DNA of 64,000 bases from a virus, in the IMG/VR virus record IMGVR_UViG_3300042465_009257, positions 109,359-173,358 of that record. One strand, given 5' to 3'. How positions within the stretch are numbered: position 1 is the first letter of the stretch; each line of letters opens with the position of its first letter. The notes beneath the pieces are model-generated. The model saw nothing but the letters and a program-made list of their open reading frames with translations, had not been told where the DNA came from and ran no database searches. This document shows, in pieces, positions 1 through 64,000 of this stretch. The position numbers were made by a program, and so were the translations under genes.

Positions 1-83
1 TTTCCTTGCCTGTGAAGATCCAGCAGAACCTTGCGGGCCTGATCTCCGTTTAAATTAAGAATGAAATCGACGTTTTGTGCCAT
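1..83 (-). CDS. N-terminus of probable tail tape measure protein (partial)
   Basis: Only the first 28 codons lie in the window; the gene runs off the left end. The visible start is MAQNVDFILNLNG, followed by DQARKVLLDLHRQG. It resembles the opening beta-strand/helix of tape measure proteins, which often begin with a short strand and then long helices. It sits last in the tail block, after the tube and the putative assembly chaperones, where siphoviruses put the tape measure. The ATG (83-81) is 13 nt below the expected start site of the late promoter at 104-130, so it has its own transcript start. The function is inferred from position; the sequence alone is too short to prove it. Confidence 0.5.
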   Translation of the reverse strand, partial: MAQNVDFILNLNGDQARKVLLDLHRQG

Positions 84-103
84 GACCTTTTACCTATCAC
101 ATA

Positions 104-130
104 TTACAATCGACTACTCCAAAATGGAAA
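104..130 (-). promoter_or_regulatory. Phage late promoter (TTTCC-N17-TGTAAT)
   Basis: On the minus strand the -35-like box AAATTTCC and the -10-like box TGTAAT are separated by exactly 17 bp. The site drives the putative tape measure gene starting at 83. It is one of a family of 14-15 such sites in the window. Confidence 0.75.
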
Positions 131-131
131 T

Positions 132-1004
132 TTAATTGCGTTTTTTCTTACTCTGCGCCAAATCAGCCTCAACCTCCGATCCCGACAATTCTTTTTCCTC
201 TGGCGGCGCGTTATTTTTAACGATAGCGTAGGTCTCCAGCATTTTCGGCTCTTTATAGAAATCCTCTGGCGCTTCCCAAGCAATTTTAATAACCTCATTA
301 TATCTCTTAGCCAAACGAAGCAAATTCATTTGATATACTGTCAATTCCGGCGCGGGTTTTTTAAAGAAATCTCCTGGATTTGAAACGTAATTATCAAAAA
401 CAGAATAGAAAAAAGAAGAAACAACAAGAAGTTCTAGGTATTCCTCATTGAATTTTAATACTTTATTAGAGTAATCATTGCGCAAAATGGTCAATTCAAC
501 TTCGCCCAATAGATTAAATTCTTCTTCTTCAAAGAACGGCGACCCATCAAGTTTGCGGCTGGCCAAGAAAATTTCAAAATCATACGAGCGACTATAGGCA
601 TAAGACTCGCAACAATCCTGGGTAGCAATATTCCGCTTCATAGCGTCAGAATCAATGTCGTCCTTCATCTCCCGCAAAGTCTCATGGAAGCTTCGAATAT
701 TCTGCACCATTCCCATTGCCGGAATTTTGGAACGCCGCGCCCAAATCATCTTATAATCATCTAATTTTCTTTTAAATGATTCTTCATTTTCTTGGCTCCA
801 AAAAGTCGGATCATTAAATTTATTTAATATAGTATCCCGCAACTCTACTCCGTGATCTTTGGCCCATTTTAGATGTTTCTCGCGGTCCTCATCTACTAAA
901 CACTGGTCAAAAATAGATTGATGAATATATACGATAGGCTGGCCCCTGAAAACAGAGGTAGTCTTACCTTCGCAAATCTCTTTATATCCGAAAACTTGGC
1001 TCAC
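132..1004 (-). CDS. Putative tail assembly chaperone (290 aa)
   Basis: I do not recognise a named domain. The protein is charged, rich in E/K/F/Y and largely predicted helical, and ends in an acidic then basic tail (SGSEVEADLAQSKKKRN). It overlaps the preceding gene by 4 nt (ATGA), which implies coupled translation, and lies directly before the tape measure. Two coupled genes between tail tube and tape measure are typically the tail assembly chaperones (lambda G/GT position). Here the second protein has its own start instead of an obvious -1 frameshift. The assignment is positional inference. Confidence 0.4.
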   Translation of the reverse strand: MSQVFGYKEICEGKTTSVFRGQPIVYIHQSIFDQCLVDEDREKHLKWAKDHGVELRDTILNKFNDPTFWSQENEESFKRKLDDYKMIWARRSKIPAMGMVQNIRSFHETLREMKDDIDSDAMKRNIATQDCCESYAYSRSYDFEIFLASRKLDGSPFFEEEEFNLLGEVELTILRNDYSNKVLKFNEEYLELLVVSSFFYSVFDNYVSNPGDFFKKPAPELTVYQMNLLRLAKRYNEVIKIAWEAPEDFYKEPKMLETYAIVKNNAPPEEKELSGSEVEADLAQSKKKRN

Positions 1005-1702
1005 TCGGTTCTAATGAGTTCGGCAAAATCTTCCATTTTATCTTCTGTAACCCCCTTGAAAAGGAAAGCGTCAAGAATTAGAAAGGCTCTTTCAAAGGCG
1101 GCAATTTCAGCACCGTGCGTTTCTACACCGTCGAAAGCCTCGTAGTAATGAGTGCGCCGCGTTTCGTCTGCATGGCCCGCAAAGACAGGTTGACCTGATT
1201 CCCAGTGAAGAAGATTCAAGACCGCCCAGAGGCACGTTTCGCGCTCAGAAATCGATTCTGCGGTATGTTCATAAACCTCCAAGAGTCGCGCTTCCATTTT
1301 CTGGACCTGTTCGTAAAGATCTTGGAATTCCAGTTCAACTTTAGAGGTATCGCCACCTTCAACCTTAATTTTCTGGTATTCGTTACGCTTAATATTCAAT
1401 TCCGGCAGGATAACATCAAGTTCTTCCAAATCAGCCTTGGCATAAGCAAAACCACCTTGATTTAGAATTGCAGTTCGCATTGATTCGCGGCTTTGAACAC
1501 CCATAGCGACAGCTTTGCCGAATTCGGCGGATTGAATTACCCGCATTTGCTCAATTTCGCGGCGACCTGGGAGTTTGACAAAACATCCAACATCCTCAAC
1601 TAATTTTACTTCTTTGGTAAGAATTCCATCTTCTGTTTTTTCTTCAACTTTTTTAGTAATCGTCTTCGGGACGGTAAACGTGTGTAATTTCTTAATAGTC
1701 AT
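1001..1702 (-). CDS. Putative tail assembly chaperone / tail protein (233 aa)
   Basis: I chose the ATG at 1702 (MTIKKLHTFTVPKTI); a longer reading to 1726 would need a TTG start. The N-terminal ~60 residues look like beta-strands (TFTVPKTITKKVEEKT), followed by a helical, acidic region with a possible coiled coil (FQDLYEQVQKMEARLLEVYE). The stop overlaps the start of the next gene (ATGA at 1001-1004). Position between tail tube and tape measure suggests a tail assembly chaperone; no motif proves it. Confidence 0.4.
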   Translation of the reverse strand: MTIKKLHTFTVPKTITKKVEEKTEDGILTKEVKLVEDVGCFVKLPGRREIEQMRVIQSAEFGKAVAMGVQSRESMRTAILNQGGFAYAKADLEELDVILPELNIKRNEYQKIKVEGGDTSKVELEFQDLYEQVQKMEARLLEVYEHTAESISERETCLWAVLNLLHWESGQPVFAGHADETRRTHYYEAFDGVETHGAEIAAFERAFLILDAFLFKGVTEDKMEDFAELIRTE

Positions 1703-1767
1703 ATGCTTTTTAGAAAAGTATGGCAAAATTTAATAGCCAAGCTTAGTTTTAATTTTTAATAAATAGT

Positions 1768-2058
1768 TTATAATCCTCTCCGTAATTCTCCACCGTAATC
1801 CAGCAATTTTTTCCTGTAGACTTGGTACTGAGCCTCACCTAAAGATTCTGCGTGTTTTGCCAAATGGGTCAATTCCACATCAATCCCTGATTTTTCGAAA
1901 ACAAATAATTCATATTCCGAAAGCGACTCTCCAAGCTTCTCTACTTGGGTTTCCTGCTGCACACGGGCATCCTCAAGAATTCCAAGACAGTATTTGACCA
2001 TCTCTGTGATTCTCCGCTCGGCACGAAACCGCAGAACTTCTTCTTTCACCTCATCCAT
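1768..2058 (-). CDS. Small helical protein of unknown function (96 aa)
   Basis: This is a short, charged, predicted all-helical protein (MDEVKEEVLRFRAERRITEM at the start). There is no signal peptide, membrane segment or recognisable domain. It lies inside the tail module between the tailspike gene and the putative assembly chaperones, so a tail assembly role is possible. A weaker late-promoter-like site (2074-2100) stands just upstream. The ATG is preceded by AAGGA, one of the few purine-rich stretches near a start in this region. Confidence 0.5.
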   Translation of the reverse strand: MDEVKEEVLRFRAERRITEMVKYCLGILEDARVQQETQVEKLGESLSEYELFVFEKSGIDVELTHLAKHAESLGEAQYQVYRKKLLDYGGELRRGL

Positions 2059-2073
2059 ATTCCTTAATCTATT

Positions 2074-2100
2074 TTACAAGAAAAAGGAAAAAAAGAGAAA
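2074..2100 (-). promoter_or_regulatory. Weaker late-promoter-like site (TTTCT-N17-TGTAAA)
   Basis: It has one mismatch in the upstream box (TTTCT for TTTCC), but the spacer to TGTAAA is again exactly 17 bp, and the gene start at 2058 is correctly placed. An overlapping TTTCC closer in (spacer 7) does not fit the family. Confidence 0.4.
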
Positions 2101-2116
2101 GTTTATTTAAATAAAA

Positions 2117-3910
2117 TTAAAAAACCGGACCTGTAAAGAACTGGCGTGAAGTATTTACTGGGTTTGACGGATTGACCGGATCATAAGCTCCTCCACTAGG
2201 CGATCCGGCTACTGGTGTATAAGGTAAAGTGGTCGTCCATGCGTAGGCATTCCCACGGCTGTAGTGGGCAATACCAGCTAGTCCCTGAATCGTTGGCGAC
2301 TGACCTTGACCAAATGCTCGGATATTTTTATTATACATTGCGTCACGAATCAGGAAAGTTACTCCACCGCTGCATTTCAGCCCGTTAATGTTTACGCGGT
2401 CTTTGACATTATACGGAACGGGATTAAGGGCAACTGTTGAGTACGCTCTGCTAATTAAAACGCCAGTTCCGTAGCCAAAGTAACGTGTAGAATCATTAGT
2501 TGCATTGTATGTAATTGCATTTACCGCCGTTACTTCTGATTCATTTGCAAAATCTACTCCAGAAAGTCCATCTTCATAATATAATGCGCCTCGTGCAGGG
2601 TCTTGCAGTTGCCAGATATTCAAACTCGTTAAACTAATATTATTTCCGCCTGTGCTATTTTCTTCAACATGGATACCAACGACCGGACCTTCAATGTGAA
2701 TATTTGAAACAGACATATTTCCTTGCGCCTTAATTCCGATCAGTGGATATGTAACAACCCATGCAGGTTCTGGGTCCGCAGGCGCAACATTCCAAGCTGA
2801 GCTGATTCTTTTTACCATGCTCATGTCGATTGTTCCAACATTGACACTCGCGTTATTGGTAGCATATGAAAAATAAATAGGTATCATATCACGAACAGTA
2901 CGCCCGGTAATCCAGAAATTTTTAATACTTAGACCGTTGACAACTGATGCTGGATAAGACCCTCCTGCGACCCTATGGGAGCAGAACCCAATTCCAAACC
3001 CAGTTGGATTTGAAATAACAACTTCATCAATAATTGAACATTCCTCGACATTTCCTTTAGAGGAAATCCCTGAGATTCGTTTATTAGTTAAACGGTAGGC
3101 AAACGAAGCGTAGTAACATTCAATTAAGACTCCCGTAACTTGATTGCGATAAGTCGCTCCACCTCCAGGTCCTCCAATCCAAATAACTGCTCCGTGATTT
3201 GGCACATCCAGTGAAGGGTTATCCCAGACATCCGACTGAAGCCAAGTGTCTGCCACCCATTCAGATGTGGCAGTGATAGAAGTTTGCGCTGAGCCTGATC
3301 CTTTGATGTGAATGTATCCGCCATGGCAGTCGATTGGTCTCGCAACGTAGTAGATGCGTGGGCCAAGGCTGACGGTAGTCCCATGCCAATCAGGATATGT
3401 TAAACCAACGGCTCCGGCGCGGGTAGATGACTGAATCGCGCAGTTGATGGCAATGTCGTGACGGTCAGTTTGCAAGCCCCACCACTCAGGGTAGACTTCT
3501 GTTCTGCCGAACATTCCGACGATATCTCCTGCATCAAATCCGCTAAAGATCTGACTTCTATCGGCCAAGCACTGGCCAAAGAATTTCAAGGTAGATCCAG
3601 AGCCTTTTATTAATTTAAAAGTATTAAAATCAATTGTTTTTTCTACTGGAATTACTGTAGATCCAGCAGGAAGAGTAATATTTGCCCCAAGTCTAAGAGT
3701 TAAAGTTCCAGCTTCCGCTAAAGCGCTTGTTAATTGAGCTTGAGTAGTAATAAATCTTAAAGAGGAATCGGAATTAGTCTGTAACCAATTTTGCATTGCC
3801 GCCCGATCAGCCTTTGAATCTCCACTACTATCAATAAGATAAGTAAAGGCCGCACTACTAGGAGCGGTAGCTAAAGGTAAATCGCGAATTCTGTCTCCTG
3901 CTGTTGCCAT
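2117..3910 (-). CDS. Tailspike with right-handed beta-helix (597 aa)
   Basis: After a short N-terminal region (to about residue 50), residues ~50-500 show the repeating short strands, glycines and asparagines of a parallel beta-helix, as in pectate-lyase-like tailspikes (for example GYIHIKGSGSAQTSI and MSVSNIHIEGPVVGIHVEEN). Such proteins bind and often cleave surface polysaccharides. No catalytic residues can be assigned with certainty. The gene follows the tail tube transcriptionally and has its own late promoter at 3919-3945, whose spacing predicts a nearly leaderless mRNA. Confidence 0.65.
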   Translation of the reverse strand: MATAGDRIRDLPLATAPSSAAFTYLIDSSGDSKADRAAMQNWLQTNSDSSLRFITTQAQLTSALAEAGTLTLRLGANITLPAGSTVIPVEKTIDFNTFKLIKGSGSTLKFFGQCLADRSQIFSGFDAGDIVGMFGRTEVYPEWWGLQTDRHDIAINCAIQSSTRAGAVGLTYPDWHGTTVSLGPRIYYVARPIDCHGGYIHIKGSGSAQTSITATSEWVADTWLQSDVWDNPSLDVPNHGAVIWIGGPGGGATYRNQVTGVLIECYYASFAYRLTNKRISGISSKGNVEECSIIDEVVISNPTGFGIGFCSHRVAGGSYPASVVNGLSIKNFWITGRTVRDMIPIYFSYATNNASVNVGTIDMSMVKRISSAWNVAPADPEPAWVVTYPLIGIKAQGNMSVSNIHIEGPVVGIHVEENSTGGNNISLTSLNIWQLQDPARGALYYEDGLSGVDFANESEVTAVNAITYNATNDSTRYFGYGTGVLISRAYSTVALNPVPYNVKDRVNINGLKCSGGVTFLIRDAMYNKNIRAFGQGQSPTIQGLAGIAHYSRGNAYAWTTTLPYTPVAGSPSGGAYDPVNPSNPVNTSRQFFTGPVF

Positions 3911-3918
3911 AATGTTTA

Positions 3919-3945
3919 TTACAATTCTTTTTTAAAAAATGGAAA
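3919..3945 (-). promoter_or_regulatory. Phage late promoter fused to the tail-tube terminator
   Basis: The boxes are TTTCC and TGTAAT with a 17-bp spacer. The upstream TTTCC box is formed from the end of the T-tract of the terminator at 3942-3985, so termination and re-initiation are physically joined. The predicted start site lies about at the ATG of the tailspike gene. Confidence 0.75.
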
Positions 3946-3985
3946 AAAATAAAGAGCCGCCCCGGAACTTTCCAGAGCGACTCTT
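3942..3985 (-). terminator. Rho-independent terminator after the tail tube gene
   Basis: On the minus strand a 14-16 bp stem (arms AAGAGTCGCTCTGGAA and TTCCGGGGCGGCTCTT, with G-T pairs) is followed by TATTTTTTT. The stem is long and strong. It ends the tail tube transcript. Confidence 0.85.
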
Positions 3986-3991
3986 CATAAA

Positions 3992-4039
3992 CCTACTCAG
4001 AGAATTCCAAGGGGGTCCATAGGGAAATTTATCCCCTAT
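3992..4039 (-). other. Conserved 3' UTR module: post-stop hairpin and CCTATG...GAGTAGG block
   Basis: Directly after the tail tube stop (TAA, then an in-frame TAG) the mRNA can form a hairpin (arms ATAGGG/CCCTAT, 4019-4039). A block CCTATG...GAGTAGG (about 3992-4023) follows and is repeated with the same order behind the capsid gene (30809-30853). It may protect the mRNA 3' end or assist termination; this is inference. Confidence 0.5.
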
Positions 4040-5118
4040 TAAGTGTTTGCGATACCAGACATAAACAATCCATTCAGAGAATCATTACCGCCACCGACAG
4101 TTCCTTGGAAGTTCATTGTTACCGTGGAAGCGTCCCCACCGATAGAGAAATCATGAGCTTGGCTTTCGTAAGAGAGGTTTTTCAGGCGGAAAAGAGAGGC
4201 AACTGCGCCAGTTCCAGAACAGTTTGGACGACGGATGGTGACATCAACACTATAAGATCCGGTTTCACAAGCAAAAGTGGACAAACGCCCAGCCGTCATA
4301 TCTTTTGCAAGGAATTCAACCGCAAAAGTTACAGGGATAACATCAGCAATAATACTATCTTTACGATAGAAAGCGCCGAGACATTGCTGCTGCTGACGAC
4401 CGAACTCAACTCCAATATCTACACTTTGCACGCAGGCATTGGCTAAATCGTAGAAAACCCCAGACGCGCCGGAAAGGTTGACGCTGATATCGCGGGGACG
4501 GAGAATTGGGTCGCGACCACCGAAAGCATTTCCAGAAGCGGTCGGTAGAGTAAATGTACCAGTGGCAATCGCTCCAGTATTTACGTTAATAGCGGGCAAA
4601 CGCTCAGCACTAGAATCAACGTAGTATTCCGCGTCAACAGCCTCAAAAGACATGGAAACAGTAGGATAAGAGCCGACTGCCGCATTAAAATTATACGAAG
4701 AGATCGTAGCATTTCCGAAACCAATACAAGGAGTAGAGCCAGGAACTGCGCCGATAGCATCAATCCCATCCGAAGAAATCATCGCAAAAATGTTACGTTC
4801 ATCTTTCGTTCCGTCAAGAAGATTTGAAAAAGCGCCGCTGATAGTACTATCAGTGATAAATCCGAAGCTTTTCTCGTTATCGAAATTACTTAGGTAGTAA
4901 GATAGATCAAAAGTCACTACGGGAGCAGCAGGATCTTCGCGACGATCAGCGGCACGTTTACCGAAGACCAGGATATCTTCCTTAGAGGTTGCGAAATTGT
5001 AACCAAAACTCTGAGTTCCGTAGATCTCTTTAATATTGGCGGTAGTATGTGTTCCAGTCGCAGGAGATGGGCCTGCGTAAAGGACAACGTTGGAAGAGGC
5101 GATTTTTTTGCGTGGCAT
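4039..5118 (-). CDS. Major tail tube protein (359 aa)
   Basis: The protein is almost entirely beta-rich, with N/G/S/T-rich turns (IKEIYGTQSFGYNF, TVSMSFEAVDAEYYV). Its two halves look like two tube-type beta domains, as in siphovirus major tail proteins of T5-like length. It has its own late promoter (5142-5168), tandem stop codons (TAA TAG), a conserved 3' UTR block and a very strong terminator, as expected for a very abundant structural protein. The capsid gene has the same 3' arrangement. The start ATG is clear; no Shine-Dalgarno sequence precedes it. Confidence 0.65.
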   Translation of the reverse strand: MPRKKIASSNVVLYAGPSPATGTHTTANIKEIYGTQSFGYNFATSKEDILVFGKRAADRREDPAAPVVTFDLSYYLSNFDNEKSFGFITDSTISGAFSNLLDGTKDERNIFAMISSDGIDAIGAVPGSTPCIGFGNATISSYNFNAAVGSYPTVSMSFEAVDAEYYVDSSAERLPAINVNTGAIATGTFTLPTASGNAFGGRDPILRPRDISVNLSGASGVFYDLANACVQSVDIGVEFGRQQQQCLGAFYRKDSIIADVIPVTFAVEFLAKDMTAGRLSTFACETGSYSVDVTIRRPNCSGTGAVASLFRLKNLSYESQAHDFSIGGDASTVTMNFQGTVGGGNDSLNGLFMSGIANT

Positions 5119-5141
5119 ACAGTAAAATTAGTTAATATTCT

Positions 5142-5168
5142 TTACAATCAGTCGGTTTTAAATGGAAA
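5142..5168 (-). promoter_or_regulatory. Phage late promoter of the tail tube gene
   Basis: AAATTTCC and TGTAAA are separated by 17 bp. The predicted leader is about 16 nt. Confidence 0.75.
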
Positions 5169-5193
5169 TTTTAATTTTTGTTTTTTAATTAGC

Positions 5194-6810
5194 TTAAGGG
5201 GCCACTATTGGAGGTGCAGTTACAATGACTAAACGAGGGCGAATAGAGGCAACAAGATTATTAGCTGAATTAAATTGTAATCCATCTCCACTACTTTCAT
5301 CAGGCCCTTGAAGTAGCCAACCATTATTAGAAGATGGAGTCGTAACCCAGCCTTGTACGGTAGCTACATTTAGATTTATTGTGCAAAATCCAGTATAATT
5401 ATCCAAGCCTTGCCCTACAGGAGTGGGACCATAAATTGTTTCAGGAGTACTTACAGCATCTACGTTATTAGCGCTGATTCCATTTACAAGGGTATCCCAA
5501 GTATCTGTAGCTACCCATGGAATTAAGATCTTATGCATTACGAAGCCAAGCCCTTCAGTTCCGATAAGTATTTCCAGATAAGCCTGGATTACTATTTGAT
5601 CTGTAGGTATAGATGATAAATCAAACTGAATAAATGCTTGTCTTGTTCTAGAGACAGTTGGATAAGCCGAATAATCCCAGTCAACCACCAAAGTTGTTGA
5701 TGTTCCATTCGCAGTAGTAGGAAGACTTGAATCTAAATACGTATCAACATTTCCCGTGTAAGATGATACCCCTTGTTGAAAACTATAAGTAGTAGGTGCT
5801 CCCAATGAACGATCAAAGCGAAAAAGTGGATAATTCGTACTAGTCCCGCCGTGTGTTGTAACGTATTCAGAACAGGTATAATAATATAAACCAGATGAGT
5901 CAAAGCAGATTGCTTCCCCCTGAGGTTCTGCGTTGGTTTGAACAGCTTTAAAACCACTTGCTTTTATTCCTGTCGCGCATGGCATTTGAGTTGGCGCAGT
6001 CGCCAAAGCATCATAAACGGTTTGAGTTGATGGATTGCGGGAAAAACGAGAGACTTTATCGTAAGAGCGAACTAGAATTTCGGTTCCATTTGGGGAAATA
6101 CAGCCCCCGGTCGCATACCCATCATTACCAGAAGGTGTGGTGGAAAGTGTATTAAAAGTAGCATCTGCCGAAAGTTCCCCCATGTAAGTCAGCGTTTGAG
6201 TTCCGGTGTAACTCGCGGCCCATGACAATTTATAACATAAAGTTGGTGTAATTCTCTTTGTAATAATAAAAAGATCTCCAGTAAGAGGGTCTATAATCGC
6301 CGCCTCAACATCTTTATGCGTAGGAATATTCCCTCCTGGAAAGGCACAGACGATTTCTTCCCAATCAGTTCCGCTGGCTAAAGTCCCATCACTTCCTGTG
6401 ACAACTGGCTCTTTTATCCGAAATACTTTAAATGTAGCCCTGGCATTGGCATTATCACCAGTATCCAGTAAATATACATAAGCGATGCCGCCGCGCCGAA
6501 CTGAGCCGCATTCTTCTACGTCAGAAACACTCGCTCCAGTAAGAACCCACTTTCCTGCATTGGCGGCAGTGGCGCGATTAATGGCGATAATATGAGGATT
6601 TGCGCCGTCCTCAATTGCCCAAATATAATTCTTATTTTCTTGACGTTGAGCAGTAGCTAATCCAGAAAGTTCAACATAAGCAATCGGTAAATTGCCAACC
6701 TTGACTGGGCCATAAAACCACCCTTTTTTACTCTGCTGTGAAGCAGCAGGATGCCCTGATAAGCTGACAACCGATAAGAGTAAAAAAATAATAAATAGAA
6801 TACGATTCAT
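5194..6810 (-). CDS. Secreted or virion-displayed beta-propeller/DNRLRE-like protein (538 aa)
   Basis: It begins with a clear Sec signal peptide (MNRILFIIFLLLSVVSLSG, then AASQQ), which is unusual for a tail protein. Residues ~30-330 have repeated strands and D/G turns consistent with a beta-propeller. Residues ~345-530 resemble the DNRLRE/collagen-binding-like beta-sandwich: a strand VDTYLDSS, then AFIQFDLSSIP, AYLEILI, and near the end RPRLVIV. It lies 1 nt from the next signal-peptide protein (6812-8551). The role may be adhesion or coating of the cell surface. Function is not proven. Confidence 0.5.
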   Translation of the reverse strand: MNRILFIIFLLLSVVSLSGHPAASQQSKKGWFYGPVKVGNLPIAYVELSGLATAQRQENKNYIWAIEDGANPHIIAINRATAANAGKWVLTGASVSDVEECGSVRRGGIAYVYLLDTGDNANARATFKVFRIKEPVVTGSDGTLASGTDWEEIVCAFPGGNIPTHKDVEAAIIDPLTGDLFIITKRITPTLCYKLSWAASYTGTQTLTYMGELSADATFNTLSTTPSGNDGYATGGCISPNGTEILVRSYDKVSRFSRNPSTQTVYDALATAPTQMPCATGIKASGFKAVQTNAEPQGEAICFDSSGLYYYTCSEYVTTHGGTSTNYPLFRFDRSLGAPTTYSFQQGVSSYTGNVDTYLDSSLPTTANGTSTTLVVDWDYSAYPTVSRTRQAFIQFDLSSIPTDQIVIQAYLEILIGTEGLGFVMHKILIPWVATDTWDTLVNGISANNVDAVSTPETIYGPTPVGQGLDNYTGFCTINLNVATVQGWVTTPSSNNGWLLQGPDESSGDGLQFNSANNLVASIRPRLVIVTAPPIVAP

Positions 6811-6811
6811 A

Positions 6812-8551
6812 TTATTGCAGATTTCCAGAGATTACAACGGCATTGGTGGCGTAGCTCATTATATCTACGACAGCGAATTGACCTTGGGTGGAGAGAAGAG
6901 TTCCGAAACTATTAATGGTCGCCGAAGCTCCTGGCGCGAGAGTAACAACGCCCGCTCCCCCTTGAACGATTTTGCAGGTAAAGTTCGCGGCGAGACCACT
7001 TGGAACAGTAAGAGTAATAGCTGAAGCATTTGTAAGAGTCACAACCTTATCTTTATCAGAAGCTTGAAGAGTATAAGTAGTTCCTGTTTGGGCATTAATA
7101 CCCCCAAGTGTAGCCCATTGTGGAGCAGTTGCCCCAGCATTAACTTGCAAAACTTGTCCAGCTGTTCCAATTGCAAGCCGAGTCGCTGTGTCGGAACCAG
7201 TCCCATAGGCAAGATCTCCAGCTACATTCCATAATACATCAGTAGCCATATTCCCGCCTGAGGAAGGAGTCTGCCATGTTGCAGTTGTCCCACTTGTTGC
7301 CATTAGAACTTGACCATTAGTTGGAGCGGTTGCGGCTGATACGCTTACAGTGGTGGTCGCAGATCTTAAAGCATTAGAAGTTCCAGCTGTAAATCCATTA
7401 GCAGTTCCGCTAATATTCGTTCCAACCAAAGTAGAAGGAGTTCCTAAATTAGGATTTATTAGGGTTGGCGAATCATTCATGACAACGAATCCCGTTCCTG
7501 TTTCATTAGAAATTACTCCTGCAAATTGGGCCGAGGTTGTGGCGGCAAATTGACTAAGGGGATTAGTAGTTAAAGCGTTTCCTGATGTAGCAGGATTTTG
7601 CCAACTTGCGACGCTTGAACTTGTGGCCGTTAAAATTTGACCAGCACTAGGAGCAGCAGAGGCCGATACACTGACAGTCGTAGTAGCAGACTTTAATGCA
7701 TTGGAAACGCCAGAAGTAAGATTAGCAGCAGTTCCACTAATGTTTGTTCCGACTAAAGTGGAAGGAGTTCCTAAATTTGGAGCAATCAGAGTAGGATTAT
7801 TGTTCATAACAACAAAACCAATTCCCGTTTCATCTGAAATCGCATTGGCAAAATTTCCACTGCTAGGAGTTCCCAAAAAGGTGGCAACTGCTGGCCCTAA
7901 ACCGCTTACACCAGTACTGATTGGCAAGCCCGTCGCATTCGTTAAAGTCACGCTGGTCGGAGTTCCTAAAATTGGAGTTACTAAAGTTGGGGAGGTATTA
8001 TAAACTAAAAGATTAGTTCCTGTTTCATTTGACATAACTCCGGCGAGTTGGGCGGAAGTCGTTGCCGCAAACTGGCTGAGAGGATTTTCCGTTAAAGCAT
8101 TCCCTGATCCAACCGAAACAGTTGCCCCGTTAATTCTAGCTTTTAAAGCATTTGCGGTAGAATCATACCATAAATCACCGTTGACAAGAGTTGATGGATC
8201 AGAGGCTACCGCGCCGACATTAATGCCCGCCACTGTAGCACCAGGATTAAAACTAATGCGGACATTATCAAGCCAAGTCGCCGCGCCATTGACGGTCAAA
8301 GACGCGAAAGTCCCCGCGCCTGGAGTCACTGCCCCGATTGCGCCGGGTGCCCCCATCATTGTAGAAAGCAACGTACTATAATAGAGATTTTGGGTGGCAT
8401 TGGTTCCAGAGTCCCAAAATAGAAAGGCATCCCCGGCGGCGGGGGTAGAATTAGTTGGGTAATCAGTTCCAGACCCTTGTTTCTTCCACGCGCCAAAAGA
8501 GGAGGTCGTAAGAGCCAGGACTAAAATCAGAGAGAGATAGATTTTATTCAT
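6812..8551 (-). CDS. Tail-fibre-like protein with signal peptide and repeats (579 aa)
   Basis: An N-terminal signal peptide (MNKIYLSLILVLALTTSSFG) precedes a fibre of G/T/N/S-rich repeats. A module carrying NLGTPSTLVGTNISGTA and TTSAQFAGVISNETG is repeated two to three times (about residues 150-420), typical of phage fibre shafts. The C-terminal part (~490-579) is a compact beta-region (ITLTVPSGLAANFTCKIVQ) seen at the end of other phage fibres. The combination of export signal and fibre shaft is odd: either the fibre is exported by the infected cell or the signal acts as a membrane anchor. Confidence 0.55.
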   Translation of the reverse strand: MNKIYLSLILVLALTTSSFGAWKKQGSGTDYPTNSTPAAGDAFLFWDSGTNATQNLYYSTLLSTMMGAPGAIGAVTPGAGTFASLTVNGAATWLDNVRISFNPGATVAGINVGAVASDPSTLVNGDLWYDSTANALKARINGATVSVGSGNALTENPLSQFAATTSAQLAGVMSNETGTNLLVYNTSPTLVTPILGTPTSVTLTNATGLPISTGVSGLGPAVATFLGTPSSGNFANAISDETGIGFVVMNNNPTLIAPNLGTPSTLVGTNISGTAANLTSGVSNALKSATTTVSVSASAAPSAGQILTATSSSVASWQNPATSGNALTTNPLSQFAATTSAQFAGVISNETGTGFVVMNDSPTLINPNLGTPSTLVGTNISGTANGFTAGTSNALRSATTTVSVSAATAPTNGQVLMATSGTTATWQTPSSGGNMATDVLWNVAGDLAYGTGSDTATRLAIGTAGQVLQVNAGATAPQWATLGGINAQTGTTYTLQASDKDKVVTLTNASAITLTVPSGLAANFTCKIVQGGAGVVTLAPGASATINSFGTLLSTQGQFAVVDIMSYATNAVVISGNLQ

Positions 8552-8572
8552 TTTTAAATTATTTAAATAATA

Positions 8573-10075
8573 TTATGCTAGAGTGAGGGAGACGGATCTG
8601 ACTACGCCATCAGAGCCTTTCAGTCTGAGAGTTAATGAGGTATTACTAGTTGCCTCGACAACAAGGTCACCGTTGCTAGCTGGAATTACAGATGCCAAGG
8701 GCTGCTGTACGAAAGTTCCATTATTTGTAATTTTAACCGTTTTACCATTTGCGTTCGCTTCAAGTAAATTATCGCATGTAACACTAGTTGAATTAAGAAC
8801 AATTCCTTTATGACCATTTGGAACTGAAACCCCCACCTCAGTAGAGCCAAGGGCGGCTCCAGCAACCATTATTTTAGCTACAGAAAATGTACATACACTT
8901 GATATATTATTAGAATCTAACATTCTTAAAACAGTAGTGCCGCCTAATATAAAATCAATCCCACGATTATCAGCGTAAGATCCGCCTTTCTCCGTCCCAA
9001 TCCTTAGAATATTACTTGTCCAGCCAAATGTCGCCCGGTCAAAATTGGTGGCTGGGGTGGCGTCAGTAGAATTATAAACGCGGAATGTTTGAGCGTTACC
9101 AATATTACGCTGGGCTAGAGTTCCGGTTGCATCTCGAAATAAAAATAAATCGTTGCCGCCGTTGTAATTATTATTTACGTTATTCCACCCAATACGAGCG
9201 GTACTAATTAAGCTAATACCGTTATAGTTCCCAGTTGGATGGTAAATATTATTTCCAATTAATGCCCCATCTGCCCCAGCGATATAAACATTACCGCCTC
9301 CATGGGCAGAAATTCCCGCCCCTCCACCGCAATAGATTAATCCTGATTTATTTACAGTAAACTTACTTATCCCACCAACTTGCAAATCTATCAAATTTGA
9401 TGAAATATTCGACGCCGTATCAGTCACATTCAACTTCACACTTGTAAACAACTGCTGAATCGTCCCCCCGGAAACCCAGGTAGCCGTAGTAGCATTTGCA
9501 TAAGAAACTGAAGTCGTAGTAGAAGCAGTCACCACAAAAGTCCCGTTATATCCAGCTGGATTGATACTCGCGACGACAATAGTAGATCCAACCACTATCG
9601 CGGCACTTTGCGCGGCAAAAGTAATAGTCGCAATCGAACCCGTGCCGCTTGCGCCCGTGACGGTGATATTACTATTCCAAGTTTCGGCGATGTCGAGTTT
9701 GGCCGTTGGCGCGGGATTACCGATACCAATTTTATTATCATTAACAACCAAAGCATTACTTCCGTAAGTCCCCATTGTAATTTTGTCCGTAAAATTAGAT
9801 TCAACTTCAACAATAGGCAGGCCCGCCGCGTCATTGACGGAAAATACAACCCCAGTCACACTATCGGACACGCCGAATAATCTGCCGTAAGAGCCGTCAA
9901 CAGTAAATCTATCCAAGAAGCTTTCCCCGGTAGTGTAGCTGCTTATATTCAAGCCGCCAGCATTATCGTAAGACAATCGCGGCGCGGCGGAAAGGGGGGA
10001 AATTCCGCTGAAATTCGGCGATTGTGAATCGAAAATAATAGCGCCTGAAGCGGGAATCATTAATATATTTGCCAT
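8573..10075 (-). CDS. Tail fibre protein (500 aa)
   Basis: This is a beta-structured fibre with modules shared by the other fibre genes here. The segment around residues 130-250 (AETWNSNITVTGASGTG, GYNGTFVVTAS, SVKLNVTDTASN) recurs in the 12206-15970 gene, and GWTSNILRIGTEKG recurs in 22018-23250. The C-terminus is a short strand-rich knob (NTSLTLRLKGSDGVVRSVSLTLA). It was probably built by exchange of domains between paralogous fibres. No enzymatic motif is seen. Confidence 0.6.
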   Translation of the reverse strand: MANILMIPASGAIIFDSQSPNFSGISPLSAAPRLSYDNAGGLNISSYTTGESFLDRFTVDGSYGRLFGVSDSVTGVVFSVNDAAGLPIVEVESNFTDKITMGTYGSNALVVNDNKIGIGNPAPTAKLDIAETWNSNITVTGASGTGSIATITFAAQSAAIVVGSTIVVASINPAGYNGTFVVTASTTTSVSYANATTATWVSGGTIQQLFTSVKLNVTDTASNISSNLIDLQVGGISKFTVNKSGLIYCGGGAGISAHGGGNVYIAGADGALIGNNIYHPTGNYNGISLISTARIGWNNVNNNYNGGNDLFLFRDATGTLAQRNIGNAQTFRVYNSTDATPATNFDRATFGWTSNILRIGTEKGGSYADNRGIDFILGGTTVLRMLDSNNISSVCTFSVAKIMVAGAALGSTEVGVSVPNGHKGIVLNSTSVTCDNLLEANANGKTVKITNNGTFVQQPLASVIPASNGDLVVEATSNTSLTLRLKGSDGVVRSVSLTLA

Positions 10076-10093
10076 TTTAATTATTTATTAGTT

Positions 10094-10780
10094 TTAGAGT
10101 AATCCAAATCTGGATTTAGTCGCGTTAAAATTTTGTTTGATTTCTTGAGGAGATAAGGCTCTGTTGTAAATAGATGTTTGAGCAATATTACCTTTCCAAA
10201 AACTATTGCCAGCAACACTTCCATTTCCAATCCATGGACCATCAGGAAATCCCGCAGATGATCCAGCAGATGATTGAGATAATAATACTGAATTTACATA
10301 TATTTTAGCGGCTCCATCATAAACTGCGACTGCATTATACCAAGTATTGATTAAAGGCGCATTATTATTATTATTTGTTTGTATAGCTGGACCTAAATAT
10401 AAATTAAATCCATTTGCGCCATTATTTCCGACATTAATTCCAAAAAAAGAACCAATGCCACCTCCAACGTAAACCTTAGGACATGCTATCATTGGAAAAT
10501 TTCCAGCGCCAGAAATAAGATAGACCCAAGAAGATATAGTAAAAAAACTATTAGATGTGATAATAGATGACGTATCTACATAATCATTTGTCCCATCAAA
10601 AACTATATTTCCACCATTAGCGCCACTAAATGTGGAACCATTAATTAATGTCCCATTATTCCCATTCCCGCTCCGATCAAACCAAGTCGCGCCGCTGCCA
10701 GGATAACTTTTCTTATCCGCCGCGTCTAAACATAATACCAAACCATTTGTCACAATATCAGGACTGGCGCTAGAACTCAT
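10094..10780 (-). CDS. LamG-like (concanavalin A-type) adhesin, paralogue 3 of 3 (228 aa)
   Basis: It opens with TNGLVLCLDAADKKSYPGSG and RSGNGNNGTL, then VFDGTNDYVDT, the usual start of LamG/concanavalin A-like lectin domains of the laminin G3 type. YNRALSPQEIKQNFNATK closes the fold. The domain binds carbohydrates or proteins at surfaces. This is the last of three tandem paralogues joined by 4-nt ATGA overlaps, so all three should be made from one mRNA by coupled translation. Confidence 0.75.
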   Translation of the reverse strand: MSSSASPDIVTNGLVLCLDAADKKSYPGSGATWFDRSGNGNNGTLINGSTFSGANGGNIVFDGTNDYVDTSSIITSNSFFTISSWVYLISGAGNFPMIACPKVYVGGGIGSFFGINVGNNGANGFNLYLGPAIQTNNNNNAPLINTWYNAVAVYDGAAKIYVNSVLLSQSSAGSSAGFPDGPWIGNGSVAGNSFWKGNIAQTSIYNRALSPQEIKQNFNATKSRFGLL

Positions 10781-11472
10781 ATTCCATACCTCCCTCTTGT
10801 GGCGTTGAAGTTTTGGAGGATTTCTTGTGCTGTGAGCGCTCTATTGTATATTTTAACGCCACCAATGCTACCACCAAATCCTGAACCTCCAGAACGAGAG
10901 CCTATAAGTAAAGGTTGAGTGTGGCCCGTTGGTCCATTTAAAATAGAGGAATTGGTGTTTCTTAAAATGCCATTAACATAAATTTTAGCCGTAGTTACCG
11001 TTCGATCATAAGTTCCTACTACATGATACCAGTTTCCATCATTAGTAACAATTCCAGTAACTACCCAATTATCACTATTAGGTTGTAACATAAAAACTAA
11101 TTGACCAGGTATTCCAGGTGATCCTAGCGAACTACTAAAAATTTGAAGTTGATAGTGACTGTTAATACTAGATTTCTCTATTAATACAGTGTTAAGAGGT
11201 GTCGTATATTTTACCCATGTCTCTAAACTAATAGTATTTACTAAATTTATATTATCGCTATTAGGTACTGTTACATAATCTGTTCCATCAAAACTCAAAG
11301 AACCTCCATTGCCACTATTAAATGTTGGGGTACTTACTAATGTTCCATTATTCCCATTCCCGCTCCGATCAGTCCAAAGCGTTCCAGTCCCAGGATAACT
11401 CTTCTTATCGGCGGCGTCTAAACACAAGACCAGCCCATTAGTTACAATTTTAGGAGAGTGACTTAAGCTCAT
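10777..11472 (-). CDS. LamG-like adhesin, paralogue 2 of 3 (231 aa)
   Basis: It has the same single-domain architecture as its neighbours: SHSPKIVTNGLVLCLDAADK, then SLSFDGTDYVTVPNSDNI, then YNRALTAQEILQNFNATRG. The two ends are nearly identical among the three paralogues, while the middle (about residues 70-190), which would form the binding face, has diverged strongly. It overlaps both neighbours by 4 nt. Confidence 0.75.
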   Translation of the reverse strand: MSLSHSPKIVTNGLVLCLDAADKKSYPGTGTLWTDRSGNGNNGTLVSTPTFNSGNGGSLSFDGTDYVTVPNSDNINLVNTISLETWVKYTTPLNTVLIEKSSINSHYQLQIFSSSLGSPGIPGQLVFMLQPNSDNWVVTGIVTNDGNWYHVVGTYDRTVTTAKIYVNGILRNTNSSILNGPTGHTQPLLIGSRSGGSGFGGSIGGVKIYNRALTAQEILQNFNATRGRYGI

Positions 11473-12203
11473 ATTCCGAACCTTCCTCTTGTTGAATTGA
11501 AGTTTTGTTGAATTTCTGCTGTAGAGAATGCTCTATTATAAAATCGTATTAGCGGTATAGTTCCTATCCAGTTATTTGCTCCGCCACTGGACCTTGAACC
11601 AATGTTCCTATGGGTTGTTCCAGCACCTAGTGTATTTACATTCGGTCTGCCGTTTCCAATCTGATTTGTACTAGTAGTACTTTGTAATACTCCATTTAAG
11701 TATATAGAAACGCTAGATCCATTCCAAGAGCATACTAAATAGTAAAAAGTGTTTGCGAATAATGTTGAAGTAGTTCTTGCTCCTGTATTAAAACCTCCAG
11801 CATTGTCAAACCAACCTGATCCATTATTTAAATCTATTCCAAAAGCTATTACACCAGAAGGATTATAAAGCGCTATCCAAGTGCTATTTTCTTGAATATA
11901 AAGTTGATGATAGTTTCCTACTGTTGGTAGTGAATTTGAATAGCAAATAAATTCATACGTAGCCGAAGTAAATCCTGATTGTATATTTGTTGTCAAATTA
12001 ACATGATCATTGGTCCCATCAAAAATAATAGACCCGCCATTGGCACTGCTAAATGTAGGTCCATTTGTTAAAGTGCCATTATTTCCTCTACCACTCCTAT
12101 CCGCCCAAACAGTGCCGCTTCCAGGATAGCTCTTCTTATCCGCCGCATCTAAACACAGCACCAGCCCATTACTCACAATCTTATTCTGATAATTACACGC
12201 CAT
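11469..12203 (-). CDS. LamG-like adhesin, paralogue 1 of 3 (244 aa)
   Basis: This is the first transcribed member of the tandem LamG trio, 2 nt after the large fibre gene. It has CNYQNKIVSNGLVLCLDAAD at the start, IIFDGTNDHVNLTTN, and FYNRAFSTAEIQQNFNSTRG at the end. It is slightly longer than its sisters through a loop insertion in the middle. It is likely a virion-attached lectin-type adhesin or an accessory fibre tip. Confidence 0.75.
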   Translation of the reverse strand: MACNYQNKIVSNGLVLCLDAADKKSYPGSGTVWADRSGRGNNGTLTNGPTFSSANGGSIIFDGTNDHVNLTTNIQSGFTSATYEFICYSNSLPTVGNYHQLYIQENSTWIALYNPSGVIAFGIDLNNGSGWFDNAGGFNTGARTTSTLFANTFYYLVCSWNGSSVSIYLNGVLQSTTSTNQIGNGRPNVNTLGAGTTHRNIGSRSSGGANNWIGTIPLIRFYNRAFSTAEIQQNFNSTRGRFGI

Positions 12204-12205
12204 AT

Positions 12206-15200
12206 TTAAATCTCAGTCTGTAGTTTATCAACGTCTTTGCGCTCCCCGAAAATTACGTAATTGTAAAAACCATCAACATTGCCCACCTCGACGCTCTCGG
12301 AATTCTGAGACGCGACGAATAGCTGCTGGGGCTTGCCGATTTGCGTGAGGGTGACGGTGACGGAATCTTCGTCTACTAATTCGCGCCAATACTCCGGCAA
12401 AAGAATAATGGATTCATTTGTTTTGCCGCGAATGTAAACGCCGTTTTCTGGACCTTCCAAACAGGCGTATTGGAGTTGTTTGGCGGCTTTGGTGGGATGC
12501 GGGATTAGGAATGATTTAGTCGCGGCGGAAAAGTGGCCGGAGACTTTGGCATTGCCGACAACGTCGAGTTTTTCTGTGGGAAGGGCTATCCCAATACCAA
12601 TATTTCCTGTTCTTAATATAGTTAAAGATGGAGTAGCATTCCATGATCCTAATTTAGAATCAATATTAAAACTGCCGTTAAGATCAAGTCTAAATGCGCA
12701 GTATATATTGCTTGTGCCTGCTTGGCCAAGCATTACAGAACTATCAGTCGATCCAATAGTACTGGTTAAAGGGCTTTGTACATTTAGTCTTGCGCCTGGA
12801 GCATTTGTTCCAATACCAACATCCCCAGTACTAGTAACCGTCATTCGAGTCGTACCGTCCGTCTGAAACTCCATCGCACGAGCCGCGCCGCCGACGCTCC
12901 CCTTCTCAGTCCCGATCTTCAGAACATTAGTGTCCCATTTCAGATTTAAGCGCTCAAATGTCGTCGCGTCTGTGTAGGTGTTATAGAGTCTGAAGGTTTG
13001 AGCGTTGGCAAGATTACGTTGAGCTAGGATTCCTGCTCCTTCTCTGGAAAGGACAATATCTTGAGCTACTAATCCCCAGCTTAAAGTACATCCCGTCATT
13101 TCATATTGTAGCCCCGAATAAGCAGTTGTATCATTTAAACTGCTTACTCCGCTCATAGCGAATTGTATTTTATAACTACTAGGGCTATATACACCTACTG
13201 CATAGCTACCAGACAATGGGAATGCTAAAGCAGGACTATTAGAAGCTCCTGATGCTCCTCCAATGTAACTTCCGTATTTTGTAACTTTAGCTTTACTTAC
13301 TCCACCAACTTGGAAATCTAAAAGATTACTACCAACATTCGATGCCGTATCAGTCACATTAAGCTTTACCGCTGTAAATAATTGCTGCACAGTTCCTCCA
13401 GAAACCCAGGCTGCCGTAGTTGTATTCGCGTAAGAAACCGAAGTTAAACTCGAAGCCGTTACAATGAAAGTTCCATTATATCCAGAAGGATTAATACCCG
13501 TGACAACAATCGTAGATCCAACTGGAATTACAGCAGTTTGCGTAGCGAAAGTAATTGTTGCAATTGTGCCCGTGCCACTCGCTCCAGTAATAGCCACGCT
13601 ATTATTATTCCATGTTTCTGCTATATCTAGTTTAGCAAATGGCGCGGCAGTTCCGATGCCGACATTACCAATTGCGGTAGTGCCATCATGAGCCAGAATT
13701 ACATCTCCGTCTTTCGGACTAGTATTGGCCGCAACAGCTTTGCCGCCATAAACAAAAATTTTACCGCCAAAATTAAGACCACCTGTTGCTGCACTATTAG
13801 CGTCACCAGCCTTAAGTTTTAGCATTTCTCCAGGATGACCAGTTGACGCAGTTTCATTGATTTGGATAAATCTAGAACCTGTACCATTAGTTCCTGTTGT
13901 ACTAAATTGGATTCCCGTATTGGTATAGTTGCCACCCTGATCACCGGGGTTTTGAACTAGATTTCCTGATGAATCTAGTTGCCACATTCTTCTCAAAACT
14001 CCAGCAGAATCTGAGATAAAGAAGTTTAAAGAATTAAATCCTGCGGGGCGATACGCAGATCCTTCAATTTTAGCTGACTCGTAATTCCCTTGGCTATTAT
14101 TAGAATGAAAACTAATTGATGGTAATACATAAACTGCTCCTGCATCGTAACCTTCGATTTTGATTGTAGGGGATACGCCGCCGCGCAAATGAAGAAGAGT
14201 GGAAGGAGTCGTGGTTCCAATACCAACATTCCCTGCGCTTGGATTAAGAAGAACTTTCCCATTATCACCATTGAAAATTTGAATCTTAGATAATTGATCT
14301 GATGATCCTAAAGAGTTATAAACTGTAAAGTTAATTGCAGGATTTGTCGTATCCCCTGATGGAAACCAGTTTGAAGTTAACTTTAACTGATTATATGTAG
14401 CCCCTGCAATACTACTACTTGTAATAGTTTTTACATGTAACCCAACTCCATCAAATGAGAATAAAGTATTACCTGTATTTCCAGAATCTATAACACTAAA
14501 TCCTCCTCCACCAAGTTGTAATGTTGTTCCAAAAACCCCTTGTACGAAAGCCTCTATAGATGTATTATACGGCTTAAAGCTTATACGAGAATTATTTGAT
14601 GTATCACCAAAACTTCCAATAATAACGCCCGTACCGCCAGACTTTTTAACATCAAGAAGATATGAAGGAGCATTCGTACCAATACCAACATTCCCCGTAC
14701 TTAATACCCTTAATCTTTCCGTCGCATCAGTTTCTAAAACAAGATCTCTCGCCGCGCCGCCGACACTGCCTTTTTCAGTCCCGATCTTCAGAACATTCGT
14801 GTCCCATTTTAGGTTTAGTCTCTCGAAGGCAGTGGCATCTGTATATGTATTATAAAGTCGGAAGGTTTGAGCGTTTAATCCGTTTCGTTGGGCTAGGGTC
14901 CCTGTCGCATCTCTAAAAAGTGCTAAATCTCCATTACCATTTGCGGCATAACTTAAAGAGGACCATGAAAAACTTCCATTATTAGCTAATTGGACTAGTC
15001 CAAGAAGACTTTCCCAAAATGCAATTTTAGATGTATTTGGAGTTAAAACATTAGCTTTGCTTCCAATTTCAATCCATCCGCTTGGAGCAGCACCTTTTAT
15101 GGCGAAAGCATCGTCTAAAATAATTGCATTTGCTCCAAGATTTGCATATGTAGAATCATCCGCCAGTCTAATATCTAGCCCCGCGCCGTTGCGTTTAATC

Positions 15201-15970
15201 GCGGGGAATGAGGAAGTAATTCCTCCTATACAAAGAGAATTAGCTACGTTTGGACTTGCGCGAAGTAATAATTGCGCTCCAGAAGCAGGATCAGAATTTG
15301 AGTTTGAAAAATGAATAGGAGCATCTCTTAATGTGAAATAACCCCCATTTGCTAAAACACTACTTCCTACATAAAGATTCCTTGGTCTAGTCGCCCCACT
15401 TGCGCCAATATCATAGATATTGTCAGTATTAGCTAGTAAATACCCAGCATTAGATATTTTCCATTTTACTGCTGTTCCAGTTTTAAAACGGATTTCTTGG
15501 GATGTATTATCGCCGTAGATTCCAGTCCCACTGCCCGATTCTGCCGTTAACGAGCCAAAGGAAAATGAGCCTACATTAATAGTTGAGTTTGTCGCTACGC
15601 TACGTGCGAATAAGTTTCCTGAACCGTCAATATAGGTTTCATTTGGACTACTCGCCCAGCCCCATGACTGTAATTTGGCGGCTTGACCTCCACTTTGCCC
15701 CAAAACGGTAATAGCCTGCGTATTTGTATCAGGGGTACTAATTGTAATAGTTGGGGTAATGACACTTGTCCCAAAATAGCCAGTCCTCGGCCTAGTCGCC
15801 CCACTTGCGCCGATGTCCTTGGTGTTATCCGTCCCAGTCAACAAGTGACCGGCACTAAAGGTCCAGTCTACTCCTGCATTTGCTAAAGAGCCAAATCCCA
15901 CAACTGATGATCCGCCAGTAATATTGATGGGTCTCGCAATTCCTGTTCCTGACCATTCTCTGCCAATCAC
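12206..15970 (-). CDS. Large tail fibre with conserved C-terminal domain (1254+ aa)
   Basis: This long fibre is made of repeated shaft modules: RLYNTYTDATAFERLNLKWD, VLKIGTEKGSVGGAAR and STGNVGIGTNAP recur at about residues 370-430 and 1005-1060. The AETWNNNS...TASNVGS module is shared with 8573-10075. The last ~110 residues (SFLIPHPTKAAKQLQYACLE, then GVYIRG) form the C-terminal module found on many phage fibres. No good start codon lies at 15970; the reading frame begins inside fibre sequence, and the coding similarity continues upstream in another frame (see 15971-16263). The real protein may therefore be about 1,615 residues long and include the 16261-17058 gene. Confidence 0.7.
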   Translation of the reverse strand: MIGREWSGTGIARPINITGGSSVVGFGSLANAGVDWTFSAGHLLTGTDNTKDIGASGATRPRTGYFGTSVITPTITISTPDTNTQAITVLGQSGGQAAKLQSWGWASSPNETYIDGSGNLFARSVATNSTINVGSFSFGSLTAESGSGTGIYGDNTSQEIRFKTGTAVKWKISNAGYLLANTDNIYDIGASGATRPRNLYVGSSVLANGGYFTLRDAPIHFSNSNSDPASGAQLLLRASPNVANSLCIGGITSSFPAIKRNGAGLDIRLADDSTYANLGANAIILDDAFAIKGAAPSGWIEIGSKANVLTPNTSKIAFWESLLGLVQLANNGSFSWSSLSYAANGNGDLALFRDATGTLAQRNGLNAQTFRLYNTYTDATAFERLNLKWDTNVLKIGTEKGSVGGAARDLVLETDATERLRVLSTGNVGIGTNAPSYLLDVKKSGGTGVIIGSFGDTSNNSRISFKPYNTSIEAFVQGVFGTTLQLGGGGFSVIDSGNTGNTLFSFDGVGLHVKTITSSSIAGATYNQLKLTSNWFPSGDTTNPAINFTVYNSLGSSDQLSKIQIFNGDNGKVLLNPSAGNVGIGTTTPSTLLHLRGGVSPTIKIEGYDAGAVYVLPSISFHSNNSQGNYESAKIEGSAYRPAGFNSLNFFISDSAGVLRRMWQLDSSGNLVQNPGDQGGNYTNTGIQFSTTGTNGTGSRFIQINETASTGHPGEMLKLKAGDANSAATGGLNFGGKIFVYGGKAVAANTSPKDGDVILAHDGTTAIGNVGIGTAAPFAKLDIAETWNNNSVAITGASGTGTIATITFATQTAVIPVGSTIVVTGINPSGYNGTFIVTASSLTSVSYANTTTAAWVSGGTVQQLFTAVKLNVTDTASNVGSNLLDFQVGGVSKAKVTKYGSYIGGASGASNSPALAFPLSGSYAVGVYSPSSYKIQFAMSGVSSLNDTTAYSGLQYEMTGCTLSWGLVAQDIVLSREGAGILAQRNLANAQTFRLYNTYTDATTFERLNLKWDTNVLKIGTEKGSVGGAARAMEFQTDGTTRMTVTSTGDVGIGTNAPGARLNVQSPLTSTIGSTDSSVMLGQAGTSNIYCAFRLDLNGSFNIDSKLGSWNATPSLTILRTGNIGIGIALPTEKLDVVGNAKVSGHFSAATKSFLIPHPTKAAKQLQYACLEGPENGVYIRGKTNESIILLPEYWRELVDEDSVTVTLTQIGKPQQLFVASQNSESVEVGNVDGFYNYVIFGERKDVDKLQTEI

Positions 15971-16263
15971 AAAAGTGCCAGCAGACCAGCCATTGAAATC
16001 CGCTCGTAATCAACTCCTGAGTTAGTATATGTATTATAAATTCTAAAAGTCTGAGCAACTCCTGCATTACGTAATGCTAGACTATTTGCAGCATCACGCT
16101 GTAAGTAAACATCAGGATTCGGCGTACTTGCTCCCATAGCAAGGTGACCTACCGTTACTAGTCCATTTGTACTAGTCTGAAAGATGCGATTTGTGCCATC
16201 TATAATAGAGAAACTGCGACTGCCTCCACCAGCAGGAACTTTAAAAGAAAAGTCATTATACTA
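15971..16263 (-). pseudogene. Fibre coding sequence between an amber stop and a frameshift
   Basis: Reading on past the TAG that ends the 265-aa gene (16263-16261), the same frame encodes another ~90 residues of good fibre sequence (YNDFSFKVPAGGGSRSFSII, later LRNAGVAQTFRIYNTYTN). Near 16003 the frame must change by one base at an ATTTC stretch to join the 1254-aa reading frame (NGWSAGTFVIGREWSG). So one original gene seems interrupted by an amber codon and a one-base frameshift. Real decay, readthrough plus frameshifting, strain mixture or a sequencing error are all possible. Confidence 0.65.
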
Positions 16264-17058
16264 CCCTCCAATTGTAATATTACGATCACTATCAATAGTT
16301 AAAGCTGCTAATAAAGCATTCTGAGCAGAGCCTGAGCTTCCTGCGGGGGCGACTTGAAAGATTACAGATCCACCCGCCCCAGTCCCCGTTCCTTGGGACC
16401 CGGCGATGGTTAAGTTTGTTCCAGCGGTATTAGTTGTTCCCGCTATTACGGATTGAACGGATATAGTTTGAGCTATTGGGGCGGCGACATCTGTGTTTCC
16501 TAATCTAATGTTGGCGGCAGCGCGGCGAGTGAGAAATAAATCATAACTACCACCATCGGCAAAAGATCCAGTAGACCACTGTAGGGCCAAAGAGTTTCCT
16601 AGAAATAATCCTGCAAATTGACCATTATAAAGACCCGCTCCAGCATAAGCTTGCGTTGGCACGTCGCCACGAGCAAAAATAACTAATTGACCAGTACCAC
16701 TATTAATAACTGATCTTTGATTAGGGGTATTTGATGGACCGAAATCCATAGCCCCTGTCTTAGTAATTTTAAATCTACTAATTGCATTAAGCTGCAAATC
16801 TAAAAGATTACTAGACGGACTAGAAAATACATCATTGACATTCAGCTTTATAGCCGAAGGAATCCCACTGGTATTCCAAGTCGTCGCCAGATCCAGCAGC
16901 GAATTCGCCGCCGTCCCAGTGATAGACTGCCCCGTTAATACCAGTGATGAAAAACCCGCGCTACCAGAAGACCCAAGGCCAATCGAAGAGCGTATTTGCG
17001 CTTGCTGCTGAGGGGTCGGCGGGGTGCCTTTCGGCATGTCTCCAAGGTCAATTGCCAT
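16261..17058 (-). CDS. N-terminal part of the large tail fibre (265 aa)
   Basis: The start MAIDLGDMPKGTPPTPQQQA matches the start of the fibre at 20273-21262 (MSIDLGNAPVGTPPSPAEK), so this is a shared virion-attachment N-terminus. It is followed by GQSITGTAANSLLDLATTWN, shared with 22018-23250. It ends at a TAG, one of very few in the window. Sequence after the stop continues as fibre in the same frame, so this is probably the N-terminal portion of the gene continuing into 12206-15970. It has its own late promoter. Confidence 0.65.
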   Translation of the reverse strand: MAIDLGDMPKGTPPTPQQQAQIRSSIGLGSSGSAGFSSLVLTGQSITGTAANSLLDLATTWNTSGIPSAIKLNVNDVFSSPSSNLLDLQLNAISRFKITKTGAMDFGPSNTPNQRSVINSGTGQLVIFARGDVPTQAYAGAGLYNGQFAGLFLGNSLALQWSTGSFADGGSYDLFLTRRAAANIRLGNTDVAAPIAQTISVQSVIAGTTNTAGTNLTIAGSQGTGTGAGGSVIFQVAPAGSSGSAQNALLAALTIDSDRNITIGG

Positions 17059-17074
17059 AATTAGTTAGTACTAA

Positions 17075-17101
17075 TTACAAATATTGAAGGGAAAATGGAA
17101 A
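17075..17101 (-). promoter_or_regulatory. Phage late promoter of the split fibre gene
   Basis: AAATTTCC and TGTAAT are separated by 17 bp. The predicted leader is about 9 nt. Confidence 0.75.
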
Positions 17102-17140
17102 TTTTAATTTCTAATATTATTAGCTCCCTATTTACATATA

Positions 17141-19975
17141 TTAAAAGATTAATGTCCTATAAGCTTTCGTTCCAGTGTGCTGCATCAGGTATAGATAAGG
17201 AACCCCATCTACAGATTTAACGATTTCCATCCTATTCCCAACTGTCGCGGTTGAGTGCAAGTCCGTAAGCTGGAAAGCGGCCCTTTGTTCTTCAGTTACA
17301 ACATTGAGAGAAAACACCCTGCCCGTCCCGTCCTTATGCAAGTAAATGGTATCAACTCCGTCATAAGCATACATTGAGCCGGTAGTATAAGTCTCTTGCT
17401 GAGGGGAGAAGAACGATCCATAATTCCAAGTTCCGGTTGTGAGATCGTAAATGTCAAACATATTCGAAACACCGCCCCTTGGAGCGAACATATACTTGCC
17501 CTTGGTCGCAGTATCCGAAGTTCCCCACAGCCAGAGCAACTGAATGCCTGCGCCGCGTTGAGGAATTCCAAGAATTGCATATGTAGAAGTTATGTCAGGA
17601 GCAGTCATTGCGCCAGTCGTCAAAACGGTTGACGTATTTGATGCAATTGTAACTTCTTGACCCAATCCGGTTCCAGCCGTTACGCGAAGACGTTTACCGC
17701 CAAACGCATTTACAGCCCAGTTCTTTGTTCCCGTTTCTGTAACAGAGCTTGCGCTACCGGCAGTCATGAGACCCCATGTATCAGCAATCTCATAGAATGT
17801 TGCAGCGGTTGGAGTAAATGTCTGCGTAGCATAAGTCAAAGTATTAGCAGTGTTCGAGATAATAGCAATAATACCAAAACCAAGTCCTGGACCAGCCTCA
17901 ATCCTAATTTTATATCCAGCCCATTGATTGATAAACCAATTTTTGGTTGAATCTACAAGAGTTGCAGTTGTGCCGCCAGTTGCAAATCCGTCACGGCCTT
18001 TATCAGCTTGTTTGTATTGCTCATCAACACCAAATACTTTGGAATCTTCAATAACGTATTTTGAAGTTCCGTTAATACCAGCAACAATTGGTGCGACTAC
18101 AAGGGAGCTTGCGGTGTTGGATATAATCCACCTTTTTTGAGCGGTGCCGCCAGTGCCAGCAGTAATAAGACTTACAATTCTTCCTGCGTGCTCGTTTATA
18201 GTCCAGTTCTTTGAGCTATCAACAATTAGGGTTGTTGTCTGCGTAAGAGACGGAGCCATATTCGCAGCAGCCGAAGTGGTAATGTCAAAAGACGTAATAC
18301 CATTTGCGCATAATACAGTTGTCGATACATTATAAGGAGTTTCCGTACAGCCAGAAATGGTAATGTTATCGCCTTTTTCGAGGAAATGGCTTGTTGCTGT
18401 AACTACTTTACAAACAACTCCAACGGAGGTGATTGAAATAGTGCAACCAGTTCCAGTGCCGCCAGTTGTTGCTTGCCCAGTTGCAACGGTATAACCCGTG
18501 GTTACGCCAGCATTTTGCAATTCAATAGCCGTGACAACACCGCCAGTTGTAATGCCTGTAACAATTACTTGCGCTCCAGTTCCGCCAACAGAACAGGTCA
18601 ATACATCACCAAGGGAATAGTTTGTTCCGCCAGCAGTTGGTGCTGAGGCAACTCCGGTAACGCCTGCCGCCAACCGTGTTCCAGTATTGATACCAAAAGG
18701 AATCCAGCCGTTAAGCTGAACAGACATATTGGCTGTAACGCCATCATCAAACGAATGCCCTTGCATCCAATAGTCGTTTTCTGGAGAGTAAGCGTAAATT
18801 GCTGAAGCAGCATTTCCAGCAAGATATAACTTGTCATAATCTGCCCAAATTTCAAATGTAGATGTTGCGTCAGGGGTAAGAGTCCATGCTCTTCCAAAGT
18901 TGAACGTATTTGCCGTATGAGAAACAATTCGTAAATTTTGACCAACACCTGTTCCACCAGTAATTAGCATTCGGTAATTCCTATACCTATTTGGAACAAG
19001 GGATAGCCCGGTAACAAGAGTTCTTGAGCTACCAGACGAAGCGGTGCCGCTCAAGAATGCAGAACCAAATTTGCCGGTCCTTTCTAATGAAAGATCAGTT
19101 CCGTAAGCGGCCAAGATAAGACCTTGTGGCACCGTCTTTGTTTGCCAGTTATCGTTGGCAATATCATAGTATTGTAAAGAGATAAATGGAGCAGCACTAG
19201 AAGAGGATGCAAGATAAATACCGCCAGTCAAAGTAGTAAAGAATGAACTCAAGTCTGGAGTAACCGTCCAAGCTGTAACGCTATAGGTAGACGAGAAAAT
19301 CCGATAATGAGCTTGAGTATTTACGTTTGCATTGGCAAGTGCGTATGGAGCATTAGCTACAATAGCTTGGTTATTCCAAGGATCATGTGGTTGCAAGTTT
19401 ACATCGTTGAAATACAAAGTCGTTGCATCATTATACAATACTTTTTTGTAAACAGATTGACCACTACCAAAAGTAATACCAACTTGATAACCAGCCCATT
19501 GATTTATTTTCCATTTCTTCAACCCATCAGTAATATTGGTTGAACCAGTGCCAGCCGTCATTACGCCAAAATCATGAGTCGTTTCACCAGTATAGGTAAG
19601 TGTGCGCTCTTGACCTGCCCCAGTTCCTTGGAGGATTCGCAATTTCTTTCCGTCAAATATTTTCCCTCTCAATCCGGGAATTGTAACGCTTGTAGACGTT
19701 GCTCCAAGAACGCGGCCATGGAAGCCTCTGTTCATTGTAACCCGTAGACTTGCAACAGTCAATGGAACAACGTTAGGAGTCGCGAGTTGCTGCCAAGCAT
19801 CGCCATCAATGTCATAACGATAAAACAAAGCTCCAGCGAGGTAGTAGATATATTTGCTATCTCCAGTTTCGACGGTGGTCCATGAAGAAAGTGCTGACGA
19901 CGCAGTCGGAGCTTGGTTAAGGAGTTCCCAAACCGGGAGATCTACAGTTTTTTTAAGATTGCTAGTATAAGACAT
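17141..19975 (-). CDS. Large repeat-containing tail/virion protein (944 aa)
   Basis: At both ends there are propeller-like phrases (YIYYLAGALFYRYDIDGDAW; NMFDIYDLTTGTWNYGSFF). In between, a ~55-60 residue unit appears about six times: an aromatic N/W core (KNWFINQWAGYKIRI, LKKWKINQWAGYQVGI), then TGxGxGQ, then ISNTANTL, then TPDATSTFEI. Each looks like a small beta-domain. I know similar repeats from phage and metagenomic virion proteins but no named function. It may be a structural scaffold for fibres. The gene is followed 4 nt upstream by 19980-20258 in one operon. Confidence 0.6.
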   Translation of the reverse strand: MSYTSNLKKTVDLPVWELLNQAPTASSALSSWTTVETGDSKYIYYLAGALFYRYDIDGDAWQQLATPNVVPLTVASLRVTMNRGFHGRVLGATSTSVTIPGLRGKIFDGKKLRILQGTGAGQERTLTYTGETTHDFGVMTAGTGSTNITDGLKKWKINQWAGYQVGITFGSGQSVYKKVLYNDATTLYFNDVNLQPHDPWNNQAIVANAPYALANANVNTQAHYRIFSSTYSVTAWTVTPDLSSFFTTLTGGIYLASSSSAAPFISLQYYDIANDNWQTKTVPQGLILAAYGTDLSLERTGKFGSAFLSGTASSGSSRTLVTGLSLVPNRYRNYRMLITGGTGVGQNLRIVSHTANTFNFGRAWTLTPDATSTFEIWADYDKLYLAGNAASAIYAYSPENDYWMQGHSFDDGVTANMSVQLNGWIPFGINTGTRLAAGVTGVASAPTAGGTNYSLGDVLTCSVGGTGAQVIVTGITTGGVVTAIELQNAGVTTGYTVATGQATTGGTGTGCTISITSVGVVCKVVTATSHFLEKGDNITISGCTETPYNVSTTVLCANGITSFDITTSAAANMAPSLTQTTTLIVDSSKNWTINEHAGRIVSLITAGTGGTAQKRWIISNTASSLVVAPIVAGINGTSKYVIEDSKVFGVDEQYKQADKGRDGFATGGTTATLVDSTKNWFINQWAGYKIRIEAGPGLGFGIIAIISNTANTLTYATQTFTPTAATFYEIADTWGLMTAGSASSVTETGTKNWAVNAFGGKRLRVTAGTGLGQEVTIASNTSTVLTTGAMTAPDITSTYAILGIPQRGAGIQLLWLWGTSDTATKGKYMFAPRGGVSNMFDIYDLTTGTWNYGSFFSPQQETYTTGSMYAYDGVDTIYLHKDGTGRVFSLNVVTEEQRAAFQLTDLHSTATVGNRMEIVKSVDGVPYLYLMQHTGTKAYRTLIF

Positions 19976-19979
19976 ATTT

Positions 19980-20258
19980 CTAAAAAGTTAAATTGTTTCT
20001 TACGGAATTTGCGTAAGTGTTACGAGCCTGGTCTTTAGCCATCACAAAAGCGTTTACAGTTCCCATATTCGCTTGGTTTGTGACGGAGGAAACGGTATTA
20101 ACGGTTCCCACGGTAGTAACGGTAGTCACGGTGCCCGAGGCAACATCAACACTTAAGTTATTTCTTCCTCCACCCGTAATAATTCCAAGAGGCTTCAGTA
20201 GTATTAAAATTTTCTTTAATACTGAGTTTGTTTCATCGAGTGATTCAAAATATGACAT
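19980..20258 (-). CDS. Small virion-associated protein (92 aa)
   Basis: A short helical N-terminus (SLDETNSVLKKILILLKPLG) is followed by a V/T-repeat stretch (GTVTTVTTVGTVNTVSSVTN) and a short helical end. This pattern is common in small hypothetical proteins encoded next to phage tail genes. It ends with TAG, one of the few amber stops here. Function unknown; it sits between two fibre-type genes and is likely co-expressed with them. Confidence 0.6.
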   Translation of the reverse strand: MSYFESLDETNSVLKKILILLKPLGIITGGGRNNLSVDVASGTVTTVTTVGTVNTVSSVTNQANMGTVNAFVMAKDQARNTYANSVRNNLTF

Positions 20259-20272
20259 ATATTTGTTTTATT

Positions 20273-21262
20273 TTATACAATATACCAATTAAAGCCAGAA
20301 GACCTTAGTTGTGCTGTAGAGTTATGATTTTTAATAATAAGTTGTGAATCATCATCAACAAAATCTCCAGCAAACGCAGTGACGGTGACTTCGCCAGATG
20401 ACTGGTTTGAGATAGTTATACTCCTACTGACGGATGTGACTTTGGGCAAGAAAATTGTCACAGGATTGGTAGCGATGATATATTGATTTTCGTCAGTCGC
20501 CGTTAAATTAGACGTAGCTATAATTGTCCCCACCTCAAGGCCGAGGGCGATTCGGTGAGCCAAAGCAGAACCAGTCCCGTATGAATAGGCGGCAGAGTTG
20601 CCCCATGTGGTTGATCCGATAGAAGTTGTCCCGTTGACGTTTAGCCCTGCGAAGGTTGGGCTGTCTGCCGTCCCAACGCCGAGGGCAGTTCGGTGGGCCA
20701 AAGCGGAACCAGTTCCGTATGAATAACTAGCAGAGTTACCCCATGTAGTTGATCCAAGAGAAGTGGTTCCGCTGACGTTTAATCCTGCGAAGGTCGGGCT
20801 GTCTGTCGTCCCTAAGCCTAAGTTTGTCCGCGCTCCCGCAGCCGTAGTGGCCCCTGTGCCGCCCCGTGAGAGGCCCCCGATATCCACAGTCCACTTGCTA
20901 ATTCCGTCAGAGACCAGTGTCGGAGACGATCCCGAGGTCGACAGCACTACACTGACGCCCCCGTTAATCGTATCCGCCCCGGACCTGGCAAGGGTTACGG
21001 TGTTGGTTGCGGTAATGGTTGACGCACCGTCTGAGAAATTAAGCCTGAATCCAGCCTGGTACGAGCTTGCGGGGGGGATCGTATAGATTCGCGCAGCCGT
21101 CAGTGCGCTGGTCAGGATAATGTCTATTGTCCCATTAGGAATCGTGGCGTTGGCATTGCCTACGAATTGCGTATTGATCAGGCCAAGGGCGGTGAGAATC
21201 TGCAATTTTTCAGCCGGGGACGGCGGGGTGCCTACCGGGGCGTTTCCTAAGTCGATTGACAT
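20273..21262 (-). CDS. Tail fibre protein (329 aa)
   Basis: Its N-terminus (MSIDLGNAPVGTPPSPAEK) is shared with the 16261-17058 fibre and is probably the attachment segment. Residues ~150-240 contain two near-identical copies of a unit ending in TWGNSAxYSYGTGSALAHR. The C-terminus (RSITISNQSSGEVTVTAFAG) is a small beta-domain common at fibre ends. This gene starts a more GC-rich stretch (about 20.5-23.2 kb), which suggests recent acquisition of this fibre block. It has its own late promoter. Confidence 0.65.
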   Translation of the reverse strand: MSIDLGNAPVGTPPSPAEKLQILTALGLINTQFVGNANATIPNGTIDIILTSALTAARIYTIPPASSYQAGFRLNFSDGASTITATNTVTLARSGADTINGGVSVVLSTSGSSPTLVSDGISKWTVDIGGLSRGGTGATTAAGARTNLGLGTTDSPTFAGLNVSGTTSLGSTTWGNSASYSYGTGSALAHRTALGVGTADSPTFAGLNVNGTTSIGSTTWGNSAAYSYGTGSALAHRIALGLEVGTIIATSNLTATDENQYIIATNPVTIFLPKVTSVSRSITISNQSSGEVTVTAFAGDFVDDDSQLIIKNHNSTAQLRSSGFNWYIV

Positions 21263-21279
21263 AAATTAATTAATACTGT

Positions 21280-21306
21280 TTACAGCTATTTCTTTTTAAA
21301 ATGAAA
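21280..21306 (-). promoter_or_regulatory. Phage late promoter (TTTCA variant)
   Basis: AATTTCA and TGTAAA are separated by 17 bp; one mismatch in the upstream box. The predicted leader is about 10 nt. The rest of 21307-21384 holds no gene. Confidence 0.65.
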
Positions 21307-21384
21307 TTCTATTTTAGTATTATTTTAATTAAGATCCGATTTTTGACCTAATCAAGATCTAAAGGCAAATTTCTTTGCTTTTTA

Positions 21385-21798
21385 TCAAGGAGCGACAGGC
21401 TCAGCAGGTGCAACAGGCTCAGCAGGTGCAACAGGCTCAGCAGGTGCGGCAGGCTCAACGGGAGCAACAGGTGCAACAGGCTCAACAGGAGGATTGTTCT
21501 TTGCCTCTTGATAAGCAATCAAATCGGGCAGACATGTGGCGACGGCGGCGAAGGCGGCTCCAGCAGTCGGGACGGCTTGCACTACTTCCCAGAAAGGAAG
21601 GCGAACTTCGCGACGATCAGATAGCAGACGATCACCTGTTACCTGGTCATAGGGAACATATTCAACATAAATGCTGTCCTGTTCGCCCATCGACCGGGCC
21701 GCGATGGCAAGGTCCATGATGTAAATTTCATTGAATGTCTTCGGGGTTACCTCGGGACGTTCGGCGGGAGTAGAGAGTGGAATTGTAATTGCGGCCAT
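21385..21798 (-). CDS. Small protein with proline/alanine repeat tail (137 aa)
   Basis: The first ~100 residues are a small alpha/beta domain (RPEVTPKTFNEIYIMDLAIA, YDQVTGDRLLSDRREVRLPF) without a recognised family. The last ~35 residues are PVEPVAPAEPVAP-type repeats, encoded by an imperfect 18-bp tandem repeat, and likely form an extended spacer or tether. It lies between fibre genes and is probably a virion accessory or assembly factor. Confidence 0.6.
   Translation of the reverse strand: MAAITIPLSTPAERPEVTPKTFNEIYIMDLAIAARSMGEQDSIYVEYVPYDQVTGDRLLSDRREVRLPFWEVVQAVPTAGAAFAAVATCLPDLIAYQEAKNNPPVEPVAPVAPVEPAAPAEPVAPAEPVAPAEPVAP
21388..21492 (-). repeat. 18-bp tandem repeat coding for the PVAPAE tail
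   Basis: Units such as CAGGCTCAGCAGGTGCAA (plus strand) repeat about five to six times with decay toward the upstream end. Copy number is expected to vary by slippage, changing tether length in frame. Confidence 0.7.
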
Positions 21799-21806
21799 AT
21801 TATTAT

Positions 21807-22004
21807 TTATTTAGTAGAGGTTGCTTGGGGTTCAGGCTTGGCGCTTTCGGCTTCGGCTGCTTCGATTTGGCTCAAGACGGCGATAGCTCCCTTGAGTTGG
21901 GTCTCTTCGCTTTCGAGTTGTTTAAGCCGTTCCCGCAGATCGTGCTGTTCGGCGAGGTTGGCGTTACGGGAGGTGATGAGGTTGGTTTTGTAGGTTTGGT
22001 TCAT
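21807..22004 (-). CDS. Short coiled-coil protein (65 aa)
   Basis: Residues ~18-50 (QHDLRERLKQLESEETQLKG) have a heptad pattern of a coiled coil, followed by a short disordered AESAKPEPQATSTK tail. It is most likely a small assembly or trimerisation helper for the neighbouring fibres. No family is recognised. Confidence 0.6.
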   Translation of the reverse strand: MNQTYKTNLITSRNANLAEQHDLRERLKQLESEETQLKGAIAVLSQIEAAEAESAKPEPQATSTK

Positions 22005-22017
22005 GTGGGAATTGTTG

Positions 22018-23250
22018 TTAGACAGCAGTAATCGTCAGCACCGTCCCACCGTTCGGCACCGTAACTCGGTATCGTGTGCCGTCTGGGGATTTCAGGATCA
22101 CTCCTTTTGCGATGGTATCGACCTCAATGTCTCCGGAAGATACTTGCAGTTTAGATGCCGGAGTGGTCGTGCCGATGCCAAGGTTGCCGTTGGCAGACAT
22201 CTGCATATAAGTGGTTGTATAATTGACCCACGTAAACAATGGGCGTGTGCCAACCGCGCTTAAAGTCCCATTGTTTGGATCAGCGGCATTACTTGTAATA
22301 GCCGCAGAAAAAGCGACTATTGGCGCGGTGCCTGTGTCGTTGGCTGAGGTTGTTTGGCCCGACATATTAAGGCAGTAGCGAGCAGAAGAAGAAAACACAG
22401 CTCCAATAAACCCCGGAACAAAACTGCCATCCGAAACTGTGCCGTTTGCCATGTAAAAGGCATCATTCCCAGAATCAGAAACCGTGCATTTTAACAAGTT
22501 TTCTCTGACGCCAGTTTGCCCGGTCGCCTGAATGTGCAACGGAGACCCCGGAGCAGTTGTTCCAATCCCAACATTCCCACCCGCAGCAATCGACATCCGA
22601 ACCACCCCACCCGTAACAAAATCAATCGGACGAGCCGTCCCCGTCCCACCATGCTCCGTCCCGATCCGAAGCGTATTGGCCGTGGTCAGCCAGTCAAATC
22701 CACCCCATTCATTGGCGGTTGTTCCCAAGAAGGTGTTATAGACCCGGTGGACCTGTTTTGCTGTCCCGTTCCGCTGGGCTAGGATTCCGGCGGCGTCTCT
22801 AATTAAGATGGCATCAAGCGCAATGCTGTCTGGATTAAAGTAAGGGCCAAATCCAATATATCCGTTACCTCCAATGGCAATTGGAATGTGAGATGCTACA
22901 CGGGTGTTTGTTGTGTTAAAATTTCCACTTCCAGCGGAAACCTGCCCGCCTTTGTCTACATTAAACTTACTCACCCCACCCACCTGAAGGTCCATCAAGT
23001 TTGACGTAGCGCCGCTTGCTGTATTTGTTACGTTAAGCTTCAATGCGCTCGGCGTTCCGGTCGTGTTCCATGTTGTCGCCAGGTCGACCAGACTAGTCGC
23101 CTGCGTCCCGGTCAGCGATTGGCCGGTCAGGGATTGGGCCAAAAACGTCGGCGCGTCCGTTTGGCCTAGGCCGATGGCGGTGCGGATCGCGGCGTTATCG
23201 GCGGCACGGAGCATCGTGTCTACATTCGTGGATACAGTATGATTAGGCAT
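22018..23250 (-). CDS. Tail fibre protein (410 aa)
   Basis: Its shaft modules are shared with the other fibres: GQSLTGTQATSLVDLATTWN near residue 45, NVGIGTTAPGSPLHIQATGQ near residue 225 and NGNLGIGTTTPASKLQVSSG near residue 360. The C-terminus ends in a short strand-rich tip (GTRYRVTVPNGGTVLTITAV), also a frequent ending in phage fibres. No enzymatic motif. It lies in the GC-richer block and follows the small 56-aa gene by 4 nt. Confidence 0.65.
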   Translation of the reverse strand: MPNHTVSTNVDTMLRAADNAAIRTAIGLGQTDAPTFLAQSLTGQSLTGTQATSLVDLATTWNTTGTPSALKLNVTNTASGATSNLMDLQVGGVSKFNVDKGGQVSAGSGNFNTTNTRVASHIPIAIGGNGYIGFGPYFNPDSIALDAILIRDAAGILAQRNGTAKQVHRVYNTFLGTTANEWGGFDWLTTANTLRIGTEHGGTGTARPIDFVTGGVVRMSIAAGGNVGIGTTAPGSPLHIQATGQTGVRENLLKCTVSDSGNDAFYMANGTVSDGSFVPGFIGAVFSSSARYCLNMSGQTTSANDTGTAPIVAFSAAITSNAADPNNGTLSAVGTRPLFTWVNYTTTYMQMSANGNLGIGTTTPASKLQVSSGDIEVDTIAKGVILKSPDGTRYRVTVPNGGTVLTITAV

Positions 23251-23254
23251 AAAA

Positions 23255-23425
23255 TTAAGGAATCAAGTAAAGTGAAGAGCCGTCTGGTTGGAAATAGTTG
23301 GTACCGTCAGACTGGACGTAAGTTGAAGGGCTAGTAGTAGTAGAAGTCCTGGTCCTGACTCCGGACAAAGCTCCGCTAAGAATAGGCCGAAGAATTGGCC
23401 CGAGAATCGAACGAAGAACGGTCAT
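23255..23425 (-). CDS. Small fibre-tip-like protein (56 aa)
   Basis: The ATG (23425) overlaps the stop of the preceding gene (TAATG). The product starts MTVLRSILGPILRPILSGAL and ends YVQSDGTNYFQPDGSSLYLI-P. The hydrophobic N-terminus could be a short membrane or amphipathic helix; the C-terminal YVQSDG...YFQPDG repeat resembles short tail accessory peptides seen beside phage fibre genes. The tight overlap on one side and a 4-nt gap on the other support it as real. Confidence 0.65.
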   Translation of the reverse strand: MTVLRSILGPILRPILSGALSGVRTRTSTTTSPSTYVQSDGTNYFQPDGSSLYLIP

Positions 23426-23700
23426 TAAGGGAAAGTGGTTACTTCAACGTTAATCGCGTTATAAGGATCTGGATTTAAAATCTCAAATTTCAAATTCGCG
23501 CCTGGGAAAACAATAGATTCCGCGAAATTGCCGTTATAGGAGGCCAGGCCCGCGAAAGTCCCCGAAGTCGCGCCCGCAAAACTATAGGAGACTTTAACCT
23601 TAGTATTCGGCGCAAACGGCCCGGTGGAAGAGATAACCCCGTTCGCGCCAGGAGTCGTGGTAAATAGTCCTGTTCCGGACGCTGAATTTAGTGTGATCAT
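23425..23700 (-). CDS. Stand-alone copy of the shared adhesin N-terminal domain (91 aa)
   Basis: The whole protein corresponds to the first ~90 residues of the two large genes upstream (23782-25842 and 25896-27863): MITLNSASGTG, then STGPFAPNTKVKVSYSF, GLASYNGNF, and LKFEILNPDPYN at the end. It is probably a beta-sandwich used for attachment to the virion, here without an effector domain. It may cap or compete for attachment positions, or it may be the remnant of a longer protein. It has its own late promoter. Confidence 0.65.
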   Translation of the reverse strand: MITLNSASGTGLFTTTPGANGVISSTGPFAPNTKVKVSYSFAGATSGTFAGLASYNGNFAESIVFPGANLKFEILNPDPYNAINVEVTTFP

Positions 23701-23712
23701 ACCTGCTACTTT

Positions 23713-23739
23713 TTACAGTCAAAGGTAAAATTAAGGAAA
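23713..23739 (-). promoter_or_regulatory. Phage late promoter
   Basis: ATTTCC and TGTAAA are separated by 17 bp, 12 bp upstream of the ATG of the 91-aa gene. The predicted leader is about 5 nt. Confidence 0.7.
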
Positions 23740-23781
23740 TAAAAAGAAAAATAAAATTTCGGTTGGCGGCGGGATGAAAAA

Positions 23782-25842
23782 TTAAAGTTTATTGTAGTAA
23801 GTACTTAAGGAAACGTTTCTATTGAAGGCTCCTGTACCACCTTGAAATACTCCCACGTTTGTTGAATTAAGCGGAATGAGAATGATTTTTCCACTTGAAA
23901 TCATAACCGCTCCATGAAAAGCACTAACTCCTTTGCCATGCGTTGGACCATCTGTATAAGTATTAGCAACTGGATCGTAAATTCCTATAGCTGTAGAATT
24001 GAAAGGGGCTAAAATAACTTTTCCACTTGGAGTTAAAACTCCTCCGATAAAAGCACTAGCCCCTTTTCCATGCGCTGGGCCATCTGTGTAAGTATTGGCA
24101 ATAGGATCGTAAATGGCTATATTTGTAGAATTGAAAGGAACTAAAATAACTTTTCCACTTGGAGATAAAACCCCTCCGGCAAAAGCACTAGTCCCTTTTC
24201 CATGCGTTGGACCATCTATATAAGTATTAGCAACTGGATCGTAAATTCCTATATTCGTTGAATAATGAGGTATAAAAATCACTTTTCCGCCTGGAGTTAA
24301 AATACCTACAACAAAAGCATATATCCCTTTCCCATGAACTGGACCATCTGTATAAGTATTGGCGACAGGATCATAAATTCCTATATTTGTTGAACTATGA
24401 GGTATTAAAATGACTTTTCCGCTTGGGGTTAAAATAGTTCCAACGAAAGCTCCTGCACCTTTCCCGTGCGTTGGACCATCTGTGTAAGTATTAGCGACAG
24501 GGTCATAAATTCCTATAGTTGTTGAGTTCAAAGAATCCAAAATAATTTTTCCATTTGGGGCTAAAGTTGCTCCTCCACCAAAAGCACTGGTTCCTTTCCC
24601 ATGCGCGGGACCATTTGTATAAGTATTGGCAACAGGGTCGTAAATTCCTATATTCACTGAGTTTCTTGGAATTAAAATAACTTTTCCATCTAGAGTTAAA
24701 ATGCCTCCAGCAAAAGCAGTAGCCCCCTTTCCATGCAACGGCCCATCCACATAAGCATTCGGATCAGTCGGCCCGGTCGCAATCGTCGCGTCAATACTCG
24801 CCTTGTAATCTGGCCAATACGTCGGCCCGACATCCCGCCAGTCAAGTACAACCGGAATACCATACTTTCCGCCCAAATAAAGCTCAACGTTCTGGCGGTC
24901 AGCGTCTGAAAGTGCGGTGGGGAAAACGAGGATTTCGGCAAGATCTATGTTGGAGCATTGAGTGAATGCTGTTGAAGAAGGACAACCAATGGTAATTTCA
25001 ATAGATGGGGTATCGCTTGTATTTCCATCTGTTTGAAAATTTGTAACTTGACCGTTAGCGCCTCCATTTATATATTGAAATAAATTAGAATTAGCATAAT
25101 CCCATACTCCTGTATGAACAAAATACGAAGTTGGGCTGTCATCAATAGAATCTAATCTTCCAAAAACATCTGCATCTAATCTGCGTCCACCACATGCAAG
25201 TTTTGTGGTTCCAAATCCTGAGCCAAAAAATGTTCTTGAGCTTGACGCACCTATACCATTTGTAGCAACAAATACTCCTTTATTATTTACAGAATTTGTT
25301 ATGTATTTGTATACAGCTATGACTGTTGCTCCAGGTACGTTTTGTAACATTCCCAAGCCTGTAGTTAAGGACAGAAGATCATCAACCCCATCAAACCTTC
25401 TTACCTGCCGCCCATTCAGCGCACTCGTAATAATTGCTGGCCGACTCCCCGCCGTCGCTTGTGTAGCGTGCCTATTATTGCCCGAAATATCAGACCAAAT
25501 TGAAACATCCGAACCTGTATCTGAAAGCCACAGTGCGGGCGAAAGAGAAAGGGGACTAAATGCCTCGGCGGATGACGCAAAAACATCAATATTAATCTGA
25601 TTATAAGGATCTGGATTAATAATCTCAAATTTAAGATTAGAACTTGGAAAAACAATAGACTGAGCGAAATTCCCTTTATAAGCTACTAGTCCAGCATAAA
25701 TCCCAGAAGTCGCCCCATCGAAACTATAAGAAACTTTAACAAATGAATTTGGGGAAAACGGGCCTGTTGAAGCCATAACACCTTTCGCGCCAGCAATTGT
25801 AGAAATTATCCCTGTCCCTGATGCTGAATTTAGTGTGATCAT
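23782..25842 (-). CDS. Adhesin: shared N-domain, LamG-like domain and seven-repeat propeller (686 aa)
   Basis: Residues 1-90 are the N-terminal domain shared with two other genes. Residues ~95-325 are a LamG/concanavalin A-like domain (FSPLSLSPALWLSDTGSDVS; VRRFDGVDDLL; LAEILVFPTALSDADRQNVE). Residues ~355-670 are seven copies of a ~45-residue unit carrying HGKGxxAF, GKVILIP and IGIYDPVANTYTDGP. Seven repeats of this size are what a closed seven-bladed beta-propeller needs. The repeats are still very similar, which points to recent amplification. It is likely a receptor-binding or surface-binding virion protein. Confidence 0.7.
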   Translation of the reverse strand: MITLNSASGTGIISTIAGAKGVMASTGPFSPNSFVKVSYSFDGATSGIYAGLVAYKGNFAQSIVFPSSNLKFEIINPDPYNQINIDVFASSAEAFSPLSLSPALWLSDTGSDVSIWSDISGNNRHATQATAGSRPAIITSALNGRQVRRFDGVDDLLSLTTGLGMLQNVPGATVIAVYKYITNSVNNKGVFVATNGIGASSSRTFFGSGFGTTKLACGGRRLDADVFGRLDSIDDSPTSYFVHTGVWDYANSNLFQYINGGANGQVTNFQTDGNTSDTPSIEITIGCPSSTAFTQCSNIDLAEILVFPTALSDADRQNVELYLGGKYGIPVVLDWRDVGPTYWPDYKASIDATIATGPTDPNAYVDGPLHGKGATAFAGGILTLDGKVILIPRNSVNIGIYDPVANTYTNGPAHGKGTSAFGGGATLAPNGKIILDSLNSTTIGIYDPVANTYTDGPTHGKGAGAFVGTILTPSGKVILIPHSSTNIGIYDPVANTYTDGPVHGKGIYAFVVGILTPGGKVIFIPHYSTNIGIYDPVANTYIDGPTHGKGTSAFAGGVLSPSGKVILVPFNSTNIAIYDPIANTYTDGPAHGKGASAFIGGVLTPSGKVILAPFNSTAIGIYDPVANTYTDGPTHGKGVSAFHGAVMISSGKIILIPLNSTNVGVFQGGTGAFNRNVSLSTYYNKL
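23835..24745 (-). repeat. Seven tandem ~135-bp coding repeats (propeller blades)
   Basis: Each unit contains the protein phrases HGKG, GKVI and IYDPVANTYT. Copies differ by scattered substitutions but keep reading frame and length. The array fills the C-terminal half of the 686-aa adhesin. Confidence 0.8.
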
Positions 25843-25895
25843 ACTTAACTTTGTTTATATTTTAAAATAATAAAAATGAGATTATTTAAATCTTT

Positions 25896-27863
25896 TTATA
25901 GCCCATTAATTATTGGCCGAATTACTGCCTCCAATAGAACTTGTCCCGCATTGGTAGGATTAGTCCCATCAGAATAGTAAGTAACGTTTGATGCGGCGGC
26001 ATCTGGCCCCATTGTTGCATCTGCCGCAAAATTGGCAATAGCGTCACAATGGAGTCCTACCCAAGTAGTAAGTGTAGAGTTTGCTGTATTCCGCGCCGCA
26101 TTGAATCCTACTGCCGTTGAAGGTAGAATTGTTCCCAAGACAACAATCCAGCCAGCGGCGCGGCGTGCGTCAAGATAAGCGGCGAGATTAACCAGCCAAG
26201 TAGCAGTTCCAAGTGTAAGTAAATCATTTCTTCCAATCATTACAGAAAGAATGAATTTCCGCCCAGCTACGGATGGCGGTAGAATTGCGTCTAATGTTGC
26301 GGCCCGTGCAGCCATAGTTGCAATTGTTGAACCGTTGAGAGCTACTACGTTACCAAATACGGCAGGCAAAGCATTCGCTCCAAATTTATGAGCATAAGAA
26401 GTTGCCCCAGAAGCCTGAGTAATACTATCTCCTTCTGCAACATAGATTCGTGGAGCTGGAGTCGCCGTCAGCCCATTTTCAATAGCGTGGGTCGCGAGGG
26501 AAGAATAGGCGTTTCTTATTTCCGCATTCGATAATGCTCTATTATAAAGGGCCATTCCAAAAAGTTTTAGGCCACTTGATAAAGTAGTATCAGTAACAAT
26601 ACCTACAAAGAAATCCCTGACCGTTTGTGCCGTAAGTGCTCCAGGAATTTGGAATAATAGAATATCATCCAGCCAGAACTGAGTTAAGGCACCATCATAA
26701 ACGTGGGTAAAAGCATGATAACCTTTATTGAGTAGACTCCAGAGTCCAGCTTCATTAATGATAGCTGTTCCATTAATTCCTCGATATGGAGAATTAGAAA
26801 CTTCTGTATAACCACTAAAATGCGTATAGTTTTGCATTTTAGAAATCCAGGCTTGATAGGCGCTTCCCGCGCTTACCTTGGAAACAAGGGCAATTGTAGT
26901 CGCGGCAGTAGTGATGAAACCACTTGCAAGTTGAATTTGGCCCCAGCCCACAGAGCTTAGATTTAATTCACTTCCAGAGCAGCTTGGGCGGGGGTCAAAG
27001 GCATTGCTCCCAAGATAAAGGTGCCCAGATGGAACGGACGGGCCAAGATCAGATGACCCAGCATAAAGTTCAAAATCACAAATATGCAGGACAGTTCCAG
27101 TTGACCCATTGAAAGAGCAGATTACCAACGCCGCAGTATTAGTAGGAGCATCTAAAGTAAATGTATAGTGAAAGCGTTGCCAGGCATTACTCGTAACCAT
27201 CGTGCTAGATCGTGTAGCAGCATTATCTTTAGAAAAAGCAAAAGAATGATTACCAGTATTATGCCTTTTAGCATTAATGGCCATAGTATAGGTTCCCGCT
27301 GGAATATTATAACTTGCCTTTGGCCCCATAGACCAATTGGCCGCAGCATCTAATGTAGTAGCGTCAGAGCTTCCATCTGGAGCAATGGCGTTTTCATCTG
27401 TAATCGTTGCCCCACTATATTGCCAAAATGGGAAGGTATTAGAGAAAACTCTTCGCGGCGCGGCGAACAGATTAGAGCTAGTACCTCCTACAGAAATAGA
27501 ATTTGGAATATAAGGGCGCGGATTTGCCTGATATTCGTCTGCATACCAGATTCCAATTGCGCCAGACGGCATCATAGGCACTGATAATTCTGAAGAAACT
27601 ATAACTTGAATATTAATATCATTATAAGAATCTGGATTAATAATTTCAAATTTAAGATAAGACCCAGGAAAAGTAATAGATTGACTAAAATTCCCATTAT
27701 AACTCACCAGTCCCGCATAAATATTAGAAAGAGATCCTGAAAAACTATAAGAGATTTTAACGCGAGAATTAGCACCAAACGAGCCTGTAGAAGAAATCAT
27801 CCCAATCGCACCAGGACTTGTAGCAATCAGTCCTATTGGGGTCTCTGAATTTAATGTAATCAT
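25896..27863 (-). CDS. Adhesin with LamG-like domain and SGNH/GDSL esterase (655 aa)
   Basis: Residues 1-90 are the shared attachment domain. A middle beta-rich part (~95-460) contains a LamG-like region ending in ALYNRALSNAEIRNAYSSLA. The C-terminal ~190 residues are an SGNH/GDSL hydrolase: block I IYVAEGDSITQASG (catalytic Ser in GDS), block III with SVMIGRNDLL (N of GxND), and a likely block V further on (DGTNPTNAGQ). The canonical block V DxxH is replaced by N-A-G-Q, so the exact catalytic histidine is unclear. Such enzymes remove acyl groups from surface polysaccharides, a plausible receptor-trimming activity. Confidence 0.7.
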   Translation of the reverse strand: MITLNSETPIGLIATSPGAIGMISSTGSFGANSRVKISYSFSGSLSNIYAGLVSYNGNFSQSITFPGSYLKFEIINPDSYNDINIQVIVSSELSVPMMPSGAIGIWYADEYQANPRPYIPNSISVGGTSSNLFAAPRRVFSNTFPFWQYSGATITDENAIAPDGSSDATTLDAAANWSMGPKASYNIPAGTYTMAINAKRHNTGNHSFAFSKDNAATRSSTMVTSNAWQRFHYTFTLDAPTNTAALVICSFNGSTGTVLHICDFELYAGSSDLGPSVPSGHLYLGSNAFDPRPSCSGSELNLSSVGWGQIQLASGFITTAATTIALVSKVSAGSAYQAWISKMQNYTHFSGYTEVSNSPYRGINGTAIINEAGLWSLLNKGYHAFTHVYDGALTQFWLDDILLFQIPGALTAQTVRDFFVGIVTDTTLSSGLKLFGMALYNRALSNAEIRNAYSSLATHAIENGLTATPAPRIYVAEGDSITQASGATSYAHKFGANALPAVFGNVVALNGSTIATMAARAATLDAILPPSVAGRKFILSVMIGRNDLLTLGTATWLVNLAAYLDARRAAGWIVVLGTILPSTAVGFNAARNTANSTLTTWVGLHCDAIANFAADATMGPDAAASNVTYYSDGTNPTNAGQVLLEAVIRPIINGL

Positions 27864-27882
27864 AGTTAATTTTTATTATTAA

Positions 27883-28731
27883 TTAATTATATCTAATCGC
27901 CGCTCCATTGTATTGCATAGTTGATGTCGGCGAGATAAAATAACAAATATCAATATTACCTATTCCCACATACATATTCGGCTGATCGTCGGTAAACACA
28001 TCCAACTCTTGAATTTTAAAAGTTGAATTATCTATTATTCCGTAATCGGTCATTGCCTCCATCTCCGATTGATAAGTCCAATTTGGATCGTTTAGTCCAT
28101 TGTATTGATTCATTACTGAGGTAGAAATCAAAGGAAAGATATCTTGGCGGCAATTTCTTACGACATTCTGAAAACCAATAAGCTGCGATTCACTTCGCAT
28201 CATGGCGATTAAACGAAAATTTATTTTAGCTTCTGTTTCGCCACCAAGGCAATGATCAACATTCTCAGAGCGGTAGCTTTTAACGAAAACACACGGCGCA
28301 ATAAATGATCTCGGCGGCAAAACGCCCGTCGCTGCTTTAAAAGTAGGATTTTGTAGATATTTGTCCCGAAAAATCAATTTAGCGTCTGGATCAGAACTGA
28401 CATAGAAATTAATGTCGTTGACAGAAAAAGAAGTAGATAGTCCCGTAGCCACAGTCCCCGTTGGCGCAAGGAACCTTCCATTTTTATAATCGACAATTAT
28501 ATCAGAATACCCTGGAAGTCCCATGGGAACCGTCGCGCCAGGAATAGAAGAGTCATAAACGAAGCTGGCGTAACTAGAGCCAATCGCGGTTTTCTGAGTC
28601 CATTTCGGATCTGTATATTGTGTGAGCGCCGCCCCAGAAACTGTAGTAAAAGCCTGTAGCTCCGTCAGACAACGATAATTAAGAAACTCCTTTAGAGAAG
28701 ACGCCAAGAAGTGATCGACCGTTTTAATCAT
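27883..28731 (-). CDS. Putative tail terminator/neck protein (282 aa)
   Basis: I recognise no named family. The protein is alpha/beta, starting with a helix (MIKTVDHFLASSLKEFLNYR), with many aromatic residues and no signal peptide. It comes directly after a run of four short overlapping genes behind the capsid, where head completion, neck and tail terminator proteins are encoded. It has its own late promoter. The role is positional inference. Confidence 0.45.
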   Translation of the reverse strand: MIKTVDHFLASSLKEFLNYRCLTELQAFTTVSGAALTQYTDPKWTQKTAIGSSYASFVYDSSIPGATVPMGLPGYSDIIVDYKNGRFLAPTGTVATGLSTSFSVNDINFYVSSDPDAKLIFRDKYLQNPTFKAATGVLPPRSFIAPCVFVKSYRSENVDHCLGGETEAKINFRLIAMMRSESQLIGFQNVVRNCRQDIFPLISTSVMNQYNGLNDPNWTYQSEMEAMTDYGIIDNSTFKIQELDVFTDDQPNMYVGIGNIDICYFISPTSTMQYNGAAIRYN

Positions 28732-28745
28732 TGTTTCAGGTTATA

Positions 28746-28772
28746 TTACAGTTAAAAATAGAAAAAAGGAAA
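28746..28772 (-). promoter_or_regulatory. Phage late promoter
   Basis: ATTTCC and TGTAAT are separated by 17 bp; the upstream box abuts the stop codon of the preceding gene at 28773. The predicted leader is about 7 nt. Confidence 0.7.
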
Positions 28773-29369
28773 TTATCTAAACTTCTTCATTTCGTCCTTG
28801 AAGGATTTTAAGATTGGAGTCAGCCACGGGCGCGATTGGAATTGCCTGGCCCTGACAGGATTTTTGGATTGAATACCTTCCTGCGAAACGGACCTAGCTG
28901 GCATTTTGCGCGGGTATAAATAATAGTGCAAACCAGATACTCCTTTTTCAATCCCATCAACAATTCCGCCGCCGCCCTCCCAAGGCATTTGTAAAGTTTT
29001 CGTTCTAAAATCAGATAATTCAGGAATTTTTGTTGAAACTTTAACCCCGCCGCGAACTAAACGGCGCGAAACCTTTGGAACCATAATTCTATTAATAATT
29101 GATATGATTTCGGCGACAGGATCACTTCCGGCGGGAAGTCCAAGAAAACCAAATAATGTTCCATGAATGCCTCCCAGAATTGGGGAAGGATCAGGGTGAT
29201 TAATCAACTCTTGGGTAACAGTATCGTTTATAATTCGATCAATTAATTGGGCTTTAATATTTTCAAAAAAGATATGAGCAACCGTCAATTGTTCCCGCGA
29301 AATTCCCTTTTTGTCAACTTCCTTAAAGAATAAATTGACAAATTGAGACGGGGAAGTTCTCCTGGCCAT
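28773..29369 (-). CDS. Putative head-tail connector protein (198 aa)
   Basis: A helical N-terminus (SQFVNLFFKEVDKKGISREQ) is followed by hydrophobic helices and a basic C-terminus (QFQSRPWLTPILKSFKDEMK). There is no recognisable domain. It overlaps the upstream gene by one base (TAATG) and belongs to a tight four-gene cluster behind the capsid, which suggests head completion or head-tail joining. Confidence 0.45.
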   Translation of the reverse strand: MARRTSPSQFVNLFFKEVDKKGISREQLTVAHIFFENIKAQLIDRIINDTVTQELINHPDPSPILGGIHGTLFGFLGLPAGSDPVAEIISIINRIMVPKVSRRLVRGGVKVSTKIPELSDFRTKTLQMPWEGGGGIVDGIEKGVSGLHYYLYPRKMPARSVSQEGIQSKNPVRARQFQSRPWLTPILKSFKDEMKKFR

Positions 29370-29818
29370 TATGCAATTCTTTGAAGGGCGATTTGATAAA
29401 TTTGGAAATCCTCCAAGACTCCGAGTTTACTCCACCCCTGTTCAATTGCGAATTGCTGTCCATCAAACTCAAAAGCTACGGCATCTTTCATAAACTCAAA
29501 AGCATCAGCTTCCACCTGAACTCTAATTCTATTATAAACAGCTTTGAACCTAATATTTGAATCGTCGCCCTTGATAAAATCACTGAACTCCTGCCGCTCC
29601 ATATAAGAGACGCACGCTGGGAAATCAGAAGAGACAACAGTTGAAATATTATTATTGCCGTCAACTTCATCAAAATCCGCCATGTAGTTCGGATCATAGA
29701 CGACGACTTCTTTTGCTTGGAGATAAAAACGGAAAGTCAGAGTTCTTTTAAAAGAATCAAAGATATTCTTATGAACCCTTGTTACCTGGGCGCGAAGTTC
29801 GGCGTCAAATAAATTCAT
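29369..29818 (-). CDS. Putative head-tail joining protein (149 aa)
   Basis: I chose the ATG at 29818, which overlaps the stop of the preceding gene (TAATG); a longer reading to 29875 would run through that gene. The product starts MNLFDAELRAQVTRVHKNIF and is mixed helix/strand with a beta-rich second half (FKAVYNRIRVQVEADAFEF). Size and position suit a head-tail joining or tail-completion protein. No family assigned. Confidence 0.45.
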   Translation of the reverse strand: MNLFDAELRAQVTRVHKNIFDSFKRTLTFRFYLQAKEVVVYDPNYMADFDEVDGNNNISTVVSSDFPACVSYMERQEFSDFIKGDDSNIRFKAVYNRIRVQVEADAFEFMKDAVAFEFDGQQFAIEQGWSKLGVLEDFQIYQIALQRIA

Positions 29819-30345
29819 TAAGGATCGTATCGATAGAATTGAGAGAAAACCGTGGCACTCGTCATTGGGTCGCAAGGATTATTGCCATAAATCATATTTT
29901 GCCGGTCGCCGAAGATAATTTGAGCAGCTAGTGGTGATCCGCCTTGGTCATCATCGATTTGTTTAATTAATGCGGCGAGTCTTAAGTCACAGTCTTTAGC
30001 CAAGGAGCGATAAGTCTTGCTGCGCTCATTTCGGGAAACAAAACGCATCCTTCCCTGCTGATTCATCTCAGACTCAACCAAGTCAAACTCGGCGACTCCA
30101 AGAGTATCCATCGCCCGCTTATTTAAATAATAGCAGGTAAAAATTCCTTCATAAACCCCAGAGTGATCTCTTACAATAGTAGGAGTAATCCCTGATCCAG
30201 ACAGCGCGTAATTTGTTCCAAGTGCCGCATTAAGGCGATAAGGATTATATTGTAGCCACGAGACAATCTGTCCAGTCGTGGAAGTCCCTGACTGGAGATT
30301 TTCCAGGATTCGTCCCGCCCATTCTGTCAGATCTTCAGAGGCCAT
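29818..30345 (-). CDS. Putative head completion/adaptor protein (175 aa)
   Basis: It starts MASEDLTEWAGRILENLQSG and is mainly helical (DLVESEMNQQGRMRFVSRNE, LAKDCDLRLAALIKQI). Helical proteins of this size two genes after the capsid are commonly the connector adaptor under the portal. It overlaps both neighbours by one base (TAATG), so translation is coupled. No sequence motif is specific. Confidence 0.45.
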   Translation of the reverse strand: MASEDLTEWAGRILENLQSGTSTTGQIVSWLQYNPYRLNAALGTNYALSGSGITPTIVRDHSGVYEGIFTCYYLNKRAMDTLGVAEFDLVESEMNQQGRMRFVSRNERSKTYRSLAKDCDLRLAALIKQIDDDQGGSPLAAQIIFGDRQNMIYGNNPCDPMTSATVFSQFYRYDP

Positions 30346-30698
30346 TAAGATTTAAAGGTGCTGATGAATTTTTCGAAATTTTCGTTGATCTCGCGGGTTT
30401 CGGGCGAGACAGCGGAAAAAGATTGATCACTATATCGTTCAACTGACCTGGCGGCGTCATCATAAGCCTTCATCATCCCTAAGGTTAACATGCGGCGTTC
30501 CCCAGATGGGCGCAAACCAATCTTGGAGGCATAATTGGATAGGTCACAATTGCTCATAGCCTTAATTTTGGCTTCATATTCGGCGCGAGTCTGACCCTCG
30601 AATAGATTCATTTTCTTTTTCGCCTGGGCGTAATCTAAGCTTAGAATTACTGGATTTCCAGTGCGCCCCGTGGCGACTTGATCGATTTTCTTTTTCAT
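30345..30698 (-). CDS. Small helical head-module protein (117 aa)
   Basis: It starts MKKKIDQVATGRTGNPVILS and has helices of mixed charge in the rest (EAKIKAMSNCDLSNYASKIG, MMKAYDDAARSVERYS). The region around residues 50-90 might be a small helix-turn-helix-like fold. It opens the connector cluster and has its own late promoter right after the capsid terminator. Function unknown. Confidence 0.5.
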   Translation of the reverse strand: MKKKIDQVATGRTGNPVILSLDYAQAKKKMNLFEGQTRAEYEAKIKAMSNCDLSNYASKIGLRPSGERRMLTLGMMKAYDDAARSVERYSDQSFSAVSPETREINENFEKFISTFKS

Positions 30699-30709
30699 CT
30701 TAATGGTGT

Positions 30710-30736
30710 TTACAGGAGTAATGAGAAAAAAGGAAA
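30710..30736 (-). promoter_or_regulatory. Phage late promoter behind the capsid terminator
   Basis: ATTTTCC and TGTAAA are separated by 17 bp. It lies 26 nt beyond the T-tract of the capsid terminator, restarting transcription for the connector cluster. The predicted leader is about 4 nt. Confidence 0.75.
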
Positions 30737-30761
30737 ATTTAATTTCCTAAAAATATACAAT

Positions 30762-30792
30762 AAAAAGGAGCGCCCTGTTTCCAGAGCGCCCC
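30762..30792 (-). terminator. Rho-independent terminator after the capsid gene
   Basis: On the minus strand an 11-bp stem (GGGGCGCTCTG, loop GAAA, CAGGGCGCTCC) is followed by TTTTTATTG. It closes the major capsid transcript. Confidence 0.85.
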
Positions 30793-30808
30793 AATCTTAT
30801 TTTTATTC

Positions 30809-30858
30809 CCTACTCAAAGAATCGAGCGGGAGGTCATAGGAGGGGTGAACCCCCCTTA
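30809..30858 (-). other. Conserved 3' UTR module of the capsid gene
   Basis: After tandem in-frame stops (TAA TAA) the mRNA has a G/C hairpin (GGGG-TTCA-CCCC, 30842-30853) and then CCTATG...GAGTAGG (30809-30840). The same order of elements follows the tail tube gene at 3992-4039. No other gene in the window has it. Confidence 0.55.
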
Positions 30859-31983
30859 TTACCAGAGGAGACCGACGATAGCCTTGTCGAGACCAACCAA
30901 CCAGCCTTCTTCGGTGAAACCGTAGTAGCCCATTTTCTCAGAGCGGGCAAGGTGTTGGTCATCAACCAGAAGCTGGAAGGTAGAACCGTTGGTATCAGCG
31001 TTGATCACGCGGGCGAAAGCACCGAGGGACTTGTCAATACCGATTACGAGTTCATCAGTCGCCACGGTCCAAGCAGGAGCGCCGCCGCCAACCGCATTAT
31101 ACTTCTGGCGGAAGAGTTCGTTATAGACCTGACCAACGCCCATTTCGTTGAGTTCGTGGAGGGTTTTACCGTAGATTTCGGTGGCACCACCGTTACGGTA
31201 GATTTCCATCCGCATTTCATCAGGAAGACCGAGAGCAGTGGACTCAGCGCTATCAGGAACGCCAGTGGTGTTCATTGGGTTGTAGGTCATCTTGCGGATC
31301 TGTTCCATAGTCTCTGGGGAGATATAGAGATCAGTAAGACCGGAACCGGCAGAACGGGAGGTCCCGTTAGCCCAGGAACTGTTCAGGCGCTTGATTTTGG
31401 TCATCAAACGATTGACATCGTCAAGCTGGAACTGGCGGGCAGTGCTGTTGGTTTTCGCGGTTGAGGCGATAACGTGGGACTGATTTGCGGTACGAGCAGC
31501 GCCAAGGGCGTCAGCCAAAACCGTGAAGGCGTTGAACTGGCTCTTAACCATGATTTCGTCCATCAAGCGCATCAGGCCGCGCTCCACAACTTTCATACGA
31601 GCATCAGCGGCGTAGGACTTATTCCAAGCAATCGCGGAATCCATACGGGAAGTCCGGAAGCGGAAGCTGTCAAAGCCAGAGATTTCGTTGTAAGCTAGAC
31701 CACCGGGATAACCGTTGGACCAGACGCGGAAGGCACCTTCACCGACTCCATAATAGAGATCGATTGGGATTTCAGGGACATCGCGGCCCGTATAAACTTC
31801 CACTTCCGTGAAAATATCGTTAGCGACATTGAGGGGTTCTAGAACACGGGAGAGGGACGAACTCATGATAGAAGCAAAAGCTTCTTGAGCGGCGTCGGCA
31901 ACCGACTTGTTGGTGGAGCCGGAATCGCGGAGGAGTTGAAGAGTCTTCGCTTCCGCTTCCTTGGTTTTGAATTGAATAGCCAT
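30859..31983 (-). CDS. Major capsid protein (374 aa)
   Basis: It has the features of an HK97-fold head protein: an N-terminal helical arm (KTLQLLRDSGSTNKSVADAA), a strand pair around EVYTGRDVPEIPIDLYYG, a long helix in the middle (KVVERGLMRLMDEIMVKSQF), and a peripheral/axial part with DLYISPETMEQIRKM and DELVIGIDKSLGAFARVIN. It sits after protease/scaffold and decoration genes in the standard order. Tandem stops, a conserved 3' block and a strong terminator fit high expression. Codon use is G/C-richer in third positions than in its neighbours, as is usual for highly expressed genes. Confidence 0.8.
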   Translation of the reverse strand: MAIQFKTKEAEAKTLQLLRDSGSTNKSVADAAQEAFASIMSSSLSRVLEPLNVANDIFTEVEVYTGRDVPEIPIDLYYGVGEGAFRVWSNGYPGGLAYNEISGFDSFRFRTSRMDSAIAWNKSYAADARMKVVERGLMRLMDEIMVKSQFNAFTVLADALGAARTANQSHVIASTAKTNSTARQFQLDDVNRLMTKIKRLNSSWANGTSRSAGSGLTDLYISPETMEQIRKMTYNPMNTTGVPDSAESTALGLPDEMRMEIYRNGGATEIYGKTLHELNEMGVGQVYNELFRQKYNAVGGGAPAWTVATDELVIGIDKSLGAFARVINADTNGSTFQLLVDDQHLARSEKMGYYGFTEEGWLVGLDKAIVGLLW

Positions 31984-32009
31984 ATTAGTATTTTTTCAGG
32001 ATTTGAAGA

Positions 32010-32612
32010 TTAGAGTTCAAGTTTGAAGAGGGCGTAACCATCAGCGTCAGCGCCTTCAAGGAACTTTCCAACGATTCCTGGGAAAAGGGTTTTATTATAT
32101 ACACAAGGAACGAGAGAGCCATTGTTAACATAAGCACCAGAGTTAAAAGCAGCGACACCAGTGATATTGTTAACAGAGAAGATTCCCTTGGTTACGATCT
32201 TGAGACCTTCGCCAGAGAGAACCACTTGGGCTTCATTGCGTTTGTCCCGACCTTGGTAAGCGTAGTTGACGCCATAGTCGTCATTTTCAACGCAGTCAAC
32301 GAGGGTCATCCCGAGAACGACTTCACCAGAGTTCGCGGCGCGAACTTTATTCCCACCAATACCGAAACGGAGGGAGGTAGCGTAAACGGGAGCGTTGCCC
32401 CAATTGCCAAGAGCGCCAACGAAAGGAACAACAGGAGTTAACCCAGTACCAGTGAGGTTGACATTAGGATTGCCGGATGACACCGTTACGGTGACAAAAG
32501 ATCCCTTATAAAGAGGGATTGTGGTTGCGGAGTATAGTCCATTGACTACATCATGTTCGGAGTACGAACGGAAAGCTTTCAAATCGATAGCTCTAGAGTG
32601 GGCGATTGCCAT
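32010..32612 (-). CDS. Capsid decoration/head-associated protein (200 aa)
   Basis: The product is all-beta (TTIPLYKGSFVTVTVSSGNP; GEVVLGMTLVDCVENDDYG; GLKIVTKGIFSVNNITG) and starts MAIAHSRAIDLKAFRSYSEH. It lies between the protease/scaffold and the capsid, where decoration or head-stabilising proteins are often encoded. Similar proteins are found next to capsid genes in environmental phages. Function inferred from fold and place. Confidence 0.55.
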   Translation of the reverse strand: MAIAHSRAIDLKAFRSYSEHDVVNGLYSATTIPLYKGSFVTVTVSSGNPNVNLTGTGLTPVVPFVGALGNWGNAPVYATSLRFGIGGNKVRAANSGEVVLGMTLVDCVENDDYGVNYAYQGRDKRNEAQVVLSGEGLKIVTKGIFSVNNITGVAAFNSGAYVNNGSLVPCVYNKTLFPGIVGKFLEGADADGYALFKLEL

Positions 32613-32642
32613 TTTAGTTTAGTGTTAGTTGTTGATTATTAA

Positions 32643-34964
32643 TTAAGCCTTGATTTCGATTAAGTCCGATAAATCAAGAATATTAAATTTTGGTTTGTCC
32701 GCGAGATCTTGAGCATTTGGCAGATCTTCAACGGAAGCTTTCGCTTCTTTCATAAGTTCTGTAGCTTGTTCAATATTTACAGGAGTTTTTTCTTTCTCTT
32801 TACCCGCAAGGATAACGAGTCCGTCCTCTTGTTTCCAAGATTCAAAAGCCGCTTCATCTAGGTCACGGATTTGTTTGGCGATAAGGGAACGAAGTTTTGG
32901 ATCTTCGACATTGTAAACCTCTGAAAGAGAGTTAAAACGTGCGTCAAAAATATCTTGAGCAGCTTGTGCGGCAGCTTGAGCTTCAACTTCGGCAAGACGA
33001 GCGGAAAGCTCTTCAAACTTGGCTTTGGCTTCAGTAGCGTCGGAAAGAGCAGCAGCAAGGCTGGCTTCACTTTCAGCTTTCAAAGTTTGTTCAGTGACGT
33101 AAAGCTCATTGGCCTTAGCGATCTCCGAAGTAATAAAGTCACAGACGGCCTTGGACGCGAACGCCTCGGAGTCTACTCCTTCAATTGCGGCGATAGCCGA
33201 TTTTAGATCTGTAATTTTCATAGGTTGGTTAATAGGAGTTACAATAGGTTTATTAGATGAGGAAATTTTATTTTCACTTTTTTTAATATTTTTTCCAGCA
33301 TAAGATTCCTCTACTTCTTTGGCACTTGCTAGCGTTGGATCAATGCGTAAAAGTTCTGCTTGGGAAAACTCTTTTTCACCATCCCATTCGTAGTCATCCC
33401 CTTGAGCCTTTTTATAGGCATCTTTATCTGGATAGTCATCACTACCTGGCTTTGCAGGTCTGTAATTCTTGCCCATTTTCTTTTTCTTATCACGAATATT
33501 TTCCCAAAGACCTTTCTTCGCGGCCTCAATCTTTTCCATATCTTCCTCGTCTTCCATTTCTGATGGCTCTTGGCTATAAATGACATAGTCATGAATGCTA
33601 GAAACATAATCTTCTGCTAAAGCCGCCATCCCTTGTAGAAAAGGCTCAGAAAGGTTTTCTTTTACAACTGGATCATTAGCATAAGTTAAAATAGTTTCAG
33701 CGTGCTTTTGGATGGAAGAAATAGACCCAAGAACCATTTCCGCAAGATCTTCTTTTAGATCCATCATTTCTTCTTCTACGGAAGCGACAATTTCACTGAC
33801 AGGTTCGCCGCTCCACATTTTGCAACTCCAATAATTAGCTTTCCACTTTGGCCCAGGATTGACATCACAACCATGACGAGAACGGTAAGCTTTTCGACGA
33901 TCAGGATCATCCCGCTTAATTTCCATATTTGGGTCGCCGAACTTTACAGTAACGACATTCCCCTTATCATTTTTAACATAGACACCAAATTTCTTTTTTG
34001 ATCCAGATGGAAGACGGAAAGGTTTATTTAAAACTTTTTCAGCAGCAGAAACTTCAATTTCAAGTTCAATTTTAACCATCTTTTTGCCCTCTTCGTCATC
34101 ATCCTCCATTTCAGGAGATTCTTCTTCTGGTTCTTCCATCTCTGGTTCTTCCATTTCCATTTCTGGATCTTCCATTTCAGAATCGTCCATTTCCATATCA
34201 GGTTCTTTCATTTCCATATCATTTTTATAAGTCAAAATTCCTTTAACATCTGCCGCTGGTTGTAGAACCAAGCCCGCCCCAAGAATAGTAGGCTTTGAAA
34301 TTACCCTGTATAGTGATTGACCATCTGGTGTAATTCCTTTCCCACCGTTGCACCTTAAATATTTAGATAAGCTTTCAACTTCTTTTTCGTCTTCAATAAT
34401 TGTGGCATAAGCAAGATTCCTACTATTTAAAGCGATCTTATAGCTTTGGAATCCAACTTCGAAAGAGGTAGAAATGCTTTGATAATGTGGAGAATCTGGA
34501 TTATCACACTCTTCTACGATTTGATCAATATCTCCAATAACTCTCCAAATAACGGCAGAAGCGGCAAGGTTAAAGGGAGTGGAAAGACCCATCACTTCTT
34601 TTTCAGTCATTAATTTGCTATCAGCATAGCTGGAAAAAGATGCTGAGGTAAGACATCCTACTACTTCTTCTCGATTGTGTTCAATATTAAATTGTTTATA
34701 CTTAATATTCTTAGCCATTTCAATAATATCTGCTGTTAAAACAGCATCGTCATTTAAATTAGCTTGATTGGCTACAGCTAAATTAAAACTGACATAAAGT
34801 AAATCTGGATTTTTATCAATTTCTTCTTTGCTTGGGAGAAGACCGGATAAAGCGGAAATATCCCGCGCCGCTGAAGCAAAAGCGGAAAAACTCTCGAAGT
34901 CTTTGCGTTCCCGGTGTAAAATAGAAGCCTTCGAAGTAAAGGTCGTGCGATATTTAAAATCCAT
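32643..34964 (-). CDS. Prohead protease fused to scaffold (773 aa)
   Basis: Residues ~1-240 look like the phage prohead protease domain (a conserved KYKQFNIEHNREEVVGCLTS has the catalytic-type His, and SISTSFEVGFQSYKI a Ser). Residues ~250-300 are a very acidic M/E/P-repeat linker. Residues ~310-380 contain FGVYVKNDKGNVVTVKFGDP and NPGPKWKANYWSCKMWS, a module I know from prohead proteins of environmental phages. Around residue 505 is a DUF5872-like WENIRDKKKKMG segment. Residues ~590-773 are a coiled-coil scaffold. The fusion would place protease and scaffold in one chain that destroys itself during maturation. Confidence 0.65.
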   Translation of the reverse strand: MDFKYRTTFTSKASILHRERKDFESFSAFASAARDISALSGLLPSKEEIDKNPDLLYVSFNLAVANQANLNDDAVLTADIIEMAKNIKYKQFNIEHNREEVVGCLTSASFSSYADSKLMTEKEVMGLSTPFNLAASAVIWRVIGDIDQIVEECDNPDSPHYQSISTSFEVGFQSYKIALNSRNLAYATIIEDEKEVESLSKYLRCNGGKGITPDGQSLYRVISKPTILGAGLVLQPAADVKGILTYKNDMEMKEPDMEMDDSEMEDPEMEMEEPEMEEPEEESPEMEDDDEEGKKMVKIELEIEVSAAEKVLNKPFRLPSGSKKKFGVYVKNDKGNVVTVKFGDPNMEIKRDDPDRRKAYRSRHGCDVNPGPKWKANYWSCKMWSGEPVSEIVASVEEEMMDLKEDLAEMVLGSISSIQKHAETILTYANDPVVKENLSEPFLQGMAALAEDYVSSIHDYVIYSQEPSEMEDEEDMEKIEAAKKGLWENIRDKKKKMGKNYRPAKPGSDDYPDKDAYKKAQGDDYEWDGEKEFSQAELLRIDPTLASAKEVEESYAGKNIKKSENKISSSNKPIVTPINQPMKITDLKSAIAAIEGVDSEAFASKAVCDFITSEIAKANELYVTEQTLKAESEASLAAALSDATEAKAKFEELSARLAEVEAQAAAQAAQDIFDARFNSLSEVYNVEDPKLRSLIAKQIRDLDEAAFESWKQEDGLVILAGKEKEKTPVNIEQATELMKEAKASVEDLPNAQDLADKPKFNILDLSDLIEIKA

Positions 34965-34973
34965 ATATTTTTG

Positions 34974-35000
34974 TTACAATCAAATGTAAAAAAAAGGAAA
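34974..35000 (-). promoter_or_regulatory. Phage late promoter of the head module
   Basis: AATTTCC and TGTAAC are separated by 17 bp. The predicted start site is 1-2 nt before the ATG of the protease/scaffold gene. This is the nearest promoter upstream of the capsid gene. Confidence 0.75.
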
Positions 35001-35849
35001 TTAAAATTTCACAACTAAATCTTGATCTGAAAATATTGGCCGAATCAATTTGTTTCCAATACAATCTAAATCATTAATTTTGAAATCACCTTTATTTAAA
35101 AAGAAATAAATATCTGAGAAGACATTAAATTTCGCCGCAGATTTAGGCAGTTCCGATAACGCGATAAATACAGAATCTCCTCCATTCCCAGAAATCGACA
35201 GATTTGAAAATCGATTGTAGTTTGAATGTCTCATAAAAATTCCTTCCTTTTTATTCCCATTAATAGAGCTATAAAGAATAGTATTCTTATCAAAATTTAA
35301 GTCTAAGCTAATCCCTGCGGCCTCATTCTGCGTAGATTCTAAATTATATAATAAACATCCTTCTGATTCATAACCTGCGACTCCATCGAAAAAGTTTTCG
35401 CTGAATACTGAGTTTAGTACAGCAACCCGCCGCGAACCTCTTTCTAAAACCAAGCCGCCCGACCGGCAATTCCGTACCGAGACATTGCTTATAATCACAT
35501 TGTCAGCGTTTCTCACGGAAATTCCGTTATTCCTAATATGGCCGCGCTTTTCAATTTCAAATTGCTGATTGGCTTTATTTCCATCTATCTCAACACCATA
35601 GATAAAAATGTCACGGCTGACCGTGGGAAAATCTTCGTCCGACCCCGCAATTATGACTGGGCAATTCGCGCCGCTTTCAAGGTAAAGTGTGGAGTTATCG
35701 CCGATCAAACTCTGTCCGGATTTCAGGATAATAGGAGTTTTGACGATGGTTACTCCGGGTGGAAGAAAAATTGTATTTGCGTCTGCGCCTACAGGCTTAT
35801 AAGACGGGAACAGGCAAAAAATAAGAATAGCTACAATGGAGGCTTTCAT
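35001..35849 (-). CDS. Secreted right-handed beta-helix protein (282 aa)
   Basis: A signal peptide (MKASIVAILIFCLFPSYKPV, then GAD) precedes a parallel beta-helix: TIFLPPGVTIVKTPIILKSG, then GISVRNADNVIISNVSVRNC, GLVLERGSRRVAVLNSVFSE, GISLDLNFDKNTILYSSING and so on. This is the NosD/pectate-lyase-like form with asparagine ladders. It is encoded between a homing nuclease and the head module, next to the lysis genes, not among the fibres. A secreted glycan-binding or glycan-cleaving enzyme released before or at lysis is a plausible role; the active site is not evident. Confidence 0.6.
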   Translation of the reverse strand: MKASIVAILIFCLFPSYKPVGADANTIFLPPGVTIVKTPIILKSGQSLIGDNSTLYLESGANCPVIIAGSDEDFPTVSRDIFIYGVEIDGNKANQQFEIEKRGHIRNNGISVRNADNVIISNVSVRNCRSGGLVLERGSRRVAVLNSVFSENFFDGVAGYESEGCLLYNLESTQNEAAGISLDLNFDKNTILYSSINGNKKEGIFMRHSNYNRFSNLSISGNGGDSVFIALSELPKSAAKFNVFSDIYFFLNKGDFKINDLDCIGNKLIRPIFSDQDLVVKF

Positions 35850-37123
35850 GATGTTATTTTAATTTTAGATATCAGAGTCCATTTTTTATAATGGTTCGCA
35901 TTGTCACACACAATTCTTCTTAACCCCTGATAGTTAAGATTGTGGTCTTTAGCGAATTGATAAACATTTTCAAATTCATATTCTTTTCCCTCTGGAGATC
36001 TGACTTTGAATAAAAACCTATTGCCGTTCTTACCCAAAAACCAACCAGATAAAGAGTCTATTTCCTTGGAAATAAGAAGTCTTAAATCAGATGAATTAAG
36101 CCCATGATCCAAGGAAAATTTATCAATATTGTCAACTCTAAAGGATATCTTATCTGGTGACGTAACATACTTTTTCATAACAATTTCTGCTCCTGCGATT
36201 CTTGTCCATCCATCAATAACATTAATTTTTCCTTCAAAGAGATGGTAAATACTTCTCCATGGCACATCATACTCTTCCGCAAACTTAATAATAGATTCAA
36301 ACTTAACTACACCAAAACTATCTTTAAATAGGGAAAACTGATTTCTGGGGATTTCAATTCCTGGTAATGTCCACCCCTTAGCTTCCATGAAAGTAGATTT
36401 TAACACTGAAGTGACAGAAACGGGACTTAAATGGTTTTCTTTGCAAAATTTTCTAATATTCGAAAATGAATGAATTCTTCCATCAGGCGACTTTAATTTA
36501 TAAATTGGAATATCAGTTTCTGGTAGACTCCATCCCTTATGTTTCTTTCTTACCCCACTTATGACTGAATTAACTTTAGATTCGATAAGTCCGTGAATTT
36601 GAGAAAAACGACGAACGCTTGTAGAAAACTCATGAATTTTTCCTTCTGGATCTTTTAATTTAATTGTAGATCCACCTCTTCTTTCCATCGCTCGAAGATC
36701 ACACTCCTCTTGAGTAAGAATTTTTCCATATCCCGCAGAATATGTTGATCTACACAAATTCATTCCATTGCCTGTCCAAGGAAATGGCTGTAGCAAATCA
36801 AGGTAAGTTTGTTCAACTGTTGTTACCGCTTCTGGATTTTGAATAGATTCAAGAAGATACCAAGCGAAGCTAGAACCATATTTTTCATACTCAGCCTGAA
36901 GAACACGATTCTCATGCTTTTTATTTTTTAGCAAGCGTATATGATTTCTCAATCTTTTTTTAATATTAGTAGAACTTCCAATATAGACTCTTCCAGTTTT
37001 AACTGACAGGCAAGCATAAACTCCGCACATACAAGTTTTAAGAAAACCCTCTTTAAAAATATCGAAACCTTCTGCTATTAATAGCACAGGTTCAATTTCA
37101 ATGTCCATTAAATCAAATATCAT
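35846..37123 (-). CDS. GIY-YIG homing endonuclease with tandem DNA-binding repeats (425 aa)
   Basis: Residues ~32-125 are a GIY-YIG nuclease: CGVYACLSVKTGRVYIGSS (GVY...VYIG), an arginine helix (NIKKRLRNHIRLLKNKKHEN) and the catalytic Glu in AVTTVEQTYLDL. After that come about five repeats of ~50 residues with the pattern (D/S)PxGxxHxFxxxxxFxxxHxL, then V(L)xGxxxxxKGWxLP, typical of NUMOD-type DNA-binding segments of free-standing homing nucleases. Its start overlaps the lysozyme stop (TAATG) and its end overlaps the beta-helix gene. It is inserted without breaking a gene. Confidence 0.8.
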   Translation of the reverse strand: MIFDLMDIEIEPVLLIAEGFDIFKEGFLKTCMCGVYACLSVKTGRVYIGSSTNIKKRLRNHIRLLKNKKHENRVLQAEYEKYGSSFAWYLLESIQNPEAVTTVEQTYLDLLQPFPWTGNGMNLCRSTYSAGYGKILTQEECDLRAMERRGGSTIKLKDPEGKIHEFSTSVRRFSQIHGLIESKVNSVISGVRKKHKGWSLPETDIPIYKLKSPDGRIHSFSNIRKFCKENHLSPVSVTSVLKSTFMEAKGWTLPGIEIPRNQFSLFKDSFGVVKFESIIKFAEEYDVPWRSIYHLFEGKINVIDGWTRIAGAEIVMKKYVTSPDKISFRVDNIDKFSLDHGLNSSDLRLLISKEIDSLSGWFLGKNGNRFLFKVRSPEGKEYEFENVYQFAKDHNLNYQGLRRIVCDNANHYKKWTLISKIKITS

Positions 37124-37773
37124 TAACCTTTTTTAAATAAAGCTGCTTCAGCACGGCGACGACGACGTAAACCAGGGTGTCCGCTTTGAGGGTCATCGCT
37201 CGGCCAGACCCGTTGCATAGCTAAAAACTGAGTCGTGATTTTATCAACCTTTTCCCCCAAATCAATATTAGATTTAAGGATTGTAGCTATATTTTTCATT
37301 TCTACCCTACGTGAACCTTCTAATAGAGTTCCGCGATTAAAAACTAAACTTGTCAAAACTCCACGCTGATTAGGAGTCAGAAGCTCAAGGCCAGGAAAAG
37401 TGTCATAAGCTTTTTTCGTCCATTTCGGAACAATGCATCTATCAAAGACTTCCCGCGCCTGAATTTTTGTGATTGGAGTAATTCCACGAAAACGAGATTC
37501 AATAGCCTCTGCCGCCGCCCCTTTTTTCCCAATAGCAGTTAAAAGTAAATTAAAATCCTGTAGAGATAAATGCTGCTTCCAATAGTCTGTAAATTCTGCT
37601 ACTGTAGTATAACCTAAATCTACTCCATATCCTAAAGTAATTCCAGAGTCGCCAGGGGGTCTCTTCCAAGGTTGGTCGATTCCTTCAAATTCTAAAATGA
37701 GATCAATTGATTCTTTTCCGATTATCATAGTTTTTTCTTTGCGCGAAAATAGATTATTAAGCCACTTCCACAT
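37123..37773 (-). CDS. Endolysin, T4-type lysozyme family (GH24-like, 216 aa)
   Basis: The core LILEFEGIDQPWKRPPGDSG followed by ITLGYGVDLGY shows the Glu...Asp...Thr arrangement and G(Y)GVDLG turn of GH24-like lysozymes (E near residue 30, D near 42, T near 46). Residues ~130-150 (TPNQRGVLTSLVFNRG) are the second conserved block with N-R-G. About 16 residues of N-terminal extension precede MIIGKESIDLILE. It cleaves peptidoglycan at lysis. Neighbouring spanin- and holin-like genes complete a lysis cassette. Confidence 0.75.
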   Translation of the reverse strand: MWKWLNNLFSRKEKTMIIGKESIDLILEFEGIDQPWKRPPGDSGITLGYGVDLGYTTVAEFTDYWKQHLSLQDFNLLLTAIGKKGAAAEAIESRFRGITPITKIQAREVFDRCIVPKWTKKAYDTFPGLELLTPNQRGVLTSLVFNRGTLLEGSRRVEMKNIATILKSNIDLGEKVDKITTQFLAMQRVWPSDDPQSGHPGLRRRRRAEAALFKKG

Positions 37774-37786
37774 AATTTTTAATTAG

Positions 37787-38161
37787 TTATCGAACTCCCG
37801 CTTTAAATTTATCAGATAAAACGACAAAATGAACTGCTGCTTCCGAAGTCAGATAAATTTTGCCGCTTGGTTCAATGGTTACGCCCTCGCCAGATAGAAT
37901 CGGCGGAATTTCCTTTGTGCCTAATAGAGCAACAAGAGATTCATATCTCGTTAAAGCCTTATTGGTAATAAGAAATCCTTTTCCTTCCACGTATTCAATA
38001 ATGCCAGAGTTCTGGGTATTCTCGTCCCAAGAGGGTTGTTCCTCTACAATACGTGGTGGAATAATCGTTTTAATATCCGCCGCTTTACAAGCGACAAAAA
38101 CGAAACTAGCCAGAAACGCGAATACGCAATTGATCCAAAGCTTCTTGTTTTTGTTTTTCAT
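37787..38161 (-). CDS. Lipoprotein, putative o-spanin (124 aa)
   Basis: The N-terminus KLWINCVFAFLASFVFVACK is a lipoprotein signal with lipobox VFVAC. The mature part begins with a proline-containing stretch (IKTIIPPRIVEEQPSWDENT). The start codon lies within the 3' end of the small i-spanin-like gene (56-nt overlap), the same arrangement as Rz/Rz1. Outer-membrane o-spanins are lipoproteins that join with an inner-membrane partner to fuse the two membranes at lysis. It is longer than usual Rz1 proteins, so the assignment is moderate. Confidence 0.5.
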   Translation of the reverse strand: MKNKNKKLWINCVFAFLASFVFVACKAADIKTIIPPRIVEEQPSWDENTQNSGIIEYVEGKGFLITNKALTRYESLVALLGTKEIPPILSGEGVTIEPSGKIYLTSEAAVHFVVLSDKFKAGVR

Positions 38162-38357
38162 TTCCAGTATTGATTATTTTGACAAGATTTTCTGCGCTGT
38201 CCTTGGCCTTAATATCCTCTATTTGTTCTGCACGTTTAACTTGTTCATCTGTATTCTTCTTTTTAAACTCTTCTACTTTGAGATCCTCTTTCGATTTTCT
38301 AATTCCAAAAAATTTATCAATAATAGAGAGAACGGCGGCAACGATACTAGTCCACAT
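38106..38357 (-). CDS. Putative i-spanin (83 aa)
   Basis: A hydrophobic N-terminal helix (MWTSIVAAVLSIIDKFFGI) is followed by a long charged helix with coiled-coil features (EEFKKKNTDEQVKRAEQIED...). This is the layout of inner-membrane spanins of the Rz type. The stop is TAG at 38108-38106. The 3' end overlaps the start of the lipoprotein gene in another frame, as in Rz/Rz1 pairs. It lies between a lipoprotein and the lysozyme in the lysis cassette. Confidence 0.5.
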   Translation of the reverse strand: MWTSIVAAVLSIIDKFFGIRKSKEDLKVEEFKKKNTDEQVKRAEQIEDIKAKDSAENLVKIINTGNEKQKQEALDQLRIRVSG

Positions 38358-38360
38358 GAA

Positions 38361-38792
38361 TTAAATATATTTTTGAGAAGAAAGGCTTAAGCCAAGCGCA
38401 ATTTCATTAATTAGCTTTGCAGCTTTTACTACATCGTCATCAGAAAGTCCCTTGGTTGTGGATTCATAATAACTCCCCAAGGTCGCGGCAAGTACAACCC
38501 AATGGGGTTTATCAGGAAGACTATTCATAACAAACTGTTCCAAATCTTCACGGGTTGGCTTTGCGTCAAAAGTGATGCCCTTAAGTTTTTCAGAAAGATT
38601 AAAAACAATCCTAGCTTTTTCGATGCGATCTTCGTCAGATACAGCTTTTTCAAAGATTACAGAAGAAATTAATGCCGCAGTAGGAGCAACGAGAATTTGA
38701 TTATCGGTGACAGAGTCAATGACCTTACGGTAGGTCGTGCAAGAAGTAAATAAAAGTGAGGTCGCTAGTGCGGCGAGGATTGCGGTTTTCAT
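38361..38792 (-). CDS. Lipoprotein of the lysis cassette (143 aa)
   Basis: The start MKTAILAALATSLLFTSCTT is a lipoprotein signal with lipobox LFTSC. The mature chain is helical and ends in ALGLSLSSQKYI. It could take part in outer-membrane disruption or be a superinfection-exclusion lipoprotein. No family recognised. It is placed between the holin-like gene and the spanin-like pair, with gaps of 3-4 nt, so it is transcribed with them from the promoter at 39135-39161. Confidence 0.55.
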   Translation of the reverse strand: MKTAILAALATSLLFTSCTTYRKVIDSVTDNQILVAPTAALISSVIFEKAVSDEDRIEKARIVFNLSEKLKGITFDAKPTREDLEQFVMNSLPDKPHWVVLAATLGSYYESTTKGLSDDDVVKAAKLINEIALGLSLSSQKYI

Positions 38793-38796
38793 ATAA

Positions 38797-39124
38797 TTAA
38801 TTAATCTTTTTCTGGTTTACGTCCGATTCATCAGACATTAATTCCTTCTTACCTTCTGGTTGATTTTCAGTAAGTACTTCTTTGATTACATCTTTTTCTA
38901 CTAAAGTCTCTGGGCGAGATTGAGCGGCGAAGAAAAGACCGGCTGCGAGACTCATCTCTTTTAAGAAATTAGCCATCCCTACGAGGAAAGTAGCGACATC
39001 TGGACCGAGAAAAGCTACAGACCCAGGATTGTTTGAAATCGAGTATGAGAGTAAAGCCACTAATCCGCACCACGATGTTAATGGATCACGCCGAAAGTTT
39101 GTCAGAAATTTAGTTAGAGACTCC
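38797..39124 (-). CDS. Putative holin (about 108 aa)
   Basis: I chose the ATG at 39124 (MESLTKFLTNFRRDPLTSW) because the late promoter at 39135-39161 lies inside the longer reading. Two hydrophobic segments are visible (residues ~17-40, CGLVALLSYSIS, and ~48-73, VATFLVGMANFLKEMSLAAG plus LFFAA), followed by a charged C-terminal tail (residues ~78-108). Two membrane segments plus a charged tail are holin-like. It is the first gene of the lysis cassette. Confidence 0.55.
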
Positions 39125-39130
39125 ATAATT

Positions 39131-39328
39131 CTAGTTACAATAGTTTTTCGATTTAGGGAAATTATATTCACTCGGGGTATATATTGACCACCCTTTATAA
39201 AATTTCCGGTATCCGTTTAACATCCGTTTAAAAGGAGATTGAATTAAGAAGTGCGTTTTGCAAAACTCGTCAACATTTGAAACTAAAAATAAAATTCCCT
39301 TCGGACTGTGTAAAATTATAGATTTCAT
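39131..39328 (-). CDS. Single homing-nuclease DNA-binding repeat (65 aa, fragment)
   Basis: The product matches one repeat unit of the neighbouring GIY-YIG nucleases: ILHSPKGILFLVSNVDEFCK, then MLNGYRKFYKGWSIYTPSE. It has no nuclease domain. It starts right after the 39331-40461 nuclease (2-nt gap) and ends at TAG. Its 3' end contains the late promoter of the lysis cassette. It is most likely a degenerated remnant of a homing nuclease, or the separated tail of the nuclease before it. Confidence 0.6.
   Translation of the reverse strand: MKSIILHSPKGILFLVSNVDEFCKTHFLIQSPFKRMLNGYRKFYKGWSIYTPSEYNFPKSKNYCN
39135..39161 (-). promoter_or_regulatory. Phage late promoter of the lysis cassette
   Basis: AATTTCC and TGTAAC are separated by 17 bp; it is inside the coding end of the 65-aa fragment. 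The predicted leader to the holin ATG is about 3 nt. Confidence 0.7.
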
Positions 39329-39330
39329 TA

Positions 39331-40461
39331 TTAATTATTTGAAAATTCAGACACTTTGAATCTATTAATTTCACTTAAAGTTGAAGAAAAACCTTTATGT
39401 TCTTTGTGAGAGCCATTAAAAATTTTAGCTAAATTTGATAGTGTTATATCGTTCTCTTCGCAAAAATGATAACGATTTTTAATCTTTACGAAATGCCCCT
39501 CCGAAGAAATTAAATACTCTGGATCGCTTGAAAGTTTCCACCCCTTATAAATTTTTACCTTGCCGTTTAAGACATTTAAAAGAGAACTACACACTAAATT
39601 ATGACGTTTTGCAAATTCTACGTTGTTGACAACTTTTAAAAGCTCTCCGTCAGGGCTTTCTATCCACGGATAAGAAGATTCTGGAAGAGGATTACCCCCT
39701 TTTAAGAACCAGCCACGGAATGAATCTCTTTTCCCTTTAAGTAAATCGTATACCTTATCTTTATGAAGCTTATATTTTTTAATAAAATCGCTTGCGACTG
39801 GCACACTGACCTCTTCACCAGTTGGAGAAACTAAAACAGGGATAGCTTGAAATTCTGATTCTGGTAATGTCCACCCACGATGGCTTTTTATCGAGCCGTT
39901 TGTTAAGTGAGATATTCCATTAGAAGAAATCCCGTGCTTGGAAGCAAAATTCTTAAATGATCCTGAAAATTCATGAGTGACTCCATTTGGGTCCCTAATC
40001 TTTACGGGGTCTAGACTCCCCCTCTTTTTTTGAAGGTAATCCAAACCTCTTTCCCTTTGTCTTGTTTTACCAGCAACCGTGCATATGTTAAATCCAGTCC
40101 CTTCGAATGGCAATAAAACGTCTAAAAATATCTGCTCCAAAGAAAATAGTTCATCTTTATCCTCGACTCGCACTAAAGCGTACCATACAAAAGAATCATT
40201 GCCATATTTGTTATAAGATCGTTGAAGGTAGGAATTACCATGAATATTCTTCCCCAAGAGTCTTTTATGACCATTTATCCTGCGTCTAATATCTGCGGAA
40301 CTCCCTATGTAAAATTTTCCATTTCCTTTACAGTAGGCTGCATACACTGCCATAAAAGTTCCGGAAGCTCTTTTCAAAAAGTCTTCTGAATCAGATAAAA
40401 TAACAAAAGGGTCTACCTCTAATGTTATTTGGTTCCAAAAATTAAAAACCTCGTTATTCAT
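39331..40461 (-). CDS. GIY-YIG homing endonuclease with DNA-binding repeats (376 aa)
   Basis: The nuclease domain (residues ~36-130) has AVYAAYCKGNGKFYIGSSAD, RRRINGHKRLLGKN and ELFSLEQIFLDVLLPF with the catalytic Glu. It is followed by about four to five repeats of the type DPNGVTHEFSGSFKNFASKH and KSHRGWTLPE. It is homologous to the 35846-37123 nuclease, including a short N-terminal extension. It lies between portal and lysis genes as a free-standing element. Confidence 0.8.
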   Translation of the reverse strand: MNNEVFNFWNQITLEVDPFVILSDSEDFLKRASGTFMAVYAAYCKGNGKFYIGSSADIRRRINGHKRLLGKNIHGNSYLQRSYNKYGNDSFVWYALVRVEDKDELFSLEQIFLDVLLPFEGTGFNICTVAGKTRQRERGLDYLQKKRGSLDPVKIRDPNGVTHEFSGSFKNFASKHGISSNGISHLTNGSIKSHRGWTLPESEFQAIPVLVSPTGEEVSVPVASDFIKKYKLHKDKVYDLLKGKRDSFRGWFLKGGNPLPESSYPWIESPDGELLKVVNNVEFAKRHNLVCSSLLNVLNGKVKIYKGWKLSSDPEYLISSEGHFVKIKNRYHFCEENDITLSNLAKIFNGSHKEHKGFSSTLSEINRFKVSEFSNN

Positions 40462-40489
40462 ATTTCACCGTTAATTTTCAGAAATAAGA

Positions 40490-42400
40490 CTATTCACCCA
40501 TACCATGGAAAAGAATCGTTGCTGCGGTCAAATCTAACTCGTGATCCTCCATTAATTCGCAAATTTTGTTATATTGAGTGCCAGAGTAATCGAAACTCAA
40601 CGGGCTCTCAACGTAATTGGCGACAACTCCTCCAATCCACCTATCAATCGGCTCAATAGACATGATTCGCTCCCACATGGAATCTACCAGTTTTTTATGA
40701 TTCTGGCTTAGACGGGTAATAGAATTCTTCTCCTTGTAAATGGAGCCAACCATATTTGCCAATTCCTGCATTTTCGGCATATTCTCTTTGATTTTTGCCA
40801 AGCTTGCCTTTCCTTGTGGGGAAATAGTATTCTTGCTCTTTGGCGCAGTAGTTCCAGTTGGGCGACCAGCTTCGGCTTTGTTCCCGATTAGAGGTTCATA
40901 AATTTTATCTTTTTTCTGCGCTTTAAATACCTTTTGATTCTCCAAGGACTCTTCCTCAATGGGGAGGTGGTTGGTTTCGTAAGCATTGAATAGTTCTTTT
41001 GGCGTCAAAGCTCCGAGTTCATAGAGTCGGTTGTAGAGTTTCTTGCTTTCGTTCAGGGACTCCAAGGTGACCTCTTCAAATCGTGGCATTGGGGTTTCTT
41101 TAAAACCCATCTCCTCAGCAATTAACTTCATTTCAGGATAAAGGAAGTATTGGATGAATGATTCCCTTGCCTGTGATAAAAGCTCAAGATAAATCTTTGT
41201 TTTAGTTTGACCTGTGGCGAAATTCTCATCAGAACCCATGATATCATTCATTCCGTTCAGGATTTCTTTGTCCACGTTTACATACTTCTCATTTCCGAAA
41301 ATCTCGTTCAATTTAGGAATAACAAATTGAGCTTGGGCACTATAATCTGCGAAAAGAACTCTTCCTACGCTTTGGGCGGAAAAAAGATTAGCCATGCCTT
41401 CAAGCAATTGACGATTCTTCTTGCCTTCTCTTTTTTCATCCCCCGCCGTAATCAAAAGAATGCAGTAATCCGCCGAGGCCGCGACCTTCTCTTCCGAGGA
41501 GCGGAGAATTTGCTTAAAGTTAATCGATTTAAGAACTCCAAAATAAGGAGGGACAGCCATTGGCTCATAAGACTGTTTAGCATTGAACGCCAAACGCAAA
41601 CGGTCCATTTCCAATTTAATTACTGGTTGCTGACCAGTTGAAATTGCTTTTTTAGATTGTTCGTCCAGCCCGCTAAAAATGTCCTTATCATGCTGGGTTG
41701 TTCCATTCTTAAGCATCTCAACTTCATAAGGATTAAGCACTTTACCATATTCCTGTCCAGAAAAAACAGAAGATCCAATGCCGCGAACATCGACAGGATT
41801 AATGATGATATACTTGAGAGGAATTTTGCGGGCCTTGGCGATAGCTTCCTTTTCTCCCGCCACAGCGAGTTTTTTTACTTCAGATAATTTAATCTCTCCA
41901 TCAAAACGATAAACTAAAACATTTCCTGAACGGAACCACTCCAGAAAGAATTGATTTGCAATATCCCAGATATTTACCTTTTGTGCCCACTCATCAAAAA
42001 ATTTAATTATTTTTTTATCCTTACCCATGAAGTGAATCGGAGTATTGGATAGATAAGACTGCATCAAAATTGGATTGCGGAAAGAAGGAAAAGAATAAAA
42101 TGCTTTTTGGCATAATTCAATACTTTCGTGTGAGCCGATTCCACAGCGGTCATAAGAAAACGGATTGGCCGAATTTAAGATATGGAAATACTGGCTGGTT
42201 TCCGATTTATAAACTTGATTATCATAGCTTTCTGGGTTAACTCGGGAGATGCTGGCCTTTACCTCGTAGCCCTGCTTATTGAGAACCTCACTATTGATCA
42301 TTGCCCCGGCGCATAACTCATCCTCCCCTTTCCCAAAAATTTCGAGGACTACGCCTCTTGTATCTTTTTCACGCGGCTTATTAGGGTTGAGTCTGGACAT
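40490..42400 (-). CDS. Portal protein (636 aa)
   Basis: Size, position directly behind the large terminase, and sequence character fit a portal: an N-terminal region with GIGSHESIELCQKAFYSFPS, a central WFRSGNVLVYRFDGEI typical of portal clip/wing regions, the helix-rich stem (EEKVAASADYCILLITAGDE), and a C-terminal segment with AYETNHLPIEEE. Portals form the dodecameric DNA entry ring. The gene ends with TAG, one of few amber stops in the window. Its own late promoter is at 42444-42470. Confidence 0.7.
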   Translation of the reverse strand: MSRLNPNKPREKDTRGVVLEIFGKGEDELCAGAMINSEVLNKQGYEVKASISRVNPESYDNQVYKSETSQYFHILNSANPFSYDRCGIGSHESIELCQKAFYSFPSFRNPILMQSYLSNTPIHFMGKDKKIIKFFDEWAQKVNIWDIANQFFLEWFRSGNVLVYRFDGEIKLSEVKKLAVAGEKEAIAKARKIPLKYIIINPVDVRGIGSSVFSGQEYGKVLNPYEVEMLKNGTTQHDKDIFSGLDEQSKKAISTGQQPVIKLEMDRLRLAFNAKQSYEPMAVPPYFGVLKSINFKQILRSSEEKVAASADYCILLITAGDEKREGKKNRQLLEGMANLFSAQSVGRVLFADYSAQAQFVIPKLNEIFGNEKYVNVDKEILNGMNDIMGSDENFATGQTKTKIYLELLSQARESFIQYFLYPEMKLIAEEMGFKETPMPRFEEVTLESLNESKKLYNRLYELGALTPKELFNAYETNHLPIEEESLENQKVFKAQKKDKIYEPLIGNKAEAGRPTGTTAPKSKNTISPQGKASLAKIKENMPKMQELANMVGSIYKEKNSITRLSQNHKKLVDSMWERIMSIEPIDRWIGGVVANYVESPLSFDYSGTQYNKICELMEDHELDLTAATILFHGMGE

Positions 42401-42443
42401 AATTAGGTAAAATTAGGGATTAAAGTTGAATATCTGCTCTTAA

Positions 42444-42470
42444 TTACAGGATAAAGCGTATTAAAGGAAA
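42444..42470 (-). promoter_or_regulatory. Phage late promoter upstream of portal
   Basis: AATTTTCC and TGTAAT are separated by 17 bp. The predicted leader (about 36 nt) is longer than at other sites. It sits just past the terminase stop codon. Confidence 0.7.
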
Positions 42471-42472
42471 AT

Positions 42473-44332
42473 TTAATTGATGAAAAATCCCGCGAAGACT
42501 TCTTCATTATCATCATCGTCGCTCATCAATTTTTCATAACATCGCCGAGCATAATTACCTAAAAGAAGGCTAGTGTAGGAATCCTTTCGCGCACGATGTT
42601 TATTTCCAGATTTCGCTTCAGCGGGAAGATCAAAACTAATATTCCCTACTGAGTCTGTTTTTGTTTGAATCAAAGCAAGTTCCTTAGCTGTGTCGGCGAC
42701 AACTTTGTCAACATGTTCGATGAACTCGCGGCGGCGCTCGTCACCTGTAATTGAACTTGAAATCTGGTTAAATTCAAGATCTGGAACGTTCTTCAATAGA
42801 TTAATGTTATAATCAACATCCGCATCACTATAATTGGAAATAGGAGAGGCAAACATAATCTTACTATGCTGAAGGTCGCCCTGCATCATTTCATTAGCAT
42901 CACGAATCCAATTCTTTTTATTGAAAATCTGAGTAAATGCAATATGGCTAGTTTGTTTATTGTATAAGTGCTTTGTTTCCCGATAAGTATCTTCATCAGT
43001 AAAATCTAAGCCAGACATGAAAATCTGTTTTTCATCTGGAACCAAAGAATTATATTCTTCGATAAACCGAGGCCCGCCCGCGTGGTCAAGAATAATTAAA
43101 ACGACATTAAATGAATCCATAAGATAGCGGAAATATTCCACTTTTCTTTTTACTTCACTTTTCGGCGAGGCATAGCCATGAACTAAGGTCGCCACGCCTG
43201 TTCCGTTTCCTGCTAGCTCTAGAACCGAAATTGCAAAGTTATCCGCAGTTTCAGATCCAGCACTGGAGTTCGGGTCAACTGCGATAATATATTCCATTCC
43301 TCTTTTACCTTTAAACCTTACCTTTGGCTCTTCACCAACAGGCACAGTTGATCTAAGAATGTGTTCTACATTATAAAATCCGCCGCTGTCATCAGTGAAA
43401 ATAGCATTATACTCTCTGTCAAATTGTTGAGAAGAAAGAGTTTTTCTGGCGTTCTCAATACTGTCTAAATCTAGTAAATTAGCTGCGGCGCATTTGTAGC
43501 CGAGTCTAAATAAGGAGTGACTTACATGAGCCGCCGTTGGATCATGAATCGTATTTAGATATTGGAGATAAGTATTCTTATAGAGTGGCTGAAATTTATA
43601 AGTAGCAGAAGAAAGACCGATAATTTTATTGTTCTGGTAAACAGTCCTCTCCCACTCCTGCATTTCGCCGCGATCAATCAGGATTTGCTCTGCTTCCGCC
43701 ACTTTTCTTTGCTCTGCTCCATTGCCGCGCTTTACAGCTAAAAATGGAATAATAATATCTGATACAATCTTTTCCGGAACAGAAAGATATTCGTCAATAA
43801 TTACTAAGTTGGCGCGATAACCACGATTCTTTTCTGTTAAAGGGGTCGCCGTAATAGTAGAGGTTCCAATTTTCATTTCCCACCGGTCAGTCCCGCGAGA
43901 AGCTGGTTTTGGTGAACATTGTTTTAAGAATCCGCCCTGTTCAGATTCGATGAACTTTTCCACCTGGTCAAAGATCATCTTTGCTTGACGGAAAGACGCT
44001 GAGCAAATAATTACTTTTGTCCCTGGGTTGAAAAGTGCGTAGAGAACAATAAAAATACTGACTGTGTAACTCTTGCTGAAACCTCTTCCTGCTACAATTA
44101 AATTAAAATCCTTTTTAAACCACGTCCTAATAATAATATCTTGGATGGGGTGAATTTTTCCTAACTTAGGCCCTATCAAAAATTCGGCTGCTAAAAAAGG
44201 ATTACTAGCTAAAAACTTTGTAAACCATATGGCTGCATCCTCCGTACTTATATCACCTTTTACGTCCCGCCAATCGCTATTTATTTTTTCAATATTAATT
44301 TCTGGGGCATGCTCCCCTTCGTGCCAACTCAT
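42473..44332 (-). CDS. terL: Terminase large subunit (619 aa)
   Basis: Residues ~75-90 contain the Walker A-like IVAGRGFSKSYTVSIFIVLY, and residues ~172-180 the Walker B LVIIDEYLS. Further motifs are SSATYKF (coupling) and, in the C-terminal nuclease half, YIIAVDPNSSAG (first catalytic Asp) and VVLIILDHAGGPR (second acidic site). It packages phage DNA into the prohead using ATP and cuts the concatemer. Length is normal for the family. It lies directly before portal. Confidence 0.9.
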   Translation of the reverse strand: MSWHEGEHAPEINIEKINSDWRDVKGDISTEDAAIWFTKFLASNPFLAAEFLIGPKLGKIHPIQDIIIRTWFKKDFNLIVAGRGFSKSYTVSIFIVLYALFNPGTKVIICSASFRQAKMIFDQVEKFIESEQGGFLKQCSPKPASRGTDRWEMKIGTSTITATPLTEKNRGYRANLVIIDEYLSVPEKIVSDIIIPFLAVKRGNGAEQRKVAEAEQILIDRGEMQEWERTVYQNNKIIGLSSATYKFQPLYKNTYLQYLNTIHDPTAAHVSHSLFRLGYKCAAANLLDLDSIENARKTLSSQQFDREYNAIFTDDSGGFYNVEHILRSTVPVGEEPKVRFKGKRGMEYIIAVDPNSSAGSETADNFAISVLELAGNGTGVATLVHGYASPKSEVKRKVEYFRYLMDSFNVVLIILDHAGGPRFIEEYNSLVPDEKQIFMSGLDFTDEDTYRETKHLYNKQTSHIAFTQIFNKKNWIRDANEMMQGDLQHSKIMFASPISNYSDADVDYNINLLKNVPDLEFNQISSSITGDERRREFIEHVDKVVADTAKELALIQTKTDSVGNISFDLPAEAKSGNKHRARKDSYTSLLLGNYARRCYEKLMSDDDDNEEVFAGFFIN

Positions 44333-44362
44333 AGTATATTTATTTCTGTAAGGTATATAAAA

Positions 44363-45331
44363 TTAAAAAGTTTCATCAATAATCGGGTATAATTGCATAT
44401 CCTCTTCCGTAGGTATACTCCAATTGTAATTTTTCGTGAGGCTGCTCTTCCTCCTCCCTTCGAAAAAAGTGCGTAAGATTCCACAAGGAACGCTGTATTT
44501 ACTAGCAAACGTTTTAATCACTACGAATCTAGAAATAATCCCAAGATCTTTATTGAGTAGTAACTTTTTATTAAAAAGTCTATCAAGATTTTTTTGGTGT
44601 TCGGGCAATGGATTTTCAAGATGATAGCCTTTAGTATTGGAATATTTACCTTGGCAAACTAAGACTACAGAGCTTTCAGGTGCGCCTATTTTTCTTGCGA
44701 ATTCGGCCATATTATCGAATATGATTAATTCCTTTTCGGGGGAGAGCATGCGATACTCTCTTTTAACTACGTGAAACGAGGGGTTGACTGATTTCCAACC
44801 TTTGCAGGATTTCTCCGCTCCGGTTACAACATTAGATATACCTTGTCTGGGTAGTCCGCGCTCTTCGCAAAATTGACTTAAATTTTTCCCCTTAATTAAA
44901 TTTCCTTCGGGGTCAAGAATTTCGAACTCTTTTGCTTTAGCGTGATTTTCTCTGTATACTCCTGGGTATTCTTCAATAGACTGGTCATGCCTAAGATTGT
45001 AACCATCCTGAAAATACATAGCTTTTAAATTTACTATATATTCTGACTCTAGACTCAATAATGGTTCTCCATAACTTTTAAGCTCCAAAATTTCAAAAGT
45101 AAAGCAGTCCTCTCCATGCTTGTTAAAAGAATGCTGCAAATAAGGACAACAGTGTATATTTTGCCTTAAGTCGCTCCTGTGTTTTGACCATCTCTTGTAA
45201 AACCCCTGTCTATCAGCAGCCTTTCCAATATAAAATCTTCCCGTTTTGCGATTTGTTATCTTGTAAATTCCATTTGTTCTTGGCCAAAATCGTTTGAAGT
45301 TGGAATTCATATGAAAAATCACGCCTATCAT
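44363..45331 (-). CDS. GIY-YIG homing endonuclease (322 aa)
   Basis: The domain at residues ~18-115 is clear: NGIYKITNRKTGRFYIGKAA, YKRWSKHRSDLRQN, and PLLSLESEYIVNLKAM with the catalytic Glu. C-terminal repeats contain EILDPEGNLIKGKNLSQFCE and SCKGWKS-type segments. The ATG at 45331 overlaps the stop of the ERCC4-type gene (TAATG); another in-frame ATG is at 45310. It is inserted between the ERCC4-type nuclease and the terminase genes. Confidence 0.8.
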   Translation of the reverse strand: MIGVIFHMNSNFKRFWPRTNGIYKITNRKTGRFYIGKAADRQGFYKRWSKHRSDLRQNIHCCPYLQHSFNKHGEDCFTFEILELKSYGEPLLSLESEYIVNLKAMYFQDGYNLRHDQSIEEYPGVYRENHAKAKEFEILDPEGNLIKGKNLSQFCEERGLPRQGISNVVTGAEKSCKGWKSVNPSFHVVKREYRMLSPEKELIIFDNMAEFARKIGAPESSVVLVCQGKYSNTKGYHLENPLPEHQKNLDRLFNKKLLLNKDLGIISRFVVIKTFASKYSVPCGILRTFFEGRRKSSLTKNYNWSIPTEEDMQLYPIIDETF

Positions 45332-46251
45332 TATAGAAGCCCCCTATCTTTTAAGTACTCAAGATCCGTCGTCTTAGCTGCTTCCCCCATACGAAAAATC
45401 TTATCAATAATCTCAACGCTACGGTAACGATTCGGCGCGAAAACAAATTGAATATTATTGTAATCGGTCATAAATTTGCGTAACTTGTTGAATAAGAACG
45501 CGCCTCCTATCTTTTGAGAAAAAGAATTCTTTGGAGAATATTCAAAAGCATCAATAAAAGAGCATTCTGTAACTACAACTAAGTAAATTCCAAGCTCCGC
45601 TGCCCGCTCAACCTCCTTAGCAAATCTTTCGATTCCTTTTGTAAGGGTTCCCGCAAGGTCGTAAATCGATTTCCTTTCAACAAAAACATTACAGAAGAAT
45701 TCTTCACTGGGGCAATAATCACCAACAATCAGTTTTTTTACTTCCGACGCCTGGCCGAAGTTCAATGGTGTCTGCTCTCGCGTATCGACATAAACATTCA
45801 TTGGGCCACTTTTAAACTCTGGACTTTCTGTCTGTAGTTTCATTTCCAGCCCCACTGTCCTCAAATTTGTTTTCAAATTTTCTACTCCCCCAAACATCGT
45901 AATATAGTCACTCAAGCATGGGACAAATAAACTCTTCATTTCAACATGGGACGGAATCAGATTAGTCTGTTTTTCTTCTGCTCTTTCTTTTAAAATATTA
46001 ATAGAATAATCTTGAACTTCTTTGCCGCCTGGAGCAATCCACTTAAGAAAATTGTACTTACTGTTGAAATTCGTAGAAAAATATTGTTTAATATCCTTAA
46101 ACTCAATTAATTCTCCATCGAATAGGTCGCGCCGATTGAAAAACAAAGGGTAGTAATCCCTTGGAATTAGACCGTGGTCCTTTTTAATATGGCGGTGAAG
46201 TGTCGAAAAGCTTCCTGTTTCCGCGCCGCATACTTGACATTTAAAATCCAT
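45331..46251 (-). CDS. ERCC4-type nuclease with N-terminal zinc finger (306 aa)
   Basis: Residues ~4-27 are a C2H2 finger (FKCQVCGAETGSFSTLHRHI with a second His in KKDH). Residues ~150-250 carry the XPF/ERCC4 nuclease signature: VYVDTREQTPLNF, then LIVGDYCPSEE and VFVERKSIYDLAG (GDY...ERK...D). ERCC4 nucleases cut branched or flap DNA. It could act in replication, recombination or trimming of branched DNA before packaging, since it lies just ahead of the terminase. The finger may recognise DNA. Confidence 0.75.
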   Translation of the reverse strand: MDFKCQVCGAETGSFSTLHRHIKKDHGLIPRDYYPLFFNRRDLFDGELIEFKDIKQYFSTNFNSKYNFLKWIAPGGKEVQDYSINILKERAEEKQTNLIPSHVEMKSLFVPCLSDYITMFGGVENLKTNLRTVGLEMKLQTESPEFKSGPMNVYVDTREQTPLNFGQASEVKKLIVGDYCPSEEFFCNVFVERKSIYDLAGTLTKGIERFAKEVERAAELGIYLVVVTECSFIDAFEYSPKNSFSQKIGGAFLFNKLRKFMTDYNNIQFVFAPNRYRSVEIIDKIFRMGEAAKTTDLEYLKDRGLL

Positions 46252-46253
46252 GA

Positions 46254-47405
46254 TTAATCATTTATCTGGTGAGAGAACCCTAATATTTCGTTGATTCCCA
46301 TCCCGTGGGCTTCTCCGATTTCTTGGGGAGTGTCTTTTATTTTTTGAATCTCAGTCATGAGAACCTTTTCCGCATAAACTTTCGATTTAAGAATAAATTT
46401 TTCACGATTACCTTGGTCGCAGACAGCATTAATATAACGCGCCAAAGACTCATGGTATTTCGATTCAGTATCTTTTCTTTTTGAATAAGATTTATTTAAT
46501 GTATCTTGCAGAGCCTTGATGTTCTTCTGACATTTATCTAATTCGTTGGTTTTTGCTGAAAGGTTTTCCGCGAATACCATATTCGTCTTTTCGTCCCCTT
46601 CAAGCGAAGATTTTACTCTGCCGTCTAAAAGATTCATCATTTCCCGAATCTGCATTTCTCGAATATATTCGCCGCAGAGCATCATACAAGCGTTGATGTC
46701 ATCTGGAATCATATCGGGTTTATTGTAGGTCGCCCGAATGAATTCAATTTCGAATAATTCTCTTTCCTGAATCTTTTTAAAACTATTAATAGTAAGACAG
46801 AATTTCTTTAAACCCAAATTGGCTTTAAGAACTCTTACGCACTTGCGTTCAAAAGAAGAAAGTCTGTGTTTCGCCATGTCCGCGCCGCCATCTGCCCGAT
46901 TGATCTTTCTGATCACTGTTTCGTCTGTAAGCGGCGGGCGGTACTCTCCGTCCTGAATATCGTCAACTTCATGTAGAACCTCAGCAGGACCCTTGTATTC
47001 GCGTCCTAAGGCTACCTGTAGAGCTTTTACGCTATTGGCGCGGCTATTCGCTTCCCCGCTTTCAATTGTGCCCTCAAAAAGAATATTAACAATCTCACCT
47101 GGCTTGCGGGAAGCGGTAAGACTAATAATTTTTTCAATTTCTTTATCGGTAAAATTATAATATTCGCGGCCTTGTTTAAGTCGAAGATAAAAAGCCTTTG
47201 CTTTCGTAAACTTCGTGTCACGCTTGTCAATCATCATGTCCCCAAAAGCCTTGCGGACAAAGTCAAGCATATCCTTCGTTTCCTCAGATTCTAAATTCTC
47301 CCGAATATACTTTTGGGCATGATAAGGAATTTTCTGAGTAGCTTCGATGATAATAGCGTCAGTTTTATTGACGGCATCAAAGGATAGTAGTGATGCAGGA
47401 TTCAT
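46254..47405 (-). CDS. Protein of unknown function before the terminase genes (383 aa)
   Basis: No recognised family. The N-terminal half has short helices (AQKYIRENLESEETKDMLDF; YYNFTDKEIEKIISLTASR). The C-terminal third (~260-350) is a long coiled coil (NELDKCQKNIKALQDTLNKS...). The gene overlaps the sigma-like gene by 4 nt (ATGA) and ends 2 nt before the ERCC4-type gene. It could be a small-terminase-like DNA-binding protein or a transcription partner; this is only positional. Confidence 0.5.
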   Translation of the reverse strand: MNPASLLSFDAVNKTDAIIIEATQKIPYHAQKYIRENLESEETKDMLDFVRKAFGDMMIDKRDTKFTKAKAFYLRLKQGREYYNFTDKEIEKIISLTASRKPGEIVNILFEGTIESGEANSRANSVKALQVALGREYKGPAEVLHEVDDIQDGEYRPPLTDETVIRKINRADGGADMAKHRLSSFERKCVRVLKANLGLKKFCLTINSFKKIQERELFEIEFIRATYNKPDMIPDDINACMMLCGEYIREMQIREMMNLLDGRVKSSLEGDEKTNMVFAENLSAKTNELDKCQKNIKALQDTLNKSYSKRKDTESKYHESLARYINAVCDQGNREKFILKSKVYAEKVLMTEIQKIKDTPQEIGEAHGMGINEILGFSHQIND

Positions 47406-48115
47406 TGTGCAAAAATATCGATATCTTTCATTATAACTTTCGCCCGATTAATTAAAACTTTTTTAATGTTTGTAATTTGGCGATAACCGGGCAATTTACC
47501 CTCTTCCGAAGTTTTAAATTTCATAGCCTCAGAAATAAATTCATCAGAGCGGTGTTCAATGTACAACCAACGGTAAAGCTTTTGCATTTTCGGGGTTAAT
47601 CCCGTCATTACTAGTTGGTGTAAACGGTCTGATGCGGCGGCGTAATCAGGAGACTCTTTGGATTCTAAAGTAATTCTACTTTCCCCTTCTGGGTCTGAAT
47701 CATAAGCCTTATCAGTTGATTCCGCCAAGAGCATATTGTAGCCAACCCCTTTTGAGACTTCCCATTTTGCGAATTTAGAGCATTGAGAGTTTTTTGCGCC
47801 ACTGGGAGTAAAGGAACATTGTCCGCCACCGATATTAAATTCACATGTTTGGCATGGAGGGGCAAGTCGCCCGTAGAATTTCTTTTTTAAATTAATAATT
47901 TGGCGGTTAATTAGACTTGCCGCCCAAGGAGAAAAAGGAAGGTTTTGATTCCACTGGTCGAATTTAGTAAAGATATGAAGTCTAATGATCTGGGATACAT
48001 CATCATATCCAACTTGGCTAATAGAATCTAACGTCCAGAACGAACGCTTAGATGATAAAATTGAGTCAATCTCCTCTTGACAATCTTCGTAAGTTTTAAC
48101 CTTTATCATCGGCAT
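47402..48115 (-). CDS. Phage sigma-factor-like protein (237 aa)
   Basis: Residues ~28-80 resemble sigma-70 region 2 of phage late sigma factors: VGYDDVSQIIRLHIFTKFDQ followed by PFSPWAASLINRQIINLKKK (the W-A-x-x-x-x-x-x-Q-I helix of region 2). Residues ~84-115 insert a Cys cluster (PCQTCEFNIGGGQC...SQC) that may bind zinc. Residues ~165-225 (LHQLVMTGLTPKMQKLYRWL and GYRQITNIKKVLINRA) could be a region-4-like helix-turn-helix. It would direct host RNA polymerase to phage promoters. It is the best candidate to read the TTTCC-N17-TGTAA sites. The 5' end overlaps the zinc-ribbon gene by 20 nt. Confidence 0.6.
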   Translation of the reverse strand: MPMIKVKTYEDCQEEIDSILSSKRSFWTLDSISQVGYDDVSQIIRLHIFTKFDQWNQNLPFSPWAASLINRQIINLKKKFYGRLAPPCQTCEFNIGGGQCSFTPSGAKNSQCSKFAKWEVSKGVGYNMLLAESTDKAYDSDPEGESRITLESKESPDYAAASDRLHQLVMTGLTPKMQKLYRWLYIEHRSDEFISEAMKFKTSEEGKLPGYRQITNIKKVLINRAKVIMKDIDIFAQ

Positions 48116-48458
48116 CCATCTTGGTCGTTGTGGTCATCCGCTTTGTAAATTCTTTGAAATCTTTTTGAGAAACTTTTTTACGATCAACCCAACCCGTTTC
48201 TCCTTGGCCGATTACTGAACCGAATTTAACCCCTTGTTTGGCGCTTGCAGTAATAGCAACTTGATCAAGATCAGGGATTTCTGGTTCATATTCCTCTTCG
48301 AAGTAGCGGCGCGGGGGCGTCGGACGCGAAACTGGTGCAGGGGCGGGAGAAGAAGCGATAGCCCCACCATTCATTTTAGTGCCACATTGAGTGCAAAAAT
48401 TTGGACGCTGGGAATGATATTCCATTGAATGCCCACAATGGGCGCAAAAACTTTTCAT
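48096..48458 (-). CDS. Zinc-ribbon protein (120 aa)
   Basis: The start MKSFCAHCGHSMEYHSQRPN and then FCTQCGTKM gives two CxxC knuckles about 16 residues apart, a typical zinc ribbon. A P/A-rich linker and an acidic patch (RRYFEEEYEPEIPDLDQ) follow, then a basic end. It overlaps the sigma-like gene by 20 nt, so the two are translationally linked and may form a transcription complex; this is inference. Confidence 0.65.
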   Translation of the reverse strand: MKSFCAHCGHSMEYHSQRPNFCTQCGTKMNGGAIASSPAPAPVSRPTPPRRYFEEEYEPEIPDLDQVAITASAKQGVKFGSVIGQGETGWVDRKKVSQKDFKEFTKRMTTTTKMDADDKG

Positions 48459-48513
48459 GATATACTACTTAAATTAAATGAACTTTTTCAAAAAAAGTCA
48501 ACTAAAAATAAAT

Positions 48514-50160
48514 TTAGGTTTTAATAATTGTCACGCCCAAGAGTCTTGCGTCGGCAGTAAATGTATCCGATGCGTTGGTTGCATTGCGATAAACTTGAAG
48601 TTTGATCGGGGCATATGCGGCTGGAACTGGCGGGGTAATAGAGGAGGTGAAGCTACTTATATGAACTCCGCTAGATGTGACTTTAGTATCAATAATGTTT
48701 TGAGGTGGACCGTAAATAACATCTAAAGCGCCAAAATCTGCCAGAGCTATACCTCTTGCACCCCACATGATAGCCCCCGCACCTACTGTCCCACAAGTCC
48801 AAATAAATTGGCATTTAAAGCTATCCCATCCCAATGGTAATAAAAAGTCACCTTGAGCGTACTCAATAGCAGACTGATCAAAGTCAAGAACTTTATAATC
48901 GATTTTATTCGTAGTAGTCGTAATTAAACCAGTTGCCGCTCCGCTTACAGTCGTAGGATACAATTGCCCGACAGGAAGATGGATTATGGAAGAGGTATCA
49001 CAATTATTGAGATATAAATTATTCCCTTTCACGGAAACAAATGTTCTACCACCCAGCCCAGGACCTCTCAAAGTTCCACCAGCTAGAGTCAGATAATCAT
49101 TATCGGTAGACGACATCGTACAAGCTGCACTAGTTTGGTGGATAATTTGACATGAGAACCCATCTACTAGTGGACCGTATTCAAAATTGATAAAATGATC
49201 TGTAGCTTTTGTATTATATAGAATTTTACCGTCGTACTCTGCCCCAATCTCAATAAAATCATTTATTCCATAGTCCAATGTTCTATAAATATCGTCTGAA
49301 TGAGCATAACGATTAACTCCAGTAATTCCTGGCGCTAGTTGGATATTAACACCACTAGAAGTGCGGACATTTAAACTTGAATTTCCAGAGGAGAAAAGAA
49401 TTGTCCCGCTGGGGTGAAAAGTTGTAGGATTGACATTTGCATGACGAATAACAAATGATCCTTTTCCCCCAATATCAGTGCGCGTACCAAATTCTTGGAA
49501 ATAACCCACTTCTACTGAATCTCTTTGAGCTTTTAAGACACTAAATAAATTGTATGCTCCGTCCCACATGCCCCAGCCAAATCCCATGAAATTTGAAGGA
49601 ATAGTAGCAGAGTTGACTTGTGGATTTACATAATCAAAACTTGAATAAGTATTGGCAGCGGTAAAATCGTAGATTCCCGGAAGAGTAGCGCTGGCATAAC
49701 CACCTAAATTCGATTTAAATAGCGCCTTAGATCCTACGAAATTAGAAACTTCTGTATATTTCAGATTTGCGTTTGTTCGTTTTACGATTTGGGGTGGACC
49801 GTAACCTGCATTAAAATCAGTTTGATTAACGCCAAATCCGAAGTCAGTATTAGAAGTATAATCACCGTTCCAATAAACTTGTAATGCTCCAGATCCAGAT
49901 GTTCCGCCTATAGTTCCGTTGCCAAATCGCATCCGGCCTTGATTAAAATAGAAATCATTATTATTTCCTGAGATCAGATTTAAAGTCGGAACTTCGCCTG
50001 AAAATGTGGAAAATAAAACTTTTGGTATCCCCGTCGAACTCGCCAAGTAAAGGTCAATTAAACCGGGAGAACTCCCACTTCTAAAAAAAGCGAAACCTGG
50101 GGGATCTGCAACCAATGATGGGTAGACCGCTACTAAACCGAATCCTGATGGGAATGACAT
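48514..50160 (-). CDS. Virion fibre/tip protein (548 aa)
   Basis: The product is beta-rich throughout with G/N/S turns, like other fibres. The last ~60 residues (VIYGPPQNIIDTKVTSSGVH; LQVYRNATNASDTFTADARL; LGVTI) form a small domain I know from the C-termini of many environmental phage virion proteins. It is separated from the main fibre cluster by 20 kb, next to a GIY-YIG nuclease (3-nt gap). No signal peptide, no enzyme motif. Confidence 0.6.
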   Translation of the reverse strand: MSFPSGFGLVAVYPSLVADPPGFAFFRSGSSPGLIDLYLASSTGIPKVLFSTFSGEVPTLNLISGNNNDFYFNQGRMRFGNGTIGGTSGSGALQVYWNGDYTSNTDFGFGVNQTDFNAGYGPPQIVKRTNANLKYTEVSNFVGSKALFKSNLGGYASATLPGIYDFTAANTYSSFDYVNPQVNSATIPSNFMGFGWGMWDGAYNLFSVLKAQRDSVEVGYFQEFGTRTDIGGKGSFVIRHANVNPTTFHPSGTILFSSGNSSLNVRTSSGVNIQLAPGITGVNRYAHSDDIYRTLDYGINDFIEIGAEYDGKILYNTKATDHFINFEYGPLVDGFSCQIIHQTSAACTMSSTDNDYLTLAGGTLRGPGLGGRTFVSVKGNNLYLNNCDTSSIIHLPVGQLYPTTVSGAATGLITTTTNKIDYKVLDFDQSAIEYAQGDFLLPLGWDSFKCQFIWTCGTVGAGAIMWGARGIALADFGALDVIYGPPQNIIDTKVTSSGVHISSFTSSITPPVPAAYAPIKLQVYRNATNASDTFTADARLLGVTIIKT

Positions 50161-50163
50161 ATA

Positions 50164-50979
50164 TTAAGAAATAATTTTAAACAGATTTCCTCTCCTAGAG
50201 GGTTTATCCAATTTACTTGACCTTGAAACGGAGTTCCAAGTATCTCCTGTGTAAAGCGTGGCATCCTTAATAGAACGAAAAGATTTAATAATGTTACTAT
50301 TTTCATCTATAAGATTAACAATTGTGTAGGAGACACGCAAGTTTTTTTTAAACCCTTGAATTTTATCGCCTCTGTATTCAAGGAAAAACATAAAACCATT
50401 TGTAGATTTTTGCCTTTTCCGATTAACCTGTAAACTATTTTCTCTATTAGCTATTTCACTAATAGTCCTTTGATTTACACCTAAATCTCTTGAGCAGTCA
50501 GCCATGCAGTCATATTTTTTGTAAAACTCTCCATCAATAGTATAAGCGAAAACTTTAACCGCTTTTGGATTTAATGCACCTTTCCGATTCTTAGATGTGT
50601 TATTTTTTCTCATATTGGCCCGAGCTTCATCCGTATATATATAACCACTTTCTTTTTCCCCGCCATCTGTCAAATTGCACAGAGTTCCCGTCCCAAGGTC
50701 CTTCCTCCCATATAGTTTAATAAATTCTATCTCTTTATTTAAAATAAAAGACTGGTCTTCGCTTTCAAACAAAATTTGGACTTTTCGACCGCCTTTTTTT
50801 ACAGTGTTTTTCCATAATTTGGATCTTCCAGCCTTCATTTCGTAACCTCTTTGATAACGACTTTTCTCAGATTTATAGTTTTTAACCGTCCCTTTCCCAA
50901 TATATATAACTTCATTTTTATCCAAGCGGATATGTCGATAGAGGTAATAACGCTTTCCCTCCTGTTGTTTTTGATGCAT
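50164..50979 (-). CDS. GIY-YIG-type homing endonuclease with NUMOD segments (271 aa)
   Basis: The N-terminus has a variant GIY-YIG core (RYYLYRHIRLDKNEVIYIGK). Then YIYTDEARANMRKNNTSKNR matches a NUMOD3-like DNA-binding motif, and VKVFAYTIDGEFYKKYDCMA with GVNQRTISEIANR a NUMOD1-like motif; a second NUMOD1-like copy is near residues 225-250. It differs in architecture from the other three GIY-YIG proteins here, so it arrived separately. It has its own late promoter (50992-51018). Confidence 0.75.
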   Translation of the reverse strand: MHQKQQEGKRYYLYRHIRLDKNEVIYIGKGTVKNYKSEKSRYQRGYEMKAGRSKLWKNTVKKGGRKVQILFESEDQSFILNKEIEFIKLYGRKDLGTGTLCNLTDGGEKESGYIYTDEARANMRKNNTSKNRKGALNPKAVKVFAYTIDGEFYKKYDCMADCSRDLGVNQRTISEIANRENSLQVNRKRQKSTNGFMFFLEYRGDKIQGFKKNLRVSYTIVNLIDENSNIIKSFRSIKDATLYTGDTWNSVSRSSKLDKPSRRGNLFKIIS

Positions 50980-50991
50980 GATTACCCTTTT

Positions 50992-51018
50992 TTACAGACG
51001 AAATTATATTTTACGAAA
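50992..51018 (-). promoter_or_regulatory. Phage late promoter (TTTCG variant)
   Basis: AATTTCG and TGTAAA are separated by 17 bp; one mismatch in the upstream box. It precedes the GIY-YIG gene and the fibre gene at 48514-50160. Confidence 0.6.
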
Positions 51019-51027
51019 TTTTAAATT

Positions 51028-51765
51028 TTATTTCAGCGTATCTAATTTATCGCAAATAAACTTAAGAATTTCGGCCCTCATTATGTCCTCCTTTTGAAAC
51101 TCAAAGGTGTGAATGCCCTTAGCGCGGGAATCTTCTCCTGAAAACAGATGAAAGAATTCCATGAAACCTGACCGTTTTTGATCAATTTGCTTAGGATCGC
51201 CGACAAAGATGAATTTTCCTCCGTTGGCGTATCGGGTAAGGATAGTCTGTAGTTCGAATCTTTCAAATCCTTGAGCTTCATCAATAATCACATAGGATCG
51301 AAACTGCACTCCACGTAAAAAGTTGTTAGAAATTGCTTTAACAACTCCATTCTCCGCTAAAGAATTAACTTGTTTAAAAGGAAGAAGTTCGTCTAGTTTT
51401 TCTTGTAATGGAGCGAAAAAAGGACCGACCTTACTTTCAATATCCCCTGGCAAAAATCCGAGTGAACGAGCGGCAGATTCAACCACGCTACGAATATAAA
51501 CCATATTATCGTATCTCTTTTCCTTAATTAGTTGCAGTGCGCAATATACAGCAACGAGCGTTTTGGAACTTCCAGCAGGACCACTAACAAAAATAGCCTT
51601 AGTCTTCTTATCCAAGATCAACTCAATCAATTGTTTTTGCTTTGGAGTCCATTTAAACTCTCTGATTAGCAACTCGTCGGTATTTAGTTCGACAAACTCG
51701 TTGGTGATGTCTTTCTCGATCCGTTTCTTTTTCGCCGTCGCCTTTACAGGGGGTTTTTTGCTCAT
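51028..51765 (-). CDS. phoH: PhoH-like ATPase (245 aa)
   Basis: Walker A is IFVSGPAGSSKTLVAVYCAL (residues ~58-75) and Walker B YVIIDEAQGFE (~160-170), with FVGDPKQIDQKRSGF, the PhoH-family sensor block, further on. An N-terminal basic tail (KKPPVKATAKKKRIEKDI) precedes the ATPase. PhoH-like proteins are frequent in phages; their exact role (RNA or nucleic-acid remodelling) is not settled. It is the first late gene next to the divergent early promoter region. Confidence 0.85.
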   Translation of the reverse strand: MSKKPPVKATAKKKRIEKDITNEFVELNTDELLIREFKWTPKQKQLIELILDKKTKAIFVSGPAGSSKTLVAVYCALQLIKEKRYDNMVYIRSVVESAARSLGFLPGDIESKVGPFFAPLQEKLDELLPFKQVNSLAENGVVKAISNNFLRGVQFRSYVIIDEAQGFERFELQTILTRYANGGKFIFVGDPKQIDQKRSGFMEFFHLFSGEDSRAKGIHTFEFQKEDIMRAEILKFICDKLDTLK

Positions 51766-51793
51766 ATAGGAAAGTTATTGTCCTCATTAAATA

Positions 51794-51820
51794 TTACAAT
51801 CATATTATATTATAAGGAAA
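51794..51820 (-). promoter_or_regulatory. Phage late promoter of phoH
   Basis: AAATTTCC and TGTAAT are separated by 17 bp. It is divergent from the early promoter at 51842-51870, with about 20 bp between the two upstream boxes. Confidence 0.75.
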
Positions 51821-51841
51821 TTTTAAAAACTTTTTCTTACA

Positions 51842-51870
51842 TTGACTTTTCTCTTTAAAATCCCTCTAAT
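51842..51870 (+). promoter_or_regulatory. Host-type sigma-70 promoter for early genes
   Basis: TTGACT, 17 bp, TCTAAT. The -10 box ends 6 nt before the ATG at 51877, so the expected start site is at the start codon (leaderless mRNA). Confidence 0.7.
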
Positions 51871-51876
51871 GTATAG

Positions 51877-52593
51877 ATGCAAATTCAGACTCATACCGAA
51901 ATTGGACGGCGCGATGAAAACCAAGACCGGATTTATACTTCGCAGAAAGATCACGGATTCTTATTAGCCGTCGCCGATGGACACGGAAAGCATGGGACAA
52001 TGGTCGCAGAACGGGCAATTCGAGCCGTTAAGGCAGGCGGCGCACCTAAGCTAGTCGGCAAATTTGAAACTTGGGTCGCACGGCTTCACCGCAAAGTTGT
52101 CATGCAAACCCGCGCTTTCACCCAAGGAGGATCAACTCTTTCTATTTTTTACCACCTTGACGGCGAATCTCACATTTATCAAGTAGGGGATTCCCCTATC
52201 TTTGTGAAAACAGGCAACACAATTCAGCAATTTCGCGGTCACGGAGTTGATTTTCAAGAAAATGATGAGGATTTATTGCGGGCCGTTGCGGCGGGAGGAC
52301 AAATGAAGATGATTAATGAATCTTTATACTTGACAAGCGGCAAAAGTGCCTTAAGATTGACTCGCGCCTTAGGTAATTCTGGATTTGGGGATGCACTAAG
52401 CTCTGATCCACTGATTAAAAAAATTGAAGGTATCGTAGATTCTGTCTTAGTTGCCAGTGATGGTTTTAATGGAGAAAAAGAAGAAGTATTTAATTTGATG
52501 AAGCGTCAGGAAGACATTTCAAGATTCGTGGAATTACAGAAGAAGCGCGGGATTGGGGATAATATGTCAATTAGTTTAAAATATTTGTTTTAA
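51877..52593 (+). CDS. PP2C-family protein phosphatase (238 aa)
   Basis: It has the metal-binding and structural motifs of PPM/PP2C enzymes in order: GRRDENQDR (residues ~10-18), LAVADGHGKHG (~31-41, two metal-binding Asp/Gly), GGSTLSIFY (~84-92), IYQVGDSPIF (~100-109), LRLTRALGN (~158-166), VLVASDGF (~186-193, metal Asp) and IGDNMSISL (~227-235, metal Asp). It would remove phosphate from Ser/Thr residues of host or phage proteins. It is the first early gene under a sigma-70 promoter, so it acts early in infection. Small for the family but complete. Confidence 0.85.
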   Translation: MQIQTHTEIGRRDENQDRIYTSQKDHGFLLAVADGHGKHGTMVAERAIRAVKAGGAPKLVGKFETWVARLHRKVVMQTRAFTQGGSTLSIFYHLDGESHIYQVGDSPIFVKTGNTIQQFRGHGVDFQENDEDLLRAVAAGGQMKMINESLYLTSGKSALRLTRALGNSGFGDALSSDPLIKKIEGIVDSVLVASDGFNGEKEEVFNLMKRQEDISRFVELQKKRGIGDNMSISLKYLF

Positions 52594-52597
52594 AAAA

Positions 52598-52858
52598 ATG
52601 AGCTACTATACAGATTCAGCATGGGTTCATCGAAAAGGAAAATCCACTTGGATGTTCCAGCCAGATCCTATTTATGGAAAACTCGCGCATACTACGCGCA
52701 ATGGCACAACATATCTTATTATGGATGGACTTCAAGAGGGTAAACCATTCTGGATCGGAGAGGTAACGGGCAAAACAATCTTTACGGTAGAGAAGTATCT
52801 TCGTGCCCGCGAAATTGAATTTTCAAATGGGGGAAGATATCTTTTCCCGAAGAAATAA
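52598..52858 (+). CDS. Early protein of unknown function (86 aa)
   Basis: A small beta-rich protein (MSYYTDSAWVHRKGKSTWMF; TTYLIMDGLQEGKPFWIGEV) without a recognised family. It follows the phosphatase gene by 4 nt and is thus co-transcribed. Coding potential is supported by its position in a compact gene row and by no overlap with a better reading frame. Confidence 0.55.
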   Translation: MSYYTDSAWVHRKGKSTWMFQPDPIYGKLAHTTRNGTTYLIMDGLQEGKPFWIGEVTGKTIFTVEKYLRAREIEFSNGGRYLFPKK

Positions 52859-52870
52859 ATTATAAATAAA

Positions 52871-53086
52871 ATGAGATTTAAAGATATTGTTGGAAAAACG
52901 ATTATTGGTGCGGCAGAAATGAAAAAGCCGGAATATGATGATCAAGGTTGGCTTAAACTAAGCTTTTCAGATGGAACTGATTGTATTATTTGGGCCGGAT
53001 ATGGTTTTTACACTGGAGAATCGGAAGGTGAATATCCAGCCATTCTCGGAATTGCGAAAAATGTAGAAGATTTAATCGAAGCATGA
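52871..53086 (+). CDS. Early protein of unknown function (71 aa)
   Basis: A small alpha/beta protein: MRFKDIVGKTIIGAAEMKKP, then LKLSFSDGTDCIIWAGYGFY. The phrase 'LSFSDGTxxxI' occurs in small phage-encoded strand-rich proteins, but I cannot name a function. It overlaps the next start by 4 nt (ATGA). Confidence 0.55.
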   Translation: MRFKDIVGKTIIGAAEMKKPEYDDQGWLKLSFSDGTDCIIWAGYGFYTGESEGEYPAILGIAKNVEDLIEA

Positions 53087-53364
53087 AACCAATTCATAAA
53101 TTAGAAGTTCACCTCCAAAACCTTGGAGATATTTGTATTCCTGAACTCGGCGACCCTTGGATTCTGGTAGATGATGACGATAATGATCTTGCGGAAGCAG
53201 ATACTTTAGAAAAAGCTGCGGCCATGCTTCCAGGGGATAATACAGAAGACCTTTCAGAAATTGAACGGCTCAATTCTGTTATTAATGCTCAGCGGCGGCT
53301 TTTGATCCAGTGGACAGAAGCATACCAAGAGCTTTTAGAACAAACTCAGTTCATTATAAAATGA
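53083..53364 (+). CDS. Early protein with C-terminal coiled coil (93 aa)
   Basis: The N-terminal half includes an acidic loop (WILVDDDDNDLAEADTLEKA). The C-terminal half is a helix with heptad pattern (SEIERLNSVINAQRRLLIQW). No family recognised. It overlaps both neighbours by 4 nt (ATGA), so translation is coupled on both sides. Confidence 0.55.
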   Translation: MKPIHKLEVHLQNLGDICIPELGDPWILVDDDDNDLAEADTLEKAAAMLPGDNTEDLSEIERLNSVINAQRRLLIQWTEAYQELLEQTQFIIK

Positions 53365-53675
53365 GGCCGGAACTCAAAGATTTTCACAAATCTATTTCCG
53401 ATTCGCGCAAACAGGCAGAAAACGAACTCCATTGTCTACAAGTCATTGAGAGCTTAATTAAAGATTCAGATGGAAAACAATGGGTTAAGGTTTCGGCGGA
53501 TTTAAAAATGGGCTTGGCAATAGCGCGATTTCCTAAAGAGGGCGGGGATGATAAAGATTTGTTTTTCGCGGTGGAAAACACAATGACTTGGGGCCTGCGG
53601 GAATATCCAACCAGCAACTCAGAAGATTCTATTTTTGACTTTTTTCCTCTTGACGAACTAGAAGTTTTGGTGTAA
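53361..53675 (+). CDS. Early protein of unknown function (104 aa)
   Basis: The start at 53361 (ATGA overlap with the preceding stop) gives MRPELKDFHKSISDSRKQAE; a longer frame from 53310 would overlap the previous gene needlessly. A helical N-terminus is followed by a strand-rich half with VSADLKMGLAIARFPKEGGD. Function unknown. Confidence 0.55.
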   Translation: MRPELKDFHKSISDSRKQAENELHCLQVIESLIKDSDGKQWVKVSADLKMGLAIARFPKEGGDDKDLFFAVENTMTWGLREYPTSNSEDSIFDFFPLDELEVLV

Positions 53676-53690
53676 TTAATTAAATCTACT

Positions 53691-53897
53691 ATGACTATCA
53701 CATTAAACATGCAAAATAAACTTTCCAATCAAGATTGGGAGTTGCTCTTTTTTGATAATGAATTTCGCCATTCAGTTTGGTATAATTCTTTGGAAGAGGC
53801 GGCAACTGAAGGACGCAATTGGCTAGAATCAAGTTCGGGTGACGTTCAGCCGGGAATTGAAATCTGGAAAGAGAATGAATTAATTCACAAAGAGTAA
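53691..53897 (+). CDS. Early protein of unknown function (68 aa)
   Basis: The product reads MTITLNMQNKLSNQDWELLF, then WYNSLEEAATEGRNWLESSS and a short end. Strand-loop-helix elements are visible but no family. It is a 5-nt gap from the Lar-like gene. Confidence 0.55.
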   Translation: MTITLNMQNKLSNQDWELLFFDNEFRHSVWYNSLEEAATEGRNWLESSSGDVQPGIEIWKENELIHKE

Positions 53898-53902
53898 ATT
53901 TC

Positions 53903-54100
53903 ATGAAAGAGGAAGCATCTTTTGAACGTTTATCTATTCACTTGGTAGATTGTTTACCTTGTCCTTTTTGCGGGTCAAAACGAATTATTAAAGGCGAACG
54001 ATGGTTTGGAATGTGCGTTGATTGCGGCGCGACCGGGCCGGAAAGAACAGGTAAATCAAACGAGAATAAAGTAAAACTTGATTGGAATACTAGAAAATAA
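53903..54100 (+). CDS. Lar-like restriction alleviation/zinc protein (65 aa)
   Basis: LPCPFCGSKRIIKGERWFGM followed by CVDCGATGPERTG has the CPFCG...C..CG pattern and the aromatic middle of the Lar family (restriction alleviation protein of Rac) and related small zinc proteins of phages. Lar reduces type I restriction by modulating the host system. Family membership is clear; the anti-restriction function here is inferred. Confidence 0.7.
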   Translation: MKEEASFERLSIHLVDCLPCPFCGSKRIIKGERWFGMCVDCGATGPERTGKSNENKVKLDWNTRK

Positions 54101-54101
54101 A

Positions 54102-54317
54102 ATGAGCGTAAAAATCTGCACTGATTGCAAATACTGTGTTGAGAACACCGACTACCAGAATCTATCTCAATGTTCGCGGCCTTGGGTTTGTTTAATTTCG
54201 GGGAGAAAGGTCTGGAGCGGCGGGGAAGAAACAATTCCTTGTTGGCAAGCCAGAAAACAATTTTGCGGGACGACGGGATTGGGCTGGGAAAAGAAGGAGA
54301 TGGAACCCGTACTTTAA
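54102..54317 (+). CDS. Small cysteine-rich early protein (71 aa)
   Basis: The ATG at 54102 follows the previous stop by 1 nt (a longer frame from 54078 would overlap it). MSVKICTDCKYCVENTDYQN starts a cysteine pattern CTDCKYC...CSRPWVC...C...C consistent with zinc binding. Proteins like this are common among small phage early genes; function unknown. Confidence 0.6.
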   Translation: MSVKICTDCKYCVENTDYQNLSQCSRPWVCLISGRKVWSGGEETIPCWQARKQFCGTTGLGWEKKEMEPVL

Positions 54318-54345
54318 AGTTGAGAGTATAAAAAAGTTAATTAAT

Positions 54346-54660
54346 ATGGCAGTTAAAAAGAAAGCCCCTATGGCCCCTGAGTTTGGCCAAAAATGGATTA
54401 ATAAAAAAGGTGAGAAGTTTCAAGTCATTGCCGTAGCTAATAACCCGCCGACTCCTAAATATCCTTTGTGTGTCGTTTGCCAAGGAGACAATAAAAATTA
54501 TTGGTCTATTCCTATGGCTGATTGGCACGCCTCTTTTAAATTTGAAGCCCCTAAAGAAATGACCTTTGAGGAATACAAGACTTTGGGCGCGGATAGAGAA
54601 ATTATTCCTGAATTTGAATTAAAAATAATGGAAGAGAGGGTTATCTGGAGGAATAATTAA
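54346..54660 (+). CDS. Early protein of unknown function (104 aa)
   Basis: A basic N-terminus (MAVKKKAPMAPEFGQKWINK) is followed by a small SH3-like strand pattern (KFQVIAVANNPPTPKYPLCV, NYWSIPMADWHASFKF), as often seen in small phage proteins. No certain family. The start follows a 28-nt AT-rich gap without a Shine-Dalgarno sequence. Confidence 0.55.
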   Translation: MAVKKKAPMAPEFGQKWINKKGEKFQVIAVANNPPTPKYPLCVVCQGDNKNYWSIPMADWHASFKFEAPKEMTFEEYKTLGADREIIPEFELKIMEERVIWRNN

Positions 54661-54664
54661 AGAT

Positions 54665-55099
54665 ATGGAGATTAAGGAAAAATTAAAATCATTTTTTAAA
54701 AAAATTTTCCACATTCCGCAAAATATGGAAGAGAGTAAAGGGAGAGATGAATCTATTATTTTTGAGAATATCCGGCGACTTCGGCAATATGGCCATACAC
54801 CCGCCCCATTTCTAATTAATAATGAATTAGATTTTTTTACCGAGTTTGAATATGAATCGGAGAGTCTTCGCGGAAATCAAATCAGATATATTAAAGAAAA
54901 AATAGAAATTTTAGCCCCGACGCAAGCTTTACAATCATTTATGGCATTTGGGATAGTAACCAACGCGGAAAAGCTTGAGGAATTAGTTGAGGGATTGATT
55001 TCTCTCAATGATATGGCGTGGAAGAAGGTCGATTGGCGGGAATTAATGCGGGCCGTGGGGCGAATTGAAATTTACCCAAATACTGTTTTTGTAGATTAA
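54665..55099 (+). CDS. Early protein of unknown function (144 aa)
   Basis: A basic amphipathic N-terminal helix (EIKEKLKSFFKKIFHIPQNM) is followed by an acidic alpha-rich remainder (FTEFEYESESLRGNQIRYIK; NAEKLEELVEGLISLNDMAW). No family recognised. It stands 4 nt after the previous stop in the same row. Confidence 0.55.
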   Translation: MEIKEKLKSFFKKIFHIPQNMEESKGRDESIIFENIRRLRQYGHTPAPFLINNELDFFTEFEYESESLRGNQIRYIKEKIEILAPTQALQSFMAFGIVTNAEKLEELVEGLISLNDMAWKKVDWRELMRAVGRIEIYPNTVFVD

Positions 55100-55102
55100 A
55101 AA

Positions 55103-55735
55103 ATGAGAAATGTAAACTGCCCTAAAACAAGAATCTTCGTGCGCTGCGATACGTTCGGCGGTTCCATTAATGAATATGAACCCGCTTGGCTTGTCTCTGC
55201 GCGGGCAATGCGCAACCGCCCCCTAATCTTTCAGGTTTGGGTGGAGAAATATGCCGCATGTTTTGATAAAGTGCCGCCGCATTGTTTGTTTTGGCGTATG
55301 CCTAGCAGACAAGAACAGGCGCTACCGTTGCATAAAATCCAGATGTGGGAATGCTTATCAGGATCAATTGAGGTTTGGCGCAAAGATCAACTTACTGATG
55401 TGCCGGTGCTAGTTAATCTTGGAAAAGAAATGCCGCCGATTAAGGGCCACTATTGGTTTACAATTGATTTTATGCCGGAGGGGCAAGGCGGCGGATTACT
55501 TGATATTGGCGATGTAGAACTTCTCGAAGAGCATAAAGAAGGAAATATTATTAAACTCGAAAACGGGCAAATCGCAATTTATCCAAATAATAGAATTAAG
55601 TGGCTTCCAGTTTCGCTTACTGGCAAAGCTGCGGCGGCGGCAATTCCAGATTGGGATGTCGCGACGAATGCAAAATGGGATGAGTGGTGGTCATATTCAG
55701 ATGAAGTTCTTGGAGATGAGAAATGGGCTTATTAA
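55103..55735 (+). CDS. Early protein of unknown function (210 aa)
   Basis: The product has many aromatic and proline residues (EPAWLVSARAMRNRPLIFQV; HCLFWRMPSRQEQALPLHKI) and ends WWSYSDEVLGDEKWAY. The centre is strand-rich. I do not recognise a family. It is the last gene before the second early promoter (55772-55800). Confidence 0.55.
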   Translation: MRNVNCPKTRIFVRCDTFGGSINEYEPAWLVSARAMRNRPLIFQVWVEKYAACFDKVPPHCLFWRMPSRQEQALPLHKIQMWECLSGSIEVWRKDQLTDVPVLVNLGKEMPPIKGHYWFTIDFMPEGQGGGLLDIGDVELLEEHKEGNIIKLENGQIAIYPNNRIKWLPVSLTGKAAAAAIPDWDVATNAKWDEWWSYSDEVLGDEKWAY

Positions 55736-55771
55736 AATGAAGGATTAGCGGGATTATTATGAAATTTCACC

Positions 55772-55800
55772 TTGACAAAGATCTTTTCGTGTGCTAAACT
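55772..55800 (+). promoter_or_regulatory. Host-type extended -10 sigma-70 promoter
   Basis: TTGACA, 17 bp ending TTTTCGTGTGC, TAAACT, with TGn before the -10 box. The -10 box ends 5 nt before the ATG at 55806 (leaderless). It shares TTTCGTGTG with the promoter at 60021-60049. Confidence 0.8.
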
Positions 55801-55805
55801 GCGGC

Positions 55806-56198
55806 ATGGAAGAAACAATAGACATCATTGAACGAATGGAATCCGGCAATTACGAATACGATCAAATGGAAGCTTTCGAGGCTTGGGTAAAGCGCCACCA
55901 CGGGGATAAAAAAGAAAAAGAGATTAATAATATCAAAGCCCAAATGGCGGATTATGAGAGCGGCCCGAAATACCTCCATGACTATGTAAGCGGCGAGGCG
56001 GCTTTAAGAAATCGTATTTTGCGGCTTGGCGAGGAAACTAAGCAGGGAACAGAAGGCGGGGTAGATAAGGTTCAGGCTTATTGCAAGGCGATACAGGAAG
56101 CGGCGATGGTTATTAAGAAGCAGGCAGATTGGGAGATTGAGCCGTTTGACTTGGGAGTCGCGATGAGGTTTCGATTCATCCTTCACTGGAATGATTAA
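55806..56198 (+). CDS. Early protein of unknown function (130 aa)
   Basis: The start is the ATG at 55806 (MEETIDIIERMESGNYEYDQ); a GTG reading from 55791 would start within the -10 box. The protein is helical with a possible coiled coil (GDKKEKEINNIKAQMADYES) and ends FDLGVAMRFRFILHWND. Function unknown. Confidence 0.6.
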   Translation: MEETIDIIERMESGNYEYDQMEAFEAWVKRHHGDKKEKEINNIKAQMADYESGPKYLHDYVSGEAALRNRILRLGEETKQGTEGGVDKVQAYCKAIQEAAMVIKKQADWEIEPFDLGVAMRFRFILHWND

Positions 56199-56214
56199 AA
56201 TTAGTAATTCACTT

Positions 56215-56580
56215 ATGACAAAAGAAAACGCACATCTATATCTGCCGCTGATGCAAGCCCTCGCCGAGGGAAAGACGATTGAGTATGGCTCAGGATCAAT
56301 TTGGGGGCAAGTAAACGAACCAAAATTTATTTACCCTCCTCAGTATTACCGCATCAAGCCCGAACCAGTAATGGTGCCGCTGGGGCCGGAGGATGTGCCG
56401 CCGGGGAGCGTGATTCGCATGGATCACTGGGCTGATCACACATGGAAGTTGGTATCAAGTATCGACGAAAATCAGATTAATTTTGGGCAAAATAGCTGGT
56501 CCACCTACGAAGCACTTCAGAAATGTTTTGAAATTAAACGACCCGGCGAGGATTGGAAGCCTTGCCACAAACCTGCTTGA
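56215..56580 (+). CDS. Early protein of unknown function (121 aa)
   Basis: The start MTKENAHLYLPLMQALAEGK, then TIEYGSG and YYRIKPEPVMVPLGPEDVPP, matches a recurring small phage protein type in which an N-terminal helix reads a user-facing YRIKPEP motif. An alternative ATG at 56191 overlaps the previous stop. Function unknown. Confidence 0.6.
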   Translation: MTKENAHLYLPLMQALAEGKTIEYGSGSIWGQVNEPKFIYPPQYYRIKPEPVMVPLGPEDVPPGSVIRMDHWADHTWKLVSSIDENQINFGQNSWSTYEALQKCFEIKRPGEDWKPCHKPA

Positions 56581-56588
56581 ACTAAATC

Positions 56589-56798
56589 ATGATCCCAATC
56601 GACAAATTAGAAGAGACGCCATCCCCACTTATCACTCAATTTGAACTGCTGGTGCTGCTCGACGGACTGCACGGATCGATGCGATTTGCGGACGGCGGGA
56701 ACGTCTGGAAGTGGTCCATCGAACAACGGAAGGATGTCTTGGAATCCATCTACGGGCGGCTGGCCAATATGCCTATCGACACCCCAACCAAGTCATGA
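56589..56798 (+). CDS. Early protein of unknown function (69 aa)
   Basis: It starts MIPIDKLEETPSPLITQFEL and ends with a helical part and PIDTPTKS. It has no recognised motif. The stop overlaps the start of the next gene (ATGA at 56795-56798), the first of several such junctions. Confidence 0.55.
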   Translation: MIPIDKLEETPSPLITQFELLVLLDGLHGSMRFADGGNVWKWSIEQRKDVLESIYGRLANMPIDTPTKS

Positions 56799-56965
56799 GC
56801 GACACAAATTGGACAACTTGGTGTGATAACTGCCTCAACCGCCGCCCATGCCGCGCCATGACATCCGGCATCGTTATCAACTGCATCGAGATGGAAATTC
56901 ATCTTTGCCAATGGTGCCGGGGACAACGCACCCGCCGAGCCAAAGCCGTAACCACAAAACCATGA
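56795..56965 (+). CDS. Small four-cysteine protein (56 aa)
   Basis: The start MSDTNWTTWCDNCLNRRPCR has CxxC near its start and CQWC near residue 40, with a further Cys between, consistent with a zinc-binding knuckle. It belongs to the set of small genes that begin MSDT/MST and overlap their neighbours by ATGA. Function unknown. Confidence 0.6.
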   Translation: MSDTNWTTWCDNCLNRRPCRAMTSGIVINCIEMEIHLCQWCRGQRTRRAKAVTTKP

Positions 56966-57426
56966 GCACCCCAGAAACAGACAGCCCGCCGCGACTTGTT
57001 CGTCCATATTTCCTTCTTGCTGGCGTGACCGAAGTCCCTCTGTCGCACTACCAGGGCATGAAAGTGGGACTGCCGCCAATCTGCATTTGCTGCCGCCGCG
57101 CTACCGATGGACCAGCGAGCGGATGTGCCGAGGCCCTCTGTTTTGAATGCTACGAACTTGTCAGAACGCGGGGATCAAGTCTTAGGACGAACAACGAACA
57201 ACGAACCAACAAAGCCATGAACGACACCATCTACGAAACCCTCGAATCAGCAAAACAGGCTTGTAAAAAATACATCGAAGCGGAGCAAGCCCTTGAAGAC
57301 CAGTTTGGCATAACCGAAGAGATTACCGATTCCTGCGTCAGGTCAATCTTCATTGGCCAATATTGGGACGAGACGGGCCGACTTAAGAGCTTCGGATTCA
57401 CTAACTGGGATTTAACAAAACCATGA
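56962..57426 (+). CDS. Early protein, possibly a fusion of two small genes (154 aa)
   Basis: The N-terminal ~80 residues (MSTPETDSPPRLVRPYFLLA, with CICCRRA...C...CFECYEL Cys pattern) look like one small zinc-type protein. They share MS(T/D)(P/T)E(T/N)DSPPRLVR with the next gene. A linker NNEQRTNKA leads into MNDTIYETLESAKQACKKYI, which itself looks like a gene start of this family at 57217. The two halves are in one frame with no stop between them, so the gene is either a fusion or has an internal start. Confidence 0.5.
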   Translation: MSTPETDSPPRLVRPYFLLAGVTEVPLSHYQGMKVGLPPICICCRRATDGPASGCAEALCFECYELVRTRGSSLRTNNEQRTNKAMNDTIYETLESAKQACKKYIEAEQALEDQFGITEEITDSCVRSIFIGQYWDETGRLKSFGFTNWDLTKP

Positions 57427-57668
57427 GCGACACCGAAAACGACAGCCCGCCGCGCCTTGTGCGACTTCTTTTTGGAAGCAAGTTTGAGTGGGACTTTGCG
57501 CCATTTGGGGATTTCTTTATGATGACTGTATCGCCAGTTACCGCGCCAAATATCATCCGCCGCATGATGCAAAGGATCATCATGGGATCAAGGTATCGGC
57601 TGATCGAGGATCGCCCACTTACGGCAATCCTCATTTCTCCACCAAACAACGAAACAACAAAACCATGA
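57423..57668 (+). CDS. Small early protein (81 aa)
   Basis: It starts MSDTENDSPPRLVRLLFGSK, duplicated from the start of the previous gene. The rest is hydrophobic/basic (IIRRMMQRIIMGSRYRLIED). From about 57488 another frame (YDDCIASYRAKYHPPHDAKD) also looks protein-like, so a frameshift may separate the N-terminus from its original C-terminus. Function unknown. Confidence 0.4.
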   Translation: MSDTENDSPPRLVRLLFGSKFEWDFAPFGDFFMMTVSPVTAPNIIRRMMQRIIMGSRYRLIEDRPLTAILISPPNNETTKP

Positions 57669-57976
57669 GCGACACCCCAAAAATAAATAAAGACGCGCCT
57701 TGTTCATCCTCTTCCGAACTACCAACAAACACCGATATGCAAAAACGATTCTTTGATATGACCAACGACGAAATCGAAAAGAAGGTCCGGCTCACGCCAG
57801 ACGAGAAAACCGCCGTGGATAACTTCCTCGCTGCCGCCAAAGCTCTCCCGAAAAGCATCTGCATCGAAGTGGATGACAACTGGGATGGGGAAGGCCACCT
57901 GCGAGTCAGTAAGCGGATCACCAGCGGGTCATGCCGCCAGGTGGCGAGCCTCCGCAAGAAGTCTCTGAATTTCTGA
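57665..57976 (+). CDS. Small early protein of the MSDTP group (103 aa)
   Basis: The ATG at 57665 overlaps the previous stop (ATGA). It starts MSDTPKINKDAPCSSSSELP and continues with a helical part (MTNDEIEKKVRLTPDEKTAV, DNFLAAAKALPKSICIEVDD). It could be a small adaptor; no family named. Confidence 0.5.
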   Translation: MSDTPKINKDAPCSSSSELPTNTDMQKRFFDMTNDEIEKKVRLTPDEKTAVDNFLAAAKALPKSICIEVDDNWDGEGHLRVSKRITSGSCRQVASLRKKSLNF

Positions 57977-58023
57977 TGAACGGCGTGCTACCCAAACCCT
58001 GATTAAAATATCCAACCAAAACC

Positions 58024-58281
58024 ATGAGCACCATAGAAACAGATAACACCATGAAGCTTAACGAAGAAAGATTTGCCACCAATCTCGCCGCCAGCACAAA
58101 GACCCACGACGAATGGCTATCAGTCGTCAAATTCGGGCTTCAAACTCTGCTGGAAAACCAAGGAACGCTTGCGGAAATAATCGCAGTTGAAGCTGCCCGC
58201 GAGGCCATGAAAAACGACTATCCGCCGCACTTTGAGATGCACCGCATGATGCGCGAACTTGGGTTGCGATTTATTGGATGA
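58024..58281 (+). CDS. Small early protein (85 aa)
   Basis: It starts MSTIETDNTMKLNEERFATN, is mostly helical (THDEWLSVVKFGLQTLLENQ; EAAREAMKNDY) and ends MMRELGLRFIG. It shares the AACCATGAGC translation start region with its neighbours. Function unknown. Confidence 0.55.
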   Translation: MSTIETDNTMKLNEERFATNLAASTKTHDEWLSVVKFGLQTLLENQGTLAEIIAVEAAREAMKNDYPPHFEMHRMMRELGLRFIG

Positions 58282-58303
58282 ACAACGTAATACCCAAACA
58301 ACC

Positions 58304-58777
58304 ATGAGCGACACCCCAAGAACAGACGAACAAATCAACGGCAAGCCCTGCACGCGCTTTGCTCTCATGGCGGGCGACTCTCTGCGGGACGCAACAGTCC
58401 AGTCTGAGTTCGCCCGAACGCTTGAGCGCGAGCTTAACGAGGCTCGTGATCGCCAATGGGCGAATAGCATCCACTCATGCCACAACGAGTGCGCCAGACC
58501 GATGTGCGTTCTGAGGCGCGAACGAGACGAGTGGAAGGAAAAAGCAGAACGCCTGCAAGCTGCTTGCAACAAATGGAGTGAGTCCGATATGCTGCTTACT
58601 AACTGCCCAGATTGCCGGAAGTTTCGCGGGCATGGGCACGAATGCAAATCTGAGCCGCCGCAACCGCCCATCAAAAACTGCCGCAAATGCTTTGGAGATG
58701 GGCAGGTAGAAATCCAGAGTGGGCCATACATGAGGGAATGCCCAGAATGCGGGGGTTCCGGCAAACAAAAAAAATAA
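58304..58777 (+). CDS. MSDTP-type early protein with zinc knuckles (157 aa)
   Basis: The start is the ATG at 58304 (MSDTPRTDEQINGKPCTRFA); a TTG reading from 58259 would overlap the previous gene. Then FARTLERELNEARDRQWANS is the helix typical of the MSDTPRTD proteins found in many environmental phages. Cys-rich repeats follow: CPDC near residue 105, CRKCFGDG near 127 and CPECGGSG near 148, of DnaJ-type CxxCxGxG form. It is probably a zinc protein; its function is not known. Confidence 0.65.
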   Translation: MSDTPRTDEQINGKPCTRFALMAGDSLRDATVQSEFARTLERELNEARDRQWANSIHSCHNECARPMCVLRRERDEWKEKAERLQAACNKWSESDMLLTNCPDCRKFRGHGHECKSEPPQPPIKNCRKCFGDGQVEIQSGPYMRECPECGGSGKQKK

Positions 58778-58780
58778 ATT

Positions 58781-58996
58781 ATGATTCTAATTGAATTCAA
58801 ACCGAAGCCGGACATCACGGCATACGAACTCGCCATGATTATGACTTGGAGGCTCAAGATGCACGGCCTCGCAGCCCTTGAGGCGATGACGGAGGAACTG
58901 AACGAGCACACCATGCGCCATTTCGAGGTTCTCGAACTGCCGCCGCCCAAGAAAACAATCTTCTCCAAGACGCGGGATTGGATTAAAAATCTCTAA
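58781..58996 (+). CDS. Early protein of unknown function (71 aa)
   Basis: It starts MILIEFKPKPDITAYELAMI and continues mainly helically (RLKMHGLAALEAMTEELNEH). The gap to the previous gene is 3 nt. No family recognised. Confidence 0.55.
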   Translation: MILIEFKPKPDITAYELAMIMTWRLKMHGLAALEAMTEELNEHTMRHFEVLELPPPKKTIFSKTRDWIKNL

Positions 58997-59048
58997 TATT
59001 TATCCAGCAAAGATTAAGTTTTAATCATAATTTTTAAAAAAGTTTATA

Positions 59049-59540
59049 ATGGCGCTAGGAATAACAAAAAAGAAAATTGAATCACAATTCGTTCGCATTT
59101 CCGTTCCTGAAGTACAATTTGGAATGTGCTTGGCGACCCAGCGGGACGCTTGTAAACCAAATCGCGACAGTCGTCTGTCTACTAAGCATTCTGGATTCGG
59201 AGTTCATTTCGCGGGGGTAATCGGGGAACTTTGTTTTCATCGCGTCTACGGCGGGAAGATTAATCAGTCGATATTGCCGCAAGGAGATCAACACGCCGCC
59301 GATATTGAACTTCCAGACGGTAGATGCGTTGAAGTAAAAACCAGTTTATATACTGGGCCGGATGTTGAGTTAAAGTTTGAAAGTAGAGAGCTTGAAAAAT
59401 GCGAATATTGCTGTCTAGTCCAAGTGACGTTACCTGATTCTGGTTTGGTTTTTCCGATTTGGAATCTGGAGGAGATTAAAAGCAAATTAATTAAAAAAGA
59501 TTATGGATATGGTGACCGTTGGGTTTTCCGGCCAGATTAA
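59049..59540 (+). CDS. PD-(D/E)XK-like nuclease (163 aa)
   Basis: GVIGELCFHRVYGGKI (Glu in a helix) is followed by AADIELPDGRCVEVKTS, which has the D-x(n)-ExK layout of restriction-endonuclease-fold nucleases; the core is at residues ~55-100. The same fold occurs in small phage nucleases and in VRR-type or restriction enzymes. The active site is present in outline. Role could be DNA processing or host DNA degradation. Confidence 0.6.
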   Translation: MALGITKKKIESQFVRISVPEVQFGMCLATQRDACKPNRDSRLSTKHSGFGVHFAGVIGELCFHRVYGGKINQSILPQGDQHAADIELPDGRCVEVKTSLYTGPDVELKFESRELEKCEYCCLVQVTLPDSGLVFPIWNLEEIKSKLIKKDYGYGDRWVFRPD

Positions 59541-59562
59541 TTAGGAATTTTAAAATCAAATT

Positions 59563-59739
59563 ATGAATCCCGAAATTAAAGAGAAATTTCCCGAGTGGGC
59601 CGCGAGATATGAAGAAATGCAGGATCTACTTTTTGGCCTATATTACGCCCGAAACTTTCAAATGGATCATAATGCCGTGGTGGATGGTCTAAATGAGGTT
59701 GATTATTTCCTTCGGCGGGAGGAAAAGAATTACAATTAA
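59563..59739 (+). CDS. Small helical protein (58 aa)
   Basis: It starts MNPEIKEKFPEWAARYEEMQ, then helical DLLFGLYYARNFQMDHNAVV and the end FLRREEKNYN. It is in the compact early row, with 22 nt upstream and 24 nt downstream to neighbouring starts. Function unknown. Confidence 0.5.
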   Translation: MNPEIKEKFPEWAARYEEMQDLLFGLYYARNFQMDHNAVVDGLNEVDYFLRREEKNYN

Positions 59740-59763
59740 TTATGAATAAAAATAAAACAAAAC

Positions 59764-59974
59764 ATGAAAAACAATACATCACAAACTAATGCTATTTTGG
59801 AGTACCTTTCCAAAGGAAAAACTTTAACACCATTGGAAGCTTTAAATAAATTTTGGCTGTTTCCGTCTCGGCGCTCGGATTTATGACCTGAAAAAGCAGG
59901 GTTACGAGTTTAATACGGTTATGGTTAAAATTCCCTCTGGCGCGAGTGTGGCGCAGTATAGCTTAGACAACTAA
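59764..59974 (+). pseudogene. HTH_39-type helix-turn-helix protein, broken by a one-base insertion
   Basis: Frame 1 reads MKNNTSQTNAILEYLSKGKT, LTPLEALNKF and then stops at 59884-59886. Dropping one T in the TTTT at about 59850 gives FGCFRLGARIYDLKKQGYEF and NTVMVKIPSGASVAQYSLDN, a perfect continuation of the helix-turn-helix family found in many phages (PF14090-like). The uninterrupted product would be 69 aa. Either the gene is broken, or the extra base is a sequencing error or a +1 frameshift site. Confidence 0.75.
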
Positions 59975-60020
59975 TTTTCCGCCCCGAATCGAATTAATTC
60001 TCTGAAAAGCAAATTTCCCC

Positions 60021-60049
60021 TTGACAGCCCCACTTTCGTGTGGTAGATT
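60021..60049 (+). promoter_or_regulatory. Host-type extended -10 sigma-70 promoter
   Basis: TTGACA, 17 bp ending CTTTCGTGTGG, TAGATT, with TGn before the -10 box. The -10 box ends 7 nt before the ATG at 60057 (leaderless). Confidence 0.8.
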
Positions 60050-60056
60050 AAATCCT

Positions 60057-60257
60057 ATGGATAAACACAACCCAATCACGCCTGTTCAGCAGGCATACCT
60101 AAACGCTAGCTTCCAAAACAAGTTGGAGCGATTGATTAATGAATTCCACCTAGAGGCAGACTCTGATACTCCAGACTATGTTTTGGCGAATTACATGATT
60201 CAATGTCTCATGGCGTTCAATACGGCGACTCAAGCGAAAATGAGAACTTCAGATTAA
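60057..60257 (+). CDS. Early protein of unknown function (66 aa)
   Basis: The start is the ATG at 60057 (MDKHNPITPVQQAYLNASFQ); a TTG reading from 60021 would start in the -35 box. Helical, with EFHLEADSDTPDYVLANYMI. It is the last early gene before the convergent HNH gene. The 55 nt behind it contain no obvious terminator. Confidence 0.55.
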   Translation: MDKHNPITPVQQAYLNASFQNKLERLINEFHLEADSDTPDYVLANYMIQCLMAFNTATQAKMRTSD

Positions 60258-60312
60258 AGTCCCCCGCGCCGTCACCGAAGGAGAAAACCGAAGATCCGAT
60301 TTTGGGGAAGGA

Positions 60313-61458
60313 TTAAGCATCATAGTGGTCAAGGTTGTCGCGCTTGACAAAACAGTTTTCTCTTGCACATAGCGGGGAGAAATTGCTAAAATGGTTCAAA
60401 AGTTCTATCTCCCACTCGTTTTCTGCAATTGATGTGGGGATAATATGATCTAAATGCCAAGTTAAATTAAATTCTTCGGGAACTCTGTAGCCTATATTCC
60501 CATAATTATCCCAATTCATCCACGGCTCGAACCTAGATTCAATATAAGATCTGAAATCTTCGAACGATAAACCAAGTATTTCTTCCGTTTTCTTGTTCTT
60601 GGTTTTACCCAGTTTTCTGAACCTATTTGCAATAGCTGATCTAATCCTCCCGACAAAAACTGAAAGGCGTCTTTTTTCTTTTCGTTGCTCTTCGGTAAAT
60701 TTGAGTTTATACTTTTCTTCGTATCTTTTTTGAACGAGTCTCGTAACCCACTTTTCTCCAGCGTGGCAAGACTTGCTGTATTCTCGAAAAACATAATCTG
60801 GCCGCTGGGGATGTTCTTGGTCAAACTTCCAAGCTAAGTTTGGATTATCTTTAATCCATTGCTGTAAAAATTCCCATTCGTCTTCGTTCAGCAATCGCTT
60901 CACTGGGAAAAGGGTATATTGTCCGAATTCACTTTTTTCGCTAGGGAAAACTGGATCAAATTTTAAGTTATAAAGGTTATTTGCCGATCTTTGCTTTAAA
61001 CCTTTCGGAGTATAGGCTTTTTCTTGTAATTTTTGAAATTTTTCTTCTGTGGTCCACCATTCCCCGTTCGTAGAGCCTCGATTGTAACCAGCAAAAATAT
61101 AACCATCGGAACTCCTTCTATCACCACTCCTCCACTTCTGCGAGCTATTCACTTTAGTCCAATTTTTCAATTCGGCATATTCAGTATTGGTGAGTTGTCG
61201 GTTGACACAAAAAGGTGAAAATCCTTGGCTATTATCTCTTATTCGGGGCTTCGAAAAACCTGGGTGATAGACCCACCTTTCACCATTAATAAAAGAACGC
61301 CCATATTCGAGAAAATACATATTAGGATAATCTGGGGATTCATCATAAGCCCAAAGTCTTAAATCTGCATTTTTTGGATCATTTTTCCATTTTTGAAGAT
61401 CAATGTATTCTGATTTGGTCGGCATACGGTTAATATTTAAATAGCTCTTCTTTTCCAT
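60313..61458 (-). CDS. HNH homing endonuclease with three N-terminal repeats (381 aa)
   Basis: The C-terminus (residues ~330-375) carries an HNH nuclease: FNLTWHLDHIIPTSIAENEW, then LNHFSNFSPLCARENCFVKR (His-Asn-His/Asn elements). Three ~80-residue repeats fill the N-terminal two thirds: (T/N)xxEYxxLxxWxK, then a W near the middle, P-D-Y-x-F-x-E-Y, and GExWV, at about residues 12-65, 87-140 and 193-245. They are probably DNA-binding units. It lies alone on the minus strand with a ribbon-helix-helix gene directly before it. Confidence 0.75.
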   Translation of the reverse strand: MEKKSYLNINRMPTKSEYIDLQKWKNDPKNADLRLWAYDESPDYPNMYFLEYGRSFINGERWVYHPGFSKPRIRDNSQGFSPFCVNRQLTNTEYAELKNWTKVNSSQKWRSGDRRSSDGYIFAGYNRGSTNGEWWTTEEKFQKLQEKAYTPKGLKQRSANNLYNLKFDPVFPSEKSEFGQYTLFPVKRLLNEDEWEFLQQWIKDNPNLAWKFDQEHPQRPDYVFREYSKSCHAGEKWVTRLVQKRYEEKYKLKFTEEQRKEKRRLSVFVGRIRSAIANRFRKLGKTKNKKTEEILGLSFEDFRSYIESRFEPWMNWDNYGNIGYRVPEEFNLTWHLDHIIPTSIAENEWEIELLNHFSNFSPLCARENCFVKRDNLDHYDA

Positions 61459-61459
61459 T

Positions 61460-61600
61460 TTATTTTTCGAAATACGAATCTAAGGCCCTCTTAATAATTT
61501 CAGACATCGTTGAGCCTGTTTCTTCCGCCCGACCCTTTAACTTTGCTTTAATAGCGTCAGTGAGAAAAACTTCGACCTTTTGCTTGTTTTTTAGTTTCAT
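61460..61600 (-). CDS. Ribbon-helix-helix DNA-binding protein (46 aa)
   Basis: The short protein MKLKNKQKVEVFLTDAIKAK, LKGRAEETGSTMSEIIKRAL, DSYFEK has one N-terminal strand (KVEVFL) followed by two helices (TDAIKAKLKGRAEETG, TMSEIIKRALDSYF), the CopG/Arc fold. Such proteins are repressors or antitoxin-like regulators. It ends 1 nt before the HNH nuclease gene, so the two form an operon; the HNH gene could be under its control. The gene starts 19 nt downstream of the late promoter at 61619-61645. Confidence 0.75.
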   Translation of the reverse strand: MKLKNKQKVEVFLTDAIKAKLKGRAEETGSTMSEIIKRALDSYFEK

Positions 61601-61618
61601 AAATAATTATAATATGTA

Positions 61619-61645
61619 TTACATGTAATTTTCCTGAAATTGAAA
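61619..61645 (-). promoter_or_regulatory. Phage late promoter (TTTCA variant) of the RHH-HNH operon
   Basis: AATTTCA and TGTAAT are separated by 17 bp; one mismatch in the upstream box. It is the only copy outside the main late block. Confidence 0.6.
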
Positions 61646-61692
61646 TTTTATTTTTTCTGTATTTTGCAAAAGGCCTGGCTTTTTTTTCAAAA

Positions 61693-61707
61693 ACCGAAAT
61701 TTTCGGT
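61693..61707. promoter_or_regulatory. Inverted repeat ACCGAAA-T-TTTCGGT
   Basis: This perfect 7-bp inverted repeat lies about 48 bp upstream of the late promoter box of the RHH gene. It could be an operator or a stem; no target proven. Confidence 0.4.
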
Positions 61708-61967
61708 AATTGAAATGTTGTTTTGCTTTTGGTTTTTTGAGCGGAGCTTGTAAAGGGGATGGATAAGATAAAGGGGGGATAAAAAGAATATGAACGGTTT
61801 GGATTTTTGGGAGGTCGAGAGGTGAGTGTCCCCCCGGCGTTCCGTTAGGGTCTTGTTAGGACTAGCAACTATCAATACCCGGCCTAACACTAGCACGCTA
61901 ACACTAGCACCCTCACACTAGCACTAGCGTCCTGACAGTGTGCCGTGCTGCCGCTCCAGGCCCTAAC
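61708..61967. other. Non-coding stretch with dense G[T/C]TAG motif
   Basis: No convincing gene is seen. From 61844 the short words GTTAG, CTAAC and CTAGC become very frequent (10 within 61844-61967), continuing through the two genes to the right. A 69-codon frame on the minus strand (61687-61896) has no gene character. Confidence 0.6.
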
Positions 61968-62005
61968 ACAAAAGGCCCCGCTACCCTTTCGGGCAACGGG
62001 GCTTT
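61968..62005 (-). terminator. Terminator behind the AAA+ operon
   Basis: On the minus strand AAAGCCCCG...CGGGGCCTTTT can form a stem (GCCCCG/CGGGGC plus G-T and A-T pairs) followed by TTTT. The stem also ends in A/T runs on the plus strand and may act in both directions. Confidence 0.7.
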
Positions 62006-62012
62006 GCTAGTG

Positions 62013-62423
62013 TTAGTTGTAGTCGTTTTCGTCCTGCTCCACGATGACAAGCGGACCTGTTAGGACAGCGCCCTCTGTGGGACCGTCCTCCTCAATGTTA
62101 GGACTGGCGTTGATTGCCGCTTGTGTTAGGCTGCCATTCAATGCAGCCCGGAACATATCGTCTTTGTTAGGATATGCCTGTTTCATCGTAGCCGCCCATA
62201 CGGGGGCTTTAGTGTTAGGATTGAGACGCCGCCACTCGATTTCGTTAGGACCATACTTGGCTAGAATCGAAGGTGGAACGTCCAACGTGTTAGGACGAGC
62301 GGGAGGATCAGGAACCTCCGCTTGTGTTAGGGTGAAGCCTTCCGATCTCAGGAAGTCTAACATCTGCTTGACTTTGCTAGTGTCATCCGTTGCCCGGATT
62401 GCCAGGTTAATATTGATCTTCAT
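62013..62423 (-). CDS. Protein of unknown function in the motif-rich segment (136 aa)
   Basis: It starts MKININLAIRATDDTSKVKQ, a possible strand-helix, then LDFLRSEGFTLTQAEVPDPP and a region with repeated P-N and L-T pairs (the coding result of the CCTAAC/CTAAC motif). It has no named family. It lies downstream of the AAA+ gene in one operon, ending at the terminator at 61968-62005. Confidence 0.55.
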   Translation of the reverse strand: MKININLAIRATDDTSKVKQMLDFLRSEGFTLTQAEVPDPPARPNTLDVPPSILAKYGPNEIEWRRLNPNTKAPVWAATMKQAYPNKDDMFRAALNGSLTQAAINASPNIEEDGPTEGAVLTGPLVIVEQDENDYN

Positions 62424-62469
62424 GTTAGGGTGGGTTGTGCCGGGGAGGATCTCCCTCCCCGGCGTTATG

Positions 62470-63477
62470 TTAGGCAGTCACCACGGCGACCGTCTTCTTT
62501 GCTGTTAGGCTCTGGAGGTATGCGACCCCTGCCGAACTAGCAGCTTTCCTACTTTGGTTAGTGTTGAGGACAAAATCCGCTTGTCTCAACTCGTCTAACA
62601 CCTCTTTCGCTTCCTTGCTAGTCGCGCCTTGCATCGGCGTGGCTGCTACCTCTTGCACCTGACGCCCGGAAGCGTTAGTAGCAAGGAATGTTAGGACGGC
62701 GATGTGCTCCGTGTTCCAGCCGTCGCGGTAATAACCGCTAGCCTTAAGGGCTTTCCTAGCACCTTCTACCGTGAAGATGTCTAGCTCATTAGTGATGAAC
62801 TGCGCCCTAACATCTTGGATCTGCTTCTTTATCGCCCTTGCAAAGGGGCGAACGTTTTTACAGTATGTTAGGGTGGCTTCCTTGGTTGGCATCTTCTCGT
62901 TAGGCATGTAGACTGCCCACATGTTAGTGAAGATGCTAACTCTTTCGTCCAGCTCGTAAGGCATCAGCTTGAGTTCCGTTAGGCGACCACTAGATCCGCA
63001 CAAGGCACCGTCGCCGAGAGTTTCGTTAGTGGCCATGATCACCATGAAGTTAGAGGGTGAAAGCTCTAACTCATACTCGACTCCTTTGGAATCGTGTATT
63101 GTTAGGGTCTTGCGCTCCCCGCCAAGCTCTAGCAATTGTTTCAAAAAGGTCTTGAGACCCTTGTCTAACACTTGCACCTCGTCAAGAAAGAATACATTCT
63201 TGTTAGAGAAGCTAGTACAATTCTGAATCATGAGCGATTTGAATTGCGATAGGGTCACCCCTACGCTAACGTTGTGGGATTTGAACCCCGCAACCTCTAG
63301 CAACTTCATGCAGATGTTAGCGACCCGTGTTTTCCCCAGACCGGCGAAACCAGTTAGGAGAACGTGTTGGATAGGAGCGGCACCCATAGCGGCATCCCAT
63401 AGGATGGTCACTAACTTGACGAACAAGTTAGGCTGGAGCATTTCCTTCACGGCATTTTTGATAGTCTCGATTTGCAT
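62470..63477 (-). CDS. AAA+ ATPase, RuvB/MoxR-like (335 aa)
   Basis: I chose the ATG at 63477 (MQIETIKNAVKEMLQPNLFV); the longer reading to 63519 needs a TTG. Walker A is VLLTGFAGLGKTRVANICMK (~residues 38-58), Walker B NVFFLDEVQVLDKGL (~95-110), sensor 1 NFMVIMATNETLGDG (~140-155), and a C-terminal helical lid follows with an SGRQVQEVAAT segment. The architecture resembles RuvB-type branch migration or MoxR-type chaperone ATPases. Its coding sequence is saturated with the CTAAC motif. Confidence 0.7.
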   Translation of the reverse strand: MQIETIKNAVKEMLQPNLFVKLVTILWDAAMGAAPIQHVLLTGFAGLGKTRVANICMKLLEVAGFKSHNVSVGVTLSQFKSLMIQNCTSFSNKNVFFLDEVQVLDKGLKTFLKQLLELGGERKTLTIHDSKGVEYELELSPSNFMVIMATNETLGDGALCGSSGRLTELKLMPYELDERVSIFTNMWAVYMPNEKMPTKEATLTYCKNVRPFARAIKKQIQDVRAQFITNELDIFTVEGARKALKASGYYRDGWNTEHIAVLTFLATNASGRQVQEVAATPMQGATSKEAKEVLDELRQADFVLNTNQSRKAASSAGVAYLQSLTAKKTVAVVTA

Positions 63478-63519
63478 ATTGTTAGTATTATCTATGGTGC
63501 GGTTGGTTAGTAATTGCAC

Positions 63520-63792
63520 CTTGCTGCCCTAACCTTGCGGCAGGGCAGGCTGGTAAAATTGACTATCAAATTTTCTAGGCTTACCGCTCCCCTAATCGTT
63601 AGGATCATCGCCGGGCTTTCCAGGGCAGGACTTGTCAGGATGGAGCGCCTGCCAGGCACACCCACCGGAAAGAGTCGATGCGTTCCGTTAGGATCGGGCC
63701 GCTCTTTCGTTTAACGCTTTCCAGCGCACAGCCAGTCTACACGACCCGGAAGGGATTGCAAATTCTTTTTTTTCTTTTTTTTCTTTTTCTTT
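63520..63792. other. Non-coding region with long T-rich tract
   Basis: No gene is seen upstream of the AAA+ gene. From about 63762 a pyrimidine tract of T runs and single Cs reaches 63792. GTTAG words still occur at 63598 and 63687. It could be a DNA-unwinding element or part of an origin. Confidence 0.5.
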
Positions 63793-63811
63793 ATTGAGAT
63801 TGAATCTCAAT
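63793..63811. promoter_or_regulatory. 19-bp palindrome ATTGAGATT-G-AATCTCAAT
   Basis: A perfect 9-bp inverted repeat with one central base, placed between the T-rich tract and the tandem repeat array. It may be a protein-binding site of an origin or promoter region. Confidence 0.6.
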
Positions 63812-63820
63812 TGCGACCCC

Positions 63821-64000
63821 CCACGCGCCTGCCCCCACGCGCCTGCCCCCACGCGCCTGCCCCCACGCGCCTGCCCCCACGCGCCTGCCCCCACGCGCCT
63901 GCCCCCACGCGCCTGCCCCCACGCGCCTGCCCCCACGCGCCTGCCCCCACGCGCCTGCCCCCACGCGCCTGCCCCCACGCGCCTGCCCCCACGCGCCTGC
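63821..64000. repeat. 14-bp tandem repeat array (12.9 copies visible)
   Basis: The unit CCACGCGCCTGCCC repeats without visible change from 63821 to the window end. It is 86 percent G+C in an otherwise AT-rich region. Translated frames give artificial G/A/R-rich repeats (14 codons per 42 bp), so it is not a gene. It may be an iteron array or a terminal or assembly repeat; it runs off the end. Confidence 0.9.

Follow-up and report, generated by a model that had tools for sequence, protein, structure and literature searches.

In phage T4, late genes are transcribed by host core polymerase with a phage sigma factor, gp55, from promoters of the form TATAAATA that lack a -35 box. ECF sigma factors are small proteins with regions 2 and 4 only. 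Phage 7-11 has late promoters (GTAAtg-(16)-aCTA) that are read by its sigma factor SaPh711_gp47, and the phiEco32 gp36 promoters consist of a single element, tAATGTAtA, with a sigma factor that lacks region 4 (PMC8948821). In herpesviruses, a promoter located inside the UL26 protease-scaffold frame gives rise to the in-frame, 3'-coterminal scaffold protein UL26.5 (PMC2949831), and homing-endonuclease genes of T4 have their own late promoters or carry those of their neighbours (PMC2988022).

Here, we analysed a window of 64,000 nucleotides (positions 109,359 to 173,358 of virus record IMGVR_UViG_3300042465_009257), in which two boxes, TTTCC and TGTAA, recur with a fixed spacer upstream of genes. 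We propose, with a probability of about 0.78, that a large family of uncultured tailed phages uses this motif as its late promoter, which is most likely read by the protein encoded at 47402-48115 on host core polymerase. That the motif is transcribed from, late and through this sigma factor, is what we infer from the observations below, the late timing resting on gene content.

The two-box motif and its positions

The exact motif TTTCC-N17-TGTAA was found 13 times in the window (12 copies on the minus strand and 1 on the plus strand), when dinucleotide shuffles predicted 0.29, and none of 100 shuffled windows contained 13 or more matches. The whole record of 173,358 bp holds 22 exact copies (1.0 expected) and 33 matches to TTTC-N18-TGTAA (3.6 expected); when spacings from 10 to 26 were scanned, every other spacing gave 9 matches or fewer, so that the enrichment is found at the motif spacing only. 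All 15 stretches listed in a preliminary description of this DNA were verified on the minus strand with exactly 17 bp between the boxes, and its 14 main sites do stand just upstream of genes, 9-44 nt before the next start; the enrichment over shuffled controls that it had set as a check is thus present. Its list nevertheless omits an internal copy (33239-33265) and the plus-strand copies beyond the window, about a dozen in the other 109 kb. The predicted promoters of the window are:

104..130, minus strand: late promoter of a gene of >1000 aa beyond the window's left edge, which by its length may be tape-measure-like (sequence, position)
2074..2100, minus strand: weaker late promoter (TTTCT) before 1768-2058 (sequence, position)
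3919..3945, minus strand: late promoter of 2117-3910; the ATG begins at the predicted +1 A (leaderless)
5142..5168, minus strand: late promoter of 4039-5118 (17 relative loci have an orthologous site)
17075..17101, minus strand: late promoter of 16261-17058 (sequence, position)
21280..21306, minus strand: late promoter (TTTCA) of 20273-21262 (sequence, position)
23713..23739, minus strand: late promoter of 23425-23700 (sequence, position)
28746..28772, minus strand: late promoter of 27883-28731 (sequence, position)
30710..30736, minus strand: late promoter of 30345-30698 (sequence, position)
33239..33265, minus strand: internal late promoter within 32643-34964 (same place in 48 relative loci)
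34974..35000, minus strand: late promoter of the protease-scaffold gene (23 relative loci have an orthologous site)
39135..39161, minus strand: late promoter of a small gene with a membrane-like product, ORF start 39126 (sequence, strain comparison)
42444..42470, minus strand: late promoter of the putative portal gene 40490-42400 (17 relative loci have an orthologous site)
50992..51018, minus strand: late promoter (TTTCG) of the homing-endonuclease-like gene 50164-50979 (NUMOD1) (sequence, position)
51794..51820, minus strand: late promoter of phoH, 51028-51765 (sequence, position)
61619..61645, minus strand: late promoter (TTTCA) of a cassette with a ribbon-helix-helix gene (61460-61600) and an endonuclease-VII-like gene (60313-61458)

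The upstream box is an exact TTTCC in 11 of the 14 main sites. The two boxes and their fixed spacer stand as previously described, but that description overlooked two other features of the aligned sites: an A-rich block precedes TTTCC and, at a fixed distance after TGTAAT, a T (24 of 27 selected sites) followed by an A (22 of 27) forms a start-site-like TA. Scanning the record for the T4 late promoter TATAAATA (12 matches, 17.4 expected) and for the Bacteroidota promoter TTTG-N19-TAnnTTTG (6 matches, 10.2 expected) showed neither to be enriched, as anticipated from the dissimilarity noted earlier. The plus-strand copy at 24065 lies within a tail-gene repeat with no plus-strand start nearby and probably arose by chance.

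Conservation of the element and its candidate reader

The following features are needed here:

42473..44332, minus strand: terminase large subunit gene (terL), the query that defined the family
47402..48115, minus strand: divergent ECF-like sigma factor of 237 aa, with a Zn-ribbon-like (Cys-rich) insert between its domains
48096..48458, minus strand: 120-aa Zn-ribbon-like protein (zr120) that is conserved in the family and encoded first in the sigma operon
48473..48501, minus strand: host-type promoter TTGACT-N17-TTTAAT, with 14 nt between it and the sigma operon
54694-55194 of the record: second sigma-like protein, 166 aa

The terminase search gave a family of >500 contigs that are distant from this phage (terminase ~36% identical). 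A matrix trained on this phage alone, the kind of scan that the preliminary description had called for, detected 40 same-strand sites in distant relatives when 0.7 were expected. The motif had been called private; it is instead found, slightly altered (AAAADTTCNC-N16-TGTAA), at four orthologous gene positions in this large family. A family matrix was refined using the relatives' own sequences, and 105 of 110 family sites fall at these four positions, including loci with the gene on the opposite strand; the motif is poor in some relatives (G003, for example). Strict exact-motif scans of viral contigs gave, the first time, an output swamped by chance matches, with one true distant relative (L122) once re-scored by the matrix, and, the second time, 29 matches, about the chance number. 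Single-protein searches with the DNA polymerase and the portal found no relatives, while isolate phage records yielded distant terminase matches only and no credible match to the sigma factor.

The protein encoded at 47402-48115, already suspected in connection with the motif, turned out to be a divergent sigma factor in profile searches. Sigma70_r2 (PF04542) is matched by 26 of 26 members of its family (best 4e-7, the window member being weak), the region 4 profile PF08281 by 3 of 26, and the HTH is seen in the structure model. Since its TIGR02937 score (26.8 bits) is below the curated cut-off (42.9), we class it as ECF-like rather than as an ECF member; ECF sigmas were its best matches in a solved-structure profile search (E 0.22-1.7), and the structural matches of its model are weak. 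The sigma gene adjoins terL in 51 loci, and 3 of the 4 contigs that were retrieved through the sigma alone carry the motif; two phages with a distant terL and without such a sigma have no motif. MAG contigs that carry the sigma, binned to Flavobacteriaceae, Halobacteriovorax and other bins, may be mis-binned phage. Early genes of the phage have TTGACA-N17-TATAAT host-type promoters, no late motif was found before the sigma operon in 36 relatives, and a search of the phage for multisubunit RNA polymerase genes (Rpb1-type subunit) found none. Judging from sequence, the 47402-48115 protein is probably the reader of the late promoter.

In the mechanism that we propose, host RNA polymerase with its primary sigma would transcribe the early genes and the zr120-sigma operon from TTGACA-N17-TATAAT promoters. 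Region 2 of the phage sigma would then recognize TGTAAT and its C-terminal HTH the TTTCC box, steering host core polymerase to the structural genes. The complete element of this phage would comprise the A-rich block, TTTCC, N17, TGTAAT and a +1 A seven bases further, and late transcripts would be leaderless or almost so.

Alternatively, the late promoters could be read by the 166-aa sigma-like protein, an early-region product like T4 gp55, alone or with the 47402-48115 protein. Its Sigma70_r2 match is stronger (E 6e-14) and its gene is situated in the early arm, but it has no homolog in the relatives' loci, the terL-adjacent sigma is the only one found in 12 relative contigs (fragments, not whole genomes), and no region 4 match was seen in it even though the promoter's -35 box is conserved, making this possibility unlikely. 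We consider it very unlikely that host polymerase and a host sigma use the motif with the help of a phage-encoded activator that binds TTTCC, in the way of MotA at T4 middle promoters: TGTAAT is indeed one base off TATAAT, sigma-70 promoters share the 17-bp spacing and the phage has host-type early promoters, but TGTAA, which does not vary among 27 selected sites and hardly varies in the family, has a G where sigma-70 needs an A, and the sigma gene belongs to a conserved block. A chance or composition effect, or a binding site without promoter role (operator, packaging or recombination signal), might be suspected from the AT-rich flanks of the motif but is extremely improbable in view of the shuffles, the spacing scan, the strand bias, the distance of 9-44 nt to the next start, the fixed TA initiator and the synonymous-site constraint.

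With the motif read as a late promoter served by the 47402-48115 sigma, a late-gene signal becomes legible in >500 contigs of uncultured phages to which the collection searched contains no close isolate, and structural genes and their timing would be predictable from sequence. This reading also pairs a divergent sigma family with a probable DNA target, testable in vitro without the host.

The internal copy of the predicted promoter and the homing-endonuclease cassettes

One motif copy lies within a gene that contains a second frame:

32643..34964, minus strand: putative prohead protease-scaffold gene (homolog models; weak herpesvirus protease matches)
32643..33221, minus strand: scaffold-like reading frame of 192 aa, nested and in frame, whose start is predicted 17 nt downstream of the internal promoter

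Modelled homologs of the larger gene product show a beta domain, a disordered linker and then long helices, and a fold search with the protease domain gave herpesvirus proteases, which have the assemblin fold, as top, though weak, matches (E 0.01 and above). At the sequence level, the internal copy stands before an in-frame ATG of the scaffold part. It is fixed at synonymous positions in 36 of 36 homologs, indicating a constraint at the DNA level; coding constraint as the cause was ruled out by codon analysis. Within the protease-scaffold gene, the internal copy would thus be the source of a separate, predicted scaffold protein. We find it likely that these phages have their own late promoter class and a sigma factor with a Zn-ribbon-like insert, and that the invariant nested copy supplies scaffold in excess from a near-leaderless message, as a counterpart of UL26.5. 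Such a phage example of a promoter inside a protease-scaffold gene would make the herpesvirus capsid-assembly arrangement testable in bacteria.

The motif had also been said to mark the late regulon, a description that is incomplete: about eleven copies in the phage serve homing-endonuclease cassettes, most inserted among early genes. A tiny ribbon-helix-helix-type gene often lies between promoter and endonuclease in these cassettes, whose promoter copies would allow expression alongside late genes. The 39135..39161 site is kept, though diverged, in strains without the adjacent homing endonuclease.

Comparison with known systems

As in phage 7-11, we propose a two-box late promoter that host core polymerase reads with a phage sigma, and early genes expressed via host sigma-70, but the boxes differ and the present sigma has no sequence match to any isolate phage record. 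The element shares with phiEco32 a TGTA core at -10, a predicted start 6-8 bp downstream and a probable phage sigma, but it also has a conserved -35 box, and the model of its candidate sigma shows a C-terminal HTH. As in T4, host core polymerase would transcribe the late genes with a phage sigma; the T4 late promoters differ in sequence and lack a -35 box. The window protein resembles ECF sigmas in its small size, its probable layout of regions 2 and 4 only and its TIGR02937 match, but is under curated cut-offs and has a Cys-rich insert between the domains. Mobile endonuclease genes are tied to late promoters as in T4, with the next gene's promoter kept at insertion, except that a ribbon-helix-helix-type gene often intervenes here. 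Finally, the internal promoter, the in-frame nested scaffold frame and the weak protease-domain fold match recall UL26/UL26.5, with the differences that the promoter is of bacterial type and that the nested product is predicted from sequence.

The element and its geometry in this phage

The late motif TTTCC-N17-TGTAA is a real and strongly conserved promoter that is distributed family-wide, and it would belong to a known kind, the phage-sigma late promoter, as a new variant; its timing, its transcription and its binding by sigma we infer. All sites listed in a preliminary description were confirmed, each on the minus strand and each with 17 bp between its boxes, and the exact pair was enriched as anticipated there, with 13 copies in the window versus 0.29 expected and 22 versus 1.0 in the whole record (173,358 bp, the window being its positions 109359-173358; linear, possibly incomplete, with genes called by a simple script). 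TTTCC is exact in 11 of the 14 main sites, the other three ending in A or G, while the looser TTTC-N18-TGTAA gave 33 matches at the late-motif spacing and at most 9 at each other spacing from 10 to 26.

A 27-site matrix, whose sites were selected as TTTC-N18-TGTAA so that the invariance of those letters is by choice, displayed an A-rich stretch abutting TTTCC on its upstream side and, at a constant 7-8 nt past TGTAAT, a TA (T in 24/27, A in 22/27), which would be the transcription start point. At several sites, 3919 and 39135 among them, the A of this TA is the A of the ATG; since the ATG lies farther downstream at others (104 and 5142), the TA does not merely come with the start codon. When the record was re-scanned, these sites scored 17 and above, apart from most others, and variant sites were added at record positions 219, 89530 and 90732.

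As had been proposed, the element is unlike T4 late and Bacteroidota promoters, neither type being enriched in this phage. Early genes are probably read from another promoter class: about a dozen genes, the majority in the left arm, are preceded by TTGACW-N16-19-TATAAT or a close variant, usually 5-10 nt ahead of the ATG (15 genes versus 1-5 in shifted controls). A host-type promoter also precedes a protein phosphatase 2C-like gene (51877-52593) that heads a plus-strand cluster of small genes. Shine-Dalgarno enrichment was absent (10 of 159 genes versus a background of 17). At the record end (window 63818-64000), a 14-bp unit, CCCCCACGCGCCTG, is repeated perfectly 13 times; it is GC-rich within an otherwise AT-rich genome, and the assembly may have broken there.

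The same element in distant relatives

A distant relative (contig L122, terminase 36% identical) was spotted by promoter scores and gene order. An alignment of both terminases as query retrieved at least 575 viral stretches encoding relatives, known as fragments, and 80 loci were kept. The position-weight-matrix scan of related genomes that had been suggested, using the matrix from this phage alone, found 40 same-strand sites in these loci, which were not dereplicated and include near-identical ones, versus 0.7 expected. The motif is thus not "private", as first described: slightly changed, it recurs in distant relatives at four shared gene positions. Its family form is AAAADTTCNC-N16-TGTAA, with the same distance between boxes as in this phage (62 matches at that spacing, at most 20 at any other). 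The refined family matrix was trained on the relatives themselves. Of 110 family sites, 105 fell at four places, each also occupied in this phage:

Family sites by place
Inside the 32643-34964 homolog (putative prohead protease-scaffold gene): 48
Before the 32643-34964 homolog: 23
Before the 4039-5118 homolog: 17
Before the portal homolog: 17

Loci with the 4039-5118 homolog on the other strand have the site there too; in some relatives (contig G003) the motif is poorly visible.

The site inside the gene appears to be under selection at the DNA level. Among 36 non-redundant homologs of 32643-34964, chosen by protein similarity, TTC.C-N16-TGTA lies at one alignment column in 36/36. Third codon positions inside the boxes are invariant (GTA 36/36, CAA 32/32, ATT 24/24, AAA 27/27), conserved columns outside them vary in codon choice (the top codon has a mean share of about 0.6), and the base preceding GTA is always T despite a varying amino acid.

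A probable phage-encoded reader

The probable reader of the late motif is the 237-aa product of 47402-48115, a predicted divergent sigma that carries a Cys-rich insert resembling a Zn ribbon and, at its C terminus, an HTH. It matches TIGR02937 at E 3.5e-6, under the profile's cut-off; 26/26 members of its family match Sigma70_r2 and 17/26 match the PHROG 'RNA polymerase sigma factor', and sigma subunits are the best, though weak, matches in a fold search. Its gene lies just upstream of p383-ERCC4-terL at 51 loci including this phage; the 383-aa protein (46254-47405) and ERCC4-type nuclease (45331-46251) are conserved family-wide between sigma and terL. The main rival, a second sigma-like gene (record 54694-55194, 166 aa), has the Sigma70_r2 match at E 6e-14 but was found only in this phage, not in relatives, whereas the terL-adjacent sigma is the only one found in 12 relative contigs.

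For 47402-48115 as reader, the motif was present in 3 of 4 contigs retrieved by this sigma alone, and none was found in stretches of two phages with a distant terL and no such sigma. A host-type promoter (48473-48501) heads the sigma operon, and in the 36 family members examined no late motif precedes that operon. A search for genes encoding a multisubunit polymerase came back empty. Members of the sigma family also occur on four GTDB MAG contigs (L266-L269), including Flavobacteriaceae, Halobacteriovorax and Flavobacteriales, possibly host hints or mis-binned phage.

Homing-endonuclease cassettes and a predicted nested gene

The late motif would have two uses beyond those seen in the preliminary description. 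Window sites precede structural genes, the putative portal and phoH, together with two genes that resemble homing-endonuclease genes. Elsewhere in the record, the plus-strand copies mostly front isolated plus-strand islands amid minus-strand early genes; most of these islands encode a homing endonuclease of the GIY-YIG or LAGLIDADG type, often behind a tiny ribbon-helix-helix (RHH)-type protein. This type was matched by the products of 61460-61600 (Pfam RHH_1, E 1.4e-5) and record 89571-89729 (RHH_3, E 3e-4), and assigned to the remaining ones by resemblance only. The arrangement recurs as a mobile cassette in which a late promoter is followed by a tiny gene (46-57 aa), mostly of RHH type, and a homing endonuclease; in the left arm, cassettes sit on the strand opposite to the early genes around them. 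The tiny protein may act as a repressor of the promoter from which it is expressed.

Cassettes
Record 5720-14811
Record 39675-40844
Record 51393-52553
Record 59631-60917
Record 71426-72620
Record 89530-90523
Window 60313-61645
L016 7345-8526

L016, a 17.6-kb strain contig, has a late promoter and tiny gene before the endonuclease beside terL, both missing from this phage; it lacks endonuclease 39331-40461 and keeps the downstream promoter as a diverged TTTCT-N17-TGTAA. Such presence or absence of cassette and promoter between near-identical strains is a natural with/without comparison.

Presence/absence regions, near-identical strains
Window 44363-45331
Window 39331-40461
L016 7345-7605
L016 12422-12582

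T4 homing endonucleases likewise have their own late promoters or carry along a neighbouring gene's promoter (PMC2988022); late promoters are tied to endonuclease genes in both phages.

The other use concerns the internal site. An in-frame ATG follows TGTAA by 14-32 nt in all 36 measurable genes, this phage included (in one, an out-of-frame ATG precedes it), and the C-terminal frame that this in-frame ATG opens spans 223-249 aa, or 192 aa in this phage. In the model of a homolog of the 32643-34964 product (pTM 0.41), residues 51-231 form a beta-rich domain and residues 244-286 a disordered linker, alongside long helices. Its closest structural matches are consistently herpesvirus capsid proteases, though at weak scores (E 0.01 and above), and the internal promoter falls at the linker. 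The UL26 protease gene of herpes simplex virus contains the promoter of the UL26.5 scaffold (PMC2949831). The likeness, a promoter within a protease gene for a predicted scaffold frame, is one of sequence layout only, and on that layout a scaffold gene would be nested inside the protease-scaffold gene in parallel to UL26/UL26.5.

Follow-up and report, generated by a model that had tools for sequence, protein, structure and literature searches.

A two-gene cassette in a tailed-phage contig is saturated with the word GYTAG, whose GTTAG form is avoided in the rest of the genome

Several systems are known in which a short DNA word is either iterated or purged. The DNA uptake sequences of Neisseria and Pasteurellaceae are short iterated words of 9–12 bp, found genome-wide at about one per kb. 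Restriction-site avoidance leaves the opposite trace, namely the depletion of a word on both strands, beyond what composition and codon use explain, over the whole molecule. In cyanobacteria, the palindromic word HIP1, GCGATCGC, occurs genome-wide about once per 1000 nt (PMC4390886). In the Cluster A mycobacteriophages, such as L5 and Bxb1, stoperators are repressor sites dispersed genome-wide, some of them within genes, which act as roadblocks and are biased in their orientation with respect to transcription (PMC6550527, PMC9283540).

The phage tract described here resembles each of these systems only in part. Stoperators are, by analogy, the nearest known way of working; however, they are 13-bp sites with up to about 30 copies per genome, whereas here a 5-bp core, GYTAG, is present in 61 copies within 1.85 kb and is purged elsewhere, which departs from the roughly 10–50 genome-wide copies of an asymmetric 12–16 bp site that characterize the stoperator class. 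An earlier sequence-only reading of this DNA had likened the motif to uptake signals and to HIP1, and the likeness holds insofar as all are iterated short words, although both of these are far less dense and genome-wide. The cassette has no uptake context, and HIP1, which is tied to a DNA-methylating activity, is overrepresented over whole replicons, whereas the present word is confined to one cassette and ranks first among the avoided 5-mers of the other 171 kb. As in restriction-site avoidance, a specific 5-mer has been purged from both strands of the chromosome beyond composition and codon use, but this is found in the rest of the phage only; the cassette is saturated with the same word, which restriction-site avoidance by itself leaves unexplained. 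No named system accounts for the pattern of saturation, even spacing, substitution of GCTAG for GTTAG, avoidance elsewhere and related arrays in related contigs, and the tract departs in defining features from stoperators, from HIP-type words and from plain restriction avoidance. Searches of the literature on GTTAG or CTAAC in phages returned nothing relevant.

The record (IMGVR_UViG_3300042465_009257) has 173,358 bp, and the window, the whole stretch of 64,000 nucleotides under analysis, corresponds to its bases 109359–173358. It is a tailed-phage contig encoding a terminase and portal- and capsid-like proteins, and the terminase distantly matches Microcystis and Bacillus phages. The tract is a two-gene minus-strand operon close to the record's right end (Table 1), framed by copies of a 13-bp direct repeat absent from the remainder of the contig. 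To its right there is only a short T-rich stretch followed by a perfect 14-bp tandem repeat, CCCCCACGCGCCTG, with 13 copies at 63818–64000, within which the contig terminates. An Rfam search gave no match. Other features of the phage include 6.6 copies of 132-bp tandem repeats within a large protein gene (23858–24736), several genes that by eye resemble GIY-YIG homing endonucleases (35846–37123, 39331–40461, 44363–45331 and 50164–50979) and, at bases 14.9–20 kb of the record (L009:14879–20000), degenerate 12-bp repeats, TACAGAATCCCN, which fill long noncoding stretches and constitute a second iterated word within this phage.

Table 1. Features of the GYTAG tract, in positions of the window
Feature	Position	Strand	Remarks
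Left copy of the 13-bp direct repeat GCGTTCCGTTAGG	61837..61849	+	Contains the first site of the tract
GYTAG-saturated tract	61844..63691		44 GTTAG/CTAAC and 17 GCTAG/CTAGC; assessed by shuffles, spacing and allowed-site counts
Downstream noncoding array	61844..61967		14-bp units CTAACACTAGCACS at 61884–61925; sites 6–22 bp apart
Hairpin GGCCCCGCTACCC/GGGCAACGGGGC and T run	61972..62004	-	Likely operon terminator; z -2.67
Gene of the 136-aa orphan protein	62013..62423	-	9 GTTAG/CTAAC vs 3.5 shuffled
Intergenic hairpin, 10-bp stem	62439..62463		Separates the two genes; z -4.69
RuvB-like AAA+ ATPase gene	62470..63519	-	24 GTTAG/CTAAC and 9 GCTAG/CTAGC; Pfam, PHROG and PDB matches
Upstream noncoding region	63520..63691		Sparser sites: 63529, 63598, 63687
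Right copy of the 13-bp direct repeat GCGTTCCGTTAGG	63680..63692	+	Contains the last site of the tract

The density first reported for the motif was confirmed. GTTAG/CTAAC, with 44 copies against 3.5 expected, is the most enriched of the 512 5-mers in the tract, and the borders of the tract are sharp. For GCTAG/CTAGC, the recount gives 17 copies rather than 16, against 3.8 expected. Synonymous codons were then permuted inside each gene in 2000 trials, and the GTTAG/CTAAC counts were never attained, either in the ATPase gene (24 observed, 6.3 shuffled, maximum 14) or in the orphan gene (9 observed, maximum 8 in the shuffles); codon usage was thus rejected as the cause. For GCTAG, an excess over the shuffles is confined to the ATPase gene (9 vs 3.3, reached in 6 of the 2000), and the orphan gene is at the shuffled level (2 vs 1.9). 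The observation is real, and stronger than first described.

The extent of saturation was evaluated at allowed positions, i.e., those where a site is obtainable by synonymous choice given the present protein sequences. Keeping in mind that these positions derive from proteins possibly already shaped by the motif, 25 of 27 are occupied in the cassette by sense CTAAC and 8 of 18 by sense GTTAG, an inequality of orientation that the allowed positions also display; three of the unoccupied GTTAG positions have GCTAG instead. All the allowed but unoccupied GTTAG/CTAAC positions lie 18 bp or less from an occupied GYTAG. In the remainder of the phage, 14 of 898 and 14 of 1120 allowed positions are occupied. 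The gaps in the coding part are also more even than expected from random placement, with a coefficient of variation of 0.40 vs 0.84 (P<0.0002) and a largest gap of 60 bp vs a mean maximum of 129, and the evenness persists against a null restricted to allowed positions (P 0.0004 and 0.0024). GCTAG sits between GTTAG sites, the nearest being 27.7 bp away vs 13.3 by chance, and the spacing of about 31 bp noted earlier holds for the two forms pooled (32.9 bp within the genes). Upstream of the genes, where no protein constrains the sequence, the gaps widen to 69 and 89 bp, and in the downstream array the sites are tighter; therefore, a single uniform spacing rule fails. Helical phasing gave no clear signal in the site spacing.

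These properties bear on whether the tract could be a functionless repeat array that spread by duplication into adjacent DNA. A genuine array of 14-bp units does adjoin the genes, but the genic sites mostly have unrelated flanks, occupy permitted frames, are uncrowded and are not in tandem, which makes such spreading the least credible of the explanations considered, with hardly any probability left to it. Two further candidates were rejected. Telomere-like TTAGG repeats do not agree with non-tandem genic sites, and the C-rich strand of the G/C-rich end repeat runs 5'->3' endward; integron attC cores (GTTRRRY/RYYYAAC) are similar to the GCCTAAC at the stop codon, but most of the sites misfit the 7-mer.

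Far from sharing this density, the other 171 kb have GTTAG as the most depleted of the 512 5-mers, whether judged by composition, by a third-order Markov model or by codon shuffling, and it ranks 1 among avoided 5-mers in every 50-kb block. It occurs 28 times in genes vs 175.5 expected and 10 times in spacers vs 56; the depletion in genes reaches 0.16 of the codon-shuffled expectation (0.17 and 0.15 by sense). Its one-letter neighbours CTAAT, GTTAC, ATTAG and GTTAT remain at 0.9–1.0 of expectation, and GCTAG at about 0.76. Five control phages (T4, Cellulophaga phi14:2, crAss001, Microcystis MaeS and Bacillus Stahl) showed no avoidance of GTTAG, with values of 0.77–0.93. Since both senses are equally avoided and the neighbours are spared, it is DNA that is recognized, and specifically so, and an RNA-level motif is unlikely; since spacers and both strands are depleted, double-stranded DNA, and not RNA, is the target.

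The 39 GTTAG sites left over outside the tract (record bases 19144–167957) cluster in same-orientation blocks (runs P 0.049), which might be a trace of an orientation-dependent enzyme. GTAC is strongly avoided throughout the record, the cassette included, a pattern suggestive of a further restriction pressure. In the Microcystis phage MaeS (bases 1–50000, L268), GGGAC and CCAGG are wholly missing, and in another phage genome, G006, CCAGG is found 0 times vs 186 expected.

One way to account for the avoidance is that the host cuts GTTAG, a 5-bp asymmetric site as in Type III or BREX-type systems, while the cassette stems from another element with its own use for the word and reached the contig as a chimera or by a recent junction. 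A 6-fold depletion affecting both strands is what restriction sites typically show, other 5-mers are entirely absent from MaeS and G006, and the leftover sites tend toward same-orientation blocks; in addition, the GC content changes at the tract border and the contig ends in a tandem repeat, a frequent spot for assembly trouble. However, the explanation requires that the same word be hit upon twice, a 1-in-512 coincidence, and it has to deal with several links between cassette and phage. Three contigs retrieved through GTTAG patterns alone (L024, L270 and L271) encode a PhoH 45% identical to that of this phage, together with a second shared neighbour, and have intergenic CTAACACTA arrays downstream of a terminator, as in this phage and similar to its downstream array. 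Moreover, GTAC avoidance is common to cassette and phage, and Shine-Dalgarno sites are lacking in both (14 of 95 phage genes vs 10.6 by chance). Taken together, the related arrays, the shared GTAC avoidance and the missing Shine-Dalgarno sites, along with the fact that avoidance and saturation concern one and the same word, speak against a chimera formed by chance. Restriction combined with a foreign piece is accordingly regarded as unlikely, and the earlier proposal that the segment came from another replicon is weakened by the same evidence. A search of the phage open reading frames found no methyltransferase motif.

The larger gene of the cassette encodes an ATPase of 349 aa counted from a GTG, the likelier start being the ATG ending at 63477. 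The protein matches Pfam RuvB_N (PF05496) with an E-value of 2.4e-7 and 31.1 bits, above the curated cut-off of 27, as well as a PHROG clamp loader (6.7e-8) and RuvB chains in the PDB (4e-5). AF2 models built from single sequences had pLDDT of 37–38, too poor to use, so that the fold of the ATPase (37) is unconfirmed. The second protein, whose stop codon falls within CTAAC, belongs to no family in Pfam or PHROGs and has no relative in 690 genomes of two phyla (396 and 294). When both proteins were sought in IMG/VR, INPHARED and PLSDB, nothing beyond distant RuvB was found, DNA-level searches included; neither gene was found in copy in other IMG/VR records, and the ATPase was not found in seven array-bearing records. 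Neither protein looks like a repressor in Pfam or PHROGs. The AAA+ protein is possibly involved as a partner, and that it binds the motif is purely conjectural.

Weaker cases were found in other phages, with the same core and intergenic arrays and in genes different from those of the cassette. In G009 (IMGVR_UViG_3300030101_003189), a GYTAG array at 34270–34480 is followed by a DUF932 gene with 12 sites vs 2.96 shuffled, a second gene with 4 vs 2.1 and a third with 9 vs 2.6, the first and third counts each being reached in 0 of 2000 shuffles; elsewhere the word is at background level. In G006, a GTTAG cluster lies in and around the terminase-small gene, beside terL (TerS 8 vs 1.7). The same neighbourhood, at about 15.3–16.1 kb of G006 (L099:6667–7560), shows inverted repeats of the CTAACAAATTTTGTTAG type within and next to the terminase-small gene and is likely a pac region. 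A further locus, L114, has 87 sites across 3.9 kb of early small genes, with coding enrichment in some of them; it was dropped as a twin of the cassette, given its uneven spacing and a CGACC neighbour only weakly enriched. Iterated CGACC adjoins the GTTAG-rich region of L114 at 9490–10250, weakly above codon shuffles, and this stretch encodes a protein paralogous, at 34% identity, to the product of one of the genes there. A survey of 2260 open reading frames, taken from loci themselves chosen by GTTAG patterns, gave 7 enriched cases, some of them repetitive, vs 1 for a reversed control motif. Among the matches listed in a GTDB scan, there was no bacterial genome of such density. Avoidance of GTTAG elsewhere in the genome is absent in G006 and G009; therefore, this phage is thus far the only one with both halves of the pattern, and saturation and avoidance may be separate systems.

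The position of the G006 cluster raises the question of packaging or replication, in which the tract would be a pac- or origin-like loading region for an initiator or a terminase, with ectopic sites avoided. Its location at the contig end and a RuvB-like or clamp-loader-like ATPase, which suits replication, are in line with this, and signals inside genes have precedent, as the lambda ori lies within O and the P22 pac within the terS gene. On the other hand, the terminase gene of this phage is about 17 kb off (window 42473–44332), such signals would not require the purging of lone sites elsewhere, and 61 sites in 1.85 kb are excessive; to our knowledge, no origin or pac site has anywhere near that number over such a length. 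A packaging or replication signal is thus considered quite improbable.

The explanation that we hold as the most plausible, still tentatively, is that a predicted activity binding or modifying double-stranded DNA at GYTAG covers the cassette and is confined there by avoidance elsewhere. The putative recognition core would be GYTAG, with TGTTAGG/CCTAACA as its best form, and the putative activity would be present in the infected cell. The cassette would have been selected for sites over its whole transcription unit, at about one per 33 bp, reading frames included and with the proteins paying, while the remaining chromosome would have been selected to lose sites, restricting the activity to one locus. 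A protein would bind these sites, and their occupancy would form a continuous nucleoprotein tract that might silence or mark the cassette, as stoperators do; a candidate covering some 15–30 bp per site and densely lining the transcription unit would fit. Such a factor would read GYTAG either way round, so each cassette site would be useful unless another lay within about 18 bp, and strays would be costly. Among the suggestions of the sequence-only reading, that of a recognition site for an acting protein, in itself putative, fits best with the two orientations, the interchangeable GYTAG variants, the even spacing and the purge on both strands. The full pattern is known from this single contig.

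The purge together with the dense cluster would also be compatible with a decoy, in which the near-end tract titrates a GTTAG-binding defence protein of the host and the remainder offers no targets; the spacing would even let each site be bound separately. However, a decoy has no need of coding sequence, yet the sites are imposed on two proteins, and if the defence protein were a nuclease, the phage would be cut right at its decoy, which renders this possibility very unlikely.

Under the preferred explanation of a GYTAG-reading activity confined to the cassette, the data suggest that the infected cell contains a factor that reads the word and must act on the cassette alone. If this is true, selection on a 5-bp word can overrule codon choice and bend protein sequence across whole genes, and the word count alone could partition a phage genome. 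The tract would also provide a direct handle on a sequence-specific DNA-reading factor whose site is given in advance, serving as bait, with the avoided chromosome as a natural control. The broader notion of a sequence-coded mark, under which cassette and chromosome of one phage would meet opposite treatment from a single DNA-reading activity, is doubtful for now; if true, G009 and G006 would widen it into an undescribed phage strategy.
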